Positions 1 to 57,965 of a stretch of DNA of 57,965 nucleotides are shown in pieces. The DNA is from a virus. The stretch spans positions 1 to 57,965 of the IMG/VR virus record IMGVR_UViG_3300028398_000001. The stretch is one strand, 5' to 3'. A model generated the notes under the pieces. That model ran no database searches. It saw nothing but the letters and a program-made list of their open reading frames with translations, and was not told the DNA's origin. The translations under genes and the position numbers were made by a program. How positions within the stretch are numbered: position 1 is the stretch's first letter; the number at the start of each line of letters is the position of its first letter.

Positions 1-127
1 CAACTACATCGGAAATCTCAATCAAAGAGCCATACTGCTCTAATGTTGCTGTAATATCAGTCTTTGTTAACTGCATAGAGTTAGGAGTTACACCCTCTGT
101 CAAAGGTGTAGTAGCAAGAGGCAGAGA
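1..127. repeat. Terminal direct repeat, copy 1 (circular closure)
   Basis: Identical to the last 127 bases of the window. The shared length of exactly 127 and its position in the middle of the capsid gene point to an assembler overlap on a circular or circularly permuted molecule, not to a biological long terminal repeat. Confidence 0.93.
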
Positions 128-289
128 GTTATATCTCCTGAAGATTATAGATTTTGTCTCATTTTTAGGAATAGGTTTTGCCTGTAAGAACTTTTCAAGT
201 GTTAATAGAGGCATACCTCTTTCAAGTAATTCTTTTGCAACATAAGCAGCCGTTCTTGGAGAAATATCTCCATAAGTAGTCATAGCCAT
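1..289 (-). CDS. Major capsid protein, N-terminal part (N4-gp56 family)
   Basis: First 96 codons of the capsid gene; the rest lies at 57141-57838 after closing the circle, giving 328 residues. The ATG at 289-287 follows a GGAGG ribosome site. The N-terminus reads MAMTTYGDISPRTAAYV and then contains ERGMPLLTLEKF and a KPIPKNETK stretch, which is typical of the N4-gp56 capsid family, whose HK97-like subunits form the icosahedral shell. The frame continues exactly across the contig ends (2 bases left over at 57838 plus 1 at position 1). The gene lies directly downstream of the scaffold gene in the minus-strand virion operon. The family call rests on motif resemblance and gene order. Confidence 0.9.
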   Translation of the reverse strand, partial: MAMTTYGDISPRTAAYVAKELLERGMPLLTLEKFLQAKPIPKNETKSIIFRRYNSLPLATTPLTEGVTPNSMQLTKTDITATLEQYGSLIEISDVV

Positions 290-292
290 TTT

Positions 293-1255
293 TTATCCTC
301 CTTCACGCAAAGCTTCTTCAAAAGCCTTTTCAAAGTCATTCATATCAGGTGGTGGCACTCCTTCAGGAGATTTAGTCCTGGTTTGAGGAGTGGGTTTAGG
401 CTTTGGTTTAGGCTTTTGAGTAGCTTGTGTTTGTATTTTTTTATCTCTTTTAAATTCGTTTAACAAAGCAATAACCTCATCCGCAGTGCCTTCCTCAAGG
501 ATTTCCTTATAGGTTTGAGCTATCCTTGCAGGCATAGTCTCAATCCACTGGTTAAGCTCATCACTTCCAATATACTGCTCAAAATCTGGATGAGCTTCTC
601 TAATAGCATTAATATGCTGCTGAAGCTGCGTTTCCATAACTGTTTCTTCAACAGGTTTGTATTTTTCCTCAACCTGCTGTAAGAGCATTTGCATAGCTTG
701 AGACACAGCCACAGTATATTTTTCCATAACTGACTTAATACTACCTTCAACCAAATTCGCAACTTCTGGAAATTCCTCCACAAGTTCAGATAACTCTGGA
801 TTTTCTTTGATGGCTTCAGATACCCAAGACATATCGGGTTTAGGAACTTCTTTGGATGTCTGTTCATTATTTTGAACAGTATTATCTGGCTTCTGTTCTT
901 CCTCCTGTTGAGATTTACCAGATAACTCTTGAAGCTGTTTCTTAAGTTCCTCAATCTCCTCTTTTTGAGATTTAAACATTCCCTGAAGAGTTTTATACCT
1001 CTGTAAGATAAGAGCAGGGTCTTCAATGTCATCTTCAGTAGTAGTCTCATCTTCAGTAGTGGTATTCTCTTCTTCAGTAGTAGTTTCATCTTCATCTGTT
1101 GTAGTTTCTTCAGTGGTGTCTTCAGTGTTTTCATTTCCTTCAGGGACTTCCTCATTTTCAGTGTCTTGGGTTTGTTCAGGATTTGGATTTTCCTCCTCCT
1201 GATTTTTGTTTACCCCTGTAGCCTCATCAAAGAAATCCTCAATAGTCTTATCCAT
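293..1255 (-). CDS. Scaffold-like acidic protein
   Basis: 320 residues. Residues about 20-80 are almost entirely Glu, Asp, Thr and Asn with repeated TTTED/TTEDE units. A coiled-coil Glu/Lys/Gln stretch follows (about 85-125), then a helical middle and a Lys/Pro-rich KPKPKPTP linker before a short amphipathic C-terminus. This is the usual build of a phage head scaffolding protein, and the gene sits between portal and capsid as scaffolds do. Two ATGs are adjacent (1258 and 1255). The second has the better distance from the AGGAGG site, so I use it. No protease domain is visible. The role is inferred from composition and order. Confidence 0.75.
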   Translation of the reverse strand: MDKTIEDFFDEATGVNKNQEEENPNPEQTQDTENEEVPEGNENTEDTTEETTTDEDETTTEEENTTTEDETTTEDDIEDPALILQRYKTLQGMFKSQKEEIEELKKQLQELSGKSQQEEEQKPDNTVQNNEQTSKEVPKPDMSWVSEAIKENPELSELVEEFPEVANLVEGSIKSVMEKYTVAVSQAMQMLLQQVEEKYKPVEETVMETQLQQHINAIREAHPDFEQYIGSDELNQWIETMPARIAQTYKEILEEGTADEVIALLNEFKRDKKIQTQATQKPKPKPKPTPQTRTKSPEGVPPPDMNDFEKAFEEALREGG

Positions 1256-1286
1256 CATTCCTCCTTCTGCCTACCTTTAATATAGG

Positions 1287-1475
1287 TTAGGCAAGTAATC
1301 TCAAAAGTTTTCTATATGCCTTAATACTGCCCTGAATGAAAGCGATTTCATTTTGGGCAGCAGTTTCCAGTGCATTTCTTTCATCTTCAATTAGCAGCTC
1401 CAATAAATCCTTAAGTTTGTATTTCAAGTTGTCCTCTTTTATTAATGTAATTAACTCACTCTTGTCCTTACTCAT
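1287..1475 (-). CDS. Small helical protein between portal and scaffold
   Basis: 62 residues, charged and predicted helical (KYKLKDLLELLIEDERNAL and QGSIKAYRKLLRLL segments), no cysteines. Starts at 1475, overlapping the end of the portal gene by a few bases, so the two are probably translationally coupled. Not recognised. Its place among the head genes suggests a small head-assembly or portal-associated protein, but nothing in the sequence fixes this. Confidence 0.6.
   Translation of the reverse strand: MSKDKSELITLIKEDNLKYKLKDLLELLIEDERNALETAAQNEIAFIQGSIKAYRKLLRLLA
1337..1350. repeat. Dispersed palindrome, site 1
   Basis: TGAAAGCGATTTCA inside the 62-residue gene between portal and scaffold; exact match to the dispersed consensus TGMAAKCRATTKCA. 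Confidence 0.75.
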
Positions 1476-3361
1476 TTATTACCTCCTAATAAATCCTTGT
1501 CAAGAGTTGACTTTGATTTAGCCAACATGTGAGTTGCTTTAGCTTTAGTATATTCAACATTAGCTGCAAGTTCTTCTTTAGTAAGCTGATTGAGTTCTGG
1601 GTCTTGCTGTTGTGCAATTTCTTGCTGAACTTCCTCTGGACTTTTAATAATATCTTCATAAGGTAGTCCAAGAAGTTTAACTTCGTGCTTGTAAAGATTA
1701 TACTTATTAATATATATCTCATCTTGAGGTGGAATGGAATTATTAAATTGAGCAAGTGAAGATAACATTTTTTCTTTATAAACTTGGCTCTCATAGCCAA
1801 ATCCTTTTACAATATATTTTATAGAAAATGCTTCTTTTAGCCTATCATTATAATTAGCATTCCATTCAATAAGCTCTTTTAATATCTTTATATTTTCTTT
1901 TTCATATCCTCTTACAATATCAGCTATAGACATATTAGTGTTAGCTGATAGCTGTGTAAAACCTGTTGCTGTTGTATTTGCTGGTAAATTATCAGGATTT
2001 CCCCATACAAAAGCAGGCAAATTACTTTCCTCATCTCCAAACTGTTTAAATATATTTATAATGGTAGCATACTCTGGAATATGACTATTACCAGAAATAG
2101 ACCTTATAGCAGGATATTGAGCTTCTTGTCCTCTACCTTCTCTATACCATATTTTTCTTGGATATTGAGTTGAGATATCCTGCCCTTCTACTAATAAATC
2201 TACATTAACCTCAAGCTGGTCTCCAACTACTGAAGTTGCATTATCCAAAATCATACGAGCAGCACCACATATAGCCAATTGAGTTCCTCTTAAAATTTTA
2301 GGAAGACCTGTTCCAAAAATAGAGCTATCATCTTTTTCATAATAATAAAAGTGGTAAATGCTATTAGGAGTTTCTAAAGGAAATGTCTCAAGTTTTATAA
2401 CCTTATTTCCTAACAGCCAAACATTTGCCATATATGCTTTTTTAGGATTGTATTTATCTTCATCTAATAAATGTCCATCTATATATCCCCAATACTCTAA
2501 AACAACATACTGACCTGTTATAGAAGTGGATTTAACTTTCTCTGTGGATAAACCTTCTAATTCAACTTCCCAATTTGGCTTTATATAATTACCATCAGGA
2601 TGTTCCTTTATAAAATTCATAATAGTAGTTTCATCAAAACCTTCAAATTTAGATAAATTTATCAGGTCTTTTTTAGACATCTTATGCCTTTGAAATACAT
2701 AGCTAATTTTATCAGCATCATAAGTTGAAGTATCTGGATAAATATCCCAAATAGGAATATACTCAACATAAGGTTCATATTCAGTTTCTTCATTTTGAAT
2801 GATATTTTCACCATCATAATATATGTTATTAACCTGTCTGGTTCTGGTTAAAATACCTTTTAAAATACCTGTTCCATATAAAACAGCTGAATAATTTGTA
2901 GCTTTAAACATTTCCTCAAATTTCATTTCTGTTAGCTGTTCAGAAATCTCATTTTCTACCTGGTCTTTTAAATTATTCATTTTATTTTGTATAATTTGTT
3001 TTACTTTATTTGTATCAACCTGAATACCCTGCTGTGTTAGCTGATTTACTTCTTCCATAACATTCTTAATAATAAAGGTAGGGACTTTTTGAGTTTTATC
3101 TACAACTATCTCCCAAGCCTTATTTATAATAGGAAAGAAGATTTGATTTATTTTAGATATGGTAGGTTTAACTTTTGAACGAGTATAATTTGGATAAGCT
3201 TCTGAACCACCATATTGCCTAATTTTTGCTAAAATATCTGGGTCATATTGACTTTTAAACTGGCGGATATTTTGTATCCACTCCTGCTCTTTTAATTTCC
3301 TATCAGCCGAAACCGTTGTAAAATAATTATTTAATGTTTGAGCAATTTTTTCTTTTTTCAT
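1472..3361 (-). CDS. Portal protein
   Basis: 629 residues, the right size for a podovirus-type portal, which forms the 12-subunit ring through which DNA is packaged and ejected. It begins with a Lys-rich helix and a WIQNIRQFKSQYDPDI segment. A middle stretch (about 190-215) gives YVEYIPIWDIYPDTSTYDA, a layout common in podoviral portals (a conserved W/P-rich 'wing' segment), and further on IYHFYYYEKDDSSIFGTGLPKIL is also typical. The C-terminal 100 residues are Gln/Glu/Lys-rich helices, as in the portal barrel. It lies directly after the large terminase gene. Assigned on order, size and these segments. Confidence 0.8.
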   Translation of the reverse strand: MKKEKIAQTLNNYFTTVSADRKLKEQEWIQNIRQFKSQYDPDILAKIRQYGGSEAYPNYTRSKVKPTISKINQIFFPIINKAWEIVVDKTQKVPTFIIKNVMEEVNQLTQQGIQVDTNKVKQIIQNKMNNLKDQVENEISEQLTEMKFEEMFKATNYSAVLYGTGILKGILTRTRQVNNIYYDGENIIQNEETEYEPYVEYIPIWDIYPDTSTYDADKISYVFQRHKMSKKDLINLSKFEGFDETTIMNFIKEHPDGNYIKPNWEVELEGLSTEKVKSTSITGQYVVLEYWGYIDGHLLDEDKYNPKKAYMANVWLLGNKVIKLETFPLETPNSIYHFYYYEKDDSSIFGTGLPKILRGTQLAICGAARMILDNATSVVGDQLEVNVDLLVEGQDISTQYPRKIWYREGRGQEAQYPAIRSISGNSHIPEYATIINIFKQFGDEESNLPAFVWGNPDNLPANTTATGFTQLSANTNMSIADIVRGYEKENIKILKELIEWNANYNDRLKEAFSIKYIVKGFGYESQVYKEKMLSSLAQFNNSIPPQDEIYINKYNLYKHEVKLLGLPYEDIIKSPEEVQQEIAQQQDPELNQLTKEELAANVEYTKAKATHMLAKSKSTLDKDLLGGNK

Positions 3362-3379
3362 AGATTTCTCCTTACATTA

Positions 3380-4828
3380 TTAATAACCTGCATAAGAGAT
3401 AGCAGGTTGGAAGTTAACTTTAGGTATTACCTTTTTCTTGGTATTATCCTGTGAAATATGCAAGCAAAGATATTGCAAAGCATCGTGTATGTGTGAATAC
3501 TCATTTTTATCTGGAGTTTCTGTATATCTGGTTTCAGAAACCCGCAGTTTTCTATAATGATAGCCAGATATAAATCCTTTCCTTAACATAGGACATCTTT
3601 TAGATAGCTTAAATCTTGGCTTACCTTCCACTAATGAATTAAGGAAAAATTCCACAGCACCTATTCTATCTACTAAACTATTGGTTCTTGCGGGTATAGC
3701 TTTATAACCATTCCTTCTTAAAATATCAAAACAGGAGCTCTCATCTGATTGAGAACGCTGGACACCAGCTGGGTCTCCAACTATCTGCAGTTCATAATTA
3801 GGATAAAGCTGCTGTATATGAGGAGTAAAATAATATTTTATAAACTGCTCAAGACCAACACCATCAGAAGTCAGCTCATCCAAAATATGCAAAATACCTT
3901 TAGGAGTTACCTGCCCTATTACAGCAGAAGGATTTAACCCAAAGTCAAACCCTATTATTAATGGTAGGTCAGGTATAGGTTCTATTTCATAATCAGCATA
4001 ATGTATGCTATCGCTATATGATTTCTCATAAACAGGCTTTCCATATTTTAATATGCCATACTCACCTTTTATATACACTCTTATAAAATCTTCACTCTTA
4101 CCTTCAGCCAACCTTGTATAATAATCAGGAGGAAGTCCAGGAGTTATACCACAATTAGGGTCAAGTTTTAATTTTTCATACTCATCAGGTTTTAACAAAT
4201 TTTCTGCATTAGGAGATAAACCAGATGGCTGTTTAAACAACCGCCAACTTTTAGGTTTTTCAATTTCAAATTTCCTATACCACCAGCTCTCATCATCAGG
4301 AGGGTTGGTATCCATCCAAATACCAGACCAAGTGCACCCACCATCCTTCATAGAAGGATACCTACCTATCCTACCCGTCAAAGCTTCTATAATCTCCAAC
4401 GGCACTTCCCGTGCCTCATTTACCCACGCACCCGTTAACTCCAAAGACATCAAGTTCTCAACATCTTCAGGCTTATCCAACGCTCTAAATATCAGCTCAA
4501 TTTCCGTATCAGGAAACGCAGTTATAGTATAAGTATTTCTTGATACATTATATCTACCAAAAACAGCAGGTGGCAACCAATCAAATATCGTCTTCTTGGT
4601 AGTATCTTCCAGCTGCTTATAGGTCTGCCTTATAACAGCAAACCTTGTCCTCCTTTTACCATCCAGCAAAACATCTTGAGCCAGCCCTCGTCTTACCAAC
4701 TCTATGGTGCAGGCAGAGGATTTACCAGACCCAAAAGGACCAACAATACCCCTCACCATAGCATTACATTTAGCAAACTCTCTTAAAGTAGGAACTCGCT
4801 CATAGCTATAATTTAAATTATAAATCAT
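3380..4828 (-). CDS. terL: Terminase large subunit
   Basis: 482 residues. The ATPase Walker A is GPFGSGKSS at residues 30-38. The Walker B-like segment LTGAWVNEAREV (about 131-142) carries the acidic pair, here Asn-Glu. The C-terminal nuclease domain begins with IIGFDFGLNPSAVIGQ near residue 293, giving the first metal-binding Asp, and ends with a HIHDALQYL motif near 455 that supplies the last acidic residue. The protein translocates DNA into the head and cuts it. It is preceded by the terS-like gene and followed by portal, the classic order. The ATPase and nuclease motifs are complete, so it should be active. Confidence 0.95.
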   Translation of the reverse strand: MIYNLNYSYERVPTLREFAKCNAMVRGIVGPFGSGKSSACTIELVRRGLAQDVLLDGKRRTRFAVIRQTYKQLEDTTKKTIFDWLPPAVFGRYNVSRNTYTITAFPDTEIELIFRALDKPEDVENLMSLELTGAWVNEAREVPLEIIEALTGRIGRYPSMKDGGCTWSGIWMDTNPPDDESWWYRKFEIEKPKSWRLFKQPSGLSPNAENLLKPDEYEKLKLDPNCGITPGLPPDYYTRLAEGKSEDFIRVYIKGEYGILKYGKPVYEKSYSDSIHYADYEIEPIPDLPLIIGFDFGLNPSAVIGQVTPKGILHILDELTSDGVGLEQFIKYYFTPHIQQLYPNYELQIVGDPAGVQRSQSDESSCFDILRRNGYKAIPARTNSLVDRIGAVEFFLNSLVEGKPRFKLSKRCPMLRKGFISGYHYRKLRVSETRYTETPDKNEYSHIHDALQYLCLHISQDNTKKKVIPKVNFQPAISYAGY

Positions 4829-4844
4829 CCAAAAAACCCCACTA

Positions 4845-4858
4845 TGAAATCAATTTCA
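4845..4858. repeat. Dispersed palindrome, site 2
   Basis: TGAAATCAATTTCA in the short gap between the terS-like and terL genes, overlapping the terS stop region. Exact match to the consensus. Confidence 0.75.
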
Positions 4859-5260
4859 CTTCAGCCCTTCAATATTAATATTTATCTGCGTTGCATTTAA
4901 GTTTTTCTCTTGAGCCTCTTTACCTATATCTATTATCAACCTCAACAAAGCTATTACATTTTTGGGGTTTTGTTTTAAATACTTGGTGAGCAGCTTCCTA
5001 CCACCAGCTTCCACATAAGCAGAAAATAAATCCTGTGCTATAAAACCATTAAAACTTTTGGCTTTAAACCTCTCCGCAACTATTTCCCTAACCGCCGCTT
5101 CAACTTTCGCAGGGATTTCATCTTTCTCTAAAGAGATTATCTCCTCAAAATTTAAAATCTCTTTCTCTAAATTCGCCAGATATTTTTCAGTAGAAGTCCT
5201 TAACTTCCTACCTCTTTTTTTCTGCTCGTTCTCAATCTTATTAACCTGTATTCTTTTCAT
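4856..5260 (-). CDS. Putative terminase small subunit
   Basis: 134 residues, very basic at the N-terminus (KKRGRKLRTSTEKYL), then acidic and helical, ending in an Asn/Ile-rich tail. There is no recognisable family motif. Its position directly upstream of terL, at the start of the whole minus-strand operon, and its size fit a TerS, which recognises the packaging site and hands DNA to TerL. The ATG at 5260 lacks an obvious AGGAGG site, unlike most genes here, so its translation may be weak or otherwise controlled. The phased repeats at 6063-6162 upstream are candidate binding sites. Confidence 0.6.
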   Translation of the reverse strand: MKRIQVNKIENEQKKRGRKLRTSTEKYLANLEKEILNFEEIISLEKDEIPAKVEAAVREIVAERFKAKSFNGFIAQDLFSAYVEAGGRKLLTKYLKQNPKNVIALLRLIIDIGKEAQEKNLNATQININIEGLK

Positions 5261-5415
5261 AACACTAAATCAATACCAACTAACAGCATAGTTGTCAAGT
5301 TTAAACTACCTCCAGAACCCTCATTCGGGTATTTTCAGTAGGGTGATTTACCCAGAGTTAATTTCTTTGCAAATGCTGTTATAAAGCCAATAACTAAAAA
5401 TCGGTAAAAAAAATC

Positions 5416-5576
5416 ATATATAGGAAAATTTTTACAGAGGATGACTATTAAGTATAAGTTAATAAAATCCATATATCTAATGGAAAATTTTTATTTGTTA
5501 TAGCCATTTTTAAGCCTATTTTTCACTAACTATTTTTTAACTCAAAAATAATTCCCTATATGTGGAAAAATTTTTT
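5416..5576. repeat. Three AT-rich direct repeats around GGAAAATTTTTA
   Basis: Copies at about 5416-5433, 5471-5492 and 5556-5576. Each is a run of alternating A and T (ATATATA, ATATATCT or CTATATGT) followed by GGAAAATTTTT or GGAAAAATTTTTT. The A-tract/T-tract core suggests bent DNA. Confidence 0.5.
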
Positions 5577-5844
5577 GCAATTTTAGCATTTGGCTTCATA
5601 ACAACAATATCTAAAAATTAACTCTTATTTAGTAAATTTCAAAACACCACCCTTTTTATATAACATACTTACATACTATACTATCTCCACTAAAATCTCG
5701 TAAGTATTGTTTTTAAAGCAATTGCCAAGATTTTAATAATTTTTATTACCAAATAACCAAAAACATAACTAAAACCTTAAGAAAATTCAGCTACTTCCAG
5801 TAGCTTTTCCCATACTTTTGAGCCGCTCAAAAACCATAAAATTA

Positions 5845-5979
5845 ATACCAAATATACATAAGAGGAATTTATATAAGACTAACACCAAATTTACATGATA
5901 ACACTAAATCTACATACGAGGAATTTACATGATAACACTAAATCTACATATGACTAACACCAAAACACTAAATTTGCAT
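5845..5979. repeat. Direct-repeat cluster, unit ACACTAAATCTACAT
   Basis: Five related 15-mers at 5845-5859 (ataccaaatatacat), 5882-5896 (acaccaaatttacat), 5901-5915 and 5935-5949 (both acactaaatctacat) and 5965-5979 (acactaaatttgcat). A second short element, GAGGAATTTA, lies between them at about 5862 and 5918. The arrangement resembles an iteron or regulator-binding cluster. Confidence 0.65.
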
Positions 5980-6062
5980 AAGAGGTTAATGTTGCATCAT
6001 CATCACGGGGGGATGAGGGAATTTGGGGCATATAGCCCCCTGCTGATATAAGAATTCTTTTT

Positions 6063-6162
6063 TTGACAGGAAATTGACAGGTTTTTTGACAGGCTAAAAA
6101 GCTTACTGTTGACGGCAAAATCATTGAGTTATTGACAGGAAATTGACAGAGTTTTTGACAAA
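6063..6162. repeat. Phased TTGACAG repeat array (seven copies)
   Basis: TTGACAGG-type octamers start at 6063, 6074, 6086, 6109, 6132, 6143 and 6155. The steps are 11, 12, 23, 23, 11 and 12 bases, so all copies face the same side of the helix, as two triplets flanking one central copy (6109, TTGACGG). The last copy reads TTGACAAA. An isolated TTGACAGG also occurs at 6933-6940. The hexamer equals a -35 box, but no copy except perhaps the last has a plausible -10. Confidence 0.75.
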
Positions 6163-6245
6163 TAAAGTTAAAAAAATTTTAGTAATGTTAAAAATATGCG
6201 GTTGTTATAAGTTTATAGCGTTTAAAAACTGCTGATTTTTGGCAA

Positions 6246-6276
6246 TAAAAAAAGCCAACCTTTAGCGGTTGGCTGT
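6246..6276 (-). terminator. Rho-independent terminator of the 88-residue gene
   Basis: On the minus strand, AGCCAACC-gctaaa-GGTTGGCT is followed directly by a run of seven T. It lies about 20 bases past the stop of the 88-residue gene. Confidence 0.85.
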
Positions 6277-6295
6277 TGTGGTGTTTGATTTTAGG

Positions 6296-6562
6296 CTATA
6301 AGGTTAGTTCTGGTTCTCGTTTCTTGTTGTTTGGTTTAATATCCTTGATGAAGCCGTATAAAATACCTTTTGATGTTAATACTGCTTGAATGTTGTGCTT
6401 GTTTAGATATTTGTTGAATTCTACAAGATTTGAAGAAATATCATCTGGATTTAACCCTGATAACTTGCAGAAGCTTTTATAGCTTCCCCAAGATTTAGCC
6501 ACAGAATAACCTTTTGACTTTGCCTGTTTGATATCCTTTGTAACCTTTTCAAATAACTTCAT
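6296..6562 (-). CDS. Small basic protein in the control region
   Basis: 88 residues, Lys-rich, with an AKSWGSYKSFCKLSGLNPDD segment and a basic C-terminus. Not recognised. It has its own AAGGGGG ribosome site and its own terminator, so it is a single-gene transcript isolated between the two long operons. That setting, next to several repeat arrays, would suit a small DNA-binding or early regulatory protein, but no clear helix-turn-helix is visible. Confidence 0.65.
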   Translation of the reverse strand: MKLFEKVTKDIKQAKSKGYSVAKSWGSYKSFCKLSGLNPDDISSNLVEFNKYLNKHNIQAVLTSKGILYGFIKDIKPNNKKREPELTL

Positions 6563-7048
6563 AACTCAACCCCCTTCAAAAAAGTTTTTTTGGCTCTTTC
6601 AAGCCTGCCACAGGATAGCAAAAAAAAGTTTAATTGTCAAAAATGGCGATAGGACAGGAATTTTTGAAAAGCTTTCTTATTAAAAGAGAGATTAAGATAT
6701 TTATAAAGTTATAAACCTGCTCAATTTAGTATACTATATAACATATATATTTTTAGAAATCAGCCGAAATCTTGGAATTTTTTATTTAATACGGGGATAG
6801 GTTATTTTTTTGAACGGCTCAAACCTGCGGGATTTTTTTGGGATATAAAAGATATGATATTAGATTTAGTAGATATGAGATAACTGGAGCGGCGGGTTTG
6901 TTGTTGGCGTTGGAACGGCGGTTTTTGGAAATTTGACAGGTGGGTTGGAGTTTGGTAAGCTGATGGCAAGCTTGTTGGAGCAAGCCAGTGCAAGCGATTG
7001 CACAGTTTGCTTTTAACAAGCAAAAAAATTTTATTTGGGAGGTTTAAG
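6563..7048. other. Non-coding leader of the plus-strand block
   Basis: No convincing gene. It holds an AT-rich, promoter-like stretch (TATACTATATAAC at about 6730-6742) without a good -35 box, a GC-richer patch (about 6880-6990), an extra TTGACAGG at 6933-6940 and dispersed palindrome site 3 at 6989-7002. The promoter for the first plus-strand genes is probably here. Confidence 0.5.
6988..7003. repeat. Dispersed palindrome, site 3
   Basis: GTGCAAGCGATTGCAC, symmetric except for the two central positions, 46 bases upstream of the first plus-strand gene. Exact match to the consensus and intergenic. Confidence 0.8.
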
Positions 7049-7270
7049 ATGAGTAGAAAGGTTGAGACATTAAAGGAACTGGTATTTGGGGGTGCAAGGA
7101 TAATATCTATAAACGATGAAAAAGCAGCAGAGATAATGCAAAAAGGTAAGTTAACAGCAAGGATATACAACATAACTTCTCCTGATAGATTAAACTTCGA
7201 GATTTACAAAGTGTATGGTATGGGAACAGGCGAGATTTATATTATAGACCACGAGGATTATGCAGAATAA
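7049..7270 (+). CDS. Small unknown protein, first gene of the plus block
   Basis: 73 residues from the ATG at 7049, which has a GGGAGG site 7 bases upstream. An in-frame upstream ATG at 6998 lies inside palindrome site 3 and has no ribosome site. The protein is a mixed alpha/beta chain with a LTARIYNITSPDRLNFEIYK segment, and no family is recognised. A strong terminator follows at once, so it is transcribed apart from the amidoligase operon. Confidence 0.7.
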   Translation: MSRKVETLKELVFGGARIISINDEKAAEIMQKGKLTARIYNITSPDRLNFEIYKVYGMGTGEIYIIDHEDYAE

Positions 7271-7280
7271 TTTAAAAACA

Positions 7281-7318
7281 AAGGCAGTAGGATAACCTGC
7301 TGCCTTATTTTATTTTTT
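7281..7318 (+). terminator. Rho-independent terminator
   Basis: GGCAGTAGG-ataa-CCTGCTGCC stem followed by TTATTTTATTTTTT. It separates the 73-residue gene from the amidoligase operon; some read-through is likely needed, unless a promoter lies in the 20 bases left. Confidence 0.85.
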
Positions 7319-7342
7319 AAAAAAAATTTTTGGAGGTAAGAA

Positions 7343-8209
7343 ATGTTTGAAATTAAGAAAGTAGGTGCTGAAATAGAATTTTCAAGCAGTGAAGAAACAC
7401 TGCTTGGAAAGTTTCTGGCATTGTATAATGCAAAAAGAAGATTTAGCGTTAATAGATTATACAAAGAGAACGAGATAATATACGAATACCGCTGCCCTGT
7501 AATAAGAGCAGCACATTATAGGAATTTCGTTAAATTCTATTATATGATATCGCTATTATCAAACGCAGATTATGTTGAGGGTGGTTCAGACAGAGCAGCT
7601 GGCTCAATGCATACGCACTTGGAGATTTGGAAGGATGGCGAGAAAATAAATAGCACAGAGCAGCTGCCAGATATTTACATAGAGAGCATAATAAATGATT
7701 TAGGAGATGCGATGGGCAGATTTAAATATCCCGAAAGGAATGCTATAGAAGATTTAGCATCTTGGGATACGGATTATACCTTGAGGGATATGCCTTATGA
7801 TAGCAAATCATACGCCATCACTTTCAACACGGGACACAACACGGTAGAAGTGAGGGCAAATGAGACTATACCTGTTTGGTATGTCTTGTTTGATAAATAT
7901 CTCAACGGTGATAGAATGCTAATGTTAAGCTCATACGAGGATAACGCAGCCAATAAATACGAAGCTGCACTATATAGATATTTAAGAGCTAATGAAAGGG
8001 AATATGGGTTAAATGATTTTGCCAGATTTATTGAAAATGAGCTGCCAGAAATACCAGAACTCTGGTATAAACAGATAGATGAGTTTTATGACTATATCAG
8101 CGAAGCTAATTATCAATGCAGGGAGCGGGGCTGGGACTTTAGGATATACAGCGAAGATATAGAAGCTATAAAAAGTAAAATAATCATAAAAAAGAGGAGG
8201 TTGATATAA
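7343..8209 (+). CDS. GCS-like amidoligase A
   Basis: 288 residues. Three signature segments of the putative amidoligase family (glutamine synthetase/GCS-like COOH-NH2 ligases) are visible: GAEIEF at residues 8-13, SMHTHLEIW at 88-96 with His90 and His92, and VEVRANE at 168-174 with Glu169 and Arg171. Such enzymes use ATP to join a carboxylate to an amine. It opens a tight four-gene operon with a glutamine amidotransferase (2 bases on), a second amidoligase and a gamma-glutamylcyclotransferase-like protein. The C-terminal 100 residues are helical and not recognised. The substrate is unknown; a modified amino acid, a peptide tag or a cell-wall target are all open. The ribosome site is TGGAGG. 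Confidence 0.78.
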   Translation: MFEIKKVGAEIEFSSSEETLLGKFLALYNAKRRFSVNRLYKENEIIYEYRCPVIRAAHYRNFVKFYYMISLLSNADYVEGGSDRAAGSMHTHLEIWKDGEKINSTEQLPDIYIESIINDLGDAMGRFKYPERNAIEDLASWDTDYTLRDMPYDSKSYAITFNTGHNTVEVRANETIPVWYVLFDKYLNGDRMLMLSSYEDNAANKYEAALYRYLRANEREYGLNDFARFIENELPEIPELWYKQIDEFYDYISEANYQCRERGWDFRIYSEDIEAIKSKIIIKKRRLI

Positions 8210-8210
8210 A

Positions 8211-8984
8211 ATGTGTGGGATTATAACCTTATTTGAAAAAATAGATGAGAATAATTTATCTCTATGGGATAAATTATCTCATCGAGGAACGGACAGCTAT
8301 GGATATGCCTCTTGGGATGGCAAGAGGATTAGTATTAAGAAAGATTTAACTCCGAGAAGGCTGAAGGGTAAATATAAATGGTCAATACTGCACAATAGAA
8401 AGGCAAGTGTGGGTAAGATAACCAAAACACTTGCTCATCCGATAGAAATAGATGACAAGTATTATATAATACAAAACGGCACGAAAAAGGAAATATATTA
8501 TACACACAGATTGGCTCTATCCGATACACACGGAATAGGGCTAATCTATAAAGAGTTAAAGCATAAATTTAAAATATTTAATTACTTGGATGATACTGGA
8601 GTGGTTTTTGTCATAGATAAAGAGCTAAAATTTATATTTTTTCATAAGGATGAAAGCCGCTCACTATATGTAAATATTGACAAGAAAATGCTTGCCAGTG
8701 AGCCTATAATTGAAGGCACTTGGCAAGAAATTAACGAAGAAAATTATATTTTTACTTTCGATGAGTTTAATTTTGACAATTTTATAAAAACTGTTGAACT
8801 GAACAAGAAAAAAATAAACATAGGCAAAAATGAGCTGTTTAAAACACTATGCGATAATTGCTATAAGATGAAATTGTGTAGAAGGGTAAACGGCAGGGAT
8901 ATTTGTCCTGATTGTGAATATACAGGCAAAAATCCTGTTGTTAAAGTTTATAATCATAGCGTTTATGGGGGTTGGAAATGGTGA
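8211..8984 (+). CDS. Class II glutamine amidotransferase with zinc ribbon
   Basis: 257 residues beginning MCGI, so Cys2 becomes the N-terminal nucleophile after Met removal. The GlmS/PurF-type landmarks are in order: HRGTDSYGYA (24-33), HNRKASVGK (61-69), AHPI (75-78), the QNG oxyanion segment (88-90) and LALSDTHG (101-108). The domain splits glutamine and delivers ammonia. The C-terminus has a CDNC...CPDC zinc ribbon (about 216-236), an unusual addition that may dock a partner. No synthase domain is fused, so the ammonia acceptor enzyme must be separate; the two flanking amidoligases are the obvious partners. It overlaps the next gene by 7 bases. Confidence 0.87.
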   Translation: MCGIITLFEKIDENNLSLWDKLSHRGTDSYGYASWDGKRISIKKDLTPRRLKGKYKWSILHNRKASVGKITKTLAHPIEIDDKYYIIQNGTKKEIYYTHRLALSDTHGIGLIYKELKHKFKIFNYLDDTGVVFVIDKELKFIFFHKDESRSLYVNIDKKMLASEPIIEGTWQEINEENYIFTFDEFNFDNFIKTVELNKKKINIGKNELFKTLCDNCYKMKLCRRVNGRDICPDCEYTGKNPVVKVYNHSVYGGWKW

Positions 8985-9790
8985 AATTTGGGCTTGAAAT
9001 AGAGTTTTTAAATTACGATTATGATAATTATCTATACGACCCGACGGTATATGATTTATTTGAGGGATGGCTGCATACCAGAGAATATTATCAAGGTATG
9101 CAGGAAATTATATCTCCGCCATTTAAATTTAACAAAAAAAATGTTTATCAGGCTATAAGAGAAGGTATGAGAATAATAAAAAGAACAAGCTATGAAAGCG
9201 GGTGCAAGAGCTTGCTATATAGCAAGCCGATTTATAAATATGATGGAGTTATATCCGCTGGGGTGCATATCCATTTAAGCTTTAGCAAAAAAGAGGGTAA
9301 TATGATAGGCAAATTATATAGCTATATACCAACGGAGGCAATGTATAGGATTATAAAAGAGTATGAGCAGATTTTTGGTTGGGGTATTAGAAGCAAGCTA
9401 TCTCATCATATTTGGGGAGCTTTAAGAAGTTATAATTATAGCTTTAAGCAAAAGGATAGGTTTTTGCCAGTGGCATTATCTCCAAGAAAGGCAAGAAAGC
9501 CTTTAACGGTAGAGATAAGGCTGCTGGATTTGGAAGATATATTAAAGCCAGCAAAAGTTTACAGGTTTCTTAAAAACTCAATAGAGATTTTAAGAACCAA
9601 CCTTGATGTCAAAAATCATATTAAATACAACGATAAATTATATAAAGATTATGTGTTTCCTTATAACAATATTGATAGCGAGGATGAGGGCTATGAGAAT
9701 GTGGATGATATTATAAGCCAAGAGGGGTTATATAAAAAATCTAACAATGCATTTTATTTTAAAGATGGAAGATTAAGGAGGTTAAGATGA
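8978..9790 (+). CDS. GCS-like amidoligase B
   Basis: 270 residues from the ATG at 8978, which follows a GGGGG site and overlaps the amidotransferase stop. It shows FGLEIEF (4-10), a MQEIISPPF segment (41-49), GVHIHLSF (95-102) with the paired His, and VEIRLLD (about 175-181), the amidoligase pattern again. It shares only these motifs with amidoligase A, so this is an old pair and not a recent duplication; the two may act on different substrates or in sequence. The C-terminal 60 residues are acidic and then strongly basic. It overlaps the cyclotransferase start by 4 bases (ATGA), implying coupled translation. Confidence 0.8.
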   Translation: MVKFGLEIEFLNYDYDNYLYDPTVYDLFEGWLHTREYYQGMQEIISPPFKFNKKNVYQAIREGMRIIKRTSYESGCKSLLYSKPIYKYDGVISAGVHIHLSFSKKEGNMIGKLYSYIPTEAMYRIIKEYEQIFGWGIRSKLSHHIWGALRSYNYSFKQKDRFLPVALSPRKARKPLTVEIRLLDLEDILKPAKVYRFLKNSIEILRTNLDVKNHIKYNDKLYKDYVFPYNNIDSEDEGYENVDDIISQEGLYKKSNNAFYFKDGRLRRLR

Positions 9791-10161
9791 AGTTATTTGT
9801 TTATGGAACGCTAAAGAGGGGTTGGGGTAACCACAGCCTTATAAAAGAGGCTGATGGTAAATTTTTATACAAGGATTTTACTAAAGACAAATTTTGCTTA
9901 TCAACTGTAGGGTTTCCGTATATGTTTAGGTGTGCAAGCGATTGCACTTATAGGGGTTATGTGCTTGGAGAGGTATATTTAGTGCCAAAAACTAAAATAT
10001 ATCTCATAGATGCATTGGAAGGTCATCCTGAATGGTATAACAGGGAGATAATAGAACTTCAAAACGGAGATAAAGCTTGGGCATATATTATGCCAAGCTT
10101 TGATTGCCAGCATTACGAGGGAGAAATTATTAAGCCATATAAAGACAAATTAGAATTTTAG
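9787..10161 (+). CDS. Gamma-glutamylcyclotransferase-like protein
   Basis: 124 residues. The N-terminal LFVYGTLKRG (3-12) is the hallmark of the GGCT/AIG2-like fold, which binds gamma-glutamyl compounds. The usual catalytic Glu is matched by the E in IDALEGHPEWYNR (about 78-90), also a family hallmark. Members release 5-oxoproline from gamma-glutamyl amines. Next to two amidoligases this gives a plausible 'make and remove' pair. It ends the core operon; a 52-residue gene follows 12 bases later. Dispersed palindrome site 4 lies inside the gene. Confidence 0.88.
   Translation: MKLFVYGTLKRGWGNHSLIKEADGKFLYKDFTKDKFCLSTVGFPYMFRCASDCTYRGYVLGEVYLVPKTKIYLIDALEGHPEWYNREIIELQNGDKAWAYIMPSFDCQHYEGEIIKPYKDKLEF
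9932..9947. repeat. Dispersed palindrome, site 4
   Basis: GTGCAAGCGATTGCAC inside the cyclotransferase gene, where it is read as part of Cys-Ala-Ser-Asp-Cys-Thr. All 16 bases match site 3. Confidence 0.8.
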
Positions 10162-10173
10162 AGGGGGTTAAAA

Positions 10174-10332
10174 ATGAAGCCGACGAGTTATCCAAGTGAC
10201 AAGATAATAGATGGTGCTAATAGCACTGTCTATTATCTAAAGTCAGCTATATGGGATAAGGAGAGGGGAGTTTGGGAATGTATATACGAGAGTATATCTC
10301 CATTAGATTATTTAATTTTAGAATTTTGTTGA
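10174..10332 (+). CDS. Small unknown protein, 52 residues
   Basis: Read from ATG 10174 behind a GAGGGGG site: starts MKPTSYPSDKIIDG, ends DYLILEFC. It has two Trp, many Tyr and a C-terminal Cys. No family recognised. It follows the cyclotransferase gene by 12 bases and belongs to the same transcript. A short free protein next to ligases could be a substrate or tag, but that is only a possibility raised by position. Confidence 0.6.
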   Translation: MKPTSYPSDKIIDGANSTVYYLKSAIWDKERGVWECIYESISPLDYLILEFC

Positions 10333-10345
10333 AAGGGGTGTTAAA

Positions 10346-10555
10346 ATGTATGTTATCTGGAATGTAAAGAGGGGTAAAACAAATGAATTTTTAAGCAAGC
10401 ATTTTGGAATTAGGCAACAGTATTTGCCAAACTCAAATGTAATTATTAAGGAGTGGAGGGGTAACAAACTAATAAAAGGAGATTATGCATATATAGAAGA
10501 TTTGCAGCTGCCTATTATTTTTGAAGGAGGAGAAAATGAGGATAGAAGCTATTAA
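10346..10555 (+). CDS. Small unknown protein, 69 residues
   Basis: MYVIWNVKRGKTNEFLSKHF at the start, GENEDRSY at the end; ribosome site GAAAGGGG. Basic and aromatic in the first half, acidic in the second. No family recognised. The 3' end overlaps the next gene by 20 bases in another frame. Confidence 0.6.
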   Translation: MYVIWNVKRGKTNEFLSKHFGIRQQYLPNSNVIIKEWRGNKLIKGDYAYIEDLQLPIIFEGGENEDRSY

Positions 10556-10796
10556 CAAAAATCATCAAGTTATACACACAAAAGAAGGAGCTTTTTTGTT
10601 TAGCTATGGAGTTTTAGTGGCAAGTGTTAAAGCAAATGGCACGGTTTATGTATATCCTAAATGGAATTATTCAAGAACAACCACAAAATATGTATGTAAC
10701 TTTTTAGGATATGTAAGTAAAAAAGATGTTGAAAAAGCTATAAAAGAAGGTAAAATAATTTTTAAGGAGGGTAGTGATGAGAAAATTTTTGAATAA
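10536..10796 (+). CDS. Small phage protein with Y-YS-TT-K motif (DUF8033-like)
   Basis: 86 residues from the ATG at 10536 (AAGGAGG site 5 bases upstream; a TTG 15 bases earlier lies inside that site and is rejected). The pattern HTKEGAFLFSYG...VYVYPKWNYSRTTTKYVCNFLG matches a small domain of unknown function common in phages and plasmids, whose hallmark is Y.YS.TT.K....FL. Function is unknown in the family. It overlaps the previous and following genes and is part of the small-gene string behind the amidoligases. Confidence 0.6.
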   Translation: MRIEAINKNHQVIHTKEGAFLFSYGVLVASVKANGTVYVYPKWNYSRTTTKYVCNFLGYVSKKDVEKAIKEGKIIFKEGSDEKIFE

Positions 10797-10989
10797 AAGC
10801 TTTAAAGAATTTATACAACGCAGGGCTATCAGCAAAGAAAGAAAAAAGAGAATTCTAAAAGTATTAGACAAAGATAAAGTATTAATCATCTATGATAGCA
10901 ACTGGGGTTTTGTATATGAAGGAGAAATACCAAATTATGTATATGAAGAAATAAAAAAGTTTGAAAGGAGTGGAGAATGGAAAGATTAA
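10777..10989 (+). CDS. Small basic protein, 70 residues
   Basis: Starts MRKFLNKSFKEFIQRR, with KERKKRIL next, then a more acidic second half ending FERSGEWKD. The AAGGAGGG site precedes ATG 10777 by 6 bases; a GTG one codon earlier is possible. Not recognised. The basic helix could contact nucleic acid. It overlaps both neighbouring genes, so it is translationally coupled. Confidence 0.55.
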   Translation: MRKFLNKSFKEFIQRRAISKERKKRILKVLDKDKVLIIYDSNWGFVYEGEIPNYVYEEIKKFERSGEWKD

Positions 10990-11204
10990 GACTTGAGAAT
11001 TTAGAAAGGGCTAAAGATTATCTATCTTTAGCCAAATTCTATACCAACCAAACTGGTATAGATAGCGATATTGTTGACGCTATTGATGAAATTATGGATG
11101 AGATAGAGTTTAGAATGGAGCAGCTGGAAGAAGAACTTGGCTATAAGCCGAGAAAATATATTGAAATAGAGGAGGATGAAATTTATGCAAGTGAAGACTA
11201 TTGA
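10977..11204 (+). CDS. Small acidic helical protein, 75 residues
   Basis: MERLRLENLERAKDYLSLAK, then IDEIMDEIEFRMEQLEEELG, a probable helical hairpin, and an acidic IEIEEDEIYASEDY tail. Ribosome site AAAGGAGTGGAGA. Overlaps the neighbouring genes on both sides. Not recognised. The acidic tail recalls small phage proteins that mimic DNA or bind host enzymes, but there is no specific support. Confidence 0.55.
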   Translation: MERLRLENLERAKDYLSLAKFYTNQTGIDSDIVDAIDEIMDEIEFRMEQLEEELGYKPRKYIEIEEDEIYASEDY

Positions 11205-11781
11205 AAGAAAGAAAAGCAAAGAGATTGATGAAATTGAGGAGTTAAGGGAAAGTATTAAAAAAAGGATTAAAGAAATAGATAAAAACTGGGTAGATATATC
11301 ATTAGATTTATGGTATATCTACCAAGATGATATTTATTATATCTGGGGTTATGAAAGATTTAAAGATTATATTGAAGATGAGCTTGATGTAGGATACAGA
11401 ACTATAGCCTATAGAGTGAAAATTGGCAAGGCTATAGAACAGTATAATATAGATAAGAATATTATATCAGAAATAGGTTGGAGTAAGTTTAAGGAACTAT
11501 TGCCATTTTTATCTCCTTCAAAGAAACGGAATGAAATATTATTTAAAATGGCAATGGAAATGAGTTTAAGGGAATTACAGGCAAAACTAAAAAAACCAAC
11601 AGAAAAGGAGGTGAAAAGGTATAGTTTTAGCTTTAATATGGAACAGGCAGAGATTATTGAAAAGGCTTTAAGTCTTGGGGGTAGTATGTTAGGAACAACG
11701 GATAAAAGCAGAATTCTTGAGGCAATTTTAAGCGATTGGTTAATGAATAATTTGGAAGAGAAAGGAGAAAAAGATGGCTAA
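11185..11781 (+). CDS. Putative DNA-binding protein
   Basis: 198 residues from ATG 11185, placed 9 bases after a GGAGG; an ATG 9 bases earlier overlaps the site itself. The order is: charged N-terminus, IWGYERFKDYIEDELDVGYR and TIAYRVKIGKAIEQY (about 48-85, helices suggestive of a helix-turn-helix), a middle with LSPSKKRNEIL and MSLRELQAKLKKP, and a C-terminal segment YSFSFNMEQAEIIEKAL...SRILEAIL like a dimerising helix pair. Related proteins of this layout occur in phage and plasmid replication or regulation regions. It could be the binder of the dispersed palindrome, but that is a guess. Confidence 0.5.
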   Translation: MQVKTIERKKSKEIDEIEELRESIKKRIKEIDKNWVDISLDLWYIYQDDIYYIWGYERFKDYIEDELDVGYRTIAYRVKIGKAIEQYNIDKNIISEIGWSKFKELLPFLSPSKKRNEILFKMAMEMSLRELQAKLKKPTEKEVKRYSFSFNMEQAEIIEKALSLGGSMLGTTDKSRILEAILSDWLMNNLEEKGEKDG

Positions 11782-12160
11782 AGTAAAAAGTGAAGTTAAA
11801 AAGAGTGTGGAAACTAAAAAAAGATTAACAGAAATTGAAAAGCTGGTGGTAAGAGCTGGAAAAATAAAAGAAAAATACGATGAATTAAGCAAGATGTTAA
11901 AGGAAACAAAGGATAAACTTGCTGAAATTATGGAAAACGGGCAGGAAATACAGGTTGGTAATTACAAGGTTAAAAAAATTGAGAAGATAAGAGCTGATAT
12001 CTTGCCAGAATTAGTTGCTAAAAAGCTTAAAAAGAGTGAGCTGGTTGAGGTTGTAAGTGTAAGCAAAACTAAATTAAGTAAATATATGAGCGACAAAGAA
12101 ATTATGGAATGCGAGGGCGACAAGAAAGTAATAAATGAAATAAAAATAAGCTATAAGTAA
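11774..12160 (+). CDS. Coiled-coil hypothetical protein
   Basis: 128 residues, Lys/Glu-rich. The first 60 residues are a coiled coil (EIEKLVVRAGKIKEKYDELS). A small beta segment GQEIQVGNYKVKKIEKI and a Lys-rich helical C-terminus follow. It overlaps the previous gene by 8 bases. Not recognised. It ends before a perfect stem-loop at 12163-12183. Confidence 0.55.
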   Translation: MAKVKSEVKKSVETKKRLTEIEKLVVRAGKIKEKYDELSKMLKETKDKLAEIMENGQEIQVGNYKVKKIEKIRADILPELVAKKLKKSELVEVVSVSKTKLSKYMSDKEIMECEGDKKVINEIKISYK

Positions 12161-12162
12161 AA

Positions 12163-12183
12163 GGCAAGGCTTTTTGCCTTGCC
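12163..12183. terminator. Perfect stem-loop between coiled-coil gene and AAA+ gene
   Basis: GGCAAGGC-ttttt-GCCTTGCC, an 8-bp perfect stem with no T-run after it on the plus strand and TTTT-A on the minus strand. It may pause or process the transcript rather than end it. Confidence 0.5.
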
Positions 12184-12208
12184 ACTTATAAAAAAGAAAG
12201 GAGATAAT

Positions 12209-13549
12209 ATGATTTTAGATATGTATAATAGTATTATTTGGATAAATAGCAAGGATTTTGCAGGTAATATTTTAGCAATTAGCAAAGAAATAAAGGAATT
12301 CAACAAGAAAGATTATAAACATAGCAGTTGCCTTTATATCAGAAGATATGGATTGGAGCTATATTTATATAGCTTAAATTATGGATTTTATTTAGTTGAT
12401 GGAGTAAAGGATAAAAAAACTGGTGAAATATTTAAAAGCTTAATAGATTTTAATCACAGCGGAGTTTATATTTTTAAAGATATTGACAAAATATTAGAGC
12501 TTGATGAGCGTTTAAAACTAAAATTCTGGGATTATATAGCTAATAATTATACCAAGTTTAAAGAAAATTGCATAAAAATAGTATTTATAGGCGATTTAAA
12601 CACTGTAACGGATGAAGTAAGGGATTTGTTAATAAATATTGATACAAAAAATCAGGTTAATGAAATTAAAGATGAGATTTTTAATGCTAATAAGATTAAA
12701 AAATCGGATAGAATGCGGCTGATTAATTTTAACACTGCAAAAATATTAACTTTACTGAATTCAAAAATAAAATACTATCCTAATTCAAGCTTTTTGATAC
12801 CTGTAAAAAGTGAAATCACTTTCAACGAGGTTGGTGGCGTTCAAGATATTGAACAATACATAGAAATGTATAAAAAAGTTTACTTTAAAAAAATTAACAG
12901 ACTTAATTTATTATTAACTGGAGCAGCGGGAGTAGGAAAAACTATTACAGCTAAAGCAATTGCTAATAGTTTAGATTTGCCTTTGTATTTGGTGGATATG
13001 GGAAAGATTTTTAATAGTTTTTTAGGTAAAACGGAAGAAAACATAAGAAAACTATGGGATGAAATTAAATTAATATCGCCTGCAGTTATTTTATTTGATG
13101 AGATTGAGAAATTATTAGCAGGAGCAAGCAGCAGTAATGATAGCGACGCAGGAACAACGGCAAGAATTATGGGCTATATGCTTTATCAATTACAAGAGCA
13201 TAAAATACCAGCGGTTATAATAGGCACTGTTAACAACATTAAGGCATTGCCAGAGGAATTTTTTAGAGAGGAAAGATGGGATAAAATATTTACAATTACA
13301 ACAGCTTCAAAGGATTATATAAAAGATGTGGTGCGTAAGTATTTAATCAAAAATAATATTGAATTTGATGAGCACTCATTAGATAGAATAATACACTTTT
13401 TAAAGCTAAAAGGTTATATGACAGGAGCAAGGATAGTAAATACACTAAAGGATATAATATTTAGGATGGTGGCAAATGAAATACCTATAACGGCAATAAA
13501 CATAGTTGGCATATTAGAAAATGAAATATCAGGAGGTAATGATGTTTAG
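12209..13549 (+). CDS. Ycf46-like AAA+ ATPase
   Basis: 446 residues from ATG 12209 (AAAGGAGA site). The C-terminal AAA+ module starts at FNEVGGVQDIEQYIE (about 206-219). It has Walker A GAAGVGKT (238-245), Walker B ILFDEIEKLL (about 294-303), then TVNNIKALPEEFFREERWDKIF with the sensor Asn and arginine-finger region. The N-terminal 200 residues contain VYIFKDIDKIL and IKIVFIGDLNTV, resembling the degenerate first half of the Ycf46 family (AAA proteins of chloroplasts, cyanobacteria and phages). It probably remodels a protein or nucleoprotein complex. It lies just before two winged-helix proteins and the likely origin, so a role in initiation or helicase loading is reasonable but unproven. Confidence 0.82.
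   Translation: MILDMYNSIIWINSKDFAGNILAISKEIKEFNKKDYKHSSCLYIRRYGLELYLYSLNYGFYLVDGVKDKKTGEIFKSLIDFNHSGVYIFKDIDKILELDERLKLKFWDYIANNYTKFKENCIKIVFIGDLNTVTDEVRDLLINIDTKNQVNEIKDEIFNANKIKKSDRMRLINFNTAKILTLLNSKIKYYPNSSFLIPVKSEITFNEVGGVQDIEQYIEMYKKVYFKKINRLNLLLTGAAGVGKTITAKAIANSLDLPLYLVDMGKIFNSFLGKTEENIRKLWDEIKLISPAVILFDEIEKLLAGASSSNDSDAGTTARIMGYMLYQLQEHKIPAVIIGTVNNIKALPEEFFREERWDKIFTITTASKDYIKDVVRKYLIKNNIEFDEHSLDRIIHFLKLKGYMTGARIVNTLKDIIFRMVANEIPITAINIVGILENEISGGNDV
12811..12824. repeat. Dispersed palindrome, degenerate site
   Basis: TGAAATCACTTTCA inside the AAA+ gene; one mismatch to the consensus at the centre. Confidence 0.45.
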
Positions 13550-13994
13550 TAAAAAGTTGAGAAATTGGCTTGAGATACCCTTCAAGAAAAATGAGATTAT
13601 TATAATTGAATATATAACACGGATAATGCTGGTTGATAAAAGACCTGTTTCTTTAAATTATAGAGATATTGTAAAGTTTTTTGAAAAACAATATGACCCT
13701 AATGCTGTTGGTTATTGGTTTAGAAGATTAGAGAAAAACAAAATTGTAAAATGCAAAAAAGTAAATATTAAGATTGTGGATGTAAACAGAAGTAAAAACT
13801 TTTGGAGAACTGCTAAATGGAAAAAGCTATGCTTCATAGATTTTAGCAAGATAATTGAGTATTATATGAGCAAATATCCTTTTATAGAAATACCAAAATC
13901 TGTTTTAAAGGAGCTGGCAGAGCTTCAAGATGAGATAATAGAGATTATGAAAAGGTATAAGAATGAAAGTAAAGATGAACAGAAAGATAGTTGA
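13542..13994 (+). CDS. Putative winged-helix protein upstream of the origin
   Basis: 150 residues, basic. LNYRDIVKFFEKQYDPNAVGYWFRRLEKNKIVKCKKVN (shown in part: YRDIVKFF and VGYWFRRLEKN, about 40-65) has the helix-turn-helix plus wing spacing. The ATG at 13542 follows AGGAGG by 5 bases; an ATG one codon earlier is equivalent. The gene overlaps both neighbours. Its location directly before another winged-helix protein and the iterons suggests a part in replication initiation, either origin binding or helicase loading. Confidence 0.5.
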   Translation: MFSKKLRNWLEIPFKKNEIIIIEYITRIMLVDKRPVSLNYRDIVKFFEKQYDPNAVGYWFRRLEKNKIVKCKKVNIKIVDVNRSKNFWRTAKWKKLCFIDFSKIIEYYMSKYPFIEIPKSVLKELAELQDEIIEIMKRYKNESKDEQKDS

Positions 13995-14439
13995 GCAAAA
14001 TATTAAAGCAGCTGTTATCTTTGCTTTTATAAAATCAGTTTATAGTTTGGAAATAAAAGGTTTGGATAAAAAATCTATATATCTGAACCTTAAAATCAAC
14101 AAGAGAACAGCATATAAATATATAAATTATTTATACAACACGGGATATATTACAGAAGATTTAAAACCAAATGAAGAAACTGGCGATTATATATTCTATC
14201 AAGCCAGAATTTTCTTACAAGGATTGGAATTTAAAGATTTACAAGTAATGTTTTCCATTTACTACTTTAGAAATTACTACAGCAATGAGCTCTATCCTTC
14301 AACACAATCACTTTTAAACATAGCCAGAGTAAGAAAAGCAAATCTATTTAGAATTTTAAACAAACTTGAGGACAAAAAATTAATTGAAAGATATTTTAAA
14401 GATGGGAAAAGAATAATAAAAGTAAGGGAGATAAAATGA
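13963..14439 (+). CDS. Putative replication initiator with two winged helices
   Basis: 158 residues. The first helix-turn-helix is DKKSIYLNLKINKRTAYKYI followed by NYLYNTGYI (about 28-60). A second similar unit is QSLLNIARVRKANLFRILNK followed by LEDKKLIERY and a wing (about 112-150). Two winged helices in tandem, with an iteron array starting 160 bases downstream, is the layout of many plasmid and phage initiators. The stop codon at 14437-14439 overlaps both the ATG of the next reading frame and a palindrome site. I infer the initiator role from this arrangement; no family match is visible. Confidence 0.5.
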   Translation: MKVKMNRKIVEQNIKAAVIFAFIKSVYSLEIKGLDKKSIYLNLKINKRTAYKYINYLYNTGYITEDLKPNEETGDYIFYQARIFLQGLEFKDLQVMFSIYYFRNYYSNELYPSTQSLLNIARVRKANLFRILNKLEDKKLIERYFKDGKRIIKVREIK

Positions 14440-14987
14440 AATCGATTTCTTATGAGGTAATCTTTAAAACACCTACACTCATCGCAGGCAAACAGAAAAA
14501 TGAAGTTTCTGTTCGTATTCATACCATCGGTATAAAAGAGAACACCCTTAAATTTGAAAAACGAATGCAAAGCACCTGTGATGTCATAGAAGGAGCAGCT
14601 GGGTGCAAAAGGGATACCTCGACCCCTGTTTTGGGTGCAAAAGGGATACCTCCCGAGTGCAAAAGGGATACCTCGACCCACCCTTCTGGGTGCAAAAGGG
14701 ATACCTCGAGACCCCCTTCGGGTGCAAAAGGGACACCCCGAACATATTATAAGATTTTAAAATCTTTTATAAATAAATTTATAAAATTCTTTAAAATCTT
14801 ACTACCCCACCCACCACCCTATGAAAATTTCTTAAAAAGAAATTTTGACATTGAGGTGTTTAAAGAAGAAGAGAAGAAGAAGACCTCTGTAAGAGCAGCA
14901 AGATTGTTTAAGATTTTTTATTTTTCTTTTTGTGCCAGTGATTTAGTTATTTATGTAAATTACAAAACTTATTTGGAGGTGATTTAA
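14436..14987 (+). CDS. Doubtful reading frame across the iteron region
   Basis: An open frame of 183 codons with a GGGAG site 5 bases before its ATG. The first 50 residues look protein-like, but residues about 56-102 are merely the translation of the iterons (repeated GCKRDTS units) and the next 20 of an AT-rich tract. It may be a short real gene whose 3' part is origin DNA, a gene carrying the origin inside it as in lambda O, or no gene. Overlaps the preceding stop by 4 bases and the next start by 1. Confidence 0.3.
   Translation: MKSISYEVIFKTPTLIAGKQKNEVSVRIHTIGIKENTLKFEKRMQSTCDVIEGAAGCKRDTSTPVLGAKGIPPECKRDTSTHPSGCKRDTSRPPSGAKGTPRTYYKILKSFINKFIKFFKILLPHPPPYENFLKRNFDIEVFKEEEKKKTSVRAARLFKIFYFSFCASDLVIYVNYKTYLEVI
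14437..14450. repeat. Dispersed palindrome, near-consensus site
   Basis: TGAAATCGATTTCT at the edge of the origin region; one mismatch at the last base. It overlaps the initiator-like gene's stop codon. Confidence 0.55.
14601..14741 (+). repeat. Five iterons, core GGGTGCAAAAGGGATACCTC
   Basis: Copies start at 14601, 14633, 14655, 14688 and 14720, with steps of 32, 22, 33 and 32 bases, close to 3, 2, 3 and 3 helical turns. The first four share TGCAAAAGGGATACCTC exactly; the fifth has GGGACACCCC. Between copies lie short ACCC-n-GGGT inverted repeats, such as CACCC-ttct-GGGTG. This GC-rich block is in sharp contrast to its surroundings and is a strong candidate for initiator binding sites. Confidence 0.85.
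14748..14805. other. AT-rich unwinding element beside the iterons (candidate origin)
   Basis: Nearly pure A+T for about 55 bases directly after the fifth iteron. It includes the perfect palindrome AAGATTTTAAAATCTT and two TTTATAAA elements. Iterons next to an AT-rich unwinding element and ahead of helicase and primase genes form a textbook origin layout. Confidence 0.7.
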
Positions 14988-15388
14988 TGGTTGATTTAGA
15001 ATTGATTAAAAATCAGGTTAATAGCAAAATGAATGTAAACAAAAAAATCAAAAAAGGAAATGCTAAAATGTTGCTGAATGTGTTTAACAAGTATTTGAAA
15101 GAGAAGTTTGGTGTAAGAGAAAGTATGAGTTTAGCAAATCAGCGGATAGTAAAAGAGATTAAAAAGATGTGTGATGAAAATGATATTGATTATGCTAAAT
15201 TCATTGAGGATGTTGTAATGAATTGGAGTTATTATCAAAGTAAATTCTTTAAAGCTAAAAGTTTGCCTATTCCTCAACTTAAATTTATTGCTGGAAACTT
15301 TACTGCTCTTGTGGTAATATCAAAAGAGAAGATGGATGGTAATACTAAAAAAGGTTTAAAGTCAGTTTTCTTGGAAGGAGAAGATTAA
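14987..15388 (+). CDS. Basic hypothetical protein after the origin
   Basis: 133 residues, Lys-rich and helical: LLNVFNKYLKEKFGVRES, then KMCDENDIDYAKFIEDVVMNW. Ribosome site TTGGAGGTGA. No family recognised. Placed between the iterons and the helicase, so it may be a helicase loader or an origin-accessory factor; it has no Walker motif, so it is not a DnaC-type ATPase. Confidence 0.55.
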   Translation: MVDLELIKNQVNSKMNVNKKIKKGNAKMLLNVFNKYLKEKFGVRESMSLANQRIVKEIKKMCDENDIDYAKFIEDVVMNWSYYQSKFFKAKSLPIPQLKFIAGNFTALVVISKEKMDGNTKKGLKSVFLEGED

Positions 15389-15389
15389 A

Positions 15390-15551
15390 ATGTTGAAATC
15401 GACTACAAGGGGGTATATTTGCCCTCTATTGAGTTTTATACTCAAATTCGATGAATTATACATTTTTATTAAAAAGTCTTCAAATAGACCCCTTACTTTT
15501 GAGTATAGAGGATTTGAGGAGGTAAGTTATGGAATTTTTGGAGATGGTTAA
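15390..15551 (+). CDS. Possible small protein, 53 residues
   Basis: Open frame MLKSTTRGYICPLLSFILKF and on to GFGDG-like end, with AAGGAG 9 bases before the ATG, ending 23 bases inside the next gene. Most of its length coincides with nested inverted repeats (15423-15511), so the sequence may instead be a structured leader of the next gene. Confidence 0.3.
   Translation: MLKSTTRGYICPLLSFILKFDELYIFIKKSSNRPLTFEYRGFEEVSYGIFGDG
15394..15407. repeat. Dispersed palindrome, degenerate half-site
   Basis: TGAAATCGACTACA: left half matches the consensus, right half has two mismatches. It lies in the gap after the 133-residue gene. Confidence 0.35.
15423..15511 (+). promoter_or_regulatory. Structured leader before the 130-residue gene
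   Basis: CCTCTA (15423-15428) pairs with TAGAGG (15506-15511), and TATACTCAAA (15437-15446) pairs with TTTGAGTATA (15498-15507). A competing local hairpin TTGAGT-tttat-ACTCAA (15429-15445) and an AAGGGG/CCCCTT pair (about 15407 and 15489) overlap these. The ribosome site GAGGAGG follows within 10 bases. Alternative pairings right before a ribosome site suggest translational control. Confidence 0.45.
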
Positions 15552-15921
15552 AAATGATGATAAGAGATTAATAATCTTTCACGCTATGATTAACCCTGTT
15601 AAATTGTATGAAACAAGCAGGAAATATGCCAAATCATTAAGGAAATTATACAAACATAAGAACACTTACCTGGAAATTGATTTAACTAATTACTATGATG
15701 AAATCTATTTGCCAAATAGTTTTATAATTATGGCTATAAATTCTGATGCAATTACACCTATGTATAAAAATCATATAGCTTCATTAATTATACAAAGAGT
15801 AAACAACAATAAGTTTACTGTATTGCCTGTGGTAAACATTGATTATTTTGAAAAGCTGTATGGTGATACACCCTTGTATAAATATGCAGAAAATTTTGCA
15901 TTGATTATTGAAGTGAGGTGA
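15529..15921 (+). CDS. Hypothetical protein before the helicase
   Basis: 130 residues. IDLTNYYDEIYLPNSFIIMAIN (shown in part: TNYYDEIYLP, IIMAINSD) and a C-terminal ENFALIIEVR give alternating strands and helices, perhaps an ATPase-like fold without a P-loop, as in some helicase-loader relatives. Strong GAGGAGG site after a structured leader. The helicase gene starts 5 bases later. No family recognised. Confidence 0.5.
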   Translation: MEFLEMVKNDDKRLIIFHAMINPVKLYETSRKYAKSLRKLYKHKNTYLEIDLTNYYDEIYLPNSFIIMAINSDAITPMYKNHIASLIIQRVNNNKFTVLPVVNIDYFEKLYGDTPLYKYAENFALIIEVR

Positions 15922-15925
15922 AAGT

Positions 15926-17140
15926 ATGTTAACAATTGGTGCTGAATTATTGTTAAGGATAGTAAGTGAAAGCGATTTCAAAGCTTTATCAAAGCTTAAT
16001 AAAAAGCTGTTTGTTGATAATGAGCTGCAGCTCTATTACTACATTGTAAATTTTGTTAGCAAGTATAATTCATTTCCTAACACGGAAACATTTATTGCTG
16101 ATAATAATTTAACAGTTGAGAATTTGCCTAAAGAACCTATTGAATACTATCTTGATAAAATAAATAGAAGATTTACAAAAAATCTTATCTTGGAAAATAT
16201 TGGTGAGATAAATAAAGCACTATCAAAAAATAAAATAGACAAGGTAGTTAATATTTTTGATAATCTTGTGGATGAAGTTAAAAGTATGCAAATTGATATG
16301 CAGGATAACTTTCTTAATTTTAAAGAGCTGTTAGAGTTGTCCTTAAATTTATCTTCAGAACACCGTATAAAGCAGCTGATAGGTATTACAACAGGCTGGA
16401 AAACTTTAGATGATACCATAAATGGATTTACAAAAGGTAATTTCTATCCTGTAGTTGCAAGGGTTAAAATGGGTAAGTCAGCTATTTTAATCTATATGAG
16501 TAGAAAAGCCTATCATACAGGTAATAAAGTTTTATTCTTTAGTTTAGAAATGCCAGCTATTGAAATAGCTGATAGGTTATTAGGTATGGAATTTAAAGTA
16601 AATAAGAATTCTATTACAAAAGGAAGATTATCTTCATTTACAGAATATAATTTGAGAGAAGAAATTGATACTTTAATAAACCCAGAAAATTACAAACTTG
16701 TTGATGGTAAATTTAGCACTTCTATAAAAGAAGTTGAATACATTGTAAAGCAATACAGACCAGACATTGTTTATATTGATGGAGCTTATTTATTAAGAGC
16801 AAATAGAAGATTTAATGCTAAATGGGAATTAGTTACTTATACTGCAGAGCAATTAAAATATCTGGCTATGGATTTGCAAATTCCTATTGTTGCTTCATAT
16901 CAGTTTAACAGAAACATAAGCAGAAAAGCTGATGAGATTTCAGACAAAGGATTTGAAAACATTGGATTATCAGATGCAATTTCTCAATTAGCTTCTGTTG
17001 GTATAGCTTTATTAAAGCCAAGTGATAGTGATACAACCAGAACCATTGAAATTATTGGTAGTAGAGATGGAGGAGCAGGTAAATTTACAATAAACTGGGA
17101 TTGGGAAAGAATGGATTTTAGTGAGGTAGATTATGAATAG
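15926..17140 (+). CDS. Replicative DNA helicase, DnaB-like
   Basis: 404 residues. N-terminal helical domain (about 1-130), then a RecA-like core: ITTGWKTLDDTINGFTKGNFYPVVA (shown in part: GWKTLDDTINGF), Walker A-like ARVKMGKSA (about 181-189), LFFSLEMP (about 209-216), Walker B IVYIDGAYLL (about 277-286) and a QLKYLAMDLQIPIVASYQFNR segment with the conserved Gln. These are the DnaB/T4-gp41 landmarks. The Walker A keeps the GKS. The enzyme unwinds DNA at the fork and overlaps the primase gene by 8 bases, so the two are co-translated. Confidence 0.88.
   Translation: MLTIGAELLLRIVSESDFKALSKLNKKLFVDNELQLYYYIVNFVSKYNSFPNTETFIADNNLTVENLPKEPIEYYLDKINRRFTKNLILENIGEINKALSKNKIDKVVNIFDNLVDEVKSMQIDMQDNFLNFKELLELSLNLSSEHRIKQLIGITTGWKTLDDTINGFTKGNFYPVVARVKMGKSAILIYMSRKAYHTGNKVLFFSLEMPAIEIADRLLGMEFKVNKNSITKGRLSSFTEYNLREEIDTLINPENYKLVDGKFSTSIKEVEYIVKQYRPDIVYIDGAYLLRANRRFNAKWELVTYTAEQLKYLAMDLQIPIVASYQFNRNISRKADEISDKGFENIGLSDAISQLASVGIALLKPSDSDTTRTIEIIGSRDGGAGKFTINWDWERMDFSEVDYE
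15967..15980. repeat. Dispersed palindrome, site 5
   Basis: TGAAAGCGATTTCA near the 5' end of the helicase gene, translated as part of Glu-Ser-Asp-Phe. Exact consensus match. Confidence 0.75.
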
Positions 17141-18032
17141 ACAGTATATTGAAAAGATTTTTAGGTATTTTAAATCTAAAAAATTAAGATTTGGAAGTGA
17201 TTATGTAATGGGAAGCTGCCCATTTGCAAAGGCTTATCACAAAAATGGCGTTGATAGAAATCCATCTTTTTCAATTAGTTTAACAAATCCTTCTGTTTAT
17301 CATTGCTTTAGCTGTGGTGTTAAAGGTAGATTAATGAGCCTTCCTCATAATCTTGAAATGGTTTATAACAGAAGCTTTGATAAGTTAAGAAAGTTTATAA
17401 ACAAATATGAAAATGTAGAACTCATAAATCCTGTAAATGAAACTAAATCAAATTTAATACTTGATGATTATGCTATTGATGTATTCCCAAATATTACTCA
17501 CGATTGGAAACATATCAAGTTCAATATATTGAACAAATACAATGTCAAAGAATATAACAATATGATTATACTACCTTTTTATGGTAAAGATAATTTACTT
17601 TATGGAATTAAATACAGAGCTGATAGATTATTTTATACAGAAGGACATTTTAAAGAAGCTGGAATTTTTTATGGTATGCAATTTTATGATTTGGAAGACA
17701 TACTTTATATTGTGGAGGGTGAAAGAGATGTAATGCTTATGAACCAGTTTGGTATTAATAATGTTTGGGGTGTAAGTGGTGAACCATCTAAATCACAAAT
17801 TGAAACATTAAAGAAGCTGCCAAATGCTTTGGTTTTGTTTTTTGATGATGATGAAAGTGGCAGGAACTTCTTTAATAAAGTAGTAAGGGAGGTGATAAAA
17901 GTTGTGGATGTTTACTATGTAAGGGATTATTTTGGATGCAAAGACCCAGCTGAACTTTATGAAAAAGGTTTGCTGGATAAGGCTTTGCAATCGATTTCAC
18001 TGTGGTATGAACCTATTAAAATTTTTACTTGA
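17133..18032 (+). CDS. DNA primase, DnaG-like
   Basis: 299 residues. N-terminal zinc-binding segment CPFAKAYH...SVYHCFSCGVKG (about 28-67), with Cys, His, Cys, Cys in CHC2 order. TOPRIM-type core: LYIVEGERDVMLMNQFG (about 191-206) with the catalytic Glu, then ALVLFFDDDESGRNF (about 230-245) with the Asp residues. Shorter than bacterial DnaG because it lacks the C-terminal helicase-binding domain. It makes RNA primers for the helicase-polymerase fork. The 3' end contains a palindrome site and a possible promoter for the next gene. Confidence 0.88.
   Translation: MNRQYIEKIFRYFKSKKLRFGSDYVMGSCPFAKAYHKNGVDRNPSFSISLTNPSVYHCFSCGVKGRLMSLPHNLEMVYNRSFDKLRKFINKYENVELINPVNETKSNLILDDYAIDVFPNITHDWKHIKFNILNKYNVKEYNNMIILPFYGKDNLLYGIKYRADRLFYTEGHFKEAGIFYGMQFYDLEDILYIVEGERDVMLMNQFGINNVWGVSGEPSKSQIETLKKLPNALVLFFDDDESGRNFFNKVVREVIKVVDVYYVRDYFGCKDPAELYEKGLLDKALQSISLWYEPIKIFT
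17986..17999. repeat. Dispersed palindrome, site 6
   Basis: TGCAATCGATTTCA near the 3' end of the primase gene (Leu-Gln-Ser-Ile-Ser frame). Exact consensus match, 30 bases before a promoter-like TTGACA. Confidence 0.75.
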
Positions 18033-18055
18033 CAAGGGTGTCTAAAAAGTATAAA
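18029..18055 (+). promoter_or_regulatory. Candidate promoter of the SSB gene
   Basis: TTGACA at 18029-18034 and TATAAA at 18050-18055, 15 bases apart (or TAAACT at 18 bases). It overlaps the primase stop codon. The spacing is slightly short, so this is a moderate call. Confidence 0.45.
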
Positions 18056-18065
18056 CTAATCAGTA

Positions 18066-18086
18066 AGTTTGAGAAACTTTTTTAAG
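18066..18086 (+). terminator. Weak hairpin with T-run before the SSB ribosome site
   Basis: AAGTTT-gag-AAACTT followed by TTTT, then AAGGAGG. A terminator-like or attenuator-like hairpin directly in front of the start of the SSB gene; the stem is AT-rich, so its strength is doubtful. Confidence 0.35.
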
Positions 18087-18095
18087 GAGGTTTTT

Positions 18096-18995
18096 ATGTC
18101 TTGGTATGCTAAAGGAAATGAAGGATTGAAAAAGGCACAGGATAGGAAAAAGGAAATTGAGCTTAACAGAAACAAAGTTGGGAGGTTTTGGTTAAAAACA
18201 GGTGAGAAAGCTAAAATAATCTTTGTGGATGATGATGGATTTTACTGTGATATTCACCAGTTTAAATGGAGGGATAAATGGAATAACTTTGCAACTTGTG
18301 TAAAGGATGTTAAGCCTTGTCCATTATGCGATGCTGGATTGTATCCTACTTGGACTGCTCATTACACAATAATTGATACAAGAGAATTTGAAGTAAATGG
18401 TAAGAAATACAAAAATGTTAAAAAATTATTCCCAGCAAAAGGAGAAGTAATACAAATCATAGCTGATTTAAAAGAAAAATATGGCTCTTTAGTTGGCAGA
18501 GTTTTTGAAGTTAAAAGATATGGTGCAAAAGAGCCTAATACTGGAACACATTTTGAATACATTGGAAGAATAAAGAGCTGGAAAAAGATAGGTGAGGACG
18601 CTGCTAAACCTTTAAACTATTTAGAGATACTTGCACCACCTACTAAAGAGCAGTATGAAGCTTGGGGATTTGTTGTAACTGAAGAACTTGGCAGTGATGA
18701 AATAGAAGATATTGATACTGATGATGAAATATTAGATGAAGCTTTAGAAGATGAAGCTACAGATGAAGATATTGAAGTTGAAGAAGATGAAGATGTTGAA
18801 ATTGATGATGAAGAAGATGAAGTTGAAGAAGTAAAACCTAAAAATAAAAAAGCACCTAAACCAAATAAGGCTAAAAAACCTAAACCAAAGAAAGTTAAAA
18901 AAGAAGTTGAGGATGAAGATGAAATTGACGATGAAGATATAGAGATTGATGTAGGAGATATAGATGATGTGGGAGATGTGGATGTTGAGATTTAG
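18096..18995 (+). CDS. Single-stranded DNA-binding protein (phage zinc-finger type)
   Basis: 299 residues from ATG 18096 (AAGGAGG). The core (about 20-190) has IHQFKWRDKWNNFATC and CVKDVKPCPLCDAG, a zinc knuckle, followed by the beta strands typical of T4-gp32-like phage SSBs. From residue about 200 on the chain is a long Asp/Glu tail broken by a Lys/Pro-rich stretch (KPKNKKAPKPNKAKK), ending DVGDVDVEI. An acidic C-terminal tail is how SSBs contact polymerase, helicase and primase. It sits between primase and SF2 helicase. The tail is unusually long. Confidence 0.75.
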   Translation: MSWYAKGNEGLKKAQDRKKEIELNRNKVGRFWLKTGEKAKIIFVDDDGFYCDIHQFKWRDKWNNFATCVKDVKPCPLCDAGLYPTWTAHYTIIDTREFEVNGKKYKNVKKLFPAKGEVIQIIADLKEKYGSLVGRVFEVKRYGAKEPNTGTHFEYIGRIKSWKKIGEDAAKPLNYLEILAPPTKEQYEAWGFVVTEELGSDEIEDIDTDDEILDEALEDEATDEDIEVEEDEDVEIDDEEDEVEEVKPKNKKAPKPNKAKKPKPKKVKKEVEDEDEIDDEDIEIDVGDIDDVGDVDVEI

Positions 18996-19031
18996 TCTTT
19001 GCCAGTTAAAGGAAAAGTTTAGGAGGTTTTT

Positions 19032-20306
19032 ATGGAGTTTTTGGAAGTAAGAAATATGGCGGTGGTGAAAAATCCACCGTCCTCTTTTTTAAATTTACTT
19101 AAGATAAGAGCAGTTGATTATGAAGGTAAAGTAAAGCATACTCTTGTTTTATACAATAAAATCAGTAATAATAAATTTGAAGTTCCGAGAGCATTAGCTA
19201 AAAGATTGCCAGATAATTGTAATAAATGGGAAAATTATACAATAGCTGATAATATAAATTTAAGAGATTATCAAAAAGAAATTTTCAAAGATATGTTAAA
19301 GCATTATAAAAATAATTCAGGAGGAATTCTGCAGGCTAAAACAGGATTTGGAAAGACTGTAGTAGCTTTAAAATTTGCAGTTAACACCCCGTATAAAACA
19401 TTAGTTATTGTTCCTACAACTTTATTAATGAAGCAGTGGATAGAAAGAATACAGGATTTTACAGGATTAAAAAAAGATGATATAGGCATAATACAAGGAA
19501 GCACTATCAAAGTTGAAGGTAAACCTATTGTAATAGGTATGTTAAAAAGTCTTGCTGAAAAAGAATATCCTGAAGATATTTATAAAATGTTTGGATTGAC
19601 TATTTATGATGAAGGGCATTTGTTAGGTGCAAAAACATTTAGCACTGTTGCTCCTAAATTCTGGGATAGATATAGATTAATGCTATCAGCAACACCAAGA
19701 AGAAAAGATGGAACAGAAAATGTTTTTAGATTTCATATAGGAACACAGATAAATAATGATACTGGAAAGCAGGCTAAACTAAAAGTAGTTATGGTTGTTA
19801 ATACAAAGAGATATAATCCTCATAATTTCTTTGGATATGGTAAATTTTTATTATCAAGATTTTTAAATACAGTATCAAGAGATACAAATAGAAATAAATT
19901 AATAGTCAATCTTATAAACAAAGCAGTCAATAAAGACAGAAAAGTCCTGGTATTATCAGATAGATTAGAACAACTGCAAGCGATTTCAACATTATTACAC
20001 CCTATTAAACATGGTTGGGCTATTGGTGATAAAAAAGAAAATCTTAATGAGCAGGTTGTTTTAGGAACATATCAAGTAGCAGGTTTAGGTATGGATATAC
20101 CTGAATTAGATACATTAATCTTTGCAACTCCAAGAACAGATATTGAGCAGGCTGTTGGTAGGATTACAAGAAAGTCAGATTTAAAAAAGCAGCCTTTGGT
20201 TATTGATATAGTAGATGAAAATGTAGAGCCTATACTGGCATTTTCTTATAAAAGAAGAAGATTTTATAACAATATCAAAGCTGAAACTAAAATTTATAGG
20301 AGGTAG
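19032..20306 (+). CDS. SF2 DNA helicase (UvsW/DEAH-type)
   Basis: 424 residues, ribosome site TAGGAGG. Q-like LRDYQKEIF (about 77-85), motif I QAKTGFGKTVVAL (about 99-111), Ia VIVPTTLLMKQW, motif II IYDEGHLLGA (DEGH, about 193-202), motif III LMLSATPRRKDG, then the second RecA domain with KVLVLSDRLEQL, LGTYQVAGLGMDIP (motif V) and QAVGRITRK (motif VI). The set is complete. In phages such helicases (T4 UvsW) restart forks and process recombination intermediates. The next genes are recombination genes, which fits. Confidence 0.88.
   Translation: MEFLEVRNMAVVKNPPSSFLNLLKIRAVDYEGKVKHTLVLYNKISNNKFEVPRALAKRLPDNCNKWENYTIADNINLRDYQKEIFKDMLKHYKNNSGGILQAKTGFGKTVVALKFAVNTPYKTLVIVPTTLLMKQWIERIQDFTGLKKDDIGIIQGSTIKVEGKPIVIGMLKSLAEKEYPEDIYKMFGLTIYDEGHLLGAKTFSTVAPKFWDRYRLMLSATPRRKDGTENVFRFHIGTQINNDTGKQAKLKVVMVVNTKRYNPHNFFGYGKFLLSRFLNTVSRDTNRNKLIVNLINKAVNKDRKVLVLSDRLEQLQAISTLLHPIKHGWAIGDKKENLNEQVVLGTYQVAGLGMDIPELDTLIFATPRTDIEQAVGRITRKSDLKKQPLVIDIVDENVEPILAFSYKRRRFYNNIKAETKIYRR
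19975..19988. repeat. Dispersed palindrome, site 7
   Basis: TGCAAGCGATTTCA inside the SF2 helicase gene (Leu-Gln-Ala-Ile-Ser frame). Exact consensus match. Confidence 0.75.
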
Positions 20307-20308
20307 TT

Positions 20309-20542
20309 ATGGCAAAGAAATCTTTAAAGGATTTTGTAGGTGAGGATACTATTATAGAAATTAGTTTAACAGAGCATGCAACAGTTAATATAGGAAATTA
20401 TGAAAGTAGTAAAATCTCATTTGGATTAACTATACCTGCTAAAGCAAAGGATGTAAACAAGGTTAGAAAAGCTATGGAAGATTACATATCAAAGTATATA
20501 GAAGATAGAGTAATGGAGATAAAAAATGAAATTGGATACTAA
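20309..20542 (+). CDS. Small hypothetical protein before the RecA-like gene
   Basis: 77 residues: MAKKSLKDFVGEDTIIEISL, a small beta sheet (ATVNIGNYESSKISFGL), then a C-terminal helix with VNKVRKAMEDYISKYIEDRV. Ribosome site AGGAGG. It overlaps the RecA-like gene by 17 bases. Not recognised, but its coupling between helicase and recombinase suggests a recombination accessory role. Confidence 0.6.
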   Translation: MAKKSLKDFVGEDTIIEISLTEHATVNIGNYESSKISFGLTIPAKAKDVNKVRKAMEDYISKYIEDRVMEIKNEIGY

Positions 20543-21515
20543 ACTAATAAATATTAAAAAAGCTTCTCAATATCCCTCCTCAATACTCCCCCGAATACCA
20601 TCCTCCATCTTCGTTTTTGATGCCCTCACTGGCGGAGGACTTCCTTTATGGAAGTTCTCCATCTTTCATGGTTCATATTCATCTGGTAAAACAGCTGTTT
20701 CTTTAAAAATAATGGGAAATTTTTTAAGAAAATATCCTGATAAATACATAGCTTATATTGATTTTGAAGATAGCTTTGATAAACAATGGGTTAGTAATTT
20801 TGTAGATGAAAAAGATATGGATAGAATATTAGTTGTTAATCCTGATTTTGGTGAGCAGGGAGTTGATTATACAGTAGAATTAGCTAAACAAGATGAGGTT
20901 GGATTTATATTTGTTGATAGTTTAGCAGAGATGATACCAACAAATGATATTGATAAATCAGCCAGTGATGATACTGTTGGATTACAAGCAAAACTGATAA
21001 ATAAACTATTAAGAAAATTGATACCTATTGTATCAATAGCAAGGAAAACTGAAAGACCATTAGCTTGTATTTTAATTAACCAAGAAAGAGCTAAAGTTGG
21101 TGCGAGAGTTTTTGGTGCACAAACACAAAAAGCTGGAGGTTACTTTCAGGAATTTGTAGCAGGTTTAGACATAAGATTTTATAGAAAAAGTAAGGATGAA
21201 GCTAATGAAACTAAAGCTTCAAAATGGATAGAAATAGGATTTAAAATTGAGAAATCAAAAATAACAGGTATCCTACCTTATAGAAGTGGTGCATTTAGGA
21301 TGTCTTTGTTAGGTAATGTTGGTGAAGTAAACAATGCAAAACCTGTAGCTATCTATGGAATTAAATATGGATTGATTAAAAAAGAAGGCAAATATTACAG
21401 TGTAGGAAAAGACATAACAACAAAGGATGGAGTTATAGAATATTTTTCAACTTATCCAAAGGAGTATTTTGAAGTATATGATAAGTTAGTAGAAATTATA
21501 TCGAAAGGAGAATAG
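20526..21515 (+). CDS. RecA/UvsX-like recombinase
   Basis: 329 residues. FVFDALTGGGLPLWKFSIFHG leads (in part) to Walker A GSYSSGKTAVSL (about 49-60). YIAYIDFEDSFDKQW (about 76-90) carries the conserved acidic pair. FIFVDSLAEMIPT (about 128-140) is Walker B, and ACILINQERAKVGARVFGA (about 180-197) matches the L2/Gln switch region. The order is that of RecA/UvsX, which pairs and exchanges DNA strands. The first 45 codons use an unusual pyrimidine-rich sequence (20560-20660), unlike the rest. Confidence 0.85.
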   Translation: MKLDTKLINIKKASQYPSSILPRIPSSIFVFDALTGGGLPLWKFSIFHGSYSSGKTAVSLKIMGNFLRKYPDKYIAYIDFEDSFDKQWVSNFVDEKDMDRILVVNPDFGEQGVDYTVELAKQDEVGFIFVDSLAEMIPTNDIDKSASDDTVGLQAKLINKLLRKLIPIVSIARKTERPLACILINQERAKVGARVFGAQTQKAGGYFQEFVAGLDIRFYRKSKDEANETKASKWIEIGFKIEKSKITGILPYRSGAFRMSLLGNVGEVNNAKPVAIYGIKYGLIKKEGKYYSVGKDITTKDGVIEYFSTYPKEYFEVYDKLVEIISKGE

Positions 21516-21516
21516 T

Positions 21517-21978
21517 ATGTTAGTAAGATGTGCTTGTTGTGGTAATTCATTTGAGGTTAAAAATTTTAAAGGAATGCCTCATACTCCTATGGTATGTAGT
21601 GCAGATTGTTTAAAGGAATTTTTTAGAGACAAAGCTGTTGACCCAAGATTATTTGCCAGACTTTTTACTGAAGATGGATTAAATGGATTAAGAGCTTTTG
21701 ATAATATTACAAACTTTGCTGTTGGTGGAAGAAGTGAAATAGAATTAAAGATAGCTGAATTTTTTGATAAAAATGGAATAGCTTATGAATATGAAAAATA
21801 TTCTTTAATGTTGGACAAAGATATGTATCTACCAGATTTCTTTTTGCCAAGATATAATATTTTTATAGAAGTAAAATATGATGTATGGGAAAGAGGAGCT
21901 TATGCTAAATTAAGAAGAATGTCATATTTGTATCCAATTTATTTAATAACAAAGGAAATTTATGATGTATGGAAATGA
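21517..21978 (+). CDS. PD-(D/E)XK nuclease with N-terminal zinc knuckle
   Basis: 153 residues. CACCGNSFEV and MVCSADCLKEFF (5-35) form a small zinc site. The second half has SEIELKIAEFFDKNGI, then YLPDFFLPRYNIFIEVKYD (about 110-128), the PD...ExK signature with Asp and Glu-x-Lys in place, as in Vsr-like and phage endonuclease folds. It probably cuts DNA in recombination, repair or junction processing, given its place between RecA-like and Cas4-like genes. It overlaps the following gene by 17 bases. Confidence 0.78.
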   Translation: MLVRCACCGNSFEVKNFKGMPHTPMVCSADCLKEFFRDKAVDPRLFARLFTEDGLNGLRAFDNITNFAVGGRSEIELKIAEFFDKNGIAYEYEKYSLMLDKDMYLPDFFLPRYNIFIEVKYDVWERGAYAKLRRMSYLYPIYLITKEIYDVWK

Positions 21979-22828
21979 GGTAAATCAAATCAAGGGAATT
22001 TTGTATAATGGATTACGCAGGTATGTGTTTAATGTAGGAAATACACGAAAGGATGATGGTGTGGATAAGTTAATAATTCATGCTTCAAGTGCTTATTTTA
22101 CTTGTCCAAGATTTGTGTTTTATGTAAGACACCGTAAAGTTAGACCAGATATGTCTAAAGGTGTTGAATTGCCAAATTCTTTTGCAGTTACATTTGGTAT
22201 AGGACTATCAATAGAGAAAATGGTTATAACAAGTTTTAGAAGAATAGGCTCTACAGAAATATTTGGCAGGTTATTATGCACTAATTGTGGATATGAAACT
22301 ATAGCAAATATATCAAGAGCAACACTTACTTGTCCTAATTGTGGTGCTAAATTAAGAAAAAGGCAGGTAAATTTGACTTATAAGATTGCTGATGATTTAT
22401 TAATAGTTGGCAATGTAGATTTAATTATGTATAATAGTGCTATATCTGAATACTCTCACATATATGAAATAAAATCTATGAATAAAAGGGATTTTGAAAA
22501 TCTTAAATTTCCACTACTTAATCATCAATCACAAGTAAAAACATATTTATGGTTAGCTTCTAAAAATAGAAAAATGCTGAAGGATACTAAACTAAATAAT
22601 AAGTATGGCTTTATTATCTATGTATGTAAAGAACATACAAAAGACCCTATAAAAGTATTTAAAGTAACTAAAGATATGGATTTTGTTAGAGAAATGAATA
22701 GATTTGTCCATATCTTAAAAGTTGATAAATTAGGTTCAAGAATATGTCCTGATAAAAATTCAATAGTTGCAAGAAATTGTCCAGCAAGAGAAGTATGTTT
22801 TAATATAAAAAGTAAAAAAAGGAGATAG
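21962..22828 (+). CDS. Cas4/RecB-like nuclease with zinc ribbon and Fe-S cysteines
   Basis: 288 residues. ASSAYFTCPRFVFY (about 41-54) gives the N-terminal Cys of the Cas4-type cluster. An inserted zinc ribbon CTNCGYETI...LTCPNCG occupies about 103-123. The nuclease core shows VGNVDLIM (about 142-149), YEIKSM (about 161-166) and SQVKTYLWLA (about 180-189), the D-ExK-QxxxY pattern. The C-terminus has CPDKNSIVARNCPAREVCF with three Cys for a 4Fe-4S cluster. A similar exonuclease processes DNA ends. No CRISPR array or other cas gene is near, so I take it as a replication/recombination nuclease. Confidence 0.8.
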   Translation: MMYGNEVNQIKGILYNGLRRYVFNVGNTRKDDGVDKLIIHASSAYFTCPRFVFYVRHRKVRPDMSKGVELPNSFAVTFGIGLSIEKMVITSFRRIGSTEIFGRLLCTNCGYETIANISRATLTCPNCGAKLRKRQVNLTYKIADDLLIVGNVDLIMYNSAISEYSHIYEIKSMNKRDFENLKFPLLNHQSQVKTYLWLASKNRKMLKDTKLNNKYGFIIYVCKEHTKDPIKVFKVTKDMDFVREMNRFVHILKVDKLGSRICPDKNSIVARNCPAREVCFNIKSKKRR

Positions 22829-22829
22829 T

Positions 22830-23417
22830 ATGAAGAAGCTAAATTTATATGATTTAATTTATCTTTCAATTTTTATTTTAGCAATAGTTGTTTTAATTGT
22901 TACTCCAATATCTAAAGAGCATACAAAAATAAAACAGAATGTTATTATAAAGTATAAAAAAATATACATTAAAAGAATAGACAAGGATAAATTTATCAGG
23001 TGGATTTATAATAATTCATTTAGATGTAGCTTAAAACAAGCAGATTACATTGCAGGTATTTTGATTAAAACAAAATATCCTTTACTGTTTGCTGCAATTA
23101 TAAAAAATGAAAGCAATTTCAACATAACTGCTTATAATAGATTGGGAGCTATTGGATTAATGCAAATACTTCCAACTAAATCTCATATAAAGCAATTAAA
23201 AGAAGCTGGCATTATAAATAATGTTAGAGATTTATTTAATCCTTACAATAATATTATGGCAGGTCAGTTCATATTTAATGATATTTTAAAAATAAATAAA
23301 GGTTCTTTGAGAAAAGCTCTATTAATGTATTGTGGTAATAGTAAGAATTATGTATCAAAAGTTCTTCAATCATTAGGTGAGTTAACTATTTATGTAAGAA
23401 ATGCAGGTATTGAATAG
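22830..23417 (+). CDS. Membrane-anchored lytic transglycosylase
   Basis: 195 residues. One N-terminal membrane segment (LYDLIYLSIFILAIVVLIVT, about 6-25), then a basic linker and an SLT domain: AIIKNESNFNITAYN (about 90-104) with the catalytic Glu of ES, GAIGLMQILP (about 107-116) and a final MAGQFIFNDIL plus LLMYCGN. It cleaves glycan strands of peptidoglycan. Its place in the replication block is unusual for a lysis enzyme; it may also be a remodelling or host-entry factor. The ES motif overlaps palindrome site 8. Confidence 0.83.
   Translation: MKKLNLYDLIYLSIFILAIVVLIVTPISKEHTKIKQNVIIKYKKIYIKRIDKDKFIRWIYNNSFRCSLKQADYIAGILIKTKYPLLFAAIIKNESNFNITAYNRLGAIGLMQILPTKSHIKQLKEAGIINNVRDLFNPYNNIMAGQFIFNDILKINKGSLRKALLMYCGNSKNYVSKVLQSLGELTIYVRNAGIE
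23108..23121. repeat. Dispersed palindrome, site 8
   Basis: TGAAAGCAATTTCA, translated as the transglycosylase catalytic motif Asn-Glu-Ser-Asn-Phe. Exact consensus match, though here protein conservation could explain part of it. Confidence 0.55.
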
Positions 23418-23426
23418 GAGGTAGTT

Positions 23427-25877
23427 ATGGGATGTAAGGATTGCCCATTTAGGAATAGTATTAAAGTCCCTTATGTAGGAAATAAGAATGCTAAAATTGT
23501 AATTGTAGGAGAAGCTCCTGCTGAAACAGAAGTAAGATACAAAAAACCTTTTATAGGTAGAAGTGGTAAGCTGCTGTTTGGAACATTAAATTATGTATCC
23601 AATGTAAGTAGAAAAGATGTTGCAATATTAAATGCAGTAAAGTGCAAGATTATTGATAATGACAAAAAGAATTTAACACAAGCTCTTAAACATTGCAGAC
23701 CTTTTTTAGAAAAAGCTATATCAATTATAAAACCAAAATTAATAATTGCCTTTGGTTCAACAGCTGCTAAACAAATTATTAAAGATGGTAATAAAATACT
23801 ATCAAAATCTGGCAGGTTTTTCTGGAGTGATGAATTTAATTGCTGGGTATTAATATCTATTCATCCTTCCTATGCATTAAGAAATGGAGTTAGTTTAAAG
23901 AGCCTCACTAAAAATTCCTTTGAAATGACCAAGCCAGAAAAATTATGGATAGATACTTTTAAAGCTATTAAGGTATTTATAGATAAAGGGTATAATTACA
24001 AAGGTATTAATACAGATAATTATGTAGAAGCTAAAGAAGATGATATAGATAAAATAGCTAAAGCTAAAATCATTGCCTTTGATTATGAGACAAATGGACT
24101 AACTGCTTTTAATAGCAATGTTAAAATTCTATCTATGGCATTTTCTATAGAAGCTGGCAAATCCTATGTAATAATATTTGATAAAGATATTGGAACTAAA
24201 ATTAAATGGGTTAAAAAAATCCTTACTTCAAATGCTATTAAAGTTGTAGCCAGCAGACCTTTTGAAGAAATATTTACTTTTGCTAAATTTGGATTTGAAG
24301 TTAAACAGCCAGTTCACGATGTATTGACTATGGCTCATATAATAAATGAAGAAAACTGCCAGCCATATAACCTTGAAGAAGTAGCTTCAAGATATGGAAA
24401 AATGCTGCATATTAAAGATGTAGCTGAAGGACAGAGAACAACATTAGAAACAGCTGATAGAGATTTATTAATTAGGTATAATGGAGTTGATAGTGACGCA
24501 ACTTTCAGAAGTTATATAACTTTGAGAGATATATTAAAGAAACATCTAAGATTACTTAATTACTATCTAAATCTAATTTATAAAGCTCAAACAATTTATT
24601 CATTCATTGAAAGAAGAGGATTTTACATAAACATTATGAAAGTAAAACAAACTGAAAATGAGCTTAAGAAAATAGCAGATGAACTGCATAGTAAAGCTTT
24701 AGAATATCTACCACAATCTATTATAGAAAAATACAAGGATAATTTAAGCTTAAGCAGAAGTGCTTTAATAGTGGATTATTTATTTGAACATAAAGATGGA
24801 TTGAAATTTAAACCATTTGAGGTTACTGAAAAAACAAGAAAGCCAACAACCACTGAAGCTCATCTTAAAAATTTTGAAAGTAAATCAGGGTTTGTTAAAA
24901 ATCTACTTATATGGAAGAAAGCTACCAAGATTTTAAATACATATTTTAAACAGATTTATAAAAGCATAAATCCAGAAGATAGCAAAATGTATCCTCATAC
25001 ATTATTTACTACTACAAAAACTGGCAGGTTAACAATAGCAAATCCTACATTACAAACCATTCCACAAAGAGGAAAATTTAGTGAGTATATAAAGAAAGTA
25101 TTTGAAGCTCCTGAAGGATACTATTTCTTTGATAGAGATTTATCACAATCAGAATTAAGAATAATGGGATGGATTTCTAATTGTAAAGGAATTATGAAGG
25201 CTCTTAATAATGGAATAGATTTACATAAAAATACAGCAAATCTTGTATTAGGAATACCGTTTGATAAGATTACAAAAGAACAAAGACAATCAGCCAAAGC
25301 TATAGGATTTGGATTTTTATATGGAGCTTCTGCCAAAACATTTCAAAGAGTAGCAAAAAATGATTATGGTGTAATAATGAGTTTAGAAGAAGCTACAAGA
25401 ATGAGAGAGAAATTTTTTAAAGCATATCCAGAGATTTTAGAATGGCATCAAAAAACAATTAACTTTGCAAGAAAGTATGGCTATGTTGAAAGTCCTTTAG
25501 GCAGAAGAAGACATCTTCCATTTATAAATAGTGATGATAATTTCTTAAGAAGTGAAGCAGAAAGACAGGCTATTAACTTCCCTATTCAATCATTTTCATC
25601 TGATTTAAATTTAATCTCACAAATTATCTTGCAAAATCTGATTAAAAAGTATAGAATAGACAATGATATTTACACCTTGTTTTTGGTTCACGATGCTATG
25701 TATGGATTTGTAAAGGAGGATAAGTTGAAGTTAGCACAAAAGCTAACAAAAATTGCGATGGAAGAATTAAGCAAAAAGTATATTAAAAAATACTTTAATG
25801 TAGAAATTACTTATCCTATTGCTTCAGATTTTTCATTTGGTAAAAACTGGGCAGAAATGAAAGAATTAGAAGATTAG
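23427..25877 (+). CDS. Uracil-DNA glycosylase/DNA polymerase A fusion
   Basis: 816 residues in three parts. Residues 1-155 are a family-4 UDG domain: Cys3, Cys6, Cys73 and Cys90 for a 4Fe-4S cluster, GEAPA (29-33) and HPSY (146-149). A similar domain is known on the SPO1 phage polymerase. Residues about 205-400 are the 3'-5' exonuclease: DYET with Asp219 and Glu221, YNGVD with Asp355, but the exo II Asp is a Glu (PFEEIF). Residues about 530-816 are polymerase: motif A DLSQSELR (Asp571), motif B RQSAKAIGFGFLYG, motif C VHDAMYG (Asp756; the usual Glu after it is Ala). It is the replicative polymerase; whether the UDG part still cuts uracil or only reads it cannot be seen. Confidence 0.9.
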   Translation: MGCKDCPFRNSIKVPYVGNKNAKIVIVGEAPAETEVRYKKPFIGRSGKLLFGTLNYVSNVSRKDVAILNAVKCKIIDNDKKNLTQALKHCRPFLEKAISIIKPKLIIAFGSTAAKQIIKDGNKILSKSGRFFWSDEFNCWVLISIHPSYALRNGVSLKSLTKNSFEMTKPEKLWIDTFKAIKVFIDKGYNYKGINTDNYVEAKEDDIDKIAKAKIIAFDYETNGLTAFNSNVKILSMAFSIEAGKSYVIIFDKDIGTKIKWVKKILTSNAIKVVASRPFEEIFTFAKFGFEVKQPVHDVLTMAHIINEENCQPYNLEEVASRYGKMLHIKDVAEGQRTTLETADRDLLIRYNGVDSDATFRSYITLRDILKKHLRLLNYYLNLIYKAQTIYSFIERRGFYINIMKVKQTENELKKIADELHSKALEYLPQSIIEKYKDNLSLSRSALIVDYLFEHKDGLKFKPFEVTEKTRKPTTTEAHLKNFESKSGFVKNLLIWKKATKILNTYFKQIYKSINPEDSKMYPHTLFTTTKTGRLTIANPTLQTIPQRGKFSEYIKKVFEAPEGYYFFDRDLSQSELRIMGWISNCKGIMKALNNGIDLHKNTANLVLGIPFDKITKEQRQSAKAIGFGFLYGASAKTFQRVAKNDYGVIMSLEEATRMREKFFKAYPEILEWHQKTINFARKYGYVESPLGRRRHLPFINSDDNFLRSEAERQAINFPIQSFSSDLNLISQIILQNLIKKYRIDNDIYTLFLVHDAMYGFVKEDKLKLAQKLTKIAMEELSKKYIKKYFNVEITYPIASDFSFGKNWAEMKELED

Positions 25878-25890
25878 AAAGGAGATTTAA

Positions 25891-26376
25891 ATGAAATTAA
25901 TTGCATTTGACCCTGCTTCAAATTCTTGTGGTTATGCCATATTTGATAGTGAAATCAATTGCACTGAATATGGTGTGGTTAAAACAACTATATCTGAAAT
26001 AATGCAGCTCATTGAAAGTGTTGGTGATGAATTTAGTATAGCTGTTGAAACTCAATATATGTCTTTCAATGCTAAATCATTTGCTATGTTAGTAAAAGTA
26101 AGAGCTATTATAGAAACCCTGGCTTTCTTAAAAGGTTGTAAAGCTATCTATGAAATACCAGCTAATAGCTGGCAATCAATAATACTAAAAACAGATAATA
26201 AAATTAAAAGAAAAGATAGAAAACTTTTAAGTAAAGTTTCAGCTTCTGAATTTTTAAACAAGGAAATAAAAAATGATAACATTGCAGATGCTATAAATAT
26301 TGGCAGGTTTATACTTTCAGTTAATAATCCAAATAAATTTATTTTAAAAGGAGGTTGTTTATGGGCGACAAAATGA
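25891..26376 (+). CDS. RuvC-like Holliday-junction resolvase
   Basis: 161 residues. Asp7 in LIAFDPASNSCGYAIF, Glu53 in AVETQY and Asp129/Asp133 in NDNIADAINIGRF give the four acidic residues of an RNase-H-fold resolvase. It probably trims recombination and packaging junctions. The start follows AAAGGAG. It overlaps the next gene by 16 bases. It lies at the end of the polymerase group. A palindrome site is located 60 bases into the gene. Confidence 0.82.
   Translation: MKLIAFDPASNSCGYAIFDSEINCTEYGVVKTTISEIMQLIESVGDEFSIAVETQYMSFNAKSFAMLVKVRAIIETLAFLKGCKAIYEIPANSWQSIILKTDNKIKRKDRKLLSKVSASEFLNKEIKNDNIADAINIGRFILSVNNPNKFILKGGCLWATK
25949..25964. repeat. Dispersed palindrome, site 9
   Basis: GTGAAATCAATTGCAC within the RuvC-like gene (Ser-Glu-Ile-Asn-Cys-Thr). 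Exact consensus match. Confidence 0.75.
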
Positions 26377-26711
26377 AGGAAGGCAAGGTTTATTCCTGGA
26401 AAGAGGTTAGGTCTATTATGAGGAAATATGGAAATCAAAAGTATGACAACATTGATGAAGTGATGGAAATGTTGGGTGATGCTTTAGTAGAAATATGTAG
26501 AACAGCTCCAGCAACCATTAGGTTAAAAAACATTGGTAGGTTACATTTTGTCTATGAAAAATCCAGACCATTTTTTAATGGATTAACAGGTCAGCCAGAT
26601 AAAACAAATCCAAAATACAAACTAAAGATGAGATTTTTTAAGAAGTTAAGAAATAGGATGAGTAAGAATGTAAATGGATTACAGGTGGTTAATGAAATAA
26701 ATAAAGTTTAA
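26361..26711 (+). CDS. HU/IHF-like DNA-binding protein
   Basis: 116 residues from ATG 26361 (GGAGG site). The middle reads ATIRLKNIGRLHFVYEKSR, then PFFNGLTGQPDKTNPKY and FFKKLRNRM. This follows the HU pattern of a beta arm (LxxFGxF...R...NPxTG...) and a C-terminal helix. The N-terminal two helices also fit. HU-like proteins bend and coat DNA and are known in phages (SPO1 TF1). The chain is longer than HU by about 25 residues, and the match is by pattern only. Confidence 0.5.
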   Translation: MGDKMKEGKVYSWKEVRSIMRKYGNQKYDNIDEVMEMLGDALVEICRTAPATIRLKNIGRLHFVYEKSRPFFNGLTGQPDKTNPKYKLKMRFFKKLRNRMSKNVNGLQVVNEINKV

Positions 26712-26721
26712 AGGAGTTAAA

Positions 26722-27237
26722 ATGAATACAGAGAAATTTTTTAAGTTCCAGATTACTAATTTTGAAAATAAAATAAAGGGAAACAGATTTTATGGAGTGC
26801 CAGTTGATACCTCTCAATTAGCTTTTGATAGTATCTATGATGATGAAGCTTTGGATTTTGTTTTAAACTGGTATCGTAATGAATATGCAAGGAGCAAGGC
26901 TAACTTGCTCCCTTATCCTTTAAATTATCATTACTTTGATTTATGGATTTCAAATAACAAACACGCTATAGCTTTATTACAAAAAACAATAAACAAGTTC
27001 CTTCGTAAAAAAGTTGATACAACAGGAATTTTAGATGATAAAACTTTAAAGTATATGCAAAAGCTAAATGAAAAAGATGGATTTCAGCTGGCTCAATATT
27101 TCTCTATAAAGAGAAGGTTTTATTATCTAAATCTTAAAGATGAAAGATTTAGATGTGGCTGGATAAATAGAGTATGTAAATTAGAAAACTATATTTTAAA
27201 TGAAGTATTATTAGAAAAAGGAGATTTAAATGATTGA
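26722..27237 (+). CDS. GH108-like protein with altered catalytic region
   Basis: 171 residues. The C-terminal half matches phage GH108 muramidases: a peptidoglycan-binding helix set (HAIALLQKTINKFL...TGILDDKTL) and the closing RFRCGWINRVCKLE motif. The N-terminal part, which should carry the catalytic Glu of the EGG...DP.GG.T..GI block, reads FQITNFENKIKGNRFYGV and lacks it. It may bind cell wall without cutting it, or use a changed active site. The relative at 27980 keeps the catalytic block. It overlaps the ThyX-like gene by 8 bases. Confidence 0.65.
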   Translation: MNTEKFFKFQITNFENKIKGNRFYGVPVDTSQLAFDSIYDDEALDFVLNWYRNEYARSKANLLPYPLNYHYFDLWISNNKHAIALLQKTINKFLRKKVDTTGILDDKTLKYMQKLNEKDGFQLAQYFSIKRRFYYLNLKDERFRCGWINRVCKLENYILNEVLLEKGDLND

Positions 27238-27775
27238 GATTAGTAATACTTCAGTTTCAAATTTAGATAGGTGCATTAGCAGTATAGGATTATCTTATTA
27301 TAAGGAAAAATACAATCCAAGTTTAGCAATTAGATTAGGTTCTCAAAAACCTTGTTCTGGGCACGATAGCTATTTAAAAGGTATAACAGTAAATTTTATG
27401 CTCAAAGCTCCACATTATTTCATTATAGAATTACAAAGATATCATTTTATTGATATTGTTATGTCAACAAGTAAAATGCATTCATTATCTAATTCAGATT
27501 TTTTCTTTGATAACTTGCCACCTAATATTGATGATGGCATAAAGAGCAGGCTTATAAAACTATATGATGATTACAACATATCAAAATCTGATTTATCATT
27601 TAATACTTTACTTGCTAATCTTCCACTTGGGTTTACATTAAAAATGTATATGACTACTAATTATCTACAGCTTAAGAACATATATTATCAAAGAAAAAAT
27701 CATAGATTGCAGGAATGGAGAGATTTCTGTAAATGGATTTATGAACTTCCACTTATGGATGATATTTTAGATTAG
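27230..27775 (+). CDS. ThyX-like protein with replaced signature
   Basis: 181 residues. SGHDSYLKGITVNFML (about 43-58), IIELQRYHFIDIVMSTSKMH (about 66-85) and TNYLQLKNIYYQR with NHRLQEWRDF (about 138-165) follow the order of ThyX, the flavin-dependent thymidylate synthase. The true ThyX signature RHR-x7-S-x-R is here QRYH..D...S.S.MH, a variant that occurs in several phage proteins annotated as ThyX-like or hypothetical. It may act on a different nucleotide. It lies in the same operon as dCTP deaminase, supporting a role in nucleotide metabolism. Confidence 0.6.
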   Translation: MIEISNTSVSNLDRCISSIGLSYYKEKYNPSLAIRLGSQKPCSGHDSYLKGITVNFMLKAPHYFIIELQRYHFIDIVMSTSKMHSLSNSDFFFDNLPPNIDDGIKSRLIKLYDDYNISKSDLSFNTLLANLPLGFTLKMYMTTNYLQLKNIYYQRKNHRLQEWRDFCKWIYELPLMDDILD

Positions 27776-27783
27776 GGGGTTAT

Positions 27784-27990
27784 ATGAATACTGAAGACCT
27801 TGAAAGAGTTAAGGACTATATAAAAGATTTAAGAGTGCGTGTTTTAATAAAATATGATAGCTATGGTGGTGATGAAAATCAATTATTAGAAATGTATTAC
27901 AAGGGCTGTATAGAAACTTTAGATGATGTTCAAATGTTTGTAGAGGCTTTGATAGAAAACCAAGTAGGAGGTGTTGTTGATGGTCTGTAA
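27784..27990 (+). CDS. Small acidic hypothetical protein
   Basis: 68 residues, helical and acidic: NTEDLERVKDYIKDLRVRV, then LDDVQMFVEALIENQ. Ribosome site GGGGG. It ends by overlapping the following endolysin gene by 11 bases. Not recognised. Confidence 0.5.
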   Translation: MNTEDLERVKDYIKDLRVRVLIKYDSYGGDENQLLEMYYKGCIETLDDVQMFVEALIENQVGGVVDGL

Positions 27991-28546
27991 GCCTGAAACT
28001 ATATTTTTATACATAGCTTATGAAATAGAAGGTATGGGTTATGATAAAAAAGACCCTGCTGGTAAAACCATATTTGGAATTACAGAGAAATATTATCCAG
28101 AATACTATAATGAAATATTAGAAGTTGTCCACAATCAAGAGAAGCTAAATAAAAAAATCATAGAAGTTTATACCAAACTCTATCATTCTTATATGCCTTA
28201 TAATCTTAAATACCCCCTTGATATTTTCTTCTTTGATTTTTCTTTTAATTCAAAACCTAAAGAAGCTATCAGGGTTTTACAAAGAGCTTTAAATAATCTT
28301 ACTGGCTCTGAATTAGAACCTGATGGTAAATGGGGAAATCTTACAGAAGGAGTATATAACAAATTCAAAGATAATATATTTCTTCCAGAGATGTTTGAAA
28401 TAGAAAGAAAGAAATGGTATATAAGAAATCCTCAAAAAAGATATAGGTGTGGTTGGATAAACAGGTGCTTAAAGTTAGAGCAATTTATTATTAAATGTTC
28501 TGCATTAAAATCTATATTTGAAGTAGGTATAGGAGTAAATAAATGA
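27980..28546 (+). CDS. GH108-family muramidase (endolysin)
   Basis: 188 residues from ATG 27980, 8 bases after AGGAGG; the longer GTG start lies inside that site. The N-terminus has AYEIEGMGYDKKDPAGKTIFGIT (in part: YEIEGMG and DPAGKTIFGIT, residues about 12-35), the GH108 catalytic block with the Glu of EG. A peptidoglycan-binding 3-like helix set (EAIRVLQRALNNL...PDGKWGNLT) and the closing RYRCGWINRCLKLE follow. It hydrolyses peptidoglycan for lysis. There is no signal peptide, so a holin must let it out; holin-like genes lie on the other strand at 31.7 kb. Confidence 0.8.
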   Translation: MVCKPETIFLYIAYEIEGMGYDKKDPAGKTIFGITEKYYPEYYNEILEVVHNQEKLNKKIIEVYTKLYHSYMPYNLKYPLDIFFFDFSFNSKPKEAIRVLQRALNNLTGSELEPDGKWGNLTEGVYNKFKDNIFLPEMFEIERKKWYIRNPQKRYRCGWINRCLKLEQFIIKCSALKSIFEVGIGVNK

Positions 28547-28797
28547 GTAAGAAAACAGAGAAGTTAAAAATGTTAAAGAAAGATTTGCTTATGAATATTT
28601 TAACAGACCCTTATTTCTTACCAACTACTAAACTGATACTGGTCTATTTTCTTGAATTAAAAGGAATGCATTATATTGAAAACAACGGAGAAGTAGATTT
28701 TAATGAGCTTTCAGAAATCTTACATATCAGCAAACAAACTCTTGGAAAAGCTAAAAAACAATTATTAGAACTTGAAGTTTTAAGAGAAAAACAATAG
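28543..28797 (+). CDS. Small winged-helix protein
   Basis: 84 residues. KLILVYFLELKGMH...VDFNELSEILHISKQTLGKA with KKQLLELEVLREKQ gives a helix-turn-helix and recognition helix (about 50-75). Overlaps the endolysin stop by 4 bases (ATGA), so it is translationally coupled. A likely transcription regulator or replication accessory; the target is unknown. Confidence 0.6.
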   Translation: MSKKTEKLKMLKKDLLMNILTDPYFLPTTKLILVYFLELKGMHYIENNGEVDFNELSEILHISKQTLGKAKKQLLELEVLREKQ

Positions 28798-28806
28798 GAG
28801 GTTAGT

Positions 28807-29076
28807 ATGCAGGTTATATTATTTACAGGTGAGAATTGTGCTGGTTGTGATTTAATGAAAGAAAGATTTAAAGTATTAAAGAAAAGATACAAAAATAAAT
28901 TAAAATTTTTAGAAGTGGATGTTGAGAAAAACTATGAAGATAGTATTAAATATGGCATTAGAAGCATTCCAGCTGTTACTATTGTAGATGATATGGATAG
29001 GGTATTAGATATGACTATAGGGTCAGTTCCTTTAGCAAGTTTAGAAAGACTAATAGATAAATTAATAGGAAGATGA
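28807..29076 (+). CDS. Glutaredoxin/thioredoxin-like protein
   Basis: 89 residues: VILFTGENCAGCDLMKERF (3-21) with the CxxC redox pair CAGC, and IRSIPAVTIVDD (about 51-62) with the cis-Pro. Compact thioredoxin fold. In phages these reduce ribonucleotide reductase or keep cysteines reduced; no reductase gene is in the window, so it may serve the host enzyme. Ribosome site TAGGAGG. Overlaps the next start by 4 bases. Confidence 0.85.
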   Translation: MQVILFTGENCAGCDLMKERFKVLKKRYKNKLKFLEVDVEKNYEDSIKYGIRSIPAVTIVDDMDRVLDMTIGSVPLASLERLIDKLIGR

Positions 29077-29714
29077 AAGACTTAACTACTAAACTATTAA
29101 GCAATTTTAGGCTCTTATTAAAAGAGCAGGGTTATAATACTGCAGAAATAGAAACTATATTAGAAAACATAGCTAATAAAAATGGTTTGGATGGTATTGG
29201 TGATTTATTTTCTGCTTGGAAATTTGATTATACTGAAGATTTATACTACATAGTAAATTTAAAAAATTGTATTAACAAATTAAGAAAGGAGAAAAATCTA
29301 AAGTTAAAAGAGATTATGGATGAAGTAAATAAGCTATATGGAACTTCTTTTAGATATTATCAAATGAAAAACTTCGTAGCTAAAGGAAATAAAAAGAAAA
29401 CTGCCTTTGCCTATATCTATATTCCATTTTACAATTTCTGTAAATTATATGGATATGAATTAAATAAAGAAGAAGATTTCAAATTAGGTATTAAAAAGAA
29501 TGAAGTATATGATGATACTTTAGCTACACGATTAGAAAGATTATTGAATGAAAGTGGTAAAGGAATACAGGAAATTATAAATGAAATATATGAAATATCA
29601 AATATTAAAATTGATAAGTATTACTTCAACAGGGTTGTCTCTGAAAAGAGAGTAAAGTTCAGAAATATTACTTACAATGCTATTATAAAGTATTTAAATT
29701 CAATAAAATTTTAG
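29073..29714 (+). CDS. Putative regulator with two related HTH-like segments
   Basis: 213 residues. Two similar blocks: INKLRKEKNLKLKEIMDEVN (about 70-90) and LERLLNESGKGIQEIINEIY (about 153-172), each followed by a Tyr-rich stretch with YY-K/F. The repeat spacing of about 83 residues suggests an internal duplication of an XRE-like helix-turn-helix. No family is recognised. It could be a phage transcription regulator. Confidence 0.5.
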   Translation: MKDLTTKLLSNFRLLLKEQGYNTAEIETILENIANKNGLDGIGDLFSAWKFDYTEDLYYIVNLKNCINKLRKEKNLKLKEIMDEVNKLYGTSFRYYQMKNFVAKGNKKKTAFAYIYIPFYNFCKLYGYELNKEEDFKLGIKKNEVYDDTLATRLERLLNESGKGIQEIINEIYEISNIKIDKYYFNRVVSEKRVKFRNITYNAIIKYLNSIKF

Positions 29715-29723
29715 GAGGTATTT

Positions 29724-30236
29724 ATGCTGTTAACGGGTGCTGAAATTAAAGAGCTTAATTTAGTAGAGCCTTGTGTTGACAAAGTAAAATGTGAAATTAG
29801 CTATGGACTTGAGCCAAATGGATATACTTTGAGATTAGACAATATCTTTAAATATCCATTTAAGTCTCATACTGTTTTTGACCCTATGAAAAAATCTTTT
29901 ACAAACAAATCATTTAGAGAAGTAAAAAGAGATTTCTTTATACTGAAGCCTAATAAGTTTGTATTAGCCAAAGCAAAGGAATATATAAACTTACCAAATA
30001 ATGTATCTGCAATTGCTTTAACAAAATCAACCTATGCACGATTAGGAGTATTTGCAAATATTACAACTATTGATGCTGGTTGGAGAGGATATTTAACTAT
30101 TGAAATAGCAAATCTTGGAAGCAATCCAGTAAAGATTTATGCTAATTATGGCATTGCTGAAATATTATTCTTCAAGCATAATGATACAGAAGGCTATGAT
30201 GGAAATTACCAGGATTTAAATAGTATAAAAATATAG
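29724..30236 (+). CDS. dCTP deaminase/dUTPase-family protein
   Basis: 170 residues. KSTYARLGVFAN (about 93-104) is the KS-x-AR motif, TTIDAGWRGYLTIEI (about 107-121) holds the catalytic Glu of the dCTP deaminase branch, and the end has a GYDGNYQ segment. It turns dCTP into dUTP (and possibly dUMP). Ribosome site AGGAGG. A terminator follows. Together with the ThyX-like protein it points to a pyrimidine supply route through dUTP or dUMP. Confidence 0.8.
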   Translation: MLLTGAEIKELNLVEPCVDKVKCEISYGLEPNGYTLRLDNIFKYPFKSHTVFDPMKKSFTNKSFREVKRDFFILKPNKFVLAKAKEYINLPNNVSAIALTKSTYARLGVFANITTIDAGWRGYLTIEIANLGSNPVKIYANYGIAEILFFKHNDTEGYDGNYQDLNSIKI

Positions 30237-30274
30237 GGTGCTGTTGGGTTTGAACTGTCTTTACCTCTTTTTCG

Positions 30275-30300
30275 GTGGGGCTTGTCCCCACTTTATTTTT
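30275..30300 (+). terminator. Rho-independent terminator
   Basis: GTGGGG-cttgt-CCCCAC stem followed by TTTATTTTT. It closes the transcript ending with the deaminase gene. Confidence 0.88.
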
Positions 30301-30316
30301 AAAAAAGGAGTAAGTT

Positions 30317-30865
30317 ATGAGAGAAAGATTAATAAGTGATAAAATGCAAAAGGAACTTATTATAAAATATTACAATGATTTATTACCAATAAAGAAAATT
30401 GCCAGGGAATATCATGTTGTAAAAAATACTATTTTATCTAATATACAAAAATATAAAAATAAAAATAAAAACTGGACAGATTTAATAACAAATAAAATAT
30501 ATGAAGCTATAATTGAAAGATGGCTACATAATAAGGAAACTCCTACTTCTATATTAAAGGATTTTGGTATTGAAGATTTAAGTGTATGGTCAAGAATTAG
30601 AGTTGTTTTAGAAAAGAAATATAATATTTCAAAGGTAGAAATGGATAATGTTTCTGCATATCTTAAAATAAAAAGAGCAAAGGATACTGCTAAAAAAAGT
30701 TATTATGAAAAGAAAAAAGATTTAGAGGATTGGTTTATAAAGGATATTAAATTAAAAAACCGCTCGCTGTTCTATGAAATACAATCAAAAATAGCCAATA
30801 AAACATTTGAAGAAATATCAAAAGAAATAGATGAAATAGAAAGAAGAAATTTAAACAGGAGGTAA
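30317..30865 (+). CDS. Helix-turn-helix hypothetical protein
   Basis: 182 residues. An N-terminal resolvase-like helix-turn-helix, YYNDLLPIKKIAREYHVVKN with TILSNIQKYK (about 18-48), then a basic helical body and KKKDLEDWFIKDIK. No nuclease or ATPase motif. It has its own AAAGGAG site after a terminator. A regulator or DNA-binding accessory is likely. Not recognised further. Confidence 0.55.
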   Translation: MRERLISDKMQKELIIKYYNDLLPIKKIAREYHVVKNTILSNIQKYKNKNKNWTDLITNKIYEAIIERWLHNKETPTSILKDFGIEDLSVWSRIRVVLEKKYNISKVEMDNVSAYLKIKRAKDTAKKSYYEKKKDLEDWFIKDIKLKNRSLFYEIQSKIANKTFEEISKEIDEIERRNLNRR

Positions 30866-30869
30866 TATT

Positions 30870-31046
30870 ATGAAGATGAATAATGAGCAGTTAGAAAGAG
30901 CAAAAACTTTAGCAAGAGAACATTGGAGCTATATAGAGAAATTATTAATCACTCATAGAGTAGATACTGAAATTATACAAATAATTAAATTCCATTATAT
31001 AAGTTCTTTTATACATGGTTATAAACACGCAATAGAAGATAAGTAA
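30870..31046 (+). CDS. Small protein, 58 residues, last plus-strand gene
   Basis: Starts MKMNNEQLERAKTLAREHW and ends YKHAIEDK, helical, with an AGGAGG site 5 bases upstream. The stop TAA at 31044-31046 abuts the stop of the convergent minus-strand gene, with no base between. Not recognised. Confidence 0.6.
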   Translation: MKMNNEQLERAKTLAREHWSYIEKLLITHRVDTEIIQIIKFHYISSFIHGYKHAIEDK

Positions 31047-31421
31047 TTATACCAAATGTTTTTCTACTAAATATACAAATATTGCAAGCAATTGCATTGC
31101 AATTGCGATTAAAACACCAATTAAGTAACCATTTAATTTTTCAAGTCTTTTTTCCATAGTGTCCAATCTATTAAAATTTGTGGGACAATGCTTTGTGCCG
31201 TTGCTAAATACTTCCTCAACCCTCCGATTTAATGCATCAATCTTTTTAGTATTCTCATCAGTTCTTTCAATAACAATTGATAGTCTCTCAAAACTAATAG
31301 TAAGTTTATCTATAATCTCACTTTGCCTTTCTATATTATTACTCATAACAGCAAAGTCCTTTGTTAATTCGGATAGTGCATTTTTGATTTCAAATATATC
31401 TTTATTATTTACCTCGCACAA
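31047..31421 (-). CDS. XhlA-like holin-associated membrane protein
   Basis: 124 residues. Long coiled coil with heptad spacing (FEIKNALSELTKDFAVMSNN and on, about 10-90), then one C-terminal membrane segment (GVLIAIAMQLLAIFVYLV, about 102-119). This is the build of XhlA-type lysis accessory proteins. The start is TTG at 31421, placed 10 bases after AAAGGAG; no in-frame ATG fits. It overlaps the spanin-like gene. Contains palindrome site 10 in the membrane segment. Confidence 0.65.
   Translation of the reverse strand: MCEVNNKDIFEIKNALSELTKDFAVMSNNIERQSEIIDKLTISFERLSIVIERTDENTKKIDALNRRVEEVFSNGTKHCPTNFNRLDTMEKRLEKLNGYLIGVLIAIAMQLLAIFVYLVEKHLV
31083..31096. repeat. Dispersed palindrome, site 10
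   Basis: TGCAAGCAATTGCA in the XhlA-like gene, followed by GCAATTGCG, an extra half-site. Exact consensus match. Confidence 0.7.
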
Positions 31422-31635
31422 TTTTTTTACACTCCTTTAATTGGTTTTTGAGGCTATCAAAAGTATATTGATTTAATAAAATACCATCAAAAGGAGCAGG
31501 CTCACCTTTTTCTATATAATGAGCTTTTATTTTATAAAATTGGACAGGAACTGACTTATTATTTATCGTTGTGCAACTTGTCATTATCCAAAGGGCTATT
31601 AAGTAAATTAGCCAGTTCTTCTTCAGTTTTTTCAT
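31405..31635 (-). CDS. Putative outer-membrane spanin (lipoprotein)
   Basis: 76 residues. Basic start MKKLKKNW, hydrophobic segment, then the lipobox-like MTSC with Cys at about 21, a mature part of 55 residues without a second membrane segment. This is how Rz1-type outer-membrane spanins look; they join with an inner-membrane partner to fuse envelope layers at lysis. The start lies inside the upstream 52-residue gene (77-base overlap in another frame). Implies a diderm host. Confidence 0.62.
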   Translation of the reverse strand: MKKLKKNWLIYLIALWIMTSCTTINNKSVPVQFYKIKAHYIEKGEPAPFDGILLNQYTFDSLKNQLKECKKIVRGK

Positions 31636-31717
31636 CTTTCTTTTGCCTCTCTATATTTATAACTCTTTTAAAAATACTTACAAGGAAGTTCCCTATTGAT
31701 AATATATTTTTTAGCAT
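31559..31717 (-). CDS. Small protein overlapping the spanin gene, 52 residues
   Basis: Starts MLKNILSIGNFLVSIFKRV, then RQKKDEKTEEELAN, ends DNDKLHNDK. Ribosome site AAGGAGA 7 bases before the ATG. Its 3' half overlaps the spanin-like gene in a different frame. A short hydrophobic N-terminal stretch and a charged tail suggest a membrane-proximal inner spanin or lysis regulator, but it is too short for a classic Rz. Confidence 0.55.
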   Translation of the reverse strand: MLKNILSIGNFLVSIFKRVINIERQKKDEKTEEELANLLNSPLDNDKLHNDK

Positions 31718-31923
31718 TCTTTATTCTCCTTGTGTTTCTTTTTTAAAAAATAGATTTCCTCTTTTGCATAAATTCTACCGATTATTGAAAATACTGCCCC
31801 TAACATATTTACCAATGCAAAGTAATCAGTTTCAGGACTATTAGATTTTAAATAGATAATAGAGGAGGCTATCAATGTTATGATAGCTCCCCAAATGGTT
31901 TTTGATTTAAATGCATGTTTCAT
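31711..31923 (-). CDS. Holin-like membrane protein
   Basis: 70 residues from ATG 31923 (TTGGAG site). Two hydrophobic segments, TIWGAIITLIASSIIYL and YFALVNMLGAVFSIIGRIYA, and a Lys-rich C-terminal tail, the typical small-holin build. Holins open the inner membrane at a set time. It heads the lysis gene group: holin, 52-residue protein, spanin, XhlA-like. A longer TTG start (31935) is less likely. Confidence 0.72.
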   Translation of the reverse strand: MKHAFKSKTIWGAIITLIASSIIYLKSNSPETDYFALVNMLGAVFSIIGRIYAKEEIYFLKKKHKENKEC

Positions 31924-31968
31924 TTCTAACTCCAAGATAAAGAAACATAGAAAAATATCTATGAGCCA

Positions 31969-32142
31969 TTATTTATCATCCTTATTAAGGTCTATAACAA
32001 CCTTATCCCCCAATCCTAATTTATCAACGGCAGTTTTTACCAAGTCTATTAATTCACTAATAGTTACCTTTTTATCTTCCATATCCTGCTTTGCTTCAAC
32101 AACAAGAGCCATTACCAATCCAAAGATTTTTGAATAATCCAT
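31969..32142 (-). CDS. Small protein, 57 residues, before the holin
   Basis: Read from ATG 32142 behind GGAGG: starts MDYSKIFGLVMALVVEAKQD and ends DLNKDDK. Amphipathic, no clear membrane segment. Not recognised. In the same transcript as the holin 45 bases further on. Confidence 0.55.
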   Translation of the reverse strand: MDYSKIFGLVMALVVEAKQDMEDKKVTISELIDLVKTAVDKLGLGDKVVIDLNKDDK

Positions 32143-32174
32143 TACTAACCTCCTTCAAAAGTTTGTAAAGGTAT

Positions 32175-32555
32175 TTATTTTATACCTATTATTTTAGATG
32201 TTTCTTTCATTATCCGTTCCAAAGCCTTAACCAAAGTTTCTATTTGTATATTATGTATCTTATTATCAGCACCCTTCCAAGAAATAGTTTGTTTATATGC
32301 TTTTTTATAAGCATCGCTATTAGACATACCATTTGCAATGAACTTATTAAAATTAAAATTAGCTAAATTAACTATTGCATTTATATAAGATAGTGATATA
32401 TAGTCACCATCTAAAGGAACAGAATTAACCTTTATTACTAAATTTTCTTTAGCATCCATTTTAATCGCAGCTTTGTCCTTTAAAGTTTTAGGCTTATATA
32501 CAATTTCTTTTTTAAGATACATATTACTAACTTGTTTTATATTTTCTATTAGCAT
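32175..32555 (-). CDS. Hypothetical virion-region protein
   Basis: 126 residues. Basic first third (YLKKEIVYKPKTLKDKAAIK), then SYINAIVNLANFNFNKFIAN and an ISWKGADNKIHNIQIETLVK segment. Placed immediately after the kelch-like receptor-type protein, where many phages carry a fibre-assembly chaperone; that role is only positional. No signature recognised. Confidence 0.5.
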   Translation of the reverse strand: MLIENIKQVSNMYLKKEIVYKPKTLKDKAAIKMDAKENLVIKVNSVPLDGDYISLSYINAIVNLANFNFNKFIANGMSNSDAYKKAYKQTISWKGADNKIHNIQIETLVKALERIMKETSKIIGIK

Positions 32556-32558
32556 ACT

Positions 32559-34109
32559 TTAATATTCCTTATACATATCACTTGTAAAGGGTTCTTTTAC
32601 AACAGTTCCTTTTTTAGCTACTATTTTCCTTTGAACATATCTGCCTTGTTTATTTAAAGTATCATATTTAGCTGTAAATTTAGTGCCATCATAAGTCTCT
32701 TGAAGCCAATTTAATTGTGTAAAATTCATAGTTGTTGAAGTAGATATATCAGCATATACTTCAGGTTTATGGTCATAGAAAGCTTTTGAAGGTGGAGATG
32801 TTAAATTAGATGGTGATATATCTATATTATATATATCTAATCCACAGCCATTTATTACTTCCCAACCATCAGAAAAGGGTGCTGTATAGATTGCAGATAC
32901 TTTAACACTTCCATTCCAGCCTCCCAATAGATACACTCTACTTTTAGTAACTATAGCTTGAGAAAAATATACACCAGCTGGAAGTGTATTACTATCTGTA
33001 GTCCAAGAACCTAAAGTGCCATCATCATTTATAGGTGCTGTATATATAGTAGAAACTGCATTATTATTATTATCACTTCCACCCAATAGATAAACCCTAC
33101 TTTTAGTGGCTATAGCTTGAGAGCCATATAAAACACCTGGCAATGAATTACTATCTGTAGTCCAAGCACCTAAAGTTCCGTCTGTGTTTATAGGTGCTGT
33201 ATAGATTGTAGAAGTTACACCACTACTACTATTAATACCACCTAATAAATAAACCCTACTTTTAGTGGCTATAGCTTGTGAAATATATATATTGTCTGGC
33301 AAAGAATTACTATCTGTAGTCCAAGTTCCTAAAGTTCCATCAGAATTTATAGGTGCTGTATATACAGTGGAAACTTTACCATTGTCATTTCTACCACCCA
33401 ATAAATAAACTCTACTTTTAGTAGCTATAGCTTGTGAAAAATATATATTGTCTGGAAGTGTATTACTATCTGTAGTCCAAGCACCTAAAGTTCCGTCTGT
33501 GTTTATAGGTGAACTATATATAGCTGAAACTCCACCATTGTTATTTAGACCACCCAATAAATAAACCCTACTTTTAGTAACTATAGCTTGAGATTTAGAT
33601 AAAACACCTGGCAAGGAATTACTATCTGTAGTCCAAGCACCCAAAGTGCCATCAGAATTTATGGGTGCTGTATATACTGTAGAAACTCTACCATTACTAC
33701 CATAACCGCCTAATAAATACACTCTACTTTTAGTAATAATGGCTTGAGAATAAATTAATGTATCTGGTAATGTATTACTGTCTGTAGTCCAAGTTCCCAA
33801 AGGATTACTTACTCCTGTAGTTGTATATACATTCTGCTTCCAGAATTTAGTTAAGTATAGTATATCAGTTGTAACTGTTCCACTTGATTGTGTGTGTATT
33901 ACATTATTATTATCTATTAATTTTATAGGTTCGTTATCAGATATAGTATCAAAAGTCTTTAATGTTGTGTTAGTAGTATCACTATTCATAGTTATTTCTT
34001 GAGGTATATAATTAAGAGTAGTATTTTCCATTTTTATCCAATCACTATCACCACTATCCTGCTGTGTTATATTTTCTATATAAGTGGCATTATCTTTTGT
34101 AGCATACAT
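32559..34109 (-). CDS. Kelch-like repeat protein, probable receptor-binding
   Basis: 516 residues. Residues about 105-415 contain six tandem repeats of about 52 residues, each with WTTDSN.LP, SQAI.TKSRVYLLGG and YTAPIN.DGTLG, a six-bladed beta-propeller pattern of the kelch type. The N-terminal 100 residues (a virion attachment part, with TTNTTLKTFDTISDN) and the C-terminal 100 are unique. Propellers bind proteins or glycans, so this is a candidate receptor-binding or adhesion protein. The repeats are nearly identical at the DNA level (about 156 bp). Confidence 0.68.
   Translation of the reverse strand: MYATKDNATYIENITQQDSGDSDWIKMENTTLNYIPQEITMNSDTTNTTLKTFDTISDNEPIKLIDNNNVIHTQSSGTVTTDILYLTKFWKQNVYTTTGVSNPLGTWTTDSNTLPDTLIYSQAIITKSRVYLLGGYGSNGRVSTVYTAPINSDGTLGAWTTDSNSLPGVLSKSQAIVTKSRVYLLGGLNNNGGVSAIYSSPINTDGTLGAWTTDSNTLPDNIYFSQAIATKSRVYLLGGRNDNGKVSTVYTAPINSDGTLGTWTTDSNSLPDNIYISQAIATKSRVYLLGGINSSSGVTSTIYTAPINTDGTLGAWTTDSNSLPGVLYGSQAIATKSRVYLLGGSDNNNNAVSTIYTAPINDDGTLGSWTTDSNTLPAGVYFSQAIVTKSRVYLLGGWNGSVKVSAIYTAPFSDGWEVINGCGLDIYNIDISPSNLTSPPSKAFYDHKPEVYADISTSTTMNFTQLNWLQETYDGTKFTAKYDTLNKQGRYVQRKIVAKKGTVVKEPFTSDMYKEY
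32870..33805 (-). repeat. Six near-identical 156-bp repeats (kelch units)
   Basis: Tandem units in which CTACTTTTAGTNNCTATAGC and ATTACTATCTGTAGTCCAAG (plus-strand reading) recur in every copy, with variable positions concentrated in the loop codons between the conserved blocks. Confidence 0.85.
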
Positions 34110-34120
34110 ATATATCCTCC

Positions 34121-34672
34121 TTAATAAGTAAACCCATCATTATAATTTTCATTGTTTTCAAAATTATTATTAGTTATAGGATTATCAATTAGTTTATAAA
34201 TAAATCCATCATTATAATTTTCATTGTTTTCAAAATTATTATTAGTTATAGGATTATCAATTAGTTTATAAATAAATCCATCATTATAATTTTCATTGTT
34301 TTCAAAATTATTATTAATTAAAATACCGTCTGATGAAAATGCATTTATAGCTATACTATATTTATTTACTTTACTTATCAAATTATCCTCTTTATAGGAA
34401 ATAAATAAATAGGCTGTAGTTGCAGTATTAGGAGGAGTATAATAAAAAGTGTCTCTATTTATATCAGAAATAATACCACTATCTGCAGTAATTATATATT
34501 GAGCATTTGGATTATAATTTGATATAGTATATTTAGTTTTTACACCCCCATTAATAGATAATGCTGGATTATCTAAAATGGGGGCGTCTAATAAATTAAG
34601 GTCTAAAATATCATCAGGTTGAATTCGCTCTATTTGTCCATTGTGTAATATTAAAGGTTTTTGTTTATTCAT
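34121..34672 (-). CDS. Virion protein with three C-terminal repeats
   Basis: 183 residues. The N-terminus KPLILHNGQIERIQPDDILD matches the starts of the next gene (KPIVLVDGHLEQLQSGDTLD), a module found on phage tail proteins. A beta-rich middle with YIITADSGIISD follows. The last 68 residues are three copies of a 24-residue unit NNNFENNENYNDGFIY-KLIDNPIT. The start has no obvious AGGAGG, unusual here. Possibly a fibre or spike end that varies by repeat number. Confidence 0.55.
   Translation of the reverse strand: MNKQKPLILHNGQIERIQPDDILDLNLLDAPILDNPALSINGGVKTKYTISNYNPNAQYIITADSGIISDINRDTFYYTPPNTATTAYLFISYKEDNLISKVNKYSIAINAFSSDGILINNNFENNENYNDGFIYKLIDNPITNNNFENNENYNDGFIYKLIDNPITNNNFENNENYNDGFTY
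34134..34316 (-). repeat. 72-bp tandem repeat, nearly three copies
   Basis: CCATCATTATAATTTTCATT begins at 34134, 34206 and 34278, steps of exactly 72. The copies are almost identical and encode the 24-residue unit of the 34121-34672 protein. Confidence 0.92.
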
Positions 34673-34699
34673 AAATTATCTTAAGATTTTAGTTTGCCA

Positions 34700-35170
34700 T
34701 TATAGTTTAATAGGCATTTTAATATCAATGGCAAAATCGTGTTCGGATAAAGCAACACCTAATTCTGTTACATATCCAGAAGTTGGAGCTGTAGTTGTCA
34801 TTTTACCTGCTGCACTCTCATCAAGATAATATACAGCACCTGCTGTTAGGGTAGCTGCACCTGTAGCATCCGTCCAATCAGTAGCTGAAATAACACCATC
34901 TGTTTGAATATTACCTGTAGCAGAAGCTGCAATACTATCATCAGCTACAAATCCAATAGGTTTGGATGTTCCAGCAGCATCAGCTTTTGCTAAATCACAG
35001 CTATCACTTCCAGAAGCATAAACAGGCTGACCTTTCTTTAATGCCACAGTTGCGTTACTGTTAGTGAGTGTAACTGTATTATTATATACTACTGCTGCAT
35101 CCAGAGTATCTCCAGACTGAAGTTGCTCAAGATGTCCATCTACCAATACAATAGGTTTTCGTAGAGCCAT
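34700..35170 (-). CDS. Tail/virion structural protein
   Basis: 156 residues, Ala/Thr-rich beta protein. It has the KPIVLVDGHLEQLQSGDTLD start, then LKKGQPVYASGSDSC, KPIGFVADDSIAA and AGAVYYLDESAAGKM segments, the pattern of a small beta domain common at the ends of phage tail-fibre and decoration proteins (G.PVY ... GFVAD ... YYL). The gene codes for a stand-alone version. Related to the proteins on both sides. Confidence 0.6.
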   Translation of the reverse strand: MALRKPIVLVDGHLEQLQSGDTLDAAVVYNNTVTLTNSNATVALKKGQPVYASGSDSCDLAKADAAGTSKPIGFVADDSIAASATGNIQTDGVISATDWTDATGAATLTAGAVYYLDESAAGKMTTTAPTSGYVTELGVALSEHDFAIDIKMPIKL

Positions 35171-35181
35171 AATTTACCCCC

Positions 35182-35796
35182 TTAAAGTTTAATGGCTTGT
35201 TCAATATCTATAAAGATAACATTATTTGTAATAGCTTTACCAATTTTTTGTAAAAATCCTGAAGAAGGTGGAGTATGAGATAACTCATATCCATTTAAAA
35301 ATAACACAGTATTTGGTGTAAAATTCCAATTTGTATTTTTTATCATACCTTTACTTATAACATTTACTTTAAAACCAGCTGGTTTATTTTCTATAGCCAA
35401 TCCTAATATTTTATCAAGGAAACTTATATCATCTGAATGGGCTCTATATCCATTTGAACCAACAATATCAAAAATTGATATATCTTCTTTTGCCTCAACA
35501 TCTACTATTAAAGCTTCAGCTTTATCAATAATAAAATTATCATTGCTATCGTAATTATCTTTTGTGAGAAATCTGCTGGGGTCAAGACCATATTGATTAT
35601 ATATAATAGGATTATTAAACAAAACAGAAACATTTTCATCTCTAAAATCTACATTAATTTCATCACCAATACTCAATTCAATTATAGGATTAGATGAGGT
35701 ATCTAATGTCATATTAATAGCCTCATCTCCTATATTTATATTTATAGTATCTTCTCCGAAGGAAGTTAAAATTTTATCTTCATTTATTATTGCCAC
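35182..35796 (-). CDS. Virion structural protein, paralogue of its neighbour
   Basis: 204 residues. The second half has ISIFDIVGSNGYRAHSDD, ILGLAIENKPAGFKVNVI, TPNTVLFLNGYELSHTPPS and a final IFIDIEQAIKL, parallel to the neighbour's G.PVY, GFVAD, YYL and IDIKMPIKL. The first half (acidic, beta) is unique. Probably part of the same tail-tip complex. No known name. Confidence 0.55.
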   Translation of the reverse strand: MAIINEDKILTSFGEDTININIGDEAINMTLDTSSNPIIELSIGDEINVDFRDENVSVLFNNPIIYNQYGLDPSRFLTKDNYDSNDNFIIDKAEALIVDVEAKEDISIFDIVGSNGYRAHSDDISFLDKILGLAIENKPAGFKVNVISKGMIKNTNWNFTPNTVLFLNGYELSHTPPSSGFLQKIGKAITNNVIFIDIEQAIKL

Positions 35797-36137
35797 TATA
35801 CACTCCGAGTAACATCTGGCAATACATTTAACTTACCAAAAATTAAAGTAGTAACATTATTATTAGCATCAACCAATTGAATATCATAGTAATAAGTTCC
35901 TGATAGATTGTTAGTATCATCGTGTGTTAAAACTATTTGGCTTTCACCTTGTGCTGCATTAGTATGATTTGTTATCTCTTTTTGAACAGCAGCTTCACTA
36001 TCATCTTGCATTAAATTCTGTTTCATAGTAAACCATATTTTAGCACCTGTTAAATTTATAGGGTTTCCTTGATTATCCTTCAATTTTAATTTAATAACCT
36101 TTGTATCACCTCTTCTAAAATTTGATATGCCGTTCAT
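35796..36137 (-). CDS. BppU-like baseplate/tail protein
   Basis: 113 residues. RRGDTKVIKLKLKDNQGNPI, LTGAKIWFTMKQNL, GTYYYDIQLVDANN and LPDVT follow the N-terminal domain of BppU-type proteins (Ig-like, 'GDT...G.pidLtga.i.ft.K...YYDiql'). In lactococcal phages this domain attaches receptor-binding proteins to the baseplate. Here it sits between the giant protein and the tail-tip paralogues, so it may be an adaptor. One-base overlap with the next gene. Confidence 0.68.
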   Translation of the reverse strand: MNGISNFRRGDTKVIKLKLKDNQGNPINLTGAKIWFTMKQNLMQDDSEAAVQKEITNHTNAAQGESQIVLTHDDTNNLSGTYYYDIQLVDANNNVTTLIFGKLNVLPDVTRSV

Positions 36138-39100
36138 ACCATACCTTTCGCTTTTTTCATTTCTAATGAAAGTTTATAAGCTTTATGATATATTTCAAGT
36201 AAATCTTTTTTACTAAATTGCCCTTTCCTTAACATTACTTTGTTAAACCATTCATTGTATTTTTTAATTCTATATCTATCTTCTTCAGATATAGTTTGCA
36301 AAAACTTTGGTATTTCTGCTTTTTTTAATCTTGTAAGAGGGTTCATCTTTAAAATAGATTTATTTATAGTTTTTAAAGTTCCACCATATAGATAATACAT
36401 AGCCAGAAAATGAATAGCTTTATTTTTATCACCATACTGAATAGCTCTTTTATAATAAAATGCATATATTGATTTTTGTGTTCTATAGATAGATAGCTTA
36501 TCTTGATTTGTTGTATTTAAATAATTATCAATGAGCTTGTTTATAATGGTATAATTTACTGAATTTAAATCAGTTGTATAAAAAACACTACTTTCTACTG
36601 ATGATAATATTCCTTTTATTAAACCACGCTCTCTTTCAGGATGAGGTTCTCCAGAGAATAATATTTTATAAGGTAATCCTAAACCATATAGCTGTAAGAA
36701 ATGTCCAATTTTATCTCTAATAATTCTTGGTTTATCTGCGTCTGGATATAAAGTTATTCCAGCTATGTCCTCAATTATAGTTTTTTGTATAGGCATAGAA
36801 GAATTTATAATTTTGCTAACAGCATGCATAGGCATTTCTTTAATAAATTCATACCCAGATTTTCTTCCTTTAAGGAAGTCTAAAAATCCTCCAAAGTAAA
36901 ACCAATCAAGAGCATCACTTAAAGCACCTTGTAATCTCATAGTTCTAACTGTTCCATCTTTATCAACACCTAATATTAAATGTAATTGACCTTCATCAGA
37001 ATTATTAACTGTATCTGAAATTTGAGGGAAGAACATAAAATTAAACATATTGATAGCTGTATATAGAAATGCCATTCTAAATACTAAAGAACCTATAGCA
37101 TAAGGCTTATATAACTTCCTTGTTTCATACATATGTCTAAATAACTTAAAGTATCTTGGCATATTTACTTCAATCCAAGACCAGAAAGGTATTAAATTAT
37201 CTCTTATCCATTTACCACTTGAGCTTAAATTACCATAATCTCCAAGCACTTCCCTTGCTAATTTTGCAGCTAACTCATCAACTTTTCCTTTTTCCATAAA
37301 AGCTTTCATTTCTGATAGTTTTAATGGAGAGTGTATATCTTCAAGTTTCATAGTTCTTAATGCTTCTTTATAATATCTATAAGCAGCAAGTCTTAAAATA
37401 CTTTCCCTAAAGTTGTTAAATTTTGTAGATATATTCCACCATTTTTGATATAAACTTGGTTTTAAACCAAGTAAATCTCTAAAATCTTCAAGATTGTTTA
37501 TATGATATACTTCTTCAGAAGTTATATTTGTTCCTAATACCAAATTATCCTCTGCGTCTTTTATTTCATCTATAACTTCTTTAGATAAATTTCTACCTTT
37601 ATTATAATAAAAATCATGTAAATCTTTAAAAGCTTTGCCAGAATATTCAAATAAAATCTTCGGTGCATAGGCTAATACTATATCAACATCAGAAGAAAAG
37701 TTATCTAAAGTATATTTTGGTAGTCTAAATGGACTGAATAATACAAATTTCTTAAATAGAGAAACATTATATCTCATAAATTTTGATATTGGTGAATTCG
37801 ATTGCACTTCTGATATTCTTCTTAAAGCTGCCAATACATCATTATGTATCAAAATTGACTTTTTAAATTTCCTAATTGCAACACTTCTTTGGACTTTACC
37901 TTTTTCTAAAGCATCAATAAGTCCTTCGGAGTTTATACCTTCTAATAATAGCTGACCCATTAAATCATCAGACATAGACCATACAGTATAAAAATGTGGT
38001 ATGTCTTCTATATGTAAGGCAGTATAATCTCTGTATTTTTCTTTAAATCTTGGATGGTGCTTTACTCTATCTAACATCTTATTTACATCTGGAATTATTC
38101 CCTCTTTTATTTTACCACCAGCTTTTACATAATCAGCAATAAGCTCTTTCATAACATCTTCAGAAGCATCCGATAGCCTTTTTATAATACCATCATAGTT
38201 TTTTAGCAAATAAAACTGTGCAAGTGCTTCGTAATCAGAATAGATATAATCAGTAATATATGGCTCTGCACTGTTTACTCTTTCTCTTAATGGGTCTGTT
38301 ATAGGAACTCTACCCATATAAGATGTATGCATTTTTATTTTACCATTGAAGTAAGCAGCAGTTATTCTATGGAAATAATGTGATGGGTCTAAAGCTTCTC
38401 TTTTACCTATATAACCATTTTCATATAAGTAATCTAATAACTCATTATGTATCTTGGCTCTTCTTTTTAATGCAGCTTTTACCTTTTCATTACCATCAAC
38501 TTCCTTTTTAATCTTGTCTCTTAAATAGGCAATATCACTTACATCCTTAAATATACCACCCCACTGCTCATTCATATTATGAAATGTCTGTATTCCATTT
38601 TGAAGATTGTAAAACATATCTTCTATTATTAAATGCTTTTCCATTAAGAACTTATCTTCTGGATTTAAATCTCTTGTAATTTCAGCAAGGGCTCTATAAG
38701 CTTGTGTATGTGCTAATTGTTTAATTGCTATTGCCCTTCTTATTGTTTCAGCATATAGATATAGACCTTTTTTTGTTAATTCAGGTGCTATTCCTCTACC
38801 AAAATCTAATATAAAATCTTTAACTTTTTCCAGGGCTGTTCTTGATTTTTCAATAGCATCTCTTTTTAAATCTGTTTCTGTTCTACCATTGAATTCTATT
38901 ATTCTTTTTTCAAAATTACTTAAATTCTTTTTACTTATCTTAAATCTTACACCAATATTTTTTAATGTATCTATTGCTTCTAAATAGGCTATAAATTTTG
39001 CATTTGGTTTTTGCTCACCAAGTAATATTTTTCTAAACACATCCTTTTCTGTTTTTATACCAAGTTTACTATGTATTTTCAAAATAGCTGCATTTATAAA

Positions 39101-42100
39101 TCTGCTAACTTTAGCAAATAAACTATGTATAATATTATTATCAGCAAACCACTTTTTATTTACAGCAAATAAAGCAAATTCATCTGCAGCTTTTTCATAC
39201 CAAGCTCTTGTATCATTTTTACCATATTTTTTATTCAAGTAATCTTTCAATACTCTTAAGTCTTCTTCTGGTATTAAACCAAGCTCATCAAGGGTATGAA
39301 ATATCTCGTGATAGAAAGTAGTTCCAAGTTCTTTTAAATTTTTATCTGACATTAGAATTATAGCAGAAACTGCTTTTTTATCTAATAAGGTTGCTCCTTC
39401 TAATCTCTTTTTCATTAAATCCAATAGCTGACTATCAGTCAAATGGAAAGCAAATATTTTATAACCCTGCAGAAGGGCTTTTTCTACCATCTTTCTTCCA
39501 CCTAAATCTTCTAATGTAAGCTTATCAATGGATTTTACTTTTACCCTTTTAGCTATATCTTTTCCTAACAGCTGCTCAACTGCTTTATTTACATTTATTC
39601 CAAAATGTTTTTTCAATAAGTAATGAATACTATCTTCACCATATTTCAAATCTTCGTATATTTTCTTTTCATTATCATTTAGTTTTAATCTCAATAGTTT
39701 TTCTTTGAATTTTTCACCCCCATCAGTTAGAGCTCTCATATGCCACCAGCTTAATATCTTTAGTGAGGATTTCATATTATCAACTGAAATTCCTTTAGAA
39801 ACCTGCTCTTTTCTTGCTTCGTATAATTCAGTTATCTCATCTCTAAATTCAGGGTCTTCTTTAATATCTTTAATTTGATTTGGTTTAAATCCAGCATTTT
39901 CTAAATAGCTATCCAAAGTCTTTAAAACAGCTGGACTTAATTCAGGTGGAGGCTCAACATAAAAAACTAATCCTTGTTTTTTATTTCCCTTTACTATGGA
40001 TTTTTCTGATTTAGCTATAAATGTTCCCTTTTCATAAGTTATATTAACTTCATCTTTTGCTAATAGGTCATATCCTAAATCAACATTTGATAGATGGTTT
40101 AATATTTCATTTATTTCTTCTGGTGTATATTCTTTTGCTTTTTCTTCAATTTGTTTTTTATCTATGGCTTCATTAAGTTCCTCTGGAGTTTTAGGAATAA
40201 CAACATCTTTATCTTCTATTTTTGGCTCTGGTTCTTTAAAATCATGTAAACCAAAAGCAGCAATTGGTTCATCGTTATGATAGAGAGCTAAAATACCTGT
40301 ATCTAATAATTTCATTTTATTAGCTTGTGGTCTGGCTATTTCAAAATACTTTCCATCAACTTTAAAGCTATAGCCCTTTTCAGTATCAAATTTATAGAAT
40401 TTGCCATCTTTTCCTTTAAAGTTTATTTTAGTATCAAGTGTTTTATTTGAGTTTAATAAATCTTTGAAACTCTTATCAAAACTTCCACCAAGTGGTTTTA
40501 TATCTTTCATTAATTTCTTATGATAAATAGATTGACTTTTTCTATCATACAAATATCCATCTGTGGTTTCTAAAATATTTTGTCTATAGGATATAGACTT
40601 CATACTACTTTTGCCAGATTTTAATCTATGCTCCTTTGGTATTTCTATTCTATCTTTTAATGGTTTTAATTTAGATATTGGTTTTGATACTGTCTTTATA
40701 TTATATGTATCCCCTAATATTGTAGGAACAGCAGCTCCAATATACTTGTTATCTTTTTTAATATAGATTAATGAAGAATTAGCATTGCTATCAATTTCTA
40801 ATGAGAAATTCTTAACCCTGGATTTTATAGTTTTTAGAGCTTGTTTTGAAATACCTATTTCTTTACCATCTTCACTTCGTAATACTAAAATATTTGGATT
40901 TTCTTTTACTTCACCTATTATACCTGTAATCTTTGAAGCCTTTTCTGGTTTCAATTCCAAATTCTGACCAATAGATTTTGGTTTTATTCCTTTAAAGAAA
41001 TCCTTATGTAAAGCTATAGTTCTATCTGTATTTACTACTAATCCATTGTCAGTAATTTCTGGCTCTTTATCAAACTTTGCAGATTTAATATTTTTTAAAT
41101 CAAGCTTATCAATAGGAGTTATTTCTTCAGAATTTTTAGTTTCTGGTAAAGGTTGCTCTGTAGCTACATTATTTTTTATTTCTGGTTCAGGTTGTTTTAC
41201 AGGTTTTTCATTTATAATCTCTTTTGCAATATTTAACTTATCAGTGAAATTGATTGCACTTTTTGGAGCAGGTAAATTAGCTTTTTCCTTAACTGCAGGC
41301 AGATTTTCTTCAATCCCTTTGTTTTCAATTGCTGGATATTTTTCCCCTTTATCTTCAATAGCCTTTTGTTTAAATCCTAATTTTTCTTCTTCCTTATCAA
41401 GTTTCTGTTTTAATATAGAAGTAATTTTTGCTTTAAGTTCTTCTCTCTTTTTAATATCCTTTATAGTTTTTGGCAGTGCTTCTAACAATGCTTTTGCTTT
41501 AATTACATTACCAAGTAATTTATTGTCATTTCTTGAAGAAGTTAATTTATCTATATCATCAAGTATTGGTTTAACCTTATCCTTTGATATTTTAGATTTG
41601 GTAATTAGTTTATTGGCTTCCTTAAGTATTAAATCATTAGCTGATTGTTTTATATCATTTATAGCCTCACCTATATTCTTGTTCTTTGGAGCTTGCTCTT
41701 TTAGCTGCAAACCTTTTTCTATGAATGTATCTATATTATCAACAGTTATTTTGGGTATAGTGTTTTTATTTGGCATACCTAAAATAACAGCTGTTGCCAT
41801 TTTCTTTGAATAATCTTCTGGCTTTATATTGCTACCATATTTTTCTAAAATATCTAAATCATCATAGCCTGCTGTGTTCAAAACTTTTATAGCTTTTTTT
41901 GGTTCTTTCTTTATTAAATCAGAATATAGACCTTTATCAAATGCAGTTTTAATAGCAGTGATATGTCTAAAATCATCCTTCTTTGGAGTGGATAGTAATT
42001 TATCTTTGTATTCATTTAATACTTCTTCAGGATTATAAGGCTGTTCATATTTTGTTTCTTTTATGTTATTTGTAGGAACTGGCAGATTTTCTGTAATAGG

Positions 42101-43144
42101 TATATATTCTTCTGGTTTAGTTTGCAGTTCTTCTTTAAATGCTTCTTTGAGTTTTGTATTATCTATAGGTTTTTGAGTTTTGCTTAAAGCTCCTGTTAAA
42201 GCACCAAGTAATCCACCAAGTGCTGCTGTATGACCAATATCCTTTGCTGATATAGGTTGATTTGAACCATATTCACTGGTAGCAGTTGCAGTTCCTAATA
42301 TTAATGATTGTTCTATACCTTGTTTTAATGAATTAATTGCTGGAGAGGCTGCAATTTTTGAAGCAGTATCAGATGAAAATACTAATTTAGCTATGCTATC
42401 AGCAATAGGTTTAGTTTCAGGATTTAAAGCTTTTAAAGCTTCAAATGGAGAAGCAGTGTATAAAGCTCCTATTAAAGCACCCCCCACTAATGCTTTTAAA
42501 GGATGTTTCTCTCCACCAGCTTCATATTCTCTTTCAACTTCTGGTGCTGTAATTTGAGTAAAAGCACCTATAGTTTCTGGTTTAATTAATGACTTTGCAG
42601 CTGTTTCAGCAGCAGTTTTTTCTATTTCTTTTTTGGCTAAACCTTCAGCTAATTTATCAACAGCAGCTTTTGCTATTTTTCCTTCAGTTCCACCAAGTGC
42701 TGTTTCCAATAAAAATTCTGCCAGACTTCCTGCCATTCTTGCACCTGAATGTGCAGCTTGGCTTAAATTCTTTGCTTCAAAAATATCAGAAGGAGTTTCT
42801 GGATTTGAATACTCTTGAGCTTGCTGTCTCCATTGTTGTGCTCTTTGTTTAAAATAATCACTACCTGTTAATCTTCCAACTAATGTATCTAATAATGCCA
42901 TAGTATCAGAGCCAGCTTCAACAAATGAGGATGTAAATTCTTTACCTAAACTTGGATGACTTTCACCATAGACTATGGCATTTGTTATTAAATTAGGACT
43001 TATACCCTTATCTAAAAGAGCCTGTATATTCTTACCTTTATCAGGATTTTTATTTACATAATCTTGTAGGAATTCTTCAGGTGTTATCTTCTGATTTTGT
43101 AAATCTTGTATCTTTTGTTTATAAATGTCATATTTAACTGACAT
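36134..43144 (-). CDS. Giant polyvalent protein with zincin metallopeptidase motif
   Basis: 2336 residues, the largest gene. Residues about 1-330 are Ala/Gly-rich helices with possible membrane-active segments (LVGGALIGALYTASPFEAL). About 330-1000 are Lys/Glu-rich linkers and small domains. GTTFYHEIFHTLDELG holds HEIFH at about 1279-1283, followed by EKAADEFALFAV with the third zinc ligand Glu, the zincin seen in 'polyvalent' phage/plasmid proteins. The rest is helical, with MAFLYTAINMFNFMFF (about 2025) hydrophobic. Such proteins are thought to enter the host with the DNA and act there. The gene lies among tail genes as for podovirus internal proteins. Confidence 0.72.
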   Translation of the reverse strand: MSVKYDIYKQKIQDLQNQKITPEEFLQDYVNKNPDKGKNIQALLDKGISPNLITNAIVYGESHPSLGKEFTSSFVEAGSDTMALLDTLVGRLTGSDYFKQRAQQWRQQAQEYSNPETPSDIFEAKNLSQAAHSGARMAGSLAEFLLETALGGTEGKIAKAAVDKLAEGLAKKEIEKTAAETAAKSLIKPETIGAFTQITAPEVEREYEAGGEKHPLKALVGGALIGALYTASPFEALKALNPETKPIADSIAKLVFSSDTASKIAASPAINSLKQGIEQSLILGTATATSEYGSNQPISAKDIGHTAALGGLLGALTGALSKTQKPIDNTKLKEAFKEELQTKPEEYIPITENLPVPTNNIKETKYEQPYNPEEVLNEYKDKLLSTPKKDDFRHITAIKTAFDKGLYSDLIKKEPKKAIKVLNTAGYDDLDILEKYGSNIKPEDYSKKMATAVILGMPNKNTIPKITVDNIDTFIEKGLQLKEQAPKNKNIGEAINDIKQSANDLILKEANKLITKSKISKDKVKPILDDIDKLTSSRNDNKLLGNVIKAKALLEALPKTIKDIKKREELKAKITSILKQKLDKEEEKLGFKQKAIEDKGEKYPAIENKGIEENLPAVKEKANLPAPKSAINFTDKLNIAKEIINEKPVKQPEPEIKNNVATEQPLPETKNSEEITPIDKLDLKNIKSAKFDKEPEITDNGLVVNTDRTIALHKDFFKGIKPKSIGQNLELKPEKASKITGIIGEVKENPNILVLRSEDGKEIGISKQALKTIKSRVKNFSLEIDSNANSSLIYIKKDNKYIGAAVPTILGDTYNIKTVSKPISKLKPLKDRIEIPKEHRLKSGKSSMKSISYRQNILETTDGYLYDRKSQSIYHKKLMKDIKPLGGSFDKSFKDLLNSNKTLDTKINFKGKDGKFYKFDTEKGYSFKVDGKYFEIARPQANKMKLLDTGILALYHNDEPIAAFGLHDFKEPEPKIEDKDVVIPKTPEELNEAIDKKQIEEKAKEYTPEEINEILNHLSNVDLGYDLLAKDEVNITYEKGTFIAKSEKSIVKGNKKQGLVFYVEPPPELSPAVLKTLDSYLENAGFKPNQIKDIKEDPEFRDEITELYEARKEQVSKGISVDNMKSSLKILSWWHMRALTDGGEKFKEKLLRLKLNDNEKKIYEDLKYGEDSIHYLLKKHFGINVNKAVEQLLGKDIAKRVKVKSIDKLTLEDLGGRKMVEKALLQGYKIFAFHLTDSQLLDLMKKRLEGATLLDKKAVSAIILMSDKNLKELGTTFYHEIFHTLDELGLIPEEDLRVLKDYLNKKYGKNDTRAWYEKAADEFALFAVNKKWFADNNIIHSLFAKVSRFINAAILKIHSKLGIKTEKDVFRKILLGEQKPNAKFIAYLEAIDTLKNIGVRFKISKKNLSNFEKRIIEFNGRTETDLKRDAIEKSRTALEKVKDFILDFGRGIAPELTKKGLYLYAETIRRAIAIKQLAHTQAYRALAEITRDLNPEDKFLMEKHLIIEDMFYNLQNGIQTFHNMNEQWGGIFKDVSDIAYLRDKIKKEVDGNEKVKAALKRRAKIHNELLDYLYENGYIGKREALDPSHYFHRITAAYFNGKIKMHTSYMGRVPITDPLRERVNSAEPYITDYIYSDYEALAQFYLLKNYDGIIKRLSDASEDVMKELIADYVKAGGKIKEGIIPDVNKMLDRVKHHPRFKEKYRDYTALHIEDIPHFYTVWSMSDDLMGQLLLEGINSEGLIDALEKGKVQRSVAIRKFKKSILIHNDVLAALRRISEVQSNSPISKFMRYNVSLFKKFVLFSPFRLPKYTLDNFSSDVDIVLAYAPKILFEYSGKAFKDLHDFYYNKGRNLSKEVIDEIKDAEDNLVLGTNITSEEVYHINNLEDFRDLLGLKPSLYQKWWNISTKFNNFRESILRLAAYRYYKEALRTMKLEDIHSPLKLSEMKAFMEKGKVDELAAKLAREVLGDYGNLSSSGKWIRDNLIPFWSWIEVNMPRYFKLFRHMYETRKLYKPYAIGSLVFRMAFLYTAINMFNFMFFPQISDTVNNSDEGQLHLILGVDKDGTVRTMRLQGALSDALDWFYFGGFLDFLKGRKSGYEFIKEMPMHAVSKIINSSMPIQKTIIEDIAGITLYPDADKPRIIRDKIGHFLQLYGLGLPYKILFSGEPHPERERGLIKGILSSVESSVFYTTDLNSVNYTIINKLIDNYLNTTNQDKLSIYRTQKSIYAFYYKRAIQYGDKNKAIHFLAMYYLYGGTLKTINKSILKMNPLTRLKKAEIPKFLQTISEEDRYRIKKYNEWFNKVMLRKGQFSKKDLLEIYHKAYKLSLEMKKAKGMV
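37792..37807. repeat. Dispersed palindrome, near-consensus site
   Basis: GTGAATTCGATTGCAC inside the giant gene; one mismatch (T for A at the fifth base of the 14-mer). Confidence 0.55.
41245..41258. repeat. Dispersed palindrome, site 11
   Basis: TGAAATTGATTGCA, which reads TGCAATCAATTTCA on the minus strand, an exact consensus match. It lies inside the giant gene. Confidence 0.7.
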
Positions 43145-43146
43145 AT

Positions 43147-43977
43147 TTACTTACCACCATTTATAGCCTTATAGATATTGTTTAATGTATTTTCATCAAT
43201 TGGTGTTATATTATTTGTATTGGTTTCATTTAATTGCTTGGCTATATTAGGAAATAGTATTTCCATAAGCTTGCTGATTTTATCAGTATCAGGTTGACCT
43301 GTAGCTGGGTCTATTAAAGTTTTAGATAATGTTCCTAATAAGGATACTCTATTTTTAAAATCTGAATTAGATGGCTTTGAATATCTTATGCTATTATCTA
43401 TCTTTGACATATTTAGCAATCCACCAATAAGTGAATTTAGTTCATTTGCCCTAAACTTATTATATGTTTTATGAGAAGCATTATAATTAAGTCTATCAAT
43501 TAAACTTGAATAAAAACTACCTAATCCAGCCACAAAGGGATTAAATTGAGCTAATCTATTAAATGCATTTTCTAACCCTGTAGTATCTATTGGTGGTGGA
43601 TTATTTCTTTGTATTAAATTATAATTTATATAATTTGCTAACTTATCAATAGTATTTAAATAATTATTCTCTATTTGTTCTGTAGGAGTTTCATTGTATT
43701 TCTTAACTGCATATTTCTTTCCATTAAATTCTATGTAACCTGCATTACCTGAATTGGTTGGTTGCATTTTAGGTTTAGGTTCAGGTTTATTAGTGTTAAA
43801 ATTTAATTTTACTAATGGTGCTTTATTAGTATTTGATATATCAATTTTAGGTTTAGCACCTATAACTGCAGGTTTTGTATTGGTATTTGGGACTGTTTCT
43901 GGAAAGTTACCTTTAACTACTTTCTTCTTTTTATTGGGATTTAGATAATCCATTAAAGTATTTAAAATACCTTCCAT
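43147..43977 (-). CDS. Hypothetical virion protein
   Basis: 276 residues. Basic N-terminus (NPNKKKKVVKG), a Pro/Asn/Lys linker with repeated NTNK units, then a helical body (LANYINYNLIQRNNPP, FNRLAQFNPFVAGLG) and an Asn/Thr-rich end. Overlaps the coiled-coil gene by 1 base. Low-complexity linkers and the location suggest an internal or ejected virion protein. Not recognised. Confidence 0.5.
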   Translation of the reverse strand: MEGILNTLMDYLNPNKKKKVVKGNFPETVPNTNTKPAVIGAKPKIDISNTNKAPLVKLNFNTNKPEPKPKMQPTNSGNAGYIEFNGKKYAVKKYNETPTEQIENNYLNTIDKLANYINYNLIQRNNPPPIDTTGLENAFNRLAQFNPFVAGLGSFYSSLIDRLNYNASHKTYNKFRANELNSLIGGLLNMSKIDNSIRYSKPSNSDFKNRVSLLGTLSKTLIDPATGQPDTDKISKLMEILFPNIAKQLNETNTNNITPIDENTLNNIYKAINGGK

Positions 43978-45797
43978 TATTGTCCCTCACTTTCTATAAT
44001 TTTTTCAACTTGTGATACAGCGGCATTTAAACCTGCTAAAGCAGAAGAAGCTAATGCAGCATAAATCTGACCACCACTTTCTGCAGCTCTCTCTGCTATT
44101 TTAGAATTTTCAATCATAGCAGTTATATTAGCTTTAGCAGTCTCTAAATCAATAAGTGCCTGTGATTTTTGCTGCTCTAACAATAGCTCTTTTGATTTTA
44201 TATCAATAAATGCTTTGTTCTTCTCTATATCTGCTTTTAGATTTTCTAATGAAAAATATGATTTAGAGGCTTCTGTTAATCCTATGATTTTACTCTTATT
44301 TATATCTGCCACAGTTTTATCTTTTTCCAATTTAGCCATATATTTATCTATTTCAAATTTATTTTTTTGAATGGCAGCATCTATTTCTTTCATTCTTATG
44401 TCAAGAGCAGTTTTCTTTAACTGATTTTTATTTTCAATAGCTGCAGCTTTTGCTTTATAGGCATCTATTTTAGCCCTAAAGGCATTTACCTTTGCAAGAT
44501 ATACATCAACTTTTTTAAGAGATGCATTTAATTTGGAAACTTGACCTTCTATCAAAGTTCTATATGCCAGTATTCTATTTGCATTATTTTGGCTTACCAT
44601 ATTTAAAGCTTCAATTTTAGATTTATAAATATCTATTTTAGACTTTACTGCTTCTATTTGTGATAGATAAACTTTTATAAGATTATCATTTAGGGATGAT
44701 GTAGCATTAAGAGCTTCTATTTGTGATTTAAACATTTCTAATTTCTGTAAATTAGATTTCAGTTTTATATCAAATAGATTTATCTTCTCTTGAGCAGCTT
44801 TTATTAAAGTATTGTATTCAATTACTTTCATATTATAAATACTAATTCCACTCTCAACTAAATATTTTGATACTTCAAGTGCTCTATTATAATACTCTGA
44901 ATAATATTGCATTCTTGATTTTTCTAAATTAATACCACTGTTAATGGCATTGTTTATATTTTCCCTTCTAATTTTAGCTTCCTCTATGGCTATATCCCTG
45001 GATAAATCCATTCTTTTGTTTTCCCAGTCTTTAAGCAAGTTCTCAACTTTTTGGTCTGCAAGTCCATTAGGTAAATCAAATCCTCTTGAAGCCCATAAAT
45101 CTAAAGTTTCATTTATAGTTTGGTGCAATACTTCTAAATCTCTTTCTTTAGACCTATCAAACATTTCTCTTTCTGGTAGAAGTGTTCCACCATCCAAATT
45201 AGTATTTATGGCATCTTCAAGTTTGTTATATAAATTTGAACTGTATTCATTTTCACTATAATCAAAATGTAAATCTGGCAGTATTGCATTAAAGTCTGGT
45301 ATATTAACATCTAAACTTAACATATCTAATGTTGGCATATCTGGAATGTTTATATCTTTCAATGTAGGTATATCAGGTAAATTTACCTGTGGTGCTTGAG
45401 GTATAGGACTTTCATCCAGATGAGGCATATCTGGAAATGAAATATTTGTATTTATATTTTCATTGAATTCAGGTGCATTTTCATTAAAGGTATCTATATC
45501 TTCAGGAGAAAAATCACCTATAGTAGGTAATGGAGAAAAATTAATATTATCAGGAACATCTATATTAAATGAAGAAACTAACTCCTTAATTGAATTAATT
45601 ATATCTTGTAAATTGCCAGTATCCAAATTTGAATTTAATTCAGCACCAGAAACAGATAGTGGTCTTCCACCACTAATATATGGTGCAGATGAATGACTAA
45701 TGTCAACAAGTCTATTTAAATAATCTAATCCATCATTTAGTATATCATTTGCAGTCGATTGCATTGTTGATATTGTTGTTCCAACATCTACATTCAT
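43977..45797 (-). CDS. Long coiled-coil virion protein
   Basis: 606 residues. Residues about 1-190 are Pro/Asp/Asn-rich with repeated PDIPTL/IPDMPTL-type units. From about 215 to the end it is an almost unbroken coiled coil of KxxID/KSKIEAL heptads (NASLKKVDVYLAKVNAFRAK and similar). A rod with an Ala-rich GGQIYAALASSALAGLNAAV end. It could be an internal core protein ejected with DNA or a tail rod. Contains a palindrome site near its 5' end. Confidence 0.5.
   Translation of the reverse strand: MNVDVGTTISTMQSTANDILNDGLDYLNRLVDISHSSAPYISGGRPLSVSGAELNSNLDTGNLQDIINSIKELVSSFNIDVPDNINFSPLPTIGDFSPEDIDTFNENAPEFNENINTNISFPDMPHLDESPIPQAPQVNLPDIPTLKDINIPDMPTLDMLSLDVNIPDFNAILPDLHFDYSENEYSSNLYNKLEDAINTNLDGGTLLPEREMFDRSKERDLEVLHQTINETLDLWASRGFDLPNGLADQKVENLLKDWENKRMDLSRDIAIEEAKIRRENINNAINSGINLEKSRMQYYSEYYNRALEVSKYLVESGISIYNMKVIEYNTLIKAAQEKINLFDIKLKSNLQKLEMFKSQIEALNATSSLNDNLIKVYLSQIEAVKSKIDIYKSKIEALNMVSQNNANRILAYRTLIEGQVSKLNASLKKVDVYLAKVNAFRAKIDAYKAKAAAIENKNQLKKTALDIRMKEIDAAIQKNKFEIDKYMAKLEKDKTVADINKSKIIGLTEASKSYFSLENLKADIEKNKAFIDIKSKELLLEQQKSQALIDLETAKANITAMIENSKIAERAAESGGQIYAALASSALAGLNAAVSQVEKIIESEGQ
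45750..45763. repeat. Dispersed palindrome, near-consensus site
   Basis: TGCAGTCGATTGCA at the 5' end of the coiled-coil gene; one mismatch to the consensus. Confidence 0.5.
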
Positions 45798-47480
45798 TTA
45801 CCTTCTCCTTTTATTTATATTATACCCTATAACACTTATATTATCAATTGTTCCCCTTTTTATATAAATACCAAATGAGGCATATCTGCTTTTGATACCC
45901 TTTGGTAATTTTACTCTTGTTTCAAGAAAATCACTATATCTATTACTTTCTAAATCTATACTATTATTATCTATAAGATATTTTACAGCTGTAGTTGTAT
46001 CACCTGAAATAAATAATTCTATAGGTATTGCAATACTATTGCTTCTTATATCTAAAGTTTTTGTTTGTATATAACCTGTTAGATTACTATTACTTTCTAA
46101 TTTAAATGTTCCATCATTATTTGATATAATAGAACCATTATAAAAAACTGATGCTATATTATTTTTTATAAAATTGTATTCAGTTATAGCTAAATTGTAT
46201 TTATTTATAGCAATGGTTTTATCAAAGACTTGGAGATTATCAGCTAAAATAAATCTTGAGTTTATTCTATTCAAAGTAATATTTAATGATGCTGGTTCAA
46301 AAGGACTTAAGTTTGTATTAAATCTAATAGAGGGTGTTCTTAAAGATAAATTGCCAGTATGTCCTAAATTAAGTCTAAATCTACCATTGGGTTGTCTCAT
46401 ACCCAATGCAAGCGATTTCACATTAGACGATAGTAATTTACTACTAAATACTAATCTATTGGTATTTAGTAATAAATCAGCACCTAATGAAGTTAAACTT
46501 TTTGCTTCAAAATCAAAAGTATTTTGTATTCTTCCATATATTGTTAGTCTATTTCCTACATTAACATTAATTATAGAATTTAGTTTTAACTTAATAGTTG
46601 TTTCTAAACTATTTCCACTGGAAAATTTTGCATAGACAGATGGTAGTTTTAAATTAAGTCCTAATGCTACATTTGTCTTTAGTTTTAAAGAGCCTTCTAT
46701 TTTATGTAAATTACCATCTATTGTATCTGAATTACAATATAAATCTAAATTAGATGTTATGCCTTTAGAGAGTGTAGCTTTTAAATTTACAGGAAATCTT
46801 TTTGGTAAGCTTATGTGATATACACCTGTAGCATCTGAAACTACAATTCCATTTTCAAACAGACTTAAATCAAGAGGCTTTTTTAAAAAATGATTTCCAG
46901 CAGAAACCAAAAACTCATAAAAAACAGCATTTTCTTTTATAAATAAGGATATATTATCACTATCATAGTTGGCTACTGCTATAAGGTAATTATTGTATAT
47001 AACAATTCCTTTTGGATTTGATAAAAATCCATTACCAAATTCATATATGTAATTACCTTTTAAATCAAATACTTGAACTCTATTATTACCACTATCTGTT
47101 ACATATAAATATGTTCCATCGTTGGCTATTCCATAAGGATATTTAAATTCACCTGCACCACTTCCATATTTACCAAATTCAAAAACAAAATCACCATCAT
47201 AAGTAAAAGCCTGAATTCGATGGTTATTGCTATCAACTACATATACATACGGAAATATACTGGCTCTAAATCCTATAAAAGTTTTAATCTTATCCCTTAT
47301 TAAAATTGTGGAAGGCTTAAATAATTTTATAGAAGTATATTCACCTATTTTGAATAGGGCTTCTGGTCTATTATTAGGCTGTAATCCAGCAGATAAATGG
47401 TTCTTATGATGAAATTTTCTTACAACACCACCAGTTATTTTTGTTTTTACTATAAAAGCCCAGGGTTGGATTGTTGGCAT
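45798..47480 (-). CDS. NHL-repeat beta-propeller virion protein
   Basis: 560 residues. Residues about 75-210 carry NHL repeats: YVVDSNNHRIQAFTYDGDFV, EFGKYGSGAGEFKYPYGIA, YVTDSGNNRVQVFDLKGNYI. The rest is a long beta-rich region with repeated L-N-L-K strands and ends in RYASFGIYIKRGTI. NHL propellers bind proteins, RNA or glycans. The setting among tail genes suggests adhesion. It starts at 47480 beside a 215-residue tail protein. The end matches the C-terminal part of the 422-residue gene in style (NHL-like). Confidence 0.6.
   Translation of the reverse strand: MPTIQPWAFIVKTKITGGVVRKFHHKNHLSAGLQPNNRPEALFKIGEYTSIKLFKPSTILIRDKIKTFIGFRASIFPYVYVVDSNNHRIQAFTYDGDFVFEFGKYGSGAGEFKYPYGIANDGTYLYVTDSGNNRVQVFDLKGNYIYEFGNGFLSNPKGIVIYNNYLIAVANYDSDNISLFIKENAVFYEFLVSAGNHFLKKPLDLSLFENGIVVSDATGVYHISLPKRFPVNLKATLSKGITSNLDLYCNSDTIDGNLHKIEGSLKLKTNVALGLNLKLPSVYAKFSSGNSLETTIKLKLNSIINVNVGNRLTIYGRIQNTFDFEAKSLTSLGADLLLNTNRLVFSSKLLSSNVKSLALGMRQPNGRFRLNLGHTGNLSLRTPSIRFNTNLSPFEPASLNITLNRINSRFILADNLQVFDKTIAINKYNLAITEYNFIKNNIASVFYNGSIISNNDGTFKLESNSNLTGYIQTKTLDIRSNSIAIPIELFISGDTTTAVKYLIDNNSIDLESNRYSDFLETRVKLPKGIKSRYASFGIYIKRGTIDNISVIGYNINKRRR
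46407..46420. repeat. Dispersed palindrome, site 12
   Basis: TGCAAGCGATTTCA inside the NHL-repeat gene. Exact consensus match. Confidence 0.75.
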
Positions 47481-47488
47481 TATATTAC

Positions 47489-48136
47489 CTAACTATATAT
47501 TTCAATTCCAGCTATTGTAAAACTTTCTCCATCAGAGGCAGAGTAATCAGAACCAAAATCTATGTATCCAACAATGACTTTATCTGGATGGGTATTATCA
47601 TATATTATTGCTCCAGGTGTTGGTCCAATATTACCACCACTTGCTGTCCATACAATATTTGGATAATCATATTTAAAGCTTTCTTCAACAACTGTTACAG
47701 CCCCAAGAGTTTTACTATTTTGTGTATAGCCATTTCCTGCAGGTAATTCATCATCAGTTGTTAAAACTGCAGATGTTCCATTTTCATCTACTAAATTGTC
47801 TGCTACTCGAATACTCTGTGCATAAACACCTGTAATAGTCGTTGTAATGTTATTGCTGGATGTAGAAGATATTGTTAATTTATTTCCGTATGTAAATCCA
47901 ATATCAATAAAATTTACAGAACTATCTGTGGTAGTAATGGTATTATTACTTGATGTAAAACTTAAATTTGAATTACCTGTATAAGTTGTCTTTATATTCT
48001 TCAAATAAGAATGTAAATTATACTGAAAATTAAATCCGTGCCTCATAAGTAAAATTCTTAACTCATCAGAAGTTAAATTAACTGTTCCTTTAAGTGTTTC
48101 AAAATTGAACCTTTTTGATAATGTAGATATAGCCAT
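47489..48136 (-). CDS. Tail structural protein
   Basis: 215 residues, Thr/Ser-rich beta protein. LTSDELRILLMRHGFNFQYN near the start, NGYTQNSKTLG in the middle and PGAIIYDNTHPDKVIVGYID with FTIAGIEI near the end match a widespread phage tail protein family of unknown function (LT.D.l...L / GY / A.iYd...iGYiDFG). Ribosome site GGAGG. It lies between PKD and NHL proteins. Confidence 0.58.
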   Translation of the reverse strand: MAISTLSKRFNFETLKGTVNLTSDELRILLMRHGFNFQYNLHSYLKNIKTTYTGNSNLSFTSSNNTITTTDSSVNFIDIGFTYGNKLTISSTSSNNITTTITGVYAQSIRVADNLVDENGTSAVLTTDDELPAGNGYTQNSKTLGAVTVVEESFKYDYPNIVWTASGGNIGPTPGAIIYDNTHPDKVIVGYIDFGSDYSASDGESFTIAGIEIYS

Positions 48137-48145
48137 TTTTACCTC

Positions 48146-49414
48146 CTAAAAAGATATTGTTAAAGTAGTTGGTTTATTAAACTTGCCTTTGTCTTTTCCA
48201 TGACCACCAATTATCCTAAATAGATTATTAGTATCAAAATCATAAATGTAAAGTTTATCCATATTAGTAAACAAAATATAATAGAATTTTTCTGTTTCAG
48301 AATTAAGTATGTATTTCATAAATATATCAAACACATTTATTTGAGTTGTTAATGTAGTAGCATGGTCTTTGTTTGATATTTGGGCTTTTACTGTAAAAAC
48401 ACCAGTCTTATTATATATGTGGGATGCACTTTCACCAAAGTAATGAGACCCATCACCAAAATCCCAAGTTACCGCAATGTTTTTATATGTAGATAGTATT
48501 AAATCAAAATTAACTTTTAATGGTATAAATCCAACATCCACTGATGGAACAATTACACCAAACAGTAAATCTGTAACTTTATCTATTAAAATTTGATTAA
48601 AATTAATATATCTTTTTAATTCAAAACTATTAGTGTTTATTACCTTATTATCAAAATCCAATAAACCAAATGATAGCTTATTACCAATTTTAAATATTGT
48701 ATCAATTATAACTTGCTGAACTGTTTGGGCAGTTATTTTATTTTCAAAATTAAATATACCTTTAATTATGTCTCTATGATTATGAGTTCTATTATATTTT
48801 ATATAATTATTAAATTCAAAATAGTATTTTTTAAATTCAGGTTTTTTATTTGAGATATAAATTTCAACACTTGAAACTGAACTTAATCCATGATTATCAA
48901 TAACAGTTAATGTAACTGTATAATAGCCATAATTACTATAGCTATGTGTAACAATATGACCCTCTGCAGTTGAACCATCTCCAAAATCCCATTGATATGT
49001 ATAATTTTCATCATATAATCCAGCTTCAAATGTAATTTTATTATTTACTAAATTAACAAATGAGCTAACGCTTATTTTTGATACAGGTGGTGAATTAGGC
49101 AATTTAGGTTTTTCTATAACATTTATAGATATATTAATTATATAATTAAATCCAGATATATTTGCGATTATTTTAATATAATATTTACCAGATTTATCTG
49201 GAATAAATGAACAAACTTTTCCTTCCCCAATTTGTATTTCATATATATCATCTTCATATTTTAAAAACCAATTGTAATTGATACCATTTGGTGCAATTGT
49301 TTCAATTATACTCATATATACTAAATCATTCTTATATATCACATTTGGTAATATTTTAACTTTTATTTTAAAATCTTTGCTTAATTCAATGTAGTCTATA
49401 TAACCTATAGCCAT
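48146..49414 (-). CDS. PKD-domain adhesion-type virion protein
   Basis: 422 residues. Two PKD-type domains: YQWDFGDGSTAEGHIVTHSY (about 143-162, then GYYTVTLTVIDNHG) and AVTWDFGDGSHYFGESASHI (about 318-337). An extra Ig-like unit precedes. The end, YYILFTNMDKLYIYDFDTNN, with GGHGKDKGKFNKPTTLTI, is NHL-like. PKD domains are beta sandwiches of surface adhesins. The gene probably contributes to a tail fibre or to a surface appendage that contacts the host or its matrix. Confidence 0.68.
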   Translation of the reverse strand: MAIGYIDYIELSKDFKIKVKILPNVIYKNDLVYMSIIETIAPNGINYNWFLKYEDDIYEIQIGEGKVCSFIPDKSGKYYIKIIANISGFNYIINISINVIEKPKLPNSPPVSKISVSSFVNLVNNKITFEAGLYDENYTYQWDFGDGSTAEGHIVTHSYSNYGYYTVTLTVIDNHGLSSVSSVEIYISNKKPEFKKYYFEFNNYIKYNRTHNHRDIIKGIFNFENKITAQTVQQVIIDTIFKIGNKLSFGLLDFDNKVINTNSFELKRYINFNQILIDKVTDLLFGVIVPSVDVGFIPLKVNFDLILSTYKNIAVTWDFGDGSHYFGESASHIYNKTGVFTVKAQISNKDHATTLTTQINVFDIFMKYILNSETEKFYYILFTNMDKLYIYDFDTNNLFRIIGGHGKDKGKFNKPTTLTISF

Positions 49415-49429
49415 TTTATCATAAATCTC

Positions 49430-51922
49430 CTATTCTGCATCATCATCCTCACCTTCATCATTATCACCTTCATATTTAGTGAATGCAAAAAATCTACCCT
49501 TAATACTTACAATTCTATTATCATAAGCATCATAATAATTCATATCATTGTCAATTGGTATAAAATATTTATGTATTATCTTCTTTTCATCAATATTTAT
49601 TCCAAGTATTTCGGAAGAATTATATTTATATGATACAAATGATACTAAAATAATATTTGAATTAACAAAAACGGCATCTAAATATGATTGAAATACATAA
49701 TCTGTAGTATAGCTATCTTCTGCTAAATCAATAGTAAATTCATCTATCTTATTAGCTGTATCTAAATCATATACTATTATATGTATATCTTTATATATAT
49801 TAAATGAATTATTACCTAAATCTTCCACATCAATAGCTACAACAACTATTTTTTTATATTTAACAGAAAGTAAAATTTTATAATCCTCTGCGGGTGGATA
49901 TATGCTATCTAAATTAAACAATACATTATTTGAAATTTCATTAACTTCATTATTATATGTTAGTGAAAATTTATTTAAATAAATAAATGGTTGAGAATTA
50001 CCAACTTCATAAATTGAATAAAATTCATTATTTTGATAGTAATCAAGTGCCAAAGGTGTATAATCAGGTAAGAATAAAAATTCTTGATTTTCTATATCAA
50101 TAACCAACAATTTAAAGTTATTTACAGTAATTACATATTTATTATTAATTTTATTAAAAAATAAAGATGAAACTACAGCACTACCCAGGTCATCAATAAT
50201 TTCATAATTGTCTGGAAAATATGATGATTTTATATCACTAACATCATCATTTAAAGGATAAACTTCAATAACATTATTTTGGTTATTAACATCAGTAATA
50301 TATATAGTATCCATATCATAAAAATTAAATAATTTATTATCAAATTGATATTCAATTGAATATTGATACAAATAGTTCTCATCTAAATTTTCAATAAAAT
50401 TAAAATTACCTACTAAAATTGATTTTGCGGGGGTATTATTTTGATAATCAATAATAACTCTTTTATATTTTTGTTCAAAACGGTAATTAAATAAGCTATT
50501 ATCTTCTATTCTAACTTTAATACCAGTCTTTAAGTTAACAAGATAGTCATTATATACCATAGAATAACCACTTAAGAATGAATAATCTATAATAATATAA
50601 TCTGGTTCAGTATAGTTTAGCACAAAATCATCTTCTGTAAAATCAGCTACTGGATTAATAACTTGACCTAATGTTTTGATTTTACTTAAATCAAAACTAA
50701 AATTAAAAATTTTCGTAGCATAATTTTCTTTGCTGGTAATTAAAATATTTGCTTTTAATAAAGTTTTATTTATTTGATTTTTTACTATAGTAACAGTAGT
50801 TTCAGTATCTAAAGTATCAAAAGTTTTGGATAATCCATCACTAAATTTTAATATAGCCTTATAAGAGCTATTTGCTACTATTTTTAATCTAAAAATAGCT
50901 TTCGTTGAGAATAATGCCAACAAATCAAGACTACATTTTACATAAAATACAAATTTTTGTTTTTTTGGAGGTGTATAATTATCACAATAATTTCCCCAGC
51001 ACCATTCATCCAGTAAATAATGTCTTTGATTATTATCTGATGAATATTCAGGTTTAAATACTTGGTTTTCATTTGTAGTGTCATTCTTTTCAGCAAAGGG
51101 GTCATAATCAAGTGATTGATTTATATCTTTTCTAAATGCATCAAAATCAGTCTCCTTAAAAAGGTCTTCCCTATTATAATCTTCTTGGTAATTAGTTATT
51201 GAATAAGGATTTGTCTCGTCTTTATAATAATCTATAATTTGTTTTTTATAATCATGCACTATAGCAGCATAGTTAATTTTATCCTGTGAACCTTCTTTAT
51301 ATATATCATCCAAAGTATATACAATAGGACCACTATCATTCCATCCTGGTTGAGTAATTATAATATAATTATTTTGTAAAACATCTTTTGAAAATTTTTT
51401 AGCTTGTTTAATTAAATCATTATAATATCCAGCATTATTATCTGTTGAATATATTATATCTCCACTTGCTAATTTAACTCCCATAGAAGAAGAATTATCA
51501 TCATTTGTATATGTATTCAAAACAGATAATCCATCTTTACTTTCTATTTCCTCTGCTATATATGTCAAACTATGATTTAGAAAAACTAATTGTGCATCAC
51601 TTATATTATTTACTTTTCTATATTTTTTAAAAATAATCTGGTTCATACAACGGGCAGTTCCTGAATAAGTGCATTTAAATTCATCACTATCAACAGTTGT
51701 TATACTTTTGTCAACAACAAGGTCATCACTATTTATATCAACATGAACCATACAATGGTCAGGCATACCATTTGCCCATTGTGAACCCCATCTACAAAAA
51801 TAAAATGTATCAAATGCACCGAATTCACATCCAAAATAACTTAATTGGTCAACTGACACTTTATATTTATAGATATCAGAAGGTGCATACAGGTATTTAT
51901 ATTGAGCAATAGGCATAGACAT
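49430..51922 (-). CDS. Large hypothetical virion protein
   Basis: 830 residues, very Asp/Asn/Tyr-rich. An N-terminal Cys/Trp-rich part (FGCEFGAFDTFYFCRWGSQW and ARCMNQIIF), a middle with QPGWNDSGPIVYTLDD, then an Ig/PKD-like beta stretch and a C-terminal 400 residues with repeated I-x-VYDLDT/VIDIEN strands like a beta-propeller. Acidic EGDNDEGEDDDAE end. No family recognised. It belongs to the tail adhesion group by position and style. Confidence 0.45.
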   Translation of the reverse strand: MSMPIAQYKYLYAPSDIYKYKVSVDQLSYFGCEFGAFDTFYFCRWGSQWANGMPDHCMVHVDINSDDLVVDKSITTVDSDEFKCTYSGTARCMNQIIFKKYRKVNNISDAQLVFLNHSLTYIAEEIESKDGLSVLNTYTNDDNSSSMGVKLASGDIIYSTDNNAGYYNDLIKQAKKFSKDVLQNNYIIITQPGWNDSGPIVYTLDDIYKEGSQDKINYAAIVHDYKKQIIDYYKDETNPYSITNYQEDYNREDLFKETDFDAFRKDINQSLDYDPFAEKNDTTNENQVFKPEYSSDNNQRHYLLDEWCWGNYCDNYTPPKKQKFVFYVKCSLDLLALFSTKAIFRLKIVANSSYKAILKFSDGLSKTFDTLDTETTVTIVKNQINKTLLKANILITSKENYATKIFNFSFDLSKIKTLGQVINPVADFTEDDFVLNYTEPDYIIIDYSFLSGYSMVYNDYLVNLKTGIKVRIEDNSLFNYRFEQKYKRVIIDYQNNTPAKSILVGNFNFIENLDENYLYQYSIEYQFDNKLFNFYDMDTIYITDVNNQNNVIEVYPLNDDVSDIKSSYFPDNYEIIDDLGSAVVSSLFFNKINNKYVITVNNFKLLVIDIENQEFLFLPDYTPLALDYYQNNEFYSIYEVGNSQPFIYLNKFSLTYNNEVNEISNNVLFNLDSIYPPAEDYKILLSVKYKKIVVVAIDVEDLGNNSFNIYKDIHIIVYDLDTANKIDEFTIDLAEDSYTTDYVFQSYLDAVFVNSNIILVSFVSYKYNSSEILGINIDEKKIIHKYFIPIDNDMNYYDAYDNRIVSIKGRFFAFTKYEGDNDEGEDDDAE

Positions 51923-51923
51923 A

Positions 51924-53972
51924 TTACTTACCTACAAAAAAACAAACACCGTTTAATCTGTTCCAAATAGTTCCATCCTCCTTTTTAGGAGTTTCCAATT
52001 TCAGTCTATTACCATTTTTATCAAAAAGCAACCATATTCTATCAGGTATGGTATTAAATTTACCATCTGAACTATAGGGAAATGGATAATCATCAGAATA
52101 TTCAAAATATGGTATGTATATAATTTCATGCCCATTCATATTGTAGGCATATTTTACTTCTTTTAATTGGTGTCTTACTGATATAGGAAATACATCTATA
52201 CTAAAGAAGAAATAATCATCATCGGCATCCATAAATTCTCTTATTAAAGCATAGTTATTTTCATTTGTAGGATTACCAAAGTAATCATATCCAAAATTAG
52301 CAGTTGGGGGATTTAAATTATATAAATTATATATCTCTTTTAAATTATCAATAATATATTGATATTCTTCTTGGGTGTGGTCTTTAATATTTGGTATTAA
52401 AGTTAGTTCTCTTAATGTTGCATTGTAAGGAAATACATATTCACTACCATTTACATTTAAAATTACTTCAATTTTTGATATAATTTCAACACCATACATT
52501 TTATTAGCACCAGTCCCATACATAGTATAGTAGTCAGTATCATAAAACTTTATGTCAGAAAAAGTTGCTTTTCTATATAATGCAACATCAAAAGATTTAT
52601 TATGAAAGCTATTTACTAAATTAAATATTTCTGGAAATATAACTATACCATTTACTTTGGAGCTTTCAATATTTTCAATGGGACTATTATTAGGTATAAC
52701 AGTGCTTTTCTGACCTGTATCTGCAATTAATTTAGAATTGCAAAATAATTTATATCTATAACTATTTATATAGTCATTACTATCTTTATTTACCTCAACT
52801 TCAATATAGTCCATTCCATTTTCAGTAAGCTTATAAGGAATAATAAAATTATTATTTAAATGTTTCAAAGAAGTGCATTCGGATAATTTTAATGTTCCAT
52901 CAGGGTTTATTTGATAATTACACCAAAATTGATTTGTTTGAGATTTCCTATATTTACAAAAATTATTTAAACTACATCTTTTATATTCTGATACTTTAGT
53001 ATCATTATTATAAATATCAGTAGATATAAATGTATTTACAATCCGTAATTGTGTATCAACACCCTCAACATTATATACAATGTATTTAGTATCATTTTTA
53101 TTTTTATAAAAATATCCTAATATCTCATTACCTAAATAGTTATTTTTCTTTATAAGTGATAATTCACCACTTTTGATATTTTTTGATAAAATATCTGATT
53201 GTATATTAAAATCATCCAAGAAACTTATATTGTATAATGTCCTGTAATTAATAACTCCATTAGCATCAATACTATCTGTAATCATAAAACTGAATATAAT
53301 TGAATTATCTTCATATTTACATATTGTATCAGCAAATAAACCTTTAGAAAAAATACCACTATAATTAGACAAAAATGGTCCACAATATTTTATATGGTAA
53401 ATATAATTTGTAGATGTATCGGTTTCTTCATTATATAAAGAACAGTCTAAATGTGAACTCATATTCACTATATATTCATTCTCAAAATTTTGTGATGGTA
53501 TATATCTTAATGTAGAACCATATAATTTTTTAGCAGAAATACCATTAGAGGGAGCAGGTATTTTCCAATCAGTAGTTGAATTTGTATTACAAGTTTGTAG
53601 CAAGCTATTTTGGTCAAAAGCAACTGCTGAATTTATATACCCATCATCTATCAAAGTATATGGTATCTCTGTTTCATCTATTTCATTAAGTTTATTACCT
53701 TCTATTTTATAGAATTTTTTGAAAGAATATGCAGTTGTAATACCAACATAAGCTATTATGTAGAGTGTTTCTTCACTACCATATAGCTCTATTATATCAT
53801 CATATCTGTTTGATTTTATTTTTATTTTTATATCATCATTTAAAATAAAAGTCCTAACAAGATTATCAGTCTTTAATAACTTTTTTAAAGATTTAACAAG
53901 GGATAGCTTTTGTTTTGCCATCCCTATATATTTACTTAATGTATCGATATCACCGAAGAATTTAATATGCAT
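51924..53972 (-). CDS. Large hypothetical virion protein
   Basis: 682 residues, beta-rich, Asn/Tyr-rich, with many F-Y-K-I and Y-I-V-Y strands. An early part looks propeller-like (ELYGSEETLYIIAYVGITTA, YKIEGNKLNEIDETEIPY). It ends NRLNGVCFFVGK. No family recognised. Start MHIKFFGDIDTLSKYIG. Between a 258-residue structural gene and the 830-residue protein, so part of the tail or its fibres. Confidence 0.45.
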   Translation of the reverse strand: MHIKFFGDIDTLSKYIGMAKQKLSLVKSLKKLLKTDNLVRTFILNDDIKIKIKSNRYDDIIELYGSEETLYIIAYVGITTAYSFKKFYKIEGNKLNEIDETEIPYTLIDDGYINSAVAFDQNSLLQTCNTNSTTDWKIPAPSNGISAKKLYGSTLRYIPSQNFENEYIVNMSSHLDCSLYNEETDTSTNYIYHIKYCGPFLSNYSGIFSKGLFADTICKYEDNSIIFSFMITDSIDANGVINYRTLYNISFLDDFNIQSDILSKNIKSGELSLIKKNNYLGNEILGYFYKNKNDTKYIVYNVEGVDTQLRIVNTFISTDIYNNDTKVSEYKRCSLNNFCKYRKSQTNQFWCNYQINPDGTLKLSECTSLKHLNNNFIIPYKLTENGMDYIEVEVNKDSNDYINSYRYKLFCNSKLIADTGQKSTVIPNNSPIENIESSKVNGIVIFPEIFNLVNSFHNKSFDVALYRKATFSDIKFYDTDYYTMYGTGANKMYGVEIISKIEVILNVNGSEYVFPYNATLRELTLIPNIKDHTQEEYQYIIDNLKEIYNLYNLNPPTANFGYDYFGNPTNENNYALIREFMDADDDYFFFSIDVFPISVRHQLKEVKYAYNMNGHEIIYIPYFEYSDDYPFPYSSDGKFNTIPDRIWLLFDKNGNRLKLETPKKEDGTIWNRLNGVCFFVGK

Positions 53973-53975
53973 TTA

Positions 53976-54752
53976 TTATTGCAATGGTATATCCAAACTT
54001 GCAAAATCTATTGTTTGTGTAGCACCTTCATTAAAGTTTGTAGAAGTTACTAACATATCTGCATTTGAAGTTCCTATAGTTCCTTGTAATCTGGGCATTA
54101 TAGAACTTTGTAATCCATTGTCACTTGCCATTTGAATTCTAAAATAACCAGCAATTCCTGATGCTACACAAACCCCTGACCAAGTTTCACTTGGGTCTTT
54201 TTTAAGCATTCCAGAAGTGCTATCATAAATAAAATGCAATCCATTATAACTGGAAACAACTTCGGAAACTGTTATATTAGTTGTTGTAGAAACATTAAAT
54301 TTGTAATTTGTTAAATTACTTTCAATTGTTATAGACCCTGTATCAGAGGATAAATCTGTAATGGTATAATTTAAATACATATTTTTTGCTTCAATATGTA
54401 ATCCTGTATCTAAATCATCTCCACATAATTTCTTAAGAGCAGATGTTAACTTTGCAGTTATAGCATTTTTATCATCGCCAGTTTGAGCTGTATAGGATAC
54501 ATAATTACCATTTATACCTACTCTATATTCATTCCCTGCTGTAACATCATTTAGAGTTAGCTGATACTTCTGTTTAGTTACTTCTGTTTTACTTTCTTTA
54601 GTAATGGTGACTAACAGTGTTCCAGAAGCTCCATCATCAGCAGAATTAGGTGGAACACCTGTATATATTTTTATTACGAAATCTGAAAAAATATCCTTAA
54701 GACCTGCATTATCCAATAGAAATTTTTTAGCTCCTGTAGATAACTGTATCAT
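53976..54752 (-). CDS. Tail structural protein
   Basis: 258 residues. LSTGAKKFLLDNAGLKDIFS, then VIKIYTGVPPNSADDGASGT and LLVTITK follow a phage structural family with 'IYSG..P.tAD.A..GTLL'. The middle is a beta sandwich and the end is GTSNADMLVTSTNFNEGATQ. Commonly found near tail completion genes. Function in assembly not known. Confidence 0.55.
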   Translation of the reverse strand: MIQLSTGAKKFLLDNAGLKDIFSDFVIKIYTGVPPNSADDGASGTLLVTITKESKTEVTKQKYQLTLNDVTAGNEYRVGINGNYVSYTAQTGDDKNAITAKLTSALKKLCGDDLDTGLHIEAKNMYLNYTITDLSSDTGSITIESNLTNYKFNVSTTTNITVSEVVSSYNGLHFIYDSTSGMLKKDPSETWSGVCVASGIAGYFRIQMASDNGLQSSIMPRLQGTIGTSNADMLVTSTNFNEGATQTIDFASLDIPLQ

Positions 54753-54761
54753 TTTTCCTCC

Positions 54762-55673
54762 TTATAATAGATATATTAATTTATTTTCACTATTTATTGA
54801 AGTAGTCCTTCCATAAGGTATTTTGCCATATCTACCATCGGCAATATTAAAAATTCTACCATTGTTTAAACCACAGAATATACCATCAGTAGTTAAGAAA
54901 AATACAGCAAACTGCTCACCTGAAGTATAGGAGTTTATAATCTGTTTTATATTTAGCTCATCAGAAATGGCTTGAGTATTTAATTTTACCATACTATTTG
55001 GCAAAACTTTTATATGAGCTATGTGCACTTTTTCAAATTCATCTGGCTTTGTTCCTCTTAAGAAAAACAAATCATCCACAGTTGATACATAAATACCATT
55101 ATTTATAGATTTTAAATTAGTAATTATAGAACCAAAACCTATATATCCAAATGGTATTTTTACTTGATGAAATTTCATAACATTAGAAAAATATAAATAA
55201 TCATAAACTGCAGAGTATAATCTTCCTCTAAATACTTCAATGATATTACCCGCAGGAATTTTAACATTATATTTATCTATCTGATAAGTATCAAAATCCT
55301 TAAAATCATTATTTATGATATTTCCTATTCTATGTCCATCTGATACAAAAATCCTATCATAATACTCTGCAAAGCTAACAAAATCATTTCTAAAACCAGA
55401 GGTTATTATTTCATAGTCAAGATTATCATTTATTATCCTTACTAAATTTCCATTTGATATAGCATAGAGAATGCCTTTTTCTGATTTAAAAAAGTTAGAG
55501 AAAGTATTATCACTTATTTTAACAGGAGAACTAATTGAAGTTACTTTTCCAGTATCGTTTATATCTACATTAATAGCTTTAGCAAGTTCATTATCCTTTA
55601 TAAAACGGGGGTCTTGTAAATTATTTAGACCTATAAATCCTGAATATTCAGCAATTTTTATAGGACTGCTCAA
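54762..55673 (-). CDS. Tail/head stabilisation protein (P22 gp10/T7 gp12-like)
   Basis: 303 residues. GLNNLQDPRFIKDNELAKAI with NVDINDTGKVTSI near the start, then repeated GILYAISNGNLVRI, IFVSDGHRIGN, LYSAVYDYLYFSN and FLRGTKPDEF, a beta-propeller pattern. Proteins opening with this 'G.N......i.....A.A.NVD.d..G' stretch in podoviruses plug the portal channel or form the tail tube (P22 gp10, T7 gp12). Gene order after the adaptor supports this. Confidence 0.6.
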   Translation of the reverse strand: MSSPIKIAEYSGFIGLNNLQDPRFIKDNELAKAINVDINDTGKVTSISSPVKISDNTFSNFFKSEKGILYAISNGNLVRIINDNLDYEIITSGFRNDFVSFAEYYDRIFVSDGHRIGNIINNDFKDFDTYQIDKYNVKIPAGNIIEVFRGRLYSAVYDYLYFSNVMKFHQVKIPFGYIGFGSIITNLKSINNGIYVSTVDDLFFLRGTKPDEFEKVHIAHIKVLPNSMVKLNTQAISDELNIKQIINSYTSGEQFAVFFLTTDGIFCGLNNGRIFNIADGRYGKIPYGRTTSINSENKLIYLL

Positions 55674-55895
55674 TTAGCTACCTTTCTTTTTACCCTTATG
55701 TTTAAATTTATGCTTGGCGTTATCAGCAAAAGTTGCCATCCTTACAACATGTGTATCTTTGGAATTTTTACCTGCTGCTATGCAAGCATCAGTAACTCCG
55801 CCAAAACCGTGTGATTTACACCATTTAGTAAATAAACCTTTATGAGCAGGATTTAGACCAAAGCCTTTCTTTTTATTCGTTGAACGCTTCTTCAA
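55674..55895 (-). CDS. Small basic virion protein with TTG start
   Basis: 73 residues, highly basic. NPAHKGLFTKWCKSHGFGGV and ADNAKHKFKHKGKKKGS; similar small proteins occur in the head genes of other phages. The start codon is TTG at 55895, but the strong GAGGAGG 5 bases upstream makes it credible; no better ATG exists. It may bind DNA in the head. It overlaps the previous gene by 23 bases. Confidence 0.6.
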   Translation of the reverse strand: MKKRSTNKKKGFGLNPAHKGLFTKWCKSHGFGGVTDACIAAGKNSKDTHVVRMATFADNAKHKFKHKGKKKGS

Positions 55896-56115
55896 ATTCG
55901 TCCTCCTCTGTATCAGCTTTTGGCATTGAATTTAAAAGTTTTCCGAGTTTAGTTTTTAGTTCCTCAACATCGGAAGCAGTTATTATCTTTTCATCATATC
56001 TTGGATAAACTTCTGCTTCATTTTTACCCTTATTCTTTTTCCGTTTTACTTTATATTGGATGATAAATGTATTATCAGTGCCTTTTGTAATGGATATTTC
56101 AGGTTCAATATACAT
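55873..56115 (-). CDS. Hypothetical head-region protein
   Basis: 80 residues. Beta strands (NTFIIQYKVKRKKNKGKNEA), then a helix (DVEELKTKLGKLLNSM) and an acidic end EEDEFEEAFNE. Ribosome site GGAGG. Not recognised. Between the adaptor and a small basic protein. Confidence 0.55.
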   Translation of the reverse strand: MYIEPEISITKGTDNTFIIQYKVKRKKNKGKNEAEVYPRYDEKIITASDVEELKTKLGKLLNSMPKADTEEDEFEEAFNE

Positions 56116-56126
56116 TATAAACCTCC

Positions 56127-56768
56127 TTAAGGAAATCCAAATCTTTTAGTGCTTGCCATAACTGTATGAACATTACCTCCAAATTTTTCCCTACGCATAG
56201 CTTTAAGAGTTCTATTTTCTCCAAATTTACTATTGAACATTGCCAAAAATTCCGCAGCTTTTTGCATATCAGAAACATCCAAATCTTGTTTTAAAAGAGC
56301 ATTCCCAGCTATATAATAAGCCAAATACTTTTGATATTTTTCTGGTATCTCAAAACTAACAGTTGTTTGAGGATACACTGATGCAATCAATTTCACTTCA
56401 TAATCTCTGTCTGGAATAGGATAAAATATAATGCTACTATCGTCTATAAATGAGTATTCTACAGGAAGTCCTTTAGCATTATAATGCTCTATGTTAGCAA
56501 GGTTAACCTGCAAAATCTCATAAGTAGAATTCTGATAGTTTACAAACATTCTAATAGGTTTAATAATATCATCAGATAAAGTATAAGTATCCACACCTTC
56601 TTGAGTGTGCAGTATGATGGTTCTTATTATAAGGGATGCTCTTATACAAGCTTCTTTTTCAGCTTCAAGAGCCAAATTAGTTAGAAAATCATCGCTCCAA
56701 AAATAGGGCTCTATGGTATCATCTAAAAAATGCTCTCTTGTGTAATCAACTAATTCTGATACAAGCAT
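56127..56768 (-). CDS. Head-tail adaptor-like protein
   Basis: 213 residues. LVDYTREHFLDDTIEPYFWS, then EAEKEACIRASLIIRTIILH and a long helix-rich end (LAYYIAGNALLKQDLDVSDM, AAEFLAMFNSKFGENRTLKA). These follow the podoviral head-tail adaptor family (first segment 'LV...R..L.D...PY.WSD..L...l.EA..eA..R'). It joins the portal ring to the tail. Contains palindrome site 13. Confidence 0.68.
   Translation of the reverse strand: MLVSELVDYTREHFLDDTIEPYFWSDDFLTNLALEAEKEACIRASLIIRTIILHTQEGVDTYTLSDDIIKPIRMFVNYQNSTYEILQVNLANIEHYNAKGLPVEYSFIDDSSIIFYPIPDRDYEVKLIASVYPQTTVSFEIPEKYQKYLAYYIAGNALLKQDLDVSDMQKAAEFLAMFNSKFGENRTLKAMRREKFGGNVHTVMASTKRFGFP
56382..56395. repeat. Dispersed palindrome, site 13
   Basis: TGCAATCAATTTCA inside the adaptor gene. 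Exact consensus match. Confidence 0.75.
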
Positions 56769-57088
56769 TATGTTTCAGTATTTATTTTTCTTTTGTTCAC
56801 TACCTTATCTCCTTTAGTAGCCTCTCCTAAAACTCTTACAGGAAATCTTTTAACTTTGTAGGAAACAGTATTACCCTTACCATCATATTTATACTTCGTA
56901 TAGATAGCTTCTTCAAGTGCATTCACAACAAAGCCTTCTACTACAACTTCTTGATTTCTTACTATCTGATACTGTTTACCATTAACACCTACAAATACAT
57001 CTGTATTACCATCAACACCACCCTGCTCATCAATAATTATCTTATATAATTTAGTAGGGTCAATTTTCAGTGGTTCATTAGAAGCCAT
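56768..57088 (-). CDS. Hypothetical head protein after capsid
   Basis: 106 residues. LKIDPTKLYKIIIDEQGGVD and QYQIVRNQEVVVEGFVVNAL suggest a small beta barrel; basic end KVVNKRKINTET. Ribosome site GGAGG. It follows the capsid gene, where decoration or head-completion proteins are usual. Not recognised. One-base overlap with the adaptor gene. Confidence 0.58.
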   Translation of the reverse strand: MASNEPLKIDPTKLYKIIIDEQGGVDGNTDVFVGVNGKQYQIVRNQEVVVEGFVVNALEEAIYTKYKYDGKGNTVSYKVKRFPVRVLGEATKGDKVVNKRKINTET

Positions 57089-57104
57089 AATTTACCTCCA
57101 TTAA

Positions 57105-57135
57105 TTTTAAATAAAATAAGGGGGATTAACCCCCT
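57105..57135 (-). terminator. Terminator after the capsid gene
   Basis: On the minus strand AGGGGG-ttaat-CCCCCT, followed by TATTTTATTT. It sits between the capsid stop and the ribosome site of the next gene, so it probably lets only part of transcription go on, giving more capsid than downstream proteins. Confidence 0.8.
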
Positions 57136-57140
57136 ATATA

Positions 57141-57965
57141 TTAAAGCTCTGTAGCTGCAACTTCAGCAACTGCCATCCAAGCGTCATTTAGAATAACAGC
57201 TGTAGAATAAGTCTTCCAACCCATAAATCCTCTCTGACCTAATGGGTCAGATTTAGATGGTTTAGGATTAATAACTGTAGGTGTAATAGCATTAGCACCT
57301 TTAAGTGCAACTGTAGCAGCTGCATTCTTACCCAAGAAGATTATAGGATAGACATCAGCTTTTGTTCCAGAAGTAGTAATCATACTACCAGCCGTTCCAC
57401 CAGCATCAGGATAAGGCTCAAAGATATTAGAAAGAATAAATCTTACATATCCAACAGAGCCAATTTCACCCTCAAGAGGCTGTGTATTACCATAATCCTT
57501 AACATCAATAAAGCCCTGCAATGCTCTAATATCATTTTCAAGGTCAGTATGTCCAAGAGCAATGTAAGCTGGCAAGATTGCCTGTGTTCCAAATGCTGGA
57601 GTTGATTTTACAATAGAAGTAATCATCTGGGCATTCTGTCTCTTAAGTGCTCTTACAATCTTCTTTACAAGGTTTGCAGAAATAGGAGTATTAACATCAG
57701 CTCTTGTTGCTCCATTAGAATAGAACTTATTAGTGCCTGCAGTTAAAATACCCCATCTTACAGCTTCCAATGTCTGTGCTGCCTGCTCACCTAATATCTG
57801 CACGCCTTCCTGAATGATAGGGTCTTCGTGAGTATCAGCAACTACATCGGAAATCTCAATCAAAGAGCCATACTGCTCTAATGTTGCTGTAATATCAGTC
57901 TTTGTTAACTGCATAGAGTTAGGAGTTACACCCTCTGTCAAAGGTGTAGTAGCAAGAGGCAGAGA
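57141..57965 (-). CDS. Major capsid protein, C-terminal part (N4-gp56 family)
   Basis: Bases 57839-57965 repeat bases 1-127; the unique part is 57141-57838. It reads LTEGVTPNSMQLTKTDITAT, LEQYGSLIEISDVVADTHED, EQAAQTLEAVRWGILTAGT and RALKRQNAQMITSI, then YIALGHTDLENDIRAL, GEIGSVGYVRFILSNIFEPY and a final GWKTYSTAVILNDAWMAVAE. All are recognisable N4-gp56 capsid segments. The gene has its terminator downstream. Together with the 1-289 part it forms one uninterrupted 328-residue frame. Confidence 0.9.
   Translation of the reverse strand, partial: SLPLATTPLTEGVTPNSMQLTKTDITATLEQYGSLIEISDVVADTHEDPIIQEGVQILGEQAAQTLEAVRWGILTAGTNKFYSNGATRADVNTPISANLVKKIVRALKRQNAQMITSIVKSTPAFGTQAILPAYIALGHTDLENDIRALQGFIDVKDYGNTQPLEGEIGSVGYVRFILSNIFEPYPDAGGTAGSMITTSGTKADVYPIIFLGKNAAATVALKGANAITPTVINPKPSKSDPLGQRGFMGWKTYSTAVILNDAWMAVAEVAATEL
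57839..57965. repeat. Terminal direct repeat, copy 2
   Basis: Identical to bases 1-127. The true circle ends at 57838. Confidence 0.93.

Follow-up and report, generated by a model that had tools for sequence, protein, structure and literature searches.

Dispersed palindromes and a protein with a predicted ParB/Noc-type fold point to an undescribed way to mark or organise phage DNA

The phage genome studied here (IMG/VR record IMGVR_UViG_3300028398_000001; 57,965 nucleotides, referred to as the window) carries about 18 copies of a short palindrome scattered over its entire length. In our view, these copies are probably the binding sites of a phage-encoded protein of the family phrog_17202, with which they would form a genome-marking array. 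This proposal is grounded in the dispersal of the sites, the conservation of both the motif class and single sites, the co-occurrence of the protein, its predicted fold, and the presence of sites upstream of its gene in relatives. Taken together, the palindromes and the phrog_17202 protein point to an undescribed way to mark or organise phage DNA.

The Palindromic Sites of the Window

All 13 exact palindromes listed in the initial annotation were recovered at their positions, which are given here without a strand: TGAAAGCGATTTCA at 1337..1350 and 15967..15980; TGAAATCAATTTCA at 4845..4858, directly upstream of the terminase gene; TGCAAGCGATTGCA at 6989..7002 and 9933..9946; TGCAATCGATTTCA at 17986..17999; TGCAAGCGATTTCA at 19975..19988 and 46407..46420; TGAAAGCAATTTCA at 23108..23121; TGAAATCAATTGCA at 25950..25963; TGCAAGCAATTGCA at 31083..31096; TGAAATTGATTGCA at 41245..41258, a minus-strand match; and TGCAATCAATTTCA at 56382..56395. 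The exact-motif scan returned 14 rows for these 13 sites, since the site at 17986 matches on both strands. Four further sites had rightly been described as carrying one mismatch, namely the palindromic TGAAATCACTTTCA at 12811..12824, TGAAATCGATTTCT at 14437..14450 (overlapping the start codon of the ORF at 14436), TGAATTCGATTGCA at 37793..37806, and TGCAGTCGATTGCA at 45750..45763. A position matrix called the 13 exact sites and these four, together with TGAAATTAATTGCA at 25892..25905, a one-mismatch site that overlaps the start codon of the gene at 25891 and lies 58 bp before the site at 25950, and a doubtful site at 9203, and hence 19 sites overall. The original list thus stands with respect to its 13 exact and four one-mismatch members, but it had overlooked the site at 25892 and an asymmetric one-mismatch site at 30008. 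TGAAATCGACTACA at 15394..15407, aptly termed degenerate, has two mismatches and was left out by the matrix.

Dinucleotide-preserving shuffles of the window contained on average 0.04 exact sites and at most one, against the 13 observed; the chance expectation of 0.01-0.02 estimated at the outset is therefore of the right order of magnitude. When up to two mismatches were allowed, 47 rows were found versus a shuffle mean of 11.4. The codon-preserving control that had been proposed (500 synonymous-codon shuffles, in which bases outside the listed ORFs were kept fixed, so that sites lying partly outside ORFs were partly retained) yielded 1.6 exact sites on average and never more than 4. ORFs hold most of the sites and, as had been claimed, the reading frames differ. 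The 57,838-bp circle assumed for this genome is consistent with a 127-bp repeat at the contig ends.

The Motif Class in Related Phages

Dispersed palindromes of the build TGNAAN-NN-NTTNCA are present in 19 phage records besides the window (18 complete or near-complete ones and the 23-kb fragment G001), and position matrices called between 6 and 71 copies per record across these 20. In a consensus-free scan, such palindromes ranked top in the 19 complete or near-complete records that encode the phrog_17202 protein and in G001, with the weakest signal in the window itself. In 16 protein-bearing records, the pattern TGNAANNNNTTNCA has 3-52 copies, versus 0-2 in six controls without the protein; its reversed pattern has 0-3 copies in all 22. 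Loss of the sites from related phages that retain the proteins had been named as grounds for refutation; the outcome was the opposite, as all 19 protein-bearing records have the motif class. Single sites are strongly conserved as well in two close pairs: 31 of 34 aligned sites are fully identical between DLP3 and DLP5 (background 0.22), and 39 of 42 between L338C and RHph_I4 (background 0.14).

The versions of the motif sort by phage lineage, distantly related phages having versions of their own, and this bears on the possibility that a host factor, for instance a regulator of the LacI family acting as at the CcpA cre box, reads the sites. The consensus TGNAANCGNTTNCA is, we presume, similar to the cre box, and the class TGCAATNNATTGCA is common to phages of Stenotrophomonas, Rhodobacter and Vibrio, which means that the versions are not all private to one group. 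However, two phages of the same host, Rhizobium phaseoli, differ completely in the TGNAAC class (50 copies in RHph_I4, none in RHph_Y1_11), the Aeromonas phage HJ05 shares this class, and RcZahn and RcKickapoo, which infect the same host strain YW1, possess the same class with differences in detail. The motif class accompanies the phage gene across six proteobacterial host genera. Because the site version follows the phage lineage, we consider a host factor extremely unlikely.

Placement, Spacing and Orientation of the Sites

Two thirds of the called sites in the 20 records (436 of 662) are centred within ORFs, and 226 are intergenic; in the window, 18 of the 19 called sites are centred inside ORFs and one in a gap. 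Spacing is more even than random in 16 of the 20 records (P ≤ 0.01). The exceptions are the window (P 0.13), G001, G009 and G011, so that the window's own clade is among them; for the 13 exact window sites alone, P is 0.045. A consistent orientation, with the better half-site on one side, was not found in 18 of the 20 records, and the two with a bias are Vibrio phage 1 (P 0.024) and LV6 (P 0.006, both uncorrected).

This distribution is relevant to a reading in which the same protein binds the palindromes as dispersed operators and represses or stops transcription genome-wide, as do the repressor of mycobacteriophage L5 or KorB of plasmid RK2. The stoperators bound by the L5 repressor are asymmetric, oriented with transcription, and situated mostly in short gaps. 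The phage palindromes resemble them as many copies of a short site across a phage genome that a phage protein, here a candidate, would recognise; unlike them, they are symmetric, lack a consistent orientation, and are mostly centred in ORFs. The missing orientation weakens a strict L5-like stoperator set. Operators would fit the enrichment of sites in gaps seen in 17 of the 20 records, the sites that precede the phrog_17202 gene by 61-131 bp in 11 of 19 records (against an expectation of 2.2), and the ability of the ParB-like KorB to silence from distal sites, as described in part of PMC11790492. The predominance of ORF-internal sites speaks against them, yet sites in gaps form the majority in VH2_2019 (21 of 40), the only such record, and half in G011 (13 of 26). 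The even spacing also argues against operators, and in HJ05 it persists when the gap layout is preserved (P 0.0012). A further point against them is the lack of evidence for lysogeny that a passage of PMC8601537 reports, at least for the RcF cluster, to which the carrier RcDurkin belongs. On balance, we view dispersed operators as possible but improbable.

The Conserved Replication and Recombination Module

Nine gene families of the window are present in all 19 complete or near-complete motif-bearing records (the window and 18 others). Eight have an assignment in replication or recombination, and all of their genes lie on the plus strand: an AAA ATPase (12179..13549; PF00004, E 3.8e-24), a DnaB-like helicase (15926..17140; PF03796), a DnaG-like primase (17133..18032; Toprim and CHC2 zinc finger), a possible single-stranded DNA-binding protein (18069..18995), a DEAD/ResIII helicase (19032..20306; PF04851), a RecA-like recombinase (20526..21515; PF00154), a PD-(D/E)XK (Cas4-like) nuclease (21962..22828; PF12705), and a DNA polymerase (23427..25877; phrog_17, E 4.2e-119). 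The possible single-strand binder has, like the phrog_17202 protein, no Pfam match; it owes its name to gene order, as RcZahn has a gp32-like annotation at the place between its primase and helicase, and to its acidic C-terminal tail. The ninth family, phrog_17202, is alone in lacking such an assignment.

Since all nine families co-occur with the motif, co-occurrence by itself does not single out the phrog_17202 protein. The sites might instead act directly in replication or recombination (priming, loading, or branch processing) and be read by another core member, for example the AAA ATPase. The distances of RecA (r 0.645) and of the Cas4-like nuclease (0.69) track the motif distance as well as those of the phrog_17202 core do (0.65). 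Given the other families, the partial correlation is 0.25 for the phrog_17202 core and 0.03 for its helix-turn-helix region; a first version of the correlation, computed on a poorly aligned set, had given 0.21. Nevertheless, seven of the eight other core families have enzymatic assignments and the eighth is the possible single-strand binder, whereas the phrog_17202 protein, the sole core member examined in this respect, has a predicted sequence-specific DNA-binding fold. Sites adjoin its gene in relatives, the upstream test having been run for this gene alone. Furthermore, three phages that were picked for a RecA-like protein and lack phrog_17202 have 1, 0 and 7 motif matches; the seven are heterogeneous, and the reversed pattern occurs four times in the same genome. 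Such a direct role, with another core member reading the sites, consequently appears to us decidedly unlikely.

The Candidate Binding Protein

The initial annotation had named no binder, although the gene proposed here was on its list of candidates for a binding test (as 11185). The gene (11176..11781, plus strand) encodes a protein of 201 amino acids with a predicted ParB/Noc-type DNA-binding domain at about residues 12-145, followed by a C-terminal helical part. It matches the phrog_17202 profile over residues 45-196 (E 3.4e-14, 54 bits), and homologues are encoded in the 18 other complete or near-complete motif-bearing records and in none of seven controls. The family carries no annotation of function.

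The ten best structural matches of the predicted model, which is of moderate confidence (pLDDT 76), are all ParB/Spo0J/Noc DNA-binding domains, with Z-scores of 9.7-7.5 and the next row at 3.5, values to be read with the caveat of the aligner that a Z below about 13 may reflect a common arrangement in helical proteins. Foldseek gave a best PDB E-value of 0.33. For the model of a Vibrio homologue, which is of low confidence (pLDDT 59.5), Noc, Spo0J and ParB occupy ranks 1-3 (Z 9.4-9.1), and rows for the Rubisco accumulation factor Raf1 (Z 6.4-8.5) stand among the ParB rows. The HTH_ParB profile (PF17762) matched none of 15 records and nine of 14 control genomes.

A ParB-like predicted fold would also suit centromere-like sites that partition a plasmid-like prophage, and DLP5 is described as having been isolated as a phagemid (PMC7326821) and the VHS1 genome as extra-chromosomal (PMC3148565). 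Yet the ParA-type AAA_31 profile (PF13614) matched none of the 15 records searched and all 14 control genomes, and this absence weakens a classic centromere. The ParB_N CTPase domain (PF02195) had no match anywhere in the window, nor in G009, G011, Vibrio phage 1, RcZahn, LV6, SIO-2 and 29Fa.3, although two separate proteins with a ParB-like nuclease domain are annotated in RcZahn; in the seven of 15 records that do contain ParB_N, it always lies elsewhere than in the phrog_17202 gene. Moreover, the RcF cluster is described without evidence of lysogeny (in a passage of PMC8601537). Partitioning is thus highly unlikely, in our estimate. The parS sites of ParB systems are clustered, and the phage palindromes are dispersed. 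They share with parS a construction from two half-sites, and the predicted fold shares the DNA-binding architecture of ParB/Spo0J (Z 9.7 to 1vz0, 9.4 to 4umk), but the 15 phage records searched lack both ParA and HTH_ParB.

A Proposed Model of Genome Marking

The phrog_17202 protein is proposed to bind through its predicted helix-turn-helix domain of the ParB/Noc type. It would presumably do so as a dimer, with each monomer taking one half-site. Dimers on about 18 sites in the window, and on 25-71 in the larger siphophage relatives, would create a genome-wide array of protein-DNA complexes at an average interval of 1.3-4.4 kb. As the protein travels with the replication-recombination module, the most likely role of this array is to mark and organise the DNA of the phage inside the cell, whether by compacting it, by tethering it, or by recruiting the replication machinery. 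Autoregulation of the phrog_17202 gene is probable as well in many relatives; no site is present in the 1.2 kb upstream of this gene in the window, nor within 590 bp upstream in G009, G011, Vibrio phage 1, SIO-2 and 29Fa.3.

The model for such an array is the marking of the Bacillus chromosome by Noc, which in B. subtilis has about 70 palindromic sites around the chromosome (as stated in part of PMC4331003). As with Noc, the palindromes spread over the whole replicon, and the predicted fold matches the Noc DNA-binding domain (Z 8.8 to 6y93, 7.7 to 7ol9). The phage system differs from Noc in that its site is unlike the Noc-binding site TATTTCCCGGGAAATA (from a portion of PMC7383237), its spacing is in kilobases rather than tens of kilobases, the window lacks a ParB_N match, and the candidate protein resides on a phage genome and is tied to a replication module. 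KorB of RK2, as far as presented in part of PMC11790492, is a ParB-type protein with multiple OB operators that also acts as a regulator, a CTP-binding clamp that works with KorA and represses promoters. It resembles the phage system in combining a ParB-type protein (here predicted) with multiple sites on a mobile replicon, but the operator sequence differs and a CTPase domain was not found in the window. We infer a phage-encoded, Noc- or KorB-like marking system that has, in the window, neither a ParB CTPase domain nor ParA.

Among the options originally offered for the palindromes, a nucleoid-protein-like site fits best, because most sites lie in ORFs, their spacing is even in most records, and a protein with a predicted ParB/Noc-type fold co-occurs; the host factor, strict L5-like operators and the classic centromere have lost ground. 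More tentatively, one might envision a widespread undescribed system in which a CTPase-less ParB/Noc-type protein occupies evenly spaced palindromes and co-diverging sites provide a self/non-self address for the replication, recombination or packaging machinery, the module being found in phages of different hosts with unrelated structural genes. Co-divergence of site and protein would then mean that each lineage labels its own DNA.

Significance

Dispersed chromosome-marking sites have so far been known from bacterial chromosomes (Noc) and plasmids (KorB). Should binding be confirmed, phage DNA would gain a dispersed marking system and an unnamed phage protein family a function, and 19 natural pairs of protein and site, covering several specificities, would become available. 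The lineage-specific versions of the site would allow the self-labelling of a phage genome to be tested directly.

Dispersed palindromes in the window and its relatives

In the window (57,965 bases; G+C content 29.6%; 127-base terminal repeat), for which the initial annotation had listed about 17 copies of a dispersed palindrome, TGMAAKCRATTKCA is present exactly at positions 1337, 4845, 6989, 9933, 15967, 17986, 19975, 23108, 25950, 31083, 41245, 46407 and 56382, against a mean of 0.04 copies in dinucleotide-preserving shuffles. The codon-preserving shuffles proposed in that annotation, now carried out, gave a mean of 1.6 and a maximum of 4 copies (500 shuffles) against the 13 observed; because of this low maximum and the mixed reading frames of the sites, protein coding is ruled out as their origin. 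A matrix made from the sites makes 19 calls: the 13 exact sites, all four previously listed one-mismatch sites (12811, 14437, 37793 and 45750), a site at 25892 that had been overlooked, and a doubtful one at 9203; the degenerate site formerly listed at 15394 falls under the threshold. The site matrices were seeded with patterns picked after a de novo scan, with thresholds derived from reversed sequence, and some of the called sites are possibly false, 9203 being an example. The original observation is real, and it is stronger than its author could know.

Relatives of the window were gathered from viral contigs via terminase, polymerase and DnaB proteins, the motif being ignored in their choice. 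Contig G001, a 23-kb fragment with a 75% identical terminase, carries TGAAATCAATTTCA five times and a total of six sites of the form TGAAAT-2-ATTTCA, and TGAAAA-2-TTTTCA is found 14 times in G009 and 25 times in G011 (polymerase 36% and DnaB 35% identical), with 0.05-0.06 copies expected. TGNAANNNNTTNCA is absent from G010 (polymerase segment 22% identical). Among the other terminase relatives, G005 has two one-mismatch matches and G006 (4 kb) one, and the fragments G002, G003, G004, G007 and G008 (9.6-13.9 kb) contain no matches. No near DNA matches of positions 1-20000 of the window were found in the phage collection. What relatives retain is the type of site; its sequence and positions differ.

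The protein encoded at 11176-11781 (plus strand; 201 amino acids) has homologues in G009 and G011 and, according to tblastn, in phages of Vibrio, Aeromonas, Rhizobium, Rhodobacter, Stenotrophomonas and Pseudomonas; all seven homologues sent to the PHROGs comparison match phrog_17202, a family of unknown function. Searches of viral contigs yielded no relatives with the protein of phage HJ05, a single contig with that of VHS1, and again G009 and G011 with alignment A1, and a search of bacterial and archaeal genomes returned one locus, on the same contig as G011. This contig is also present in the genome bin of isolate B8_G9, which carries the label Candidatus Cloacimonadota; the bin may be a hint to the host or a case of mis-binning.

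To compare site numbers, we used 16 phage records carrying phrog_17202 and, as controls, six terminase relatives without it. TGNAANNNNTTNCA occurs 52, 50, 32, 32, 30, 30, 29, 25, 24, 14, 11, 10, 7, 4, 3 and 3 times in the carriers and 0, 0, 2, 2, 0 and 0 times in the controls, and the reversed pattern 0-3 times in all 22 records. Vibrio phage 1, LV6 and 29Fa.3 have just 3-4 strict matches, their motif being a shifted form. A consensus-free scan for over-represented palindromes ranks the same architecture first in all 19 protein-bearing records. The lowest signals come from the window, which has the most degenerate sites of all (four copies, Poisson 10^-7), and from Vibrio phage 1 (10^-10.7). 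Three further controls without phrog_17202, picked because they encode a RecA-like protein, have 1, 0 and 7 matches, the seven being heterogeneous and accompanied by four of the reversed pattern. The set includes three phages, RHph_I4, DLP5 and TM16, that are closely related to others in it, and the term complete is applied loosely (PaMx31 is labelled partial, and G009 is without an end repeat). The site class, TGNAAN-NN-NTTNCA, is present in every one of the 20 examined records that either carry the protein or are close kin of the window.

The control Rhizobium phage RHph_TM3_14A, which is without phrog_17202, has a dispersed palindrome of its own, TTACCN-4-NGGTAA, which bears no relation to the others and is present 26 times where 0.02 copies are expected; other phages may employ other binders in a like manner.

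Site versions and their conservation

Within this class, the site versions are TGAAAACGTTTTCA in G009 and G011; TGCAACNNGTTGCA in L338C, RHph_I4 and, with outer T and A, HJ05; TGCAATYRATTGCA in DLP3, DLP5 and SIO-2; TGCAATCGATTGCA in RcKickapoo; TGCAARCGYTTGCA in PaMx31; TGCARTTAAYTGCA in KarBoss and VH2_2019; and GCAATTAATTGC in LV6 and 29Fa.3. When the class patterns were run against 29 sequences, TGAAAA-2-TTTTCA, TGNAAC-2-GTTNCA and TGCAARCGYTTGCA were each confined to one lineage. The notion that the versions are private is nevertheless ruled out, since TGCAATNNATTGCA is common to Stenotrophomonas, Rhodobacter and Vibrio phages (DLP3 25, DLP5 27, RcKickapoo 22, VH2_2019 9, RcZahn 8 and TM16 3 copies; Y1_11, SIO-2 and 29Fa.3 one each). 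The degenerate pattern of the window also fits sites in DLP3, DLP5, RcKickapoo and a few others. The TGNAAC class is found 50 times in RHph_I4 and not at all in RHph_Y1_11, both phages of Rhizobium phaseoli, and 23 times in the Aeromonas phage HJ05. The versions track the phage lineage rather than the host, which speaks against a host protein as the binder.

Individual sites are well kept between close relatives. In DLP3 and DLP5, whose DNA is 84% identical, 34 of 35 sites lie within aligned DNA; identity is 99.0% over the twelve specified bases of these sites and 83.8% over the flanks, and 31 of the 34 show no difference at all, with a background of 0.22 (P 1e-17). L338C and RHph_I4 have 42 of 56 sites in aligned DNA, 39 of them identical (background 0.14; P 6e-30), and sites are likewise kept in G009/G011 (3/3) and Y1_11/TM16 (5/10, with 9/10 still called). 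Positional conservation is not clear in remoter Vibrio pairs (1/4, 1/5 and 0/1 identical sites), and no window site in the window/G001 pair and no VH2_2019 site in the VH2_2019/KarBoss pair falls within alignable DNA. Close pairs thus keep their sites and remoter pairs show no clear sign of doing so, a pattern that indicates short-term retention and long-run turnover while the class itself persists.

The probable binder of the palindromes

Iterated profile searches with window ORFs of at least 60 amino acids (after overlap removal) showed nine families to be common to all 19 records, namely an AAA ATPase, the DnaB helicase, a primase, a possible single-strand binding protein (named solely from its place in the gene order), a DEAD helicase, RecA, a Cas4-like nuclease, the DNA polymerase and phrog_17202; a tenth family, of 77 amino acids, is present in 16 records. 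Apart from one weak hit that does not belong to the core, searches of the 16 named phages revealed none of the window's structural proteins; the companion of the motif is thus a replication-recombination module. Within the core, phrog_17202 is the family without any assignment to replication or recombination.

The ten best structural matches of the AlphaFold2 model of the 11176-11781 protein (mean pLDDT 76) are DNA-binding domains of ParB, Spo0J and Noc (Z 9.7-7.5; the next at 3.5; 66 chains aligned), and its Foldseek E-value is 0.33. Noc, Spo0J and ParB also lead for a Vibrio homologue (pLDDT 59.5; Z 9.4, 9.2 and 9.1), with a Rubisco accumulation factor close behind. Sequence profiles for HTH_ParB found no match in the 15 of 19 records covered by the ParB_N, HTH_ParB and ParA searches (RHph_I4, TM16, DLP5 and KarBoss being outside this set), a sequence search of known structures returned nothing useful, and a defence-family search with three proteins gave no match.

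A site lies at most 131 bp upstream of the phrog_17202 gene in 11 of 19 records, where the full set of ORFs in these genomes would predict 2.2 (P 9e-7); without three close relatives, the figure is 8 of 16 (P 2e-4). The 131-bp limit was picked after the distances had been seen. The PaMx31 gene start was set at the edge of the open frame and is probably about 15 bp further in. No site is that near in the window, G009, G011, Vibrio phage 1, SIO-2 and 29Fa.3. By co-variation with motif distance, phrog_17202 does not stand out from RecA or the nuclease; this measure cannot single out the binder, since the majority of the core proteins follow the motif to a certain extent. Where the initial annotation could name no binder, the phage-encoded phrog_17202 protein is now the probable one.

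Orientation and layout of the sites

The asymmetric AGCNAT form in the window is on the plus strand in eight of eight cases, judged by eye, whatever the gene direction (position-wise test, P 0.039). Orientation is not consistent across records, and since the other genomes do not agree with the bias in the window, we treat the sites as symmetric. In 16 of 20 records, they are spaced more regularly than chance would give (P 0.01 or less; coefficient of variation 0.38-0.74 versus about 0.95); evenness is not significant in the window (P 0.13; P 0.045 for its 13 exact sites alone), G001, G009 and G011. In HJ05, it survives a random redistribution in which gap sites stay in gaps and gene sites in genes (P 0.0012). 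Start codons coincide with several sites (ATGAAAACGTTTTCA reads MKTFS), as in the G009 terminase ORF and the window ORFs 14436 and 25891.

Other features of the window

Between the divergent gene arms, about 1 kb without long ORFs (5300-6280) contains iteron-like direct repeats, with three 32-nt copies at 5888-5983 and TTGACAGG repeats at 6060-6160; it may serve as an origin of replication or as a divergent control region. The cluster at 7343-10161 encodes a gamma-glutamyl cyclotransferase-like protein at 9787 (PF06094, E 4.1e-15), next to it a protein that begins with MCGI in the manner of class-II glutamine amidotransferases, and two further proteins whose GxEIEF-like motifs are reminiscent of amidoligases; at a cut-off of 0.001, Pfam gave no match for the proteins at 7343 and 8211. 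Towards the end of the protein at 34121-34672, encoded among the late genes, a unit of about 24 residues (NNNFENNENYNDGFIYKLIDNPIT) is repeated in tandem.

Proposed function

Palindromes are bound by ParB-type domains at parS and NBS (PMC7383237). Noc, which has about 70 sites on the Bacillus chromosome, resembles the array proposed here in occupying dispersed chromosomal sites (PMC4331003). The ParB_N CTPase domain was not found in the window, nor ParA in any of the 15 records searched, so that neither sliding clamps nor classical partition is supported. Two carriers are described as extrachromosomal, namely DLP5, which persists in phagemid form (PMC7326821), and VHS1 (PMC3148565), and for the RcF cluster, which includes the carrier RcDurkin, there is no evidence of lysogeny (PMC8601537). 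In DLP3, 21 proteins were identified in purified particles, the phrog_17202 homologue not among them (PMC7326821), and the protein is therefore probably intracellular.

In the open literature (subscription journals lie outside this scope), motif strings gave no phage-related title, and the titles and abstract beginnings among the matches listed contain no report of such sites in these phages. Mentions of 'repeat' are unrelated to the sites at all 12 places in the DLP3 paper and at 12 of 15 places in the Rhodobacter phage paper (PMC8601537).

The main rival explanation is a transcriptional role of the sites, and KorB on RK2 silences genes from its OB sites (PMC11790492). In 17 of 20 records, gaps contain more than their share of sites, yet 436 of all 662 are centred inside called ORFs; those in gaps number 1 of 19 in the window and 21 of 40 in VH2_2019, as judged with a simple ORF caller, plus one HJ05 run on annotated genes. 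We suggest instead that phrog_17202 dimers would occupy the palindromes and form a genome-wide array, and that this array would serve to organise or label the phage DNA during infection, the function that best fits the facts.

Follow-up and report, generated by a model that had tools for sequence, protein, structure and literature searches.

In podoviruses, the combination of an amidoligase, a GATase II and a cyclotransferase has been named the "peptidoglycan modification cassette" (PMC5498523), and cassettes of this kind have also been discussed in other reports (PMC3890496, PMC10580990, PMC10945688). The first of these papers proposes that the podovirus cassette modifies peptidoglycan side chains against superinfection, and credits this idea to Iyer et al.; even in the type members, a changed host peptidoglycan is hypothetical (PMC5498523). 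The long form of the cassette consists of a cyclotransferase, a GATase, a COOH.NH2 ligase, a 186-aa protein, an amidoligase and an ATP-grasp enzyme; KZY1, HSd1, HP1, UFV-P2, phiEco32, Slicky01 and others carry it in full or almost in full. In the Arthrobacter phage Laroye, genes 97–99 code for a cyclotransferase, an amidoligase and a GATase in a row (PMC5513430). In the literature that we searched, we found neither an experiment supporting a cell-wall target nor a demonstrated product for any phage amidoligase cassette. This agrees with the earlier note on the DNA analyzed here, according to which amidoligase, GATase II and GGCT genes occur together in phages and have no characterized product: the cassette is known (PMC5498523) and its substrate is uncharacterized.

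Genomic setting and layout of the cassette

The source record is a virus sequence of 57,965 bases, and this whole stretch is referred to below as the window. It represents a phage with a bidirectional genome, whose portal-like protein has matches among SU10-type portals and among head-tail adaptors and whose terminase matches PF04466. At the start of the early region, four rightward ORFs form one operon, with purine-rich Shine-Dalgarno sites upstream of all four starts. The features are as follows:

7281–7306, + strand: terminator-like hairpin with an 11-pair stem and a T-rich tail (consensus match only)
7343–8209, + strand: ligase A (gene 1), 288 aa, putative glutamine-synthetase-superfamily amidoligase with three motifs and no profile match
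8211–8984, + strand: GATase (gene 2), 257 aa, predicted stand-alone class II (Ntn) glutaminase with a C-terminal Cys4 zinc-ribbon-like knuckle
8978–9790, + strand: ligase B (gene 3), 270 aa from the ATG, predicted Amidoligase_2-type ligase
9787–10161, + strand: cyclotransferase (gene 4), 124 aa, predicted gamma-glutamyl cyclotransferase of the GGACT/AIG2 type

The hairpin separates the cassette from the preceding short gene (7049–7270). Ligase A and the GATase are one base apart, the GATase overlaps ligase B by 7 bases, and ligase B overlaps the cyclotransferase by 4 bases (ATGA). A TTG start of ligase B at 8972, which would add two residues, was disfavored; the ATG at 8978 is likelier because it is better spaced from the GGGGG. 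The four overlapping or nearly overlapping genes reported in the earlier note were found where it had placed them. Its claim that they act together was also supported, both by these junctions and by other phages, in which the same kinds of genes are adjacent and the GATase and the cyclotransferase can be fused.

The cassette is accessory, since a 60-kb relative (L016), colinear with the window over 11.2–25.9 kb, lacks it between the terminase end and the first shared early gene and has no cyclotransferase anywhere in its record. In L002, the closest relative by terminase (75% identity), no ligase A was detected near the matching place, where the contig ends.

Several other features of the record were observed. 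A dispersed 16-bp palindrome near GTGMAATCGATTKCAC has 17 sites at no more than three mismatches, against 1.3 expected in shuffles; the sites (about 14–17) include positions 1336, 4844, 6988, 9932, 12810, 14436, 15966, 17985, 19974, 25949, 37792, 41244, 45749, 46406, 56381 and others. Three GTGAAAT[CT][AG]ATTTCAC sites occur in L002, and six [TGA]TGAAAACGTTTTCA sites in L016, which is more distantly related. Since these relatives carry differing versions, the palindrome looks like a putative lineage-specific binding site for a repressor, partition or nucleoid-type protein, and the product of a conserved 201-aa gene (11176–11781) is a possible binder. The gene-poor stretch at 5843–6160, between divergent modules, contains AATTTACATGATAACACTAAATCTACATA-type repeats and two copies of TTGACAGGAAATTGACAG; the GC skew switches at this stretch, near 6 kb, and it is a possible replication origin or regulatory region. 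Tandem GTGCAAAAGGGATACCTC units at 14600–14741 lie within a predicted ORF and yield repeated CKRDTS peptides. The family A DNA polymerase at 23427–25877 has an N-terminal uracil-DNA glycosylase domain. A 156-base tandem array (32923–33793) encodes Kelch-like SQAIVTKSRVYLLGG repeats of a tail-region protein, and one of the virion genes (36134–43144) codes for a protein of 2336 aa with the zinc-protease-like motif YHEIFHTLDELG (HExxH).

Assignment of the four proteins

Judged from its sequence, the cassette is real, coherent and functional-looking, and the predicted identities of three of its four genes are firm. Gene 4 matched PF06094 (4e-15, 56.9 bits; gathering cut-off 22.8) and PHROG 2520, and its PDB relatives are 3jub/1xhs. 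It carries the motif YGTLKRG together with the conserved D75/E78/Y84/R86. The invariant residues of a set of 14 phage cyclotransferases that includes this protein are all kept, with the catalytic E78 present in all 14. These matches identify gene 4 as a gamma-glutamyl cyclotransferase of the GGACT type; the earlier note had read a cyclotransferase from the YGTLKRG motif.

For gene 2, hhalign against 13 phage cassette GATases gave 97% (E 4e-11), compared with 3% for the best other ORF of the window used as a decoy, and hmmsearch gave 3e-11. The residues C2, R63, G68, H76, P77, N89, G90 and D105 are present, so that the class II GATase pattern (Cys after Met, RxxTxG, HP, NG, D) is retained with S66 in place of T; the deviations from the phage relatives are this S66 and Q88, where the relatives have H. 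The C-terminal Cys4 knuckle is formed by CDNC at 214 and CPDC at 232. Paired C-terminal CxxC motifs recur in 7 of the 13 phage cassette GATases, which ties the protein to phage cassettes and not to host GlmS; its match to the NCBIfam GlmS subfamily was weak (2e-5) and under the NCBIfam cut-off. Taken together, these features strongly support a stand-alone class II glutaminase. The proposal of such an enzyme with a zinc ribbon thus held, and that of a full set of GlmS-type residues nearly did, failing at positions 66 and 88.

The two ligases are extremely divergent in sequence. Neither had a match in Pfam, PHROGs or NCBIfam, and no PDB relative of either was found in our search; single-sequence AlphaFold2 models built without homologues reached pLDDT values of only 31 and 33. 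Membership in the COOH.NH2-ligase family was rejected for both proteins, as neither matched the COOH-NH2_lig profile (PF14395). Scanning IMG/VR with the individual proteins of genes 1, 2 and 3, running tblastn in phages and plasmids, and running blastn with the entire cassette revealed no close relative.

A catalytic signature is common to both ligases, namely G-x-E-x-E, followed by H-x-H and then E-x-R at amidoligase-like spacing, with motif positions 8/90/169 in ligase A and 7/99/181 in ligase B (numbered from the TTG start). The amidoligase references were 15 annotated phage proteins, later extended by 100 from wider loci. All 15 annotated phage amidoligases carry the signature and none of nine COOH.NH2 ligases does; it arose in 32 and 19 of 100,000 shuffles of the ligase A and B sequences, respectively, and in a single one of some 800 unrelated real ORFs at least 200 aa long. 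In an alignment of 14 sequences, the eight invariant columns are all kept in ligases A and B.

In ligase B these residues are G7, E9, E11, E45, H99, H101, E181 and R183 (TTG-start numbering), and the protein also carries the Amidoligase_2 family motif E-[IL]-[IV]-S-P-P. Its hhalign comparison with 100 amidoligases gave 93.5% (E 2e-7, score 53; best decoy 25), which placed it first of 70 ORFs, 69 of them decoys, with twice the next score. It had no match at the gathering cut-off of PF12224, whereas the reference phage amidoligases do match, and alignments built around ligase B were too diverse as queries or confirmed nothing. The profile-profile comparison and the residues argue strongly for an Amidoligase_2-type ligase. 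Since ligase B passes unseen by Pfam, PHROGs and NCBIfam, such family libraries evidently miss divergent amidoligases.

Ligase A had no hhalign match either, and its profile score was not above those of the decoys; we therefore refer to it as a putative GS-superfamily ligase and not as a member of the Amidoligase_2 family. Its histidine motif AGSMHTHLEIWKDG is similar to GSGMHTHQSLFQNG, the GS-I motif found in a genuine Gln-synt_C protein; this likeness is suggestive only. A degenerate pattern for the ligase A motif found four loci, all chance matches. The support for ligase A is weaker than for genes 2–4. Of the two GCS-like ligases proposed in the earlier note, ligase B was thus upheld by profile and residues, and ligase A by its motifs and by no profile.

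It is also conceivable, if unlikely, that ligase A is not a ligase and that the functional unit, like that of Laroye, consists of a GATase, an amidoligase and a cyclotransferase and is preceded by an unrelated gene. That no profile detects ligase A would fit this, as would the selection of the signature rule for it post hoc, after the sequence was seen. Against it stand the three ordered and spaced motifs, with their rarity among shuffles and real ORFs, and the 8/8 invariant residues in the 14-sequence alignment. When ligase A alone was forced onto the amidoligase alignment, 7 of the 8 invariant residues were in register; this count was not relied on because shuffles also score fairly high. 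The non-ligase reading bears on gene 1 alone and could hold alongside the explanation that we favor below.

Possible chemistry and target

Class II glutaminases supply ammonia, GS-fold ligases make amides through an acyl phosphate, and cyclotransferases free 5-oxoproline from gamma-glutamyl amines. Based on the predicted enzymes, we propose, with a probability of about 0.5, that the cassette is an accessory early-region operon for glutamine-fed amide-bond chemistry, acting most likely on a cell-envelope peptide or its precursor, and that it is descended from or convergent with the podovirus cassette. The class of chemistry, glutamine-fed amide ligation, is highly probable, while the cell-envelope target is put forward tentatively, at somewhat below even odds.

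In the proposed scheme, the GATase II would hydrolyze glutamine to glutamate and ammonia, and ligase B, as an ATP-dependent GS/GCS-fold enzyme, would activate a carboxylate by forming an acyl phosphate and then join it to ammonia or an amine. Ligase A may perform a second, similar ligation, or may stand in for the COOH.NH2 ligase found in longer cassettes. The cyclotransferase would release 5-oxoproline from a gamma-glutamyl amine, so that a gamma-glutamyl group added for a time is taken off or the mark is reversed. The likeliest substrate would be a cell-envelope peptide or a soluble precursor in the infected cell, and the benefit might be a wall change against superinfection or a controlled lysis. 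Both the order of the steps and the substrate are inferred. We favor an envelope peptide because published work argues for this target and because the cassette occurs in phages that infect many hosts with peptidoglycan, although these grounds are weak evidence.

Other functions were considered for the same genes. In auxiliary metabolism, the recycling of ammonia, glutamate or gamma-glutamyl (glutathione-like) compounds would feed phage growth with no special product. This appears improbable: the evidence from ZRK32 is a growth effect of added phage and not a test of the cassette genes, nitrogen assimilation through two specialized ligases plus a cyclotransferase acting to undo gamma-glutamyl bonds would be expensive, and no glutathione synthase (no RimK-type ATP-grasp) was recognized in the window. 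Characterized relatives of the cyclotransferase act on small gamma-glutamyl amines, and the cassette lies in the early region, away from the virion genes. Both points count against a modification of phage or host proteins, in which a virion protein, or a host enzyme being inactivated, would receive an amide-linked tag that the cyclotransferase trims. We give this reading a still lower probability even though, as relayed by citing papers, GS-fold and ATP-grasp amidoligases were predicted to act in peptide tagging (Iyer et al., 2009). Least probable, with little chance of being correct, is a role in DNA hypermodification, in which phage DNA would receive an amino-acid-like group. The early position beside replication genes would suit it, and amino-acid-modified bases do occur in some phages. 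The scanned window genes, which represent part of the ORFs, include an AAA ATPase, a dCTP deaminase-like protein and the family A polymerase with its UDG domain, but none was recognized as a base hydroxymethylase, base kinase or glycosyltransferase.

Within amide-ligation chemistry, it is also possible, though doubtful, that ligase A founds an unnamed family of GS-superfamily ligases and that a two-ligase, ATP-grasp-free cassette makes another product than the long cassettes, with gamma-glutamyl protection by one ligase, GATase-assisted amidation or extension of the protected compound by the other, and deprotection by the cyclotransferase as 5-oxoproline, as in butirosin-type biosynthesis. With regard to the envelope-directed reading that we prefer, the missing ATP-grasp and COOH.NH2 ligase mean that the product may differ from that of the published cell-wall cassettes. 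Neither enzyme was matched by any ORF of the window, in a record that is possibly incomplete.

Comparison with known cassettes

A search with one reference amidoligase matched 276 records. We compared 85 amidoligase loci from IMG/VR and GTDB, a set that includes near-duplicates and represents largely one divergent amidoligase branch. On the same strand and within 1 kb, a cyclotransferase was found in 38 of them, a GATase in 22 and both in 4; none of 13 control loci carried any cassette gene. Directly downstream of the amidoligase there were 33 cyclotransferases and 21 GATases, and ligase B likewise runs straight into the cyclotransferase. As no ATP-grasp or COOH.NH2 ligase was detectable in the 85 loci, short ATP-grasp-free cassettes are ordinary in that branch. 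The two-ligase short cassette was found only here among the loci compared. The expectation that the same four genes recur elsewhere was thus answered in part: the exact set was found nowhere, and many loci combine an amidoligase with a cyclotransferase, a GATase or both.

In phages C75C1 and ctfjg026 the GATase II and the cyclotransferase act as a unit, fused in one chain; such fusion proteins were observed at L010:4506-5402, L024:5003-6220 and L074:3639-4547 (three phages). As in our cassette, the amidoligase of Geobacillus phage GR1 and of Bacillus phage 031MP004 is closely followed by a cyclotransferase, and the motif positions in GR1 (7/92/176) are nearly those of ligase B; these phages differ in having no GATase nearby and only one ligase. 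Laroye shares the cyclotransferase, amidoligase and GATase and the lack of an ATP-grasp enzyme, but has one ligase, another gene order, a GATase without the CxxC knuckle and a Gram-positive host.

Among the closest counterparts is also the RIO1/HP1-type podovirus cassette (LUZ24, PaP3, tf, phiEco32, UFV-P2, KZY1). Its defining combination, a cyclotransferase, a GATase II and an amidoligase in one operon, is present here, with an Amidoligase_2-type ligase, a class II GATase that in podoviruses often has the C-terminal CxxC knuckle, and tight same-strand packing near the replication genes of a bidirectional-genome phage. In contrast to the podovirus cassette, the present one lacks the COOH.NH2 ligase, the ATP-grasp enzyme and the 186-aa partner gene, contains a second, very divergent ligase of another kind, and has the order ligase-GATase-ligase-cyclotransferase; except for genes 2 and 4, identity to the podovirus proteins is too low for BLAST. 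The earlier note regarded the locus as its best candidate for an undescribed system, a view that is not sustained, since the kind of cassette has already been named and discussed in the four papers cited at the outset. Amidoligase cassettes are common in phages, and four genes free of ATP-grasp and COOH.NH2 ligase come near the smallest unit that could be reconstituted, so that this compact version could help to settle the core chemistry. Overall, the cassette is best described as a trimmed, highly divergent form of a phage cassette that is already known but uncharacterized.
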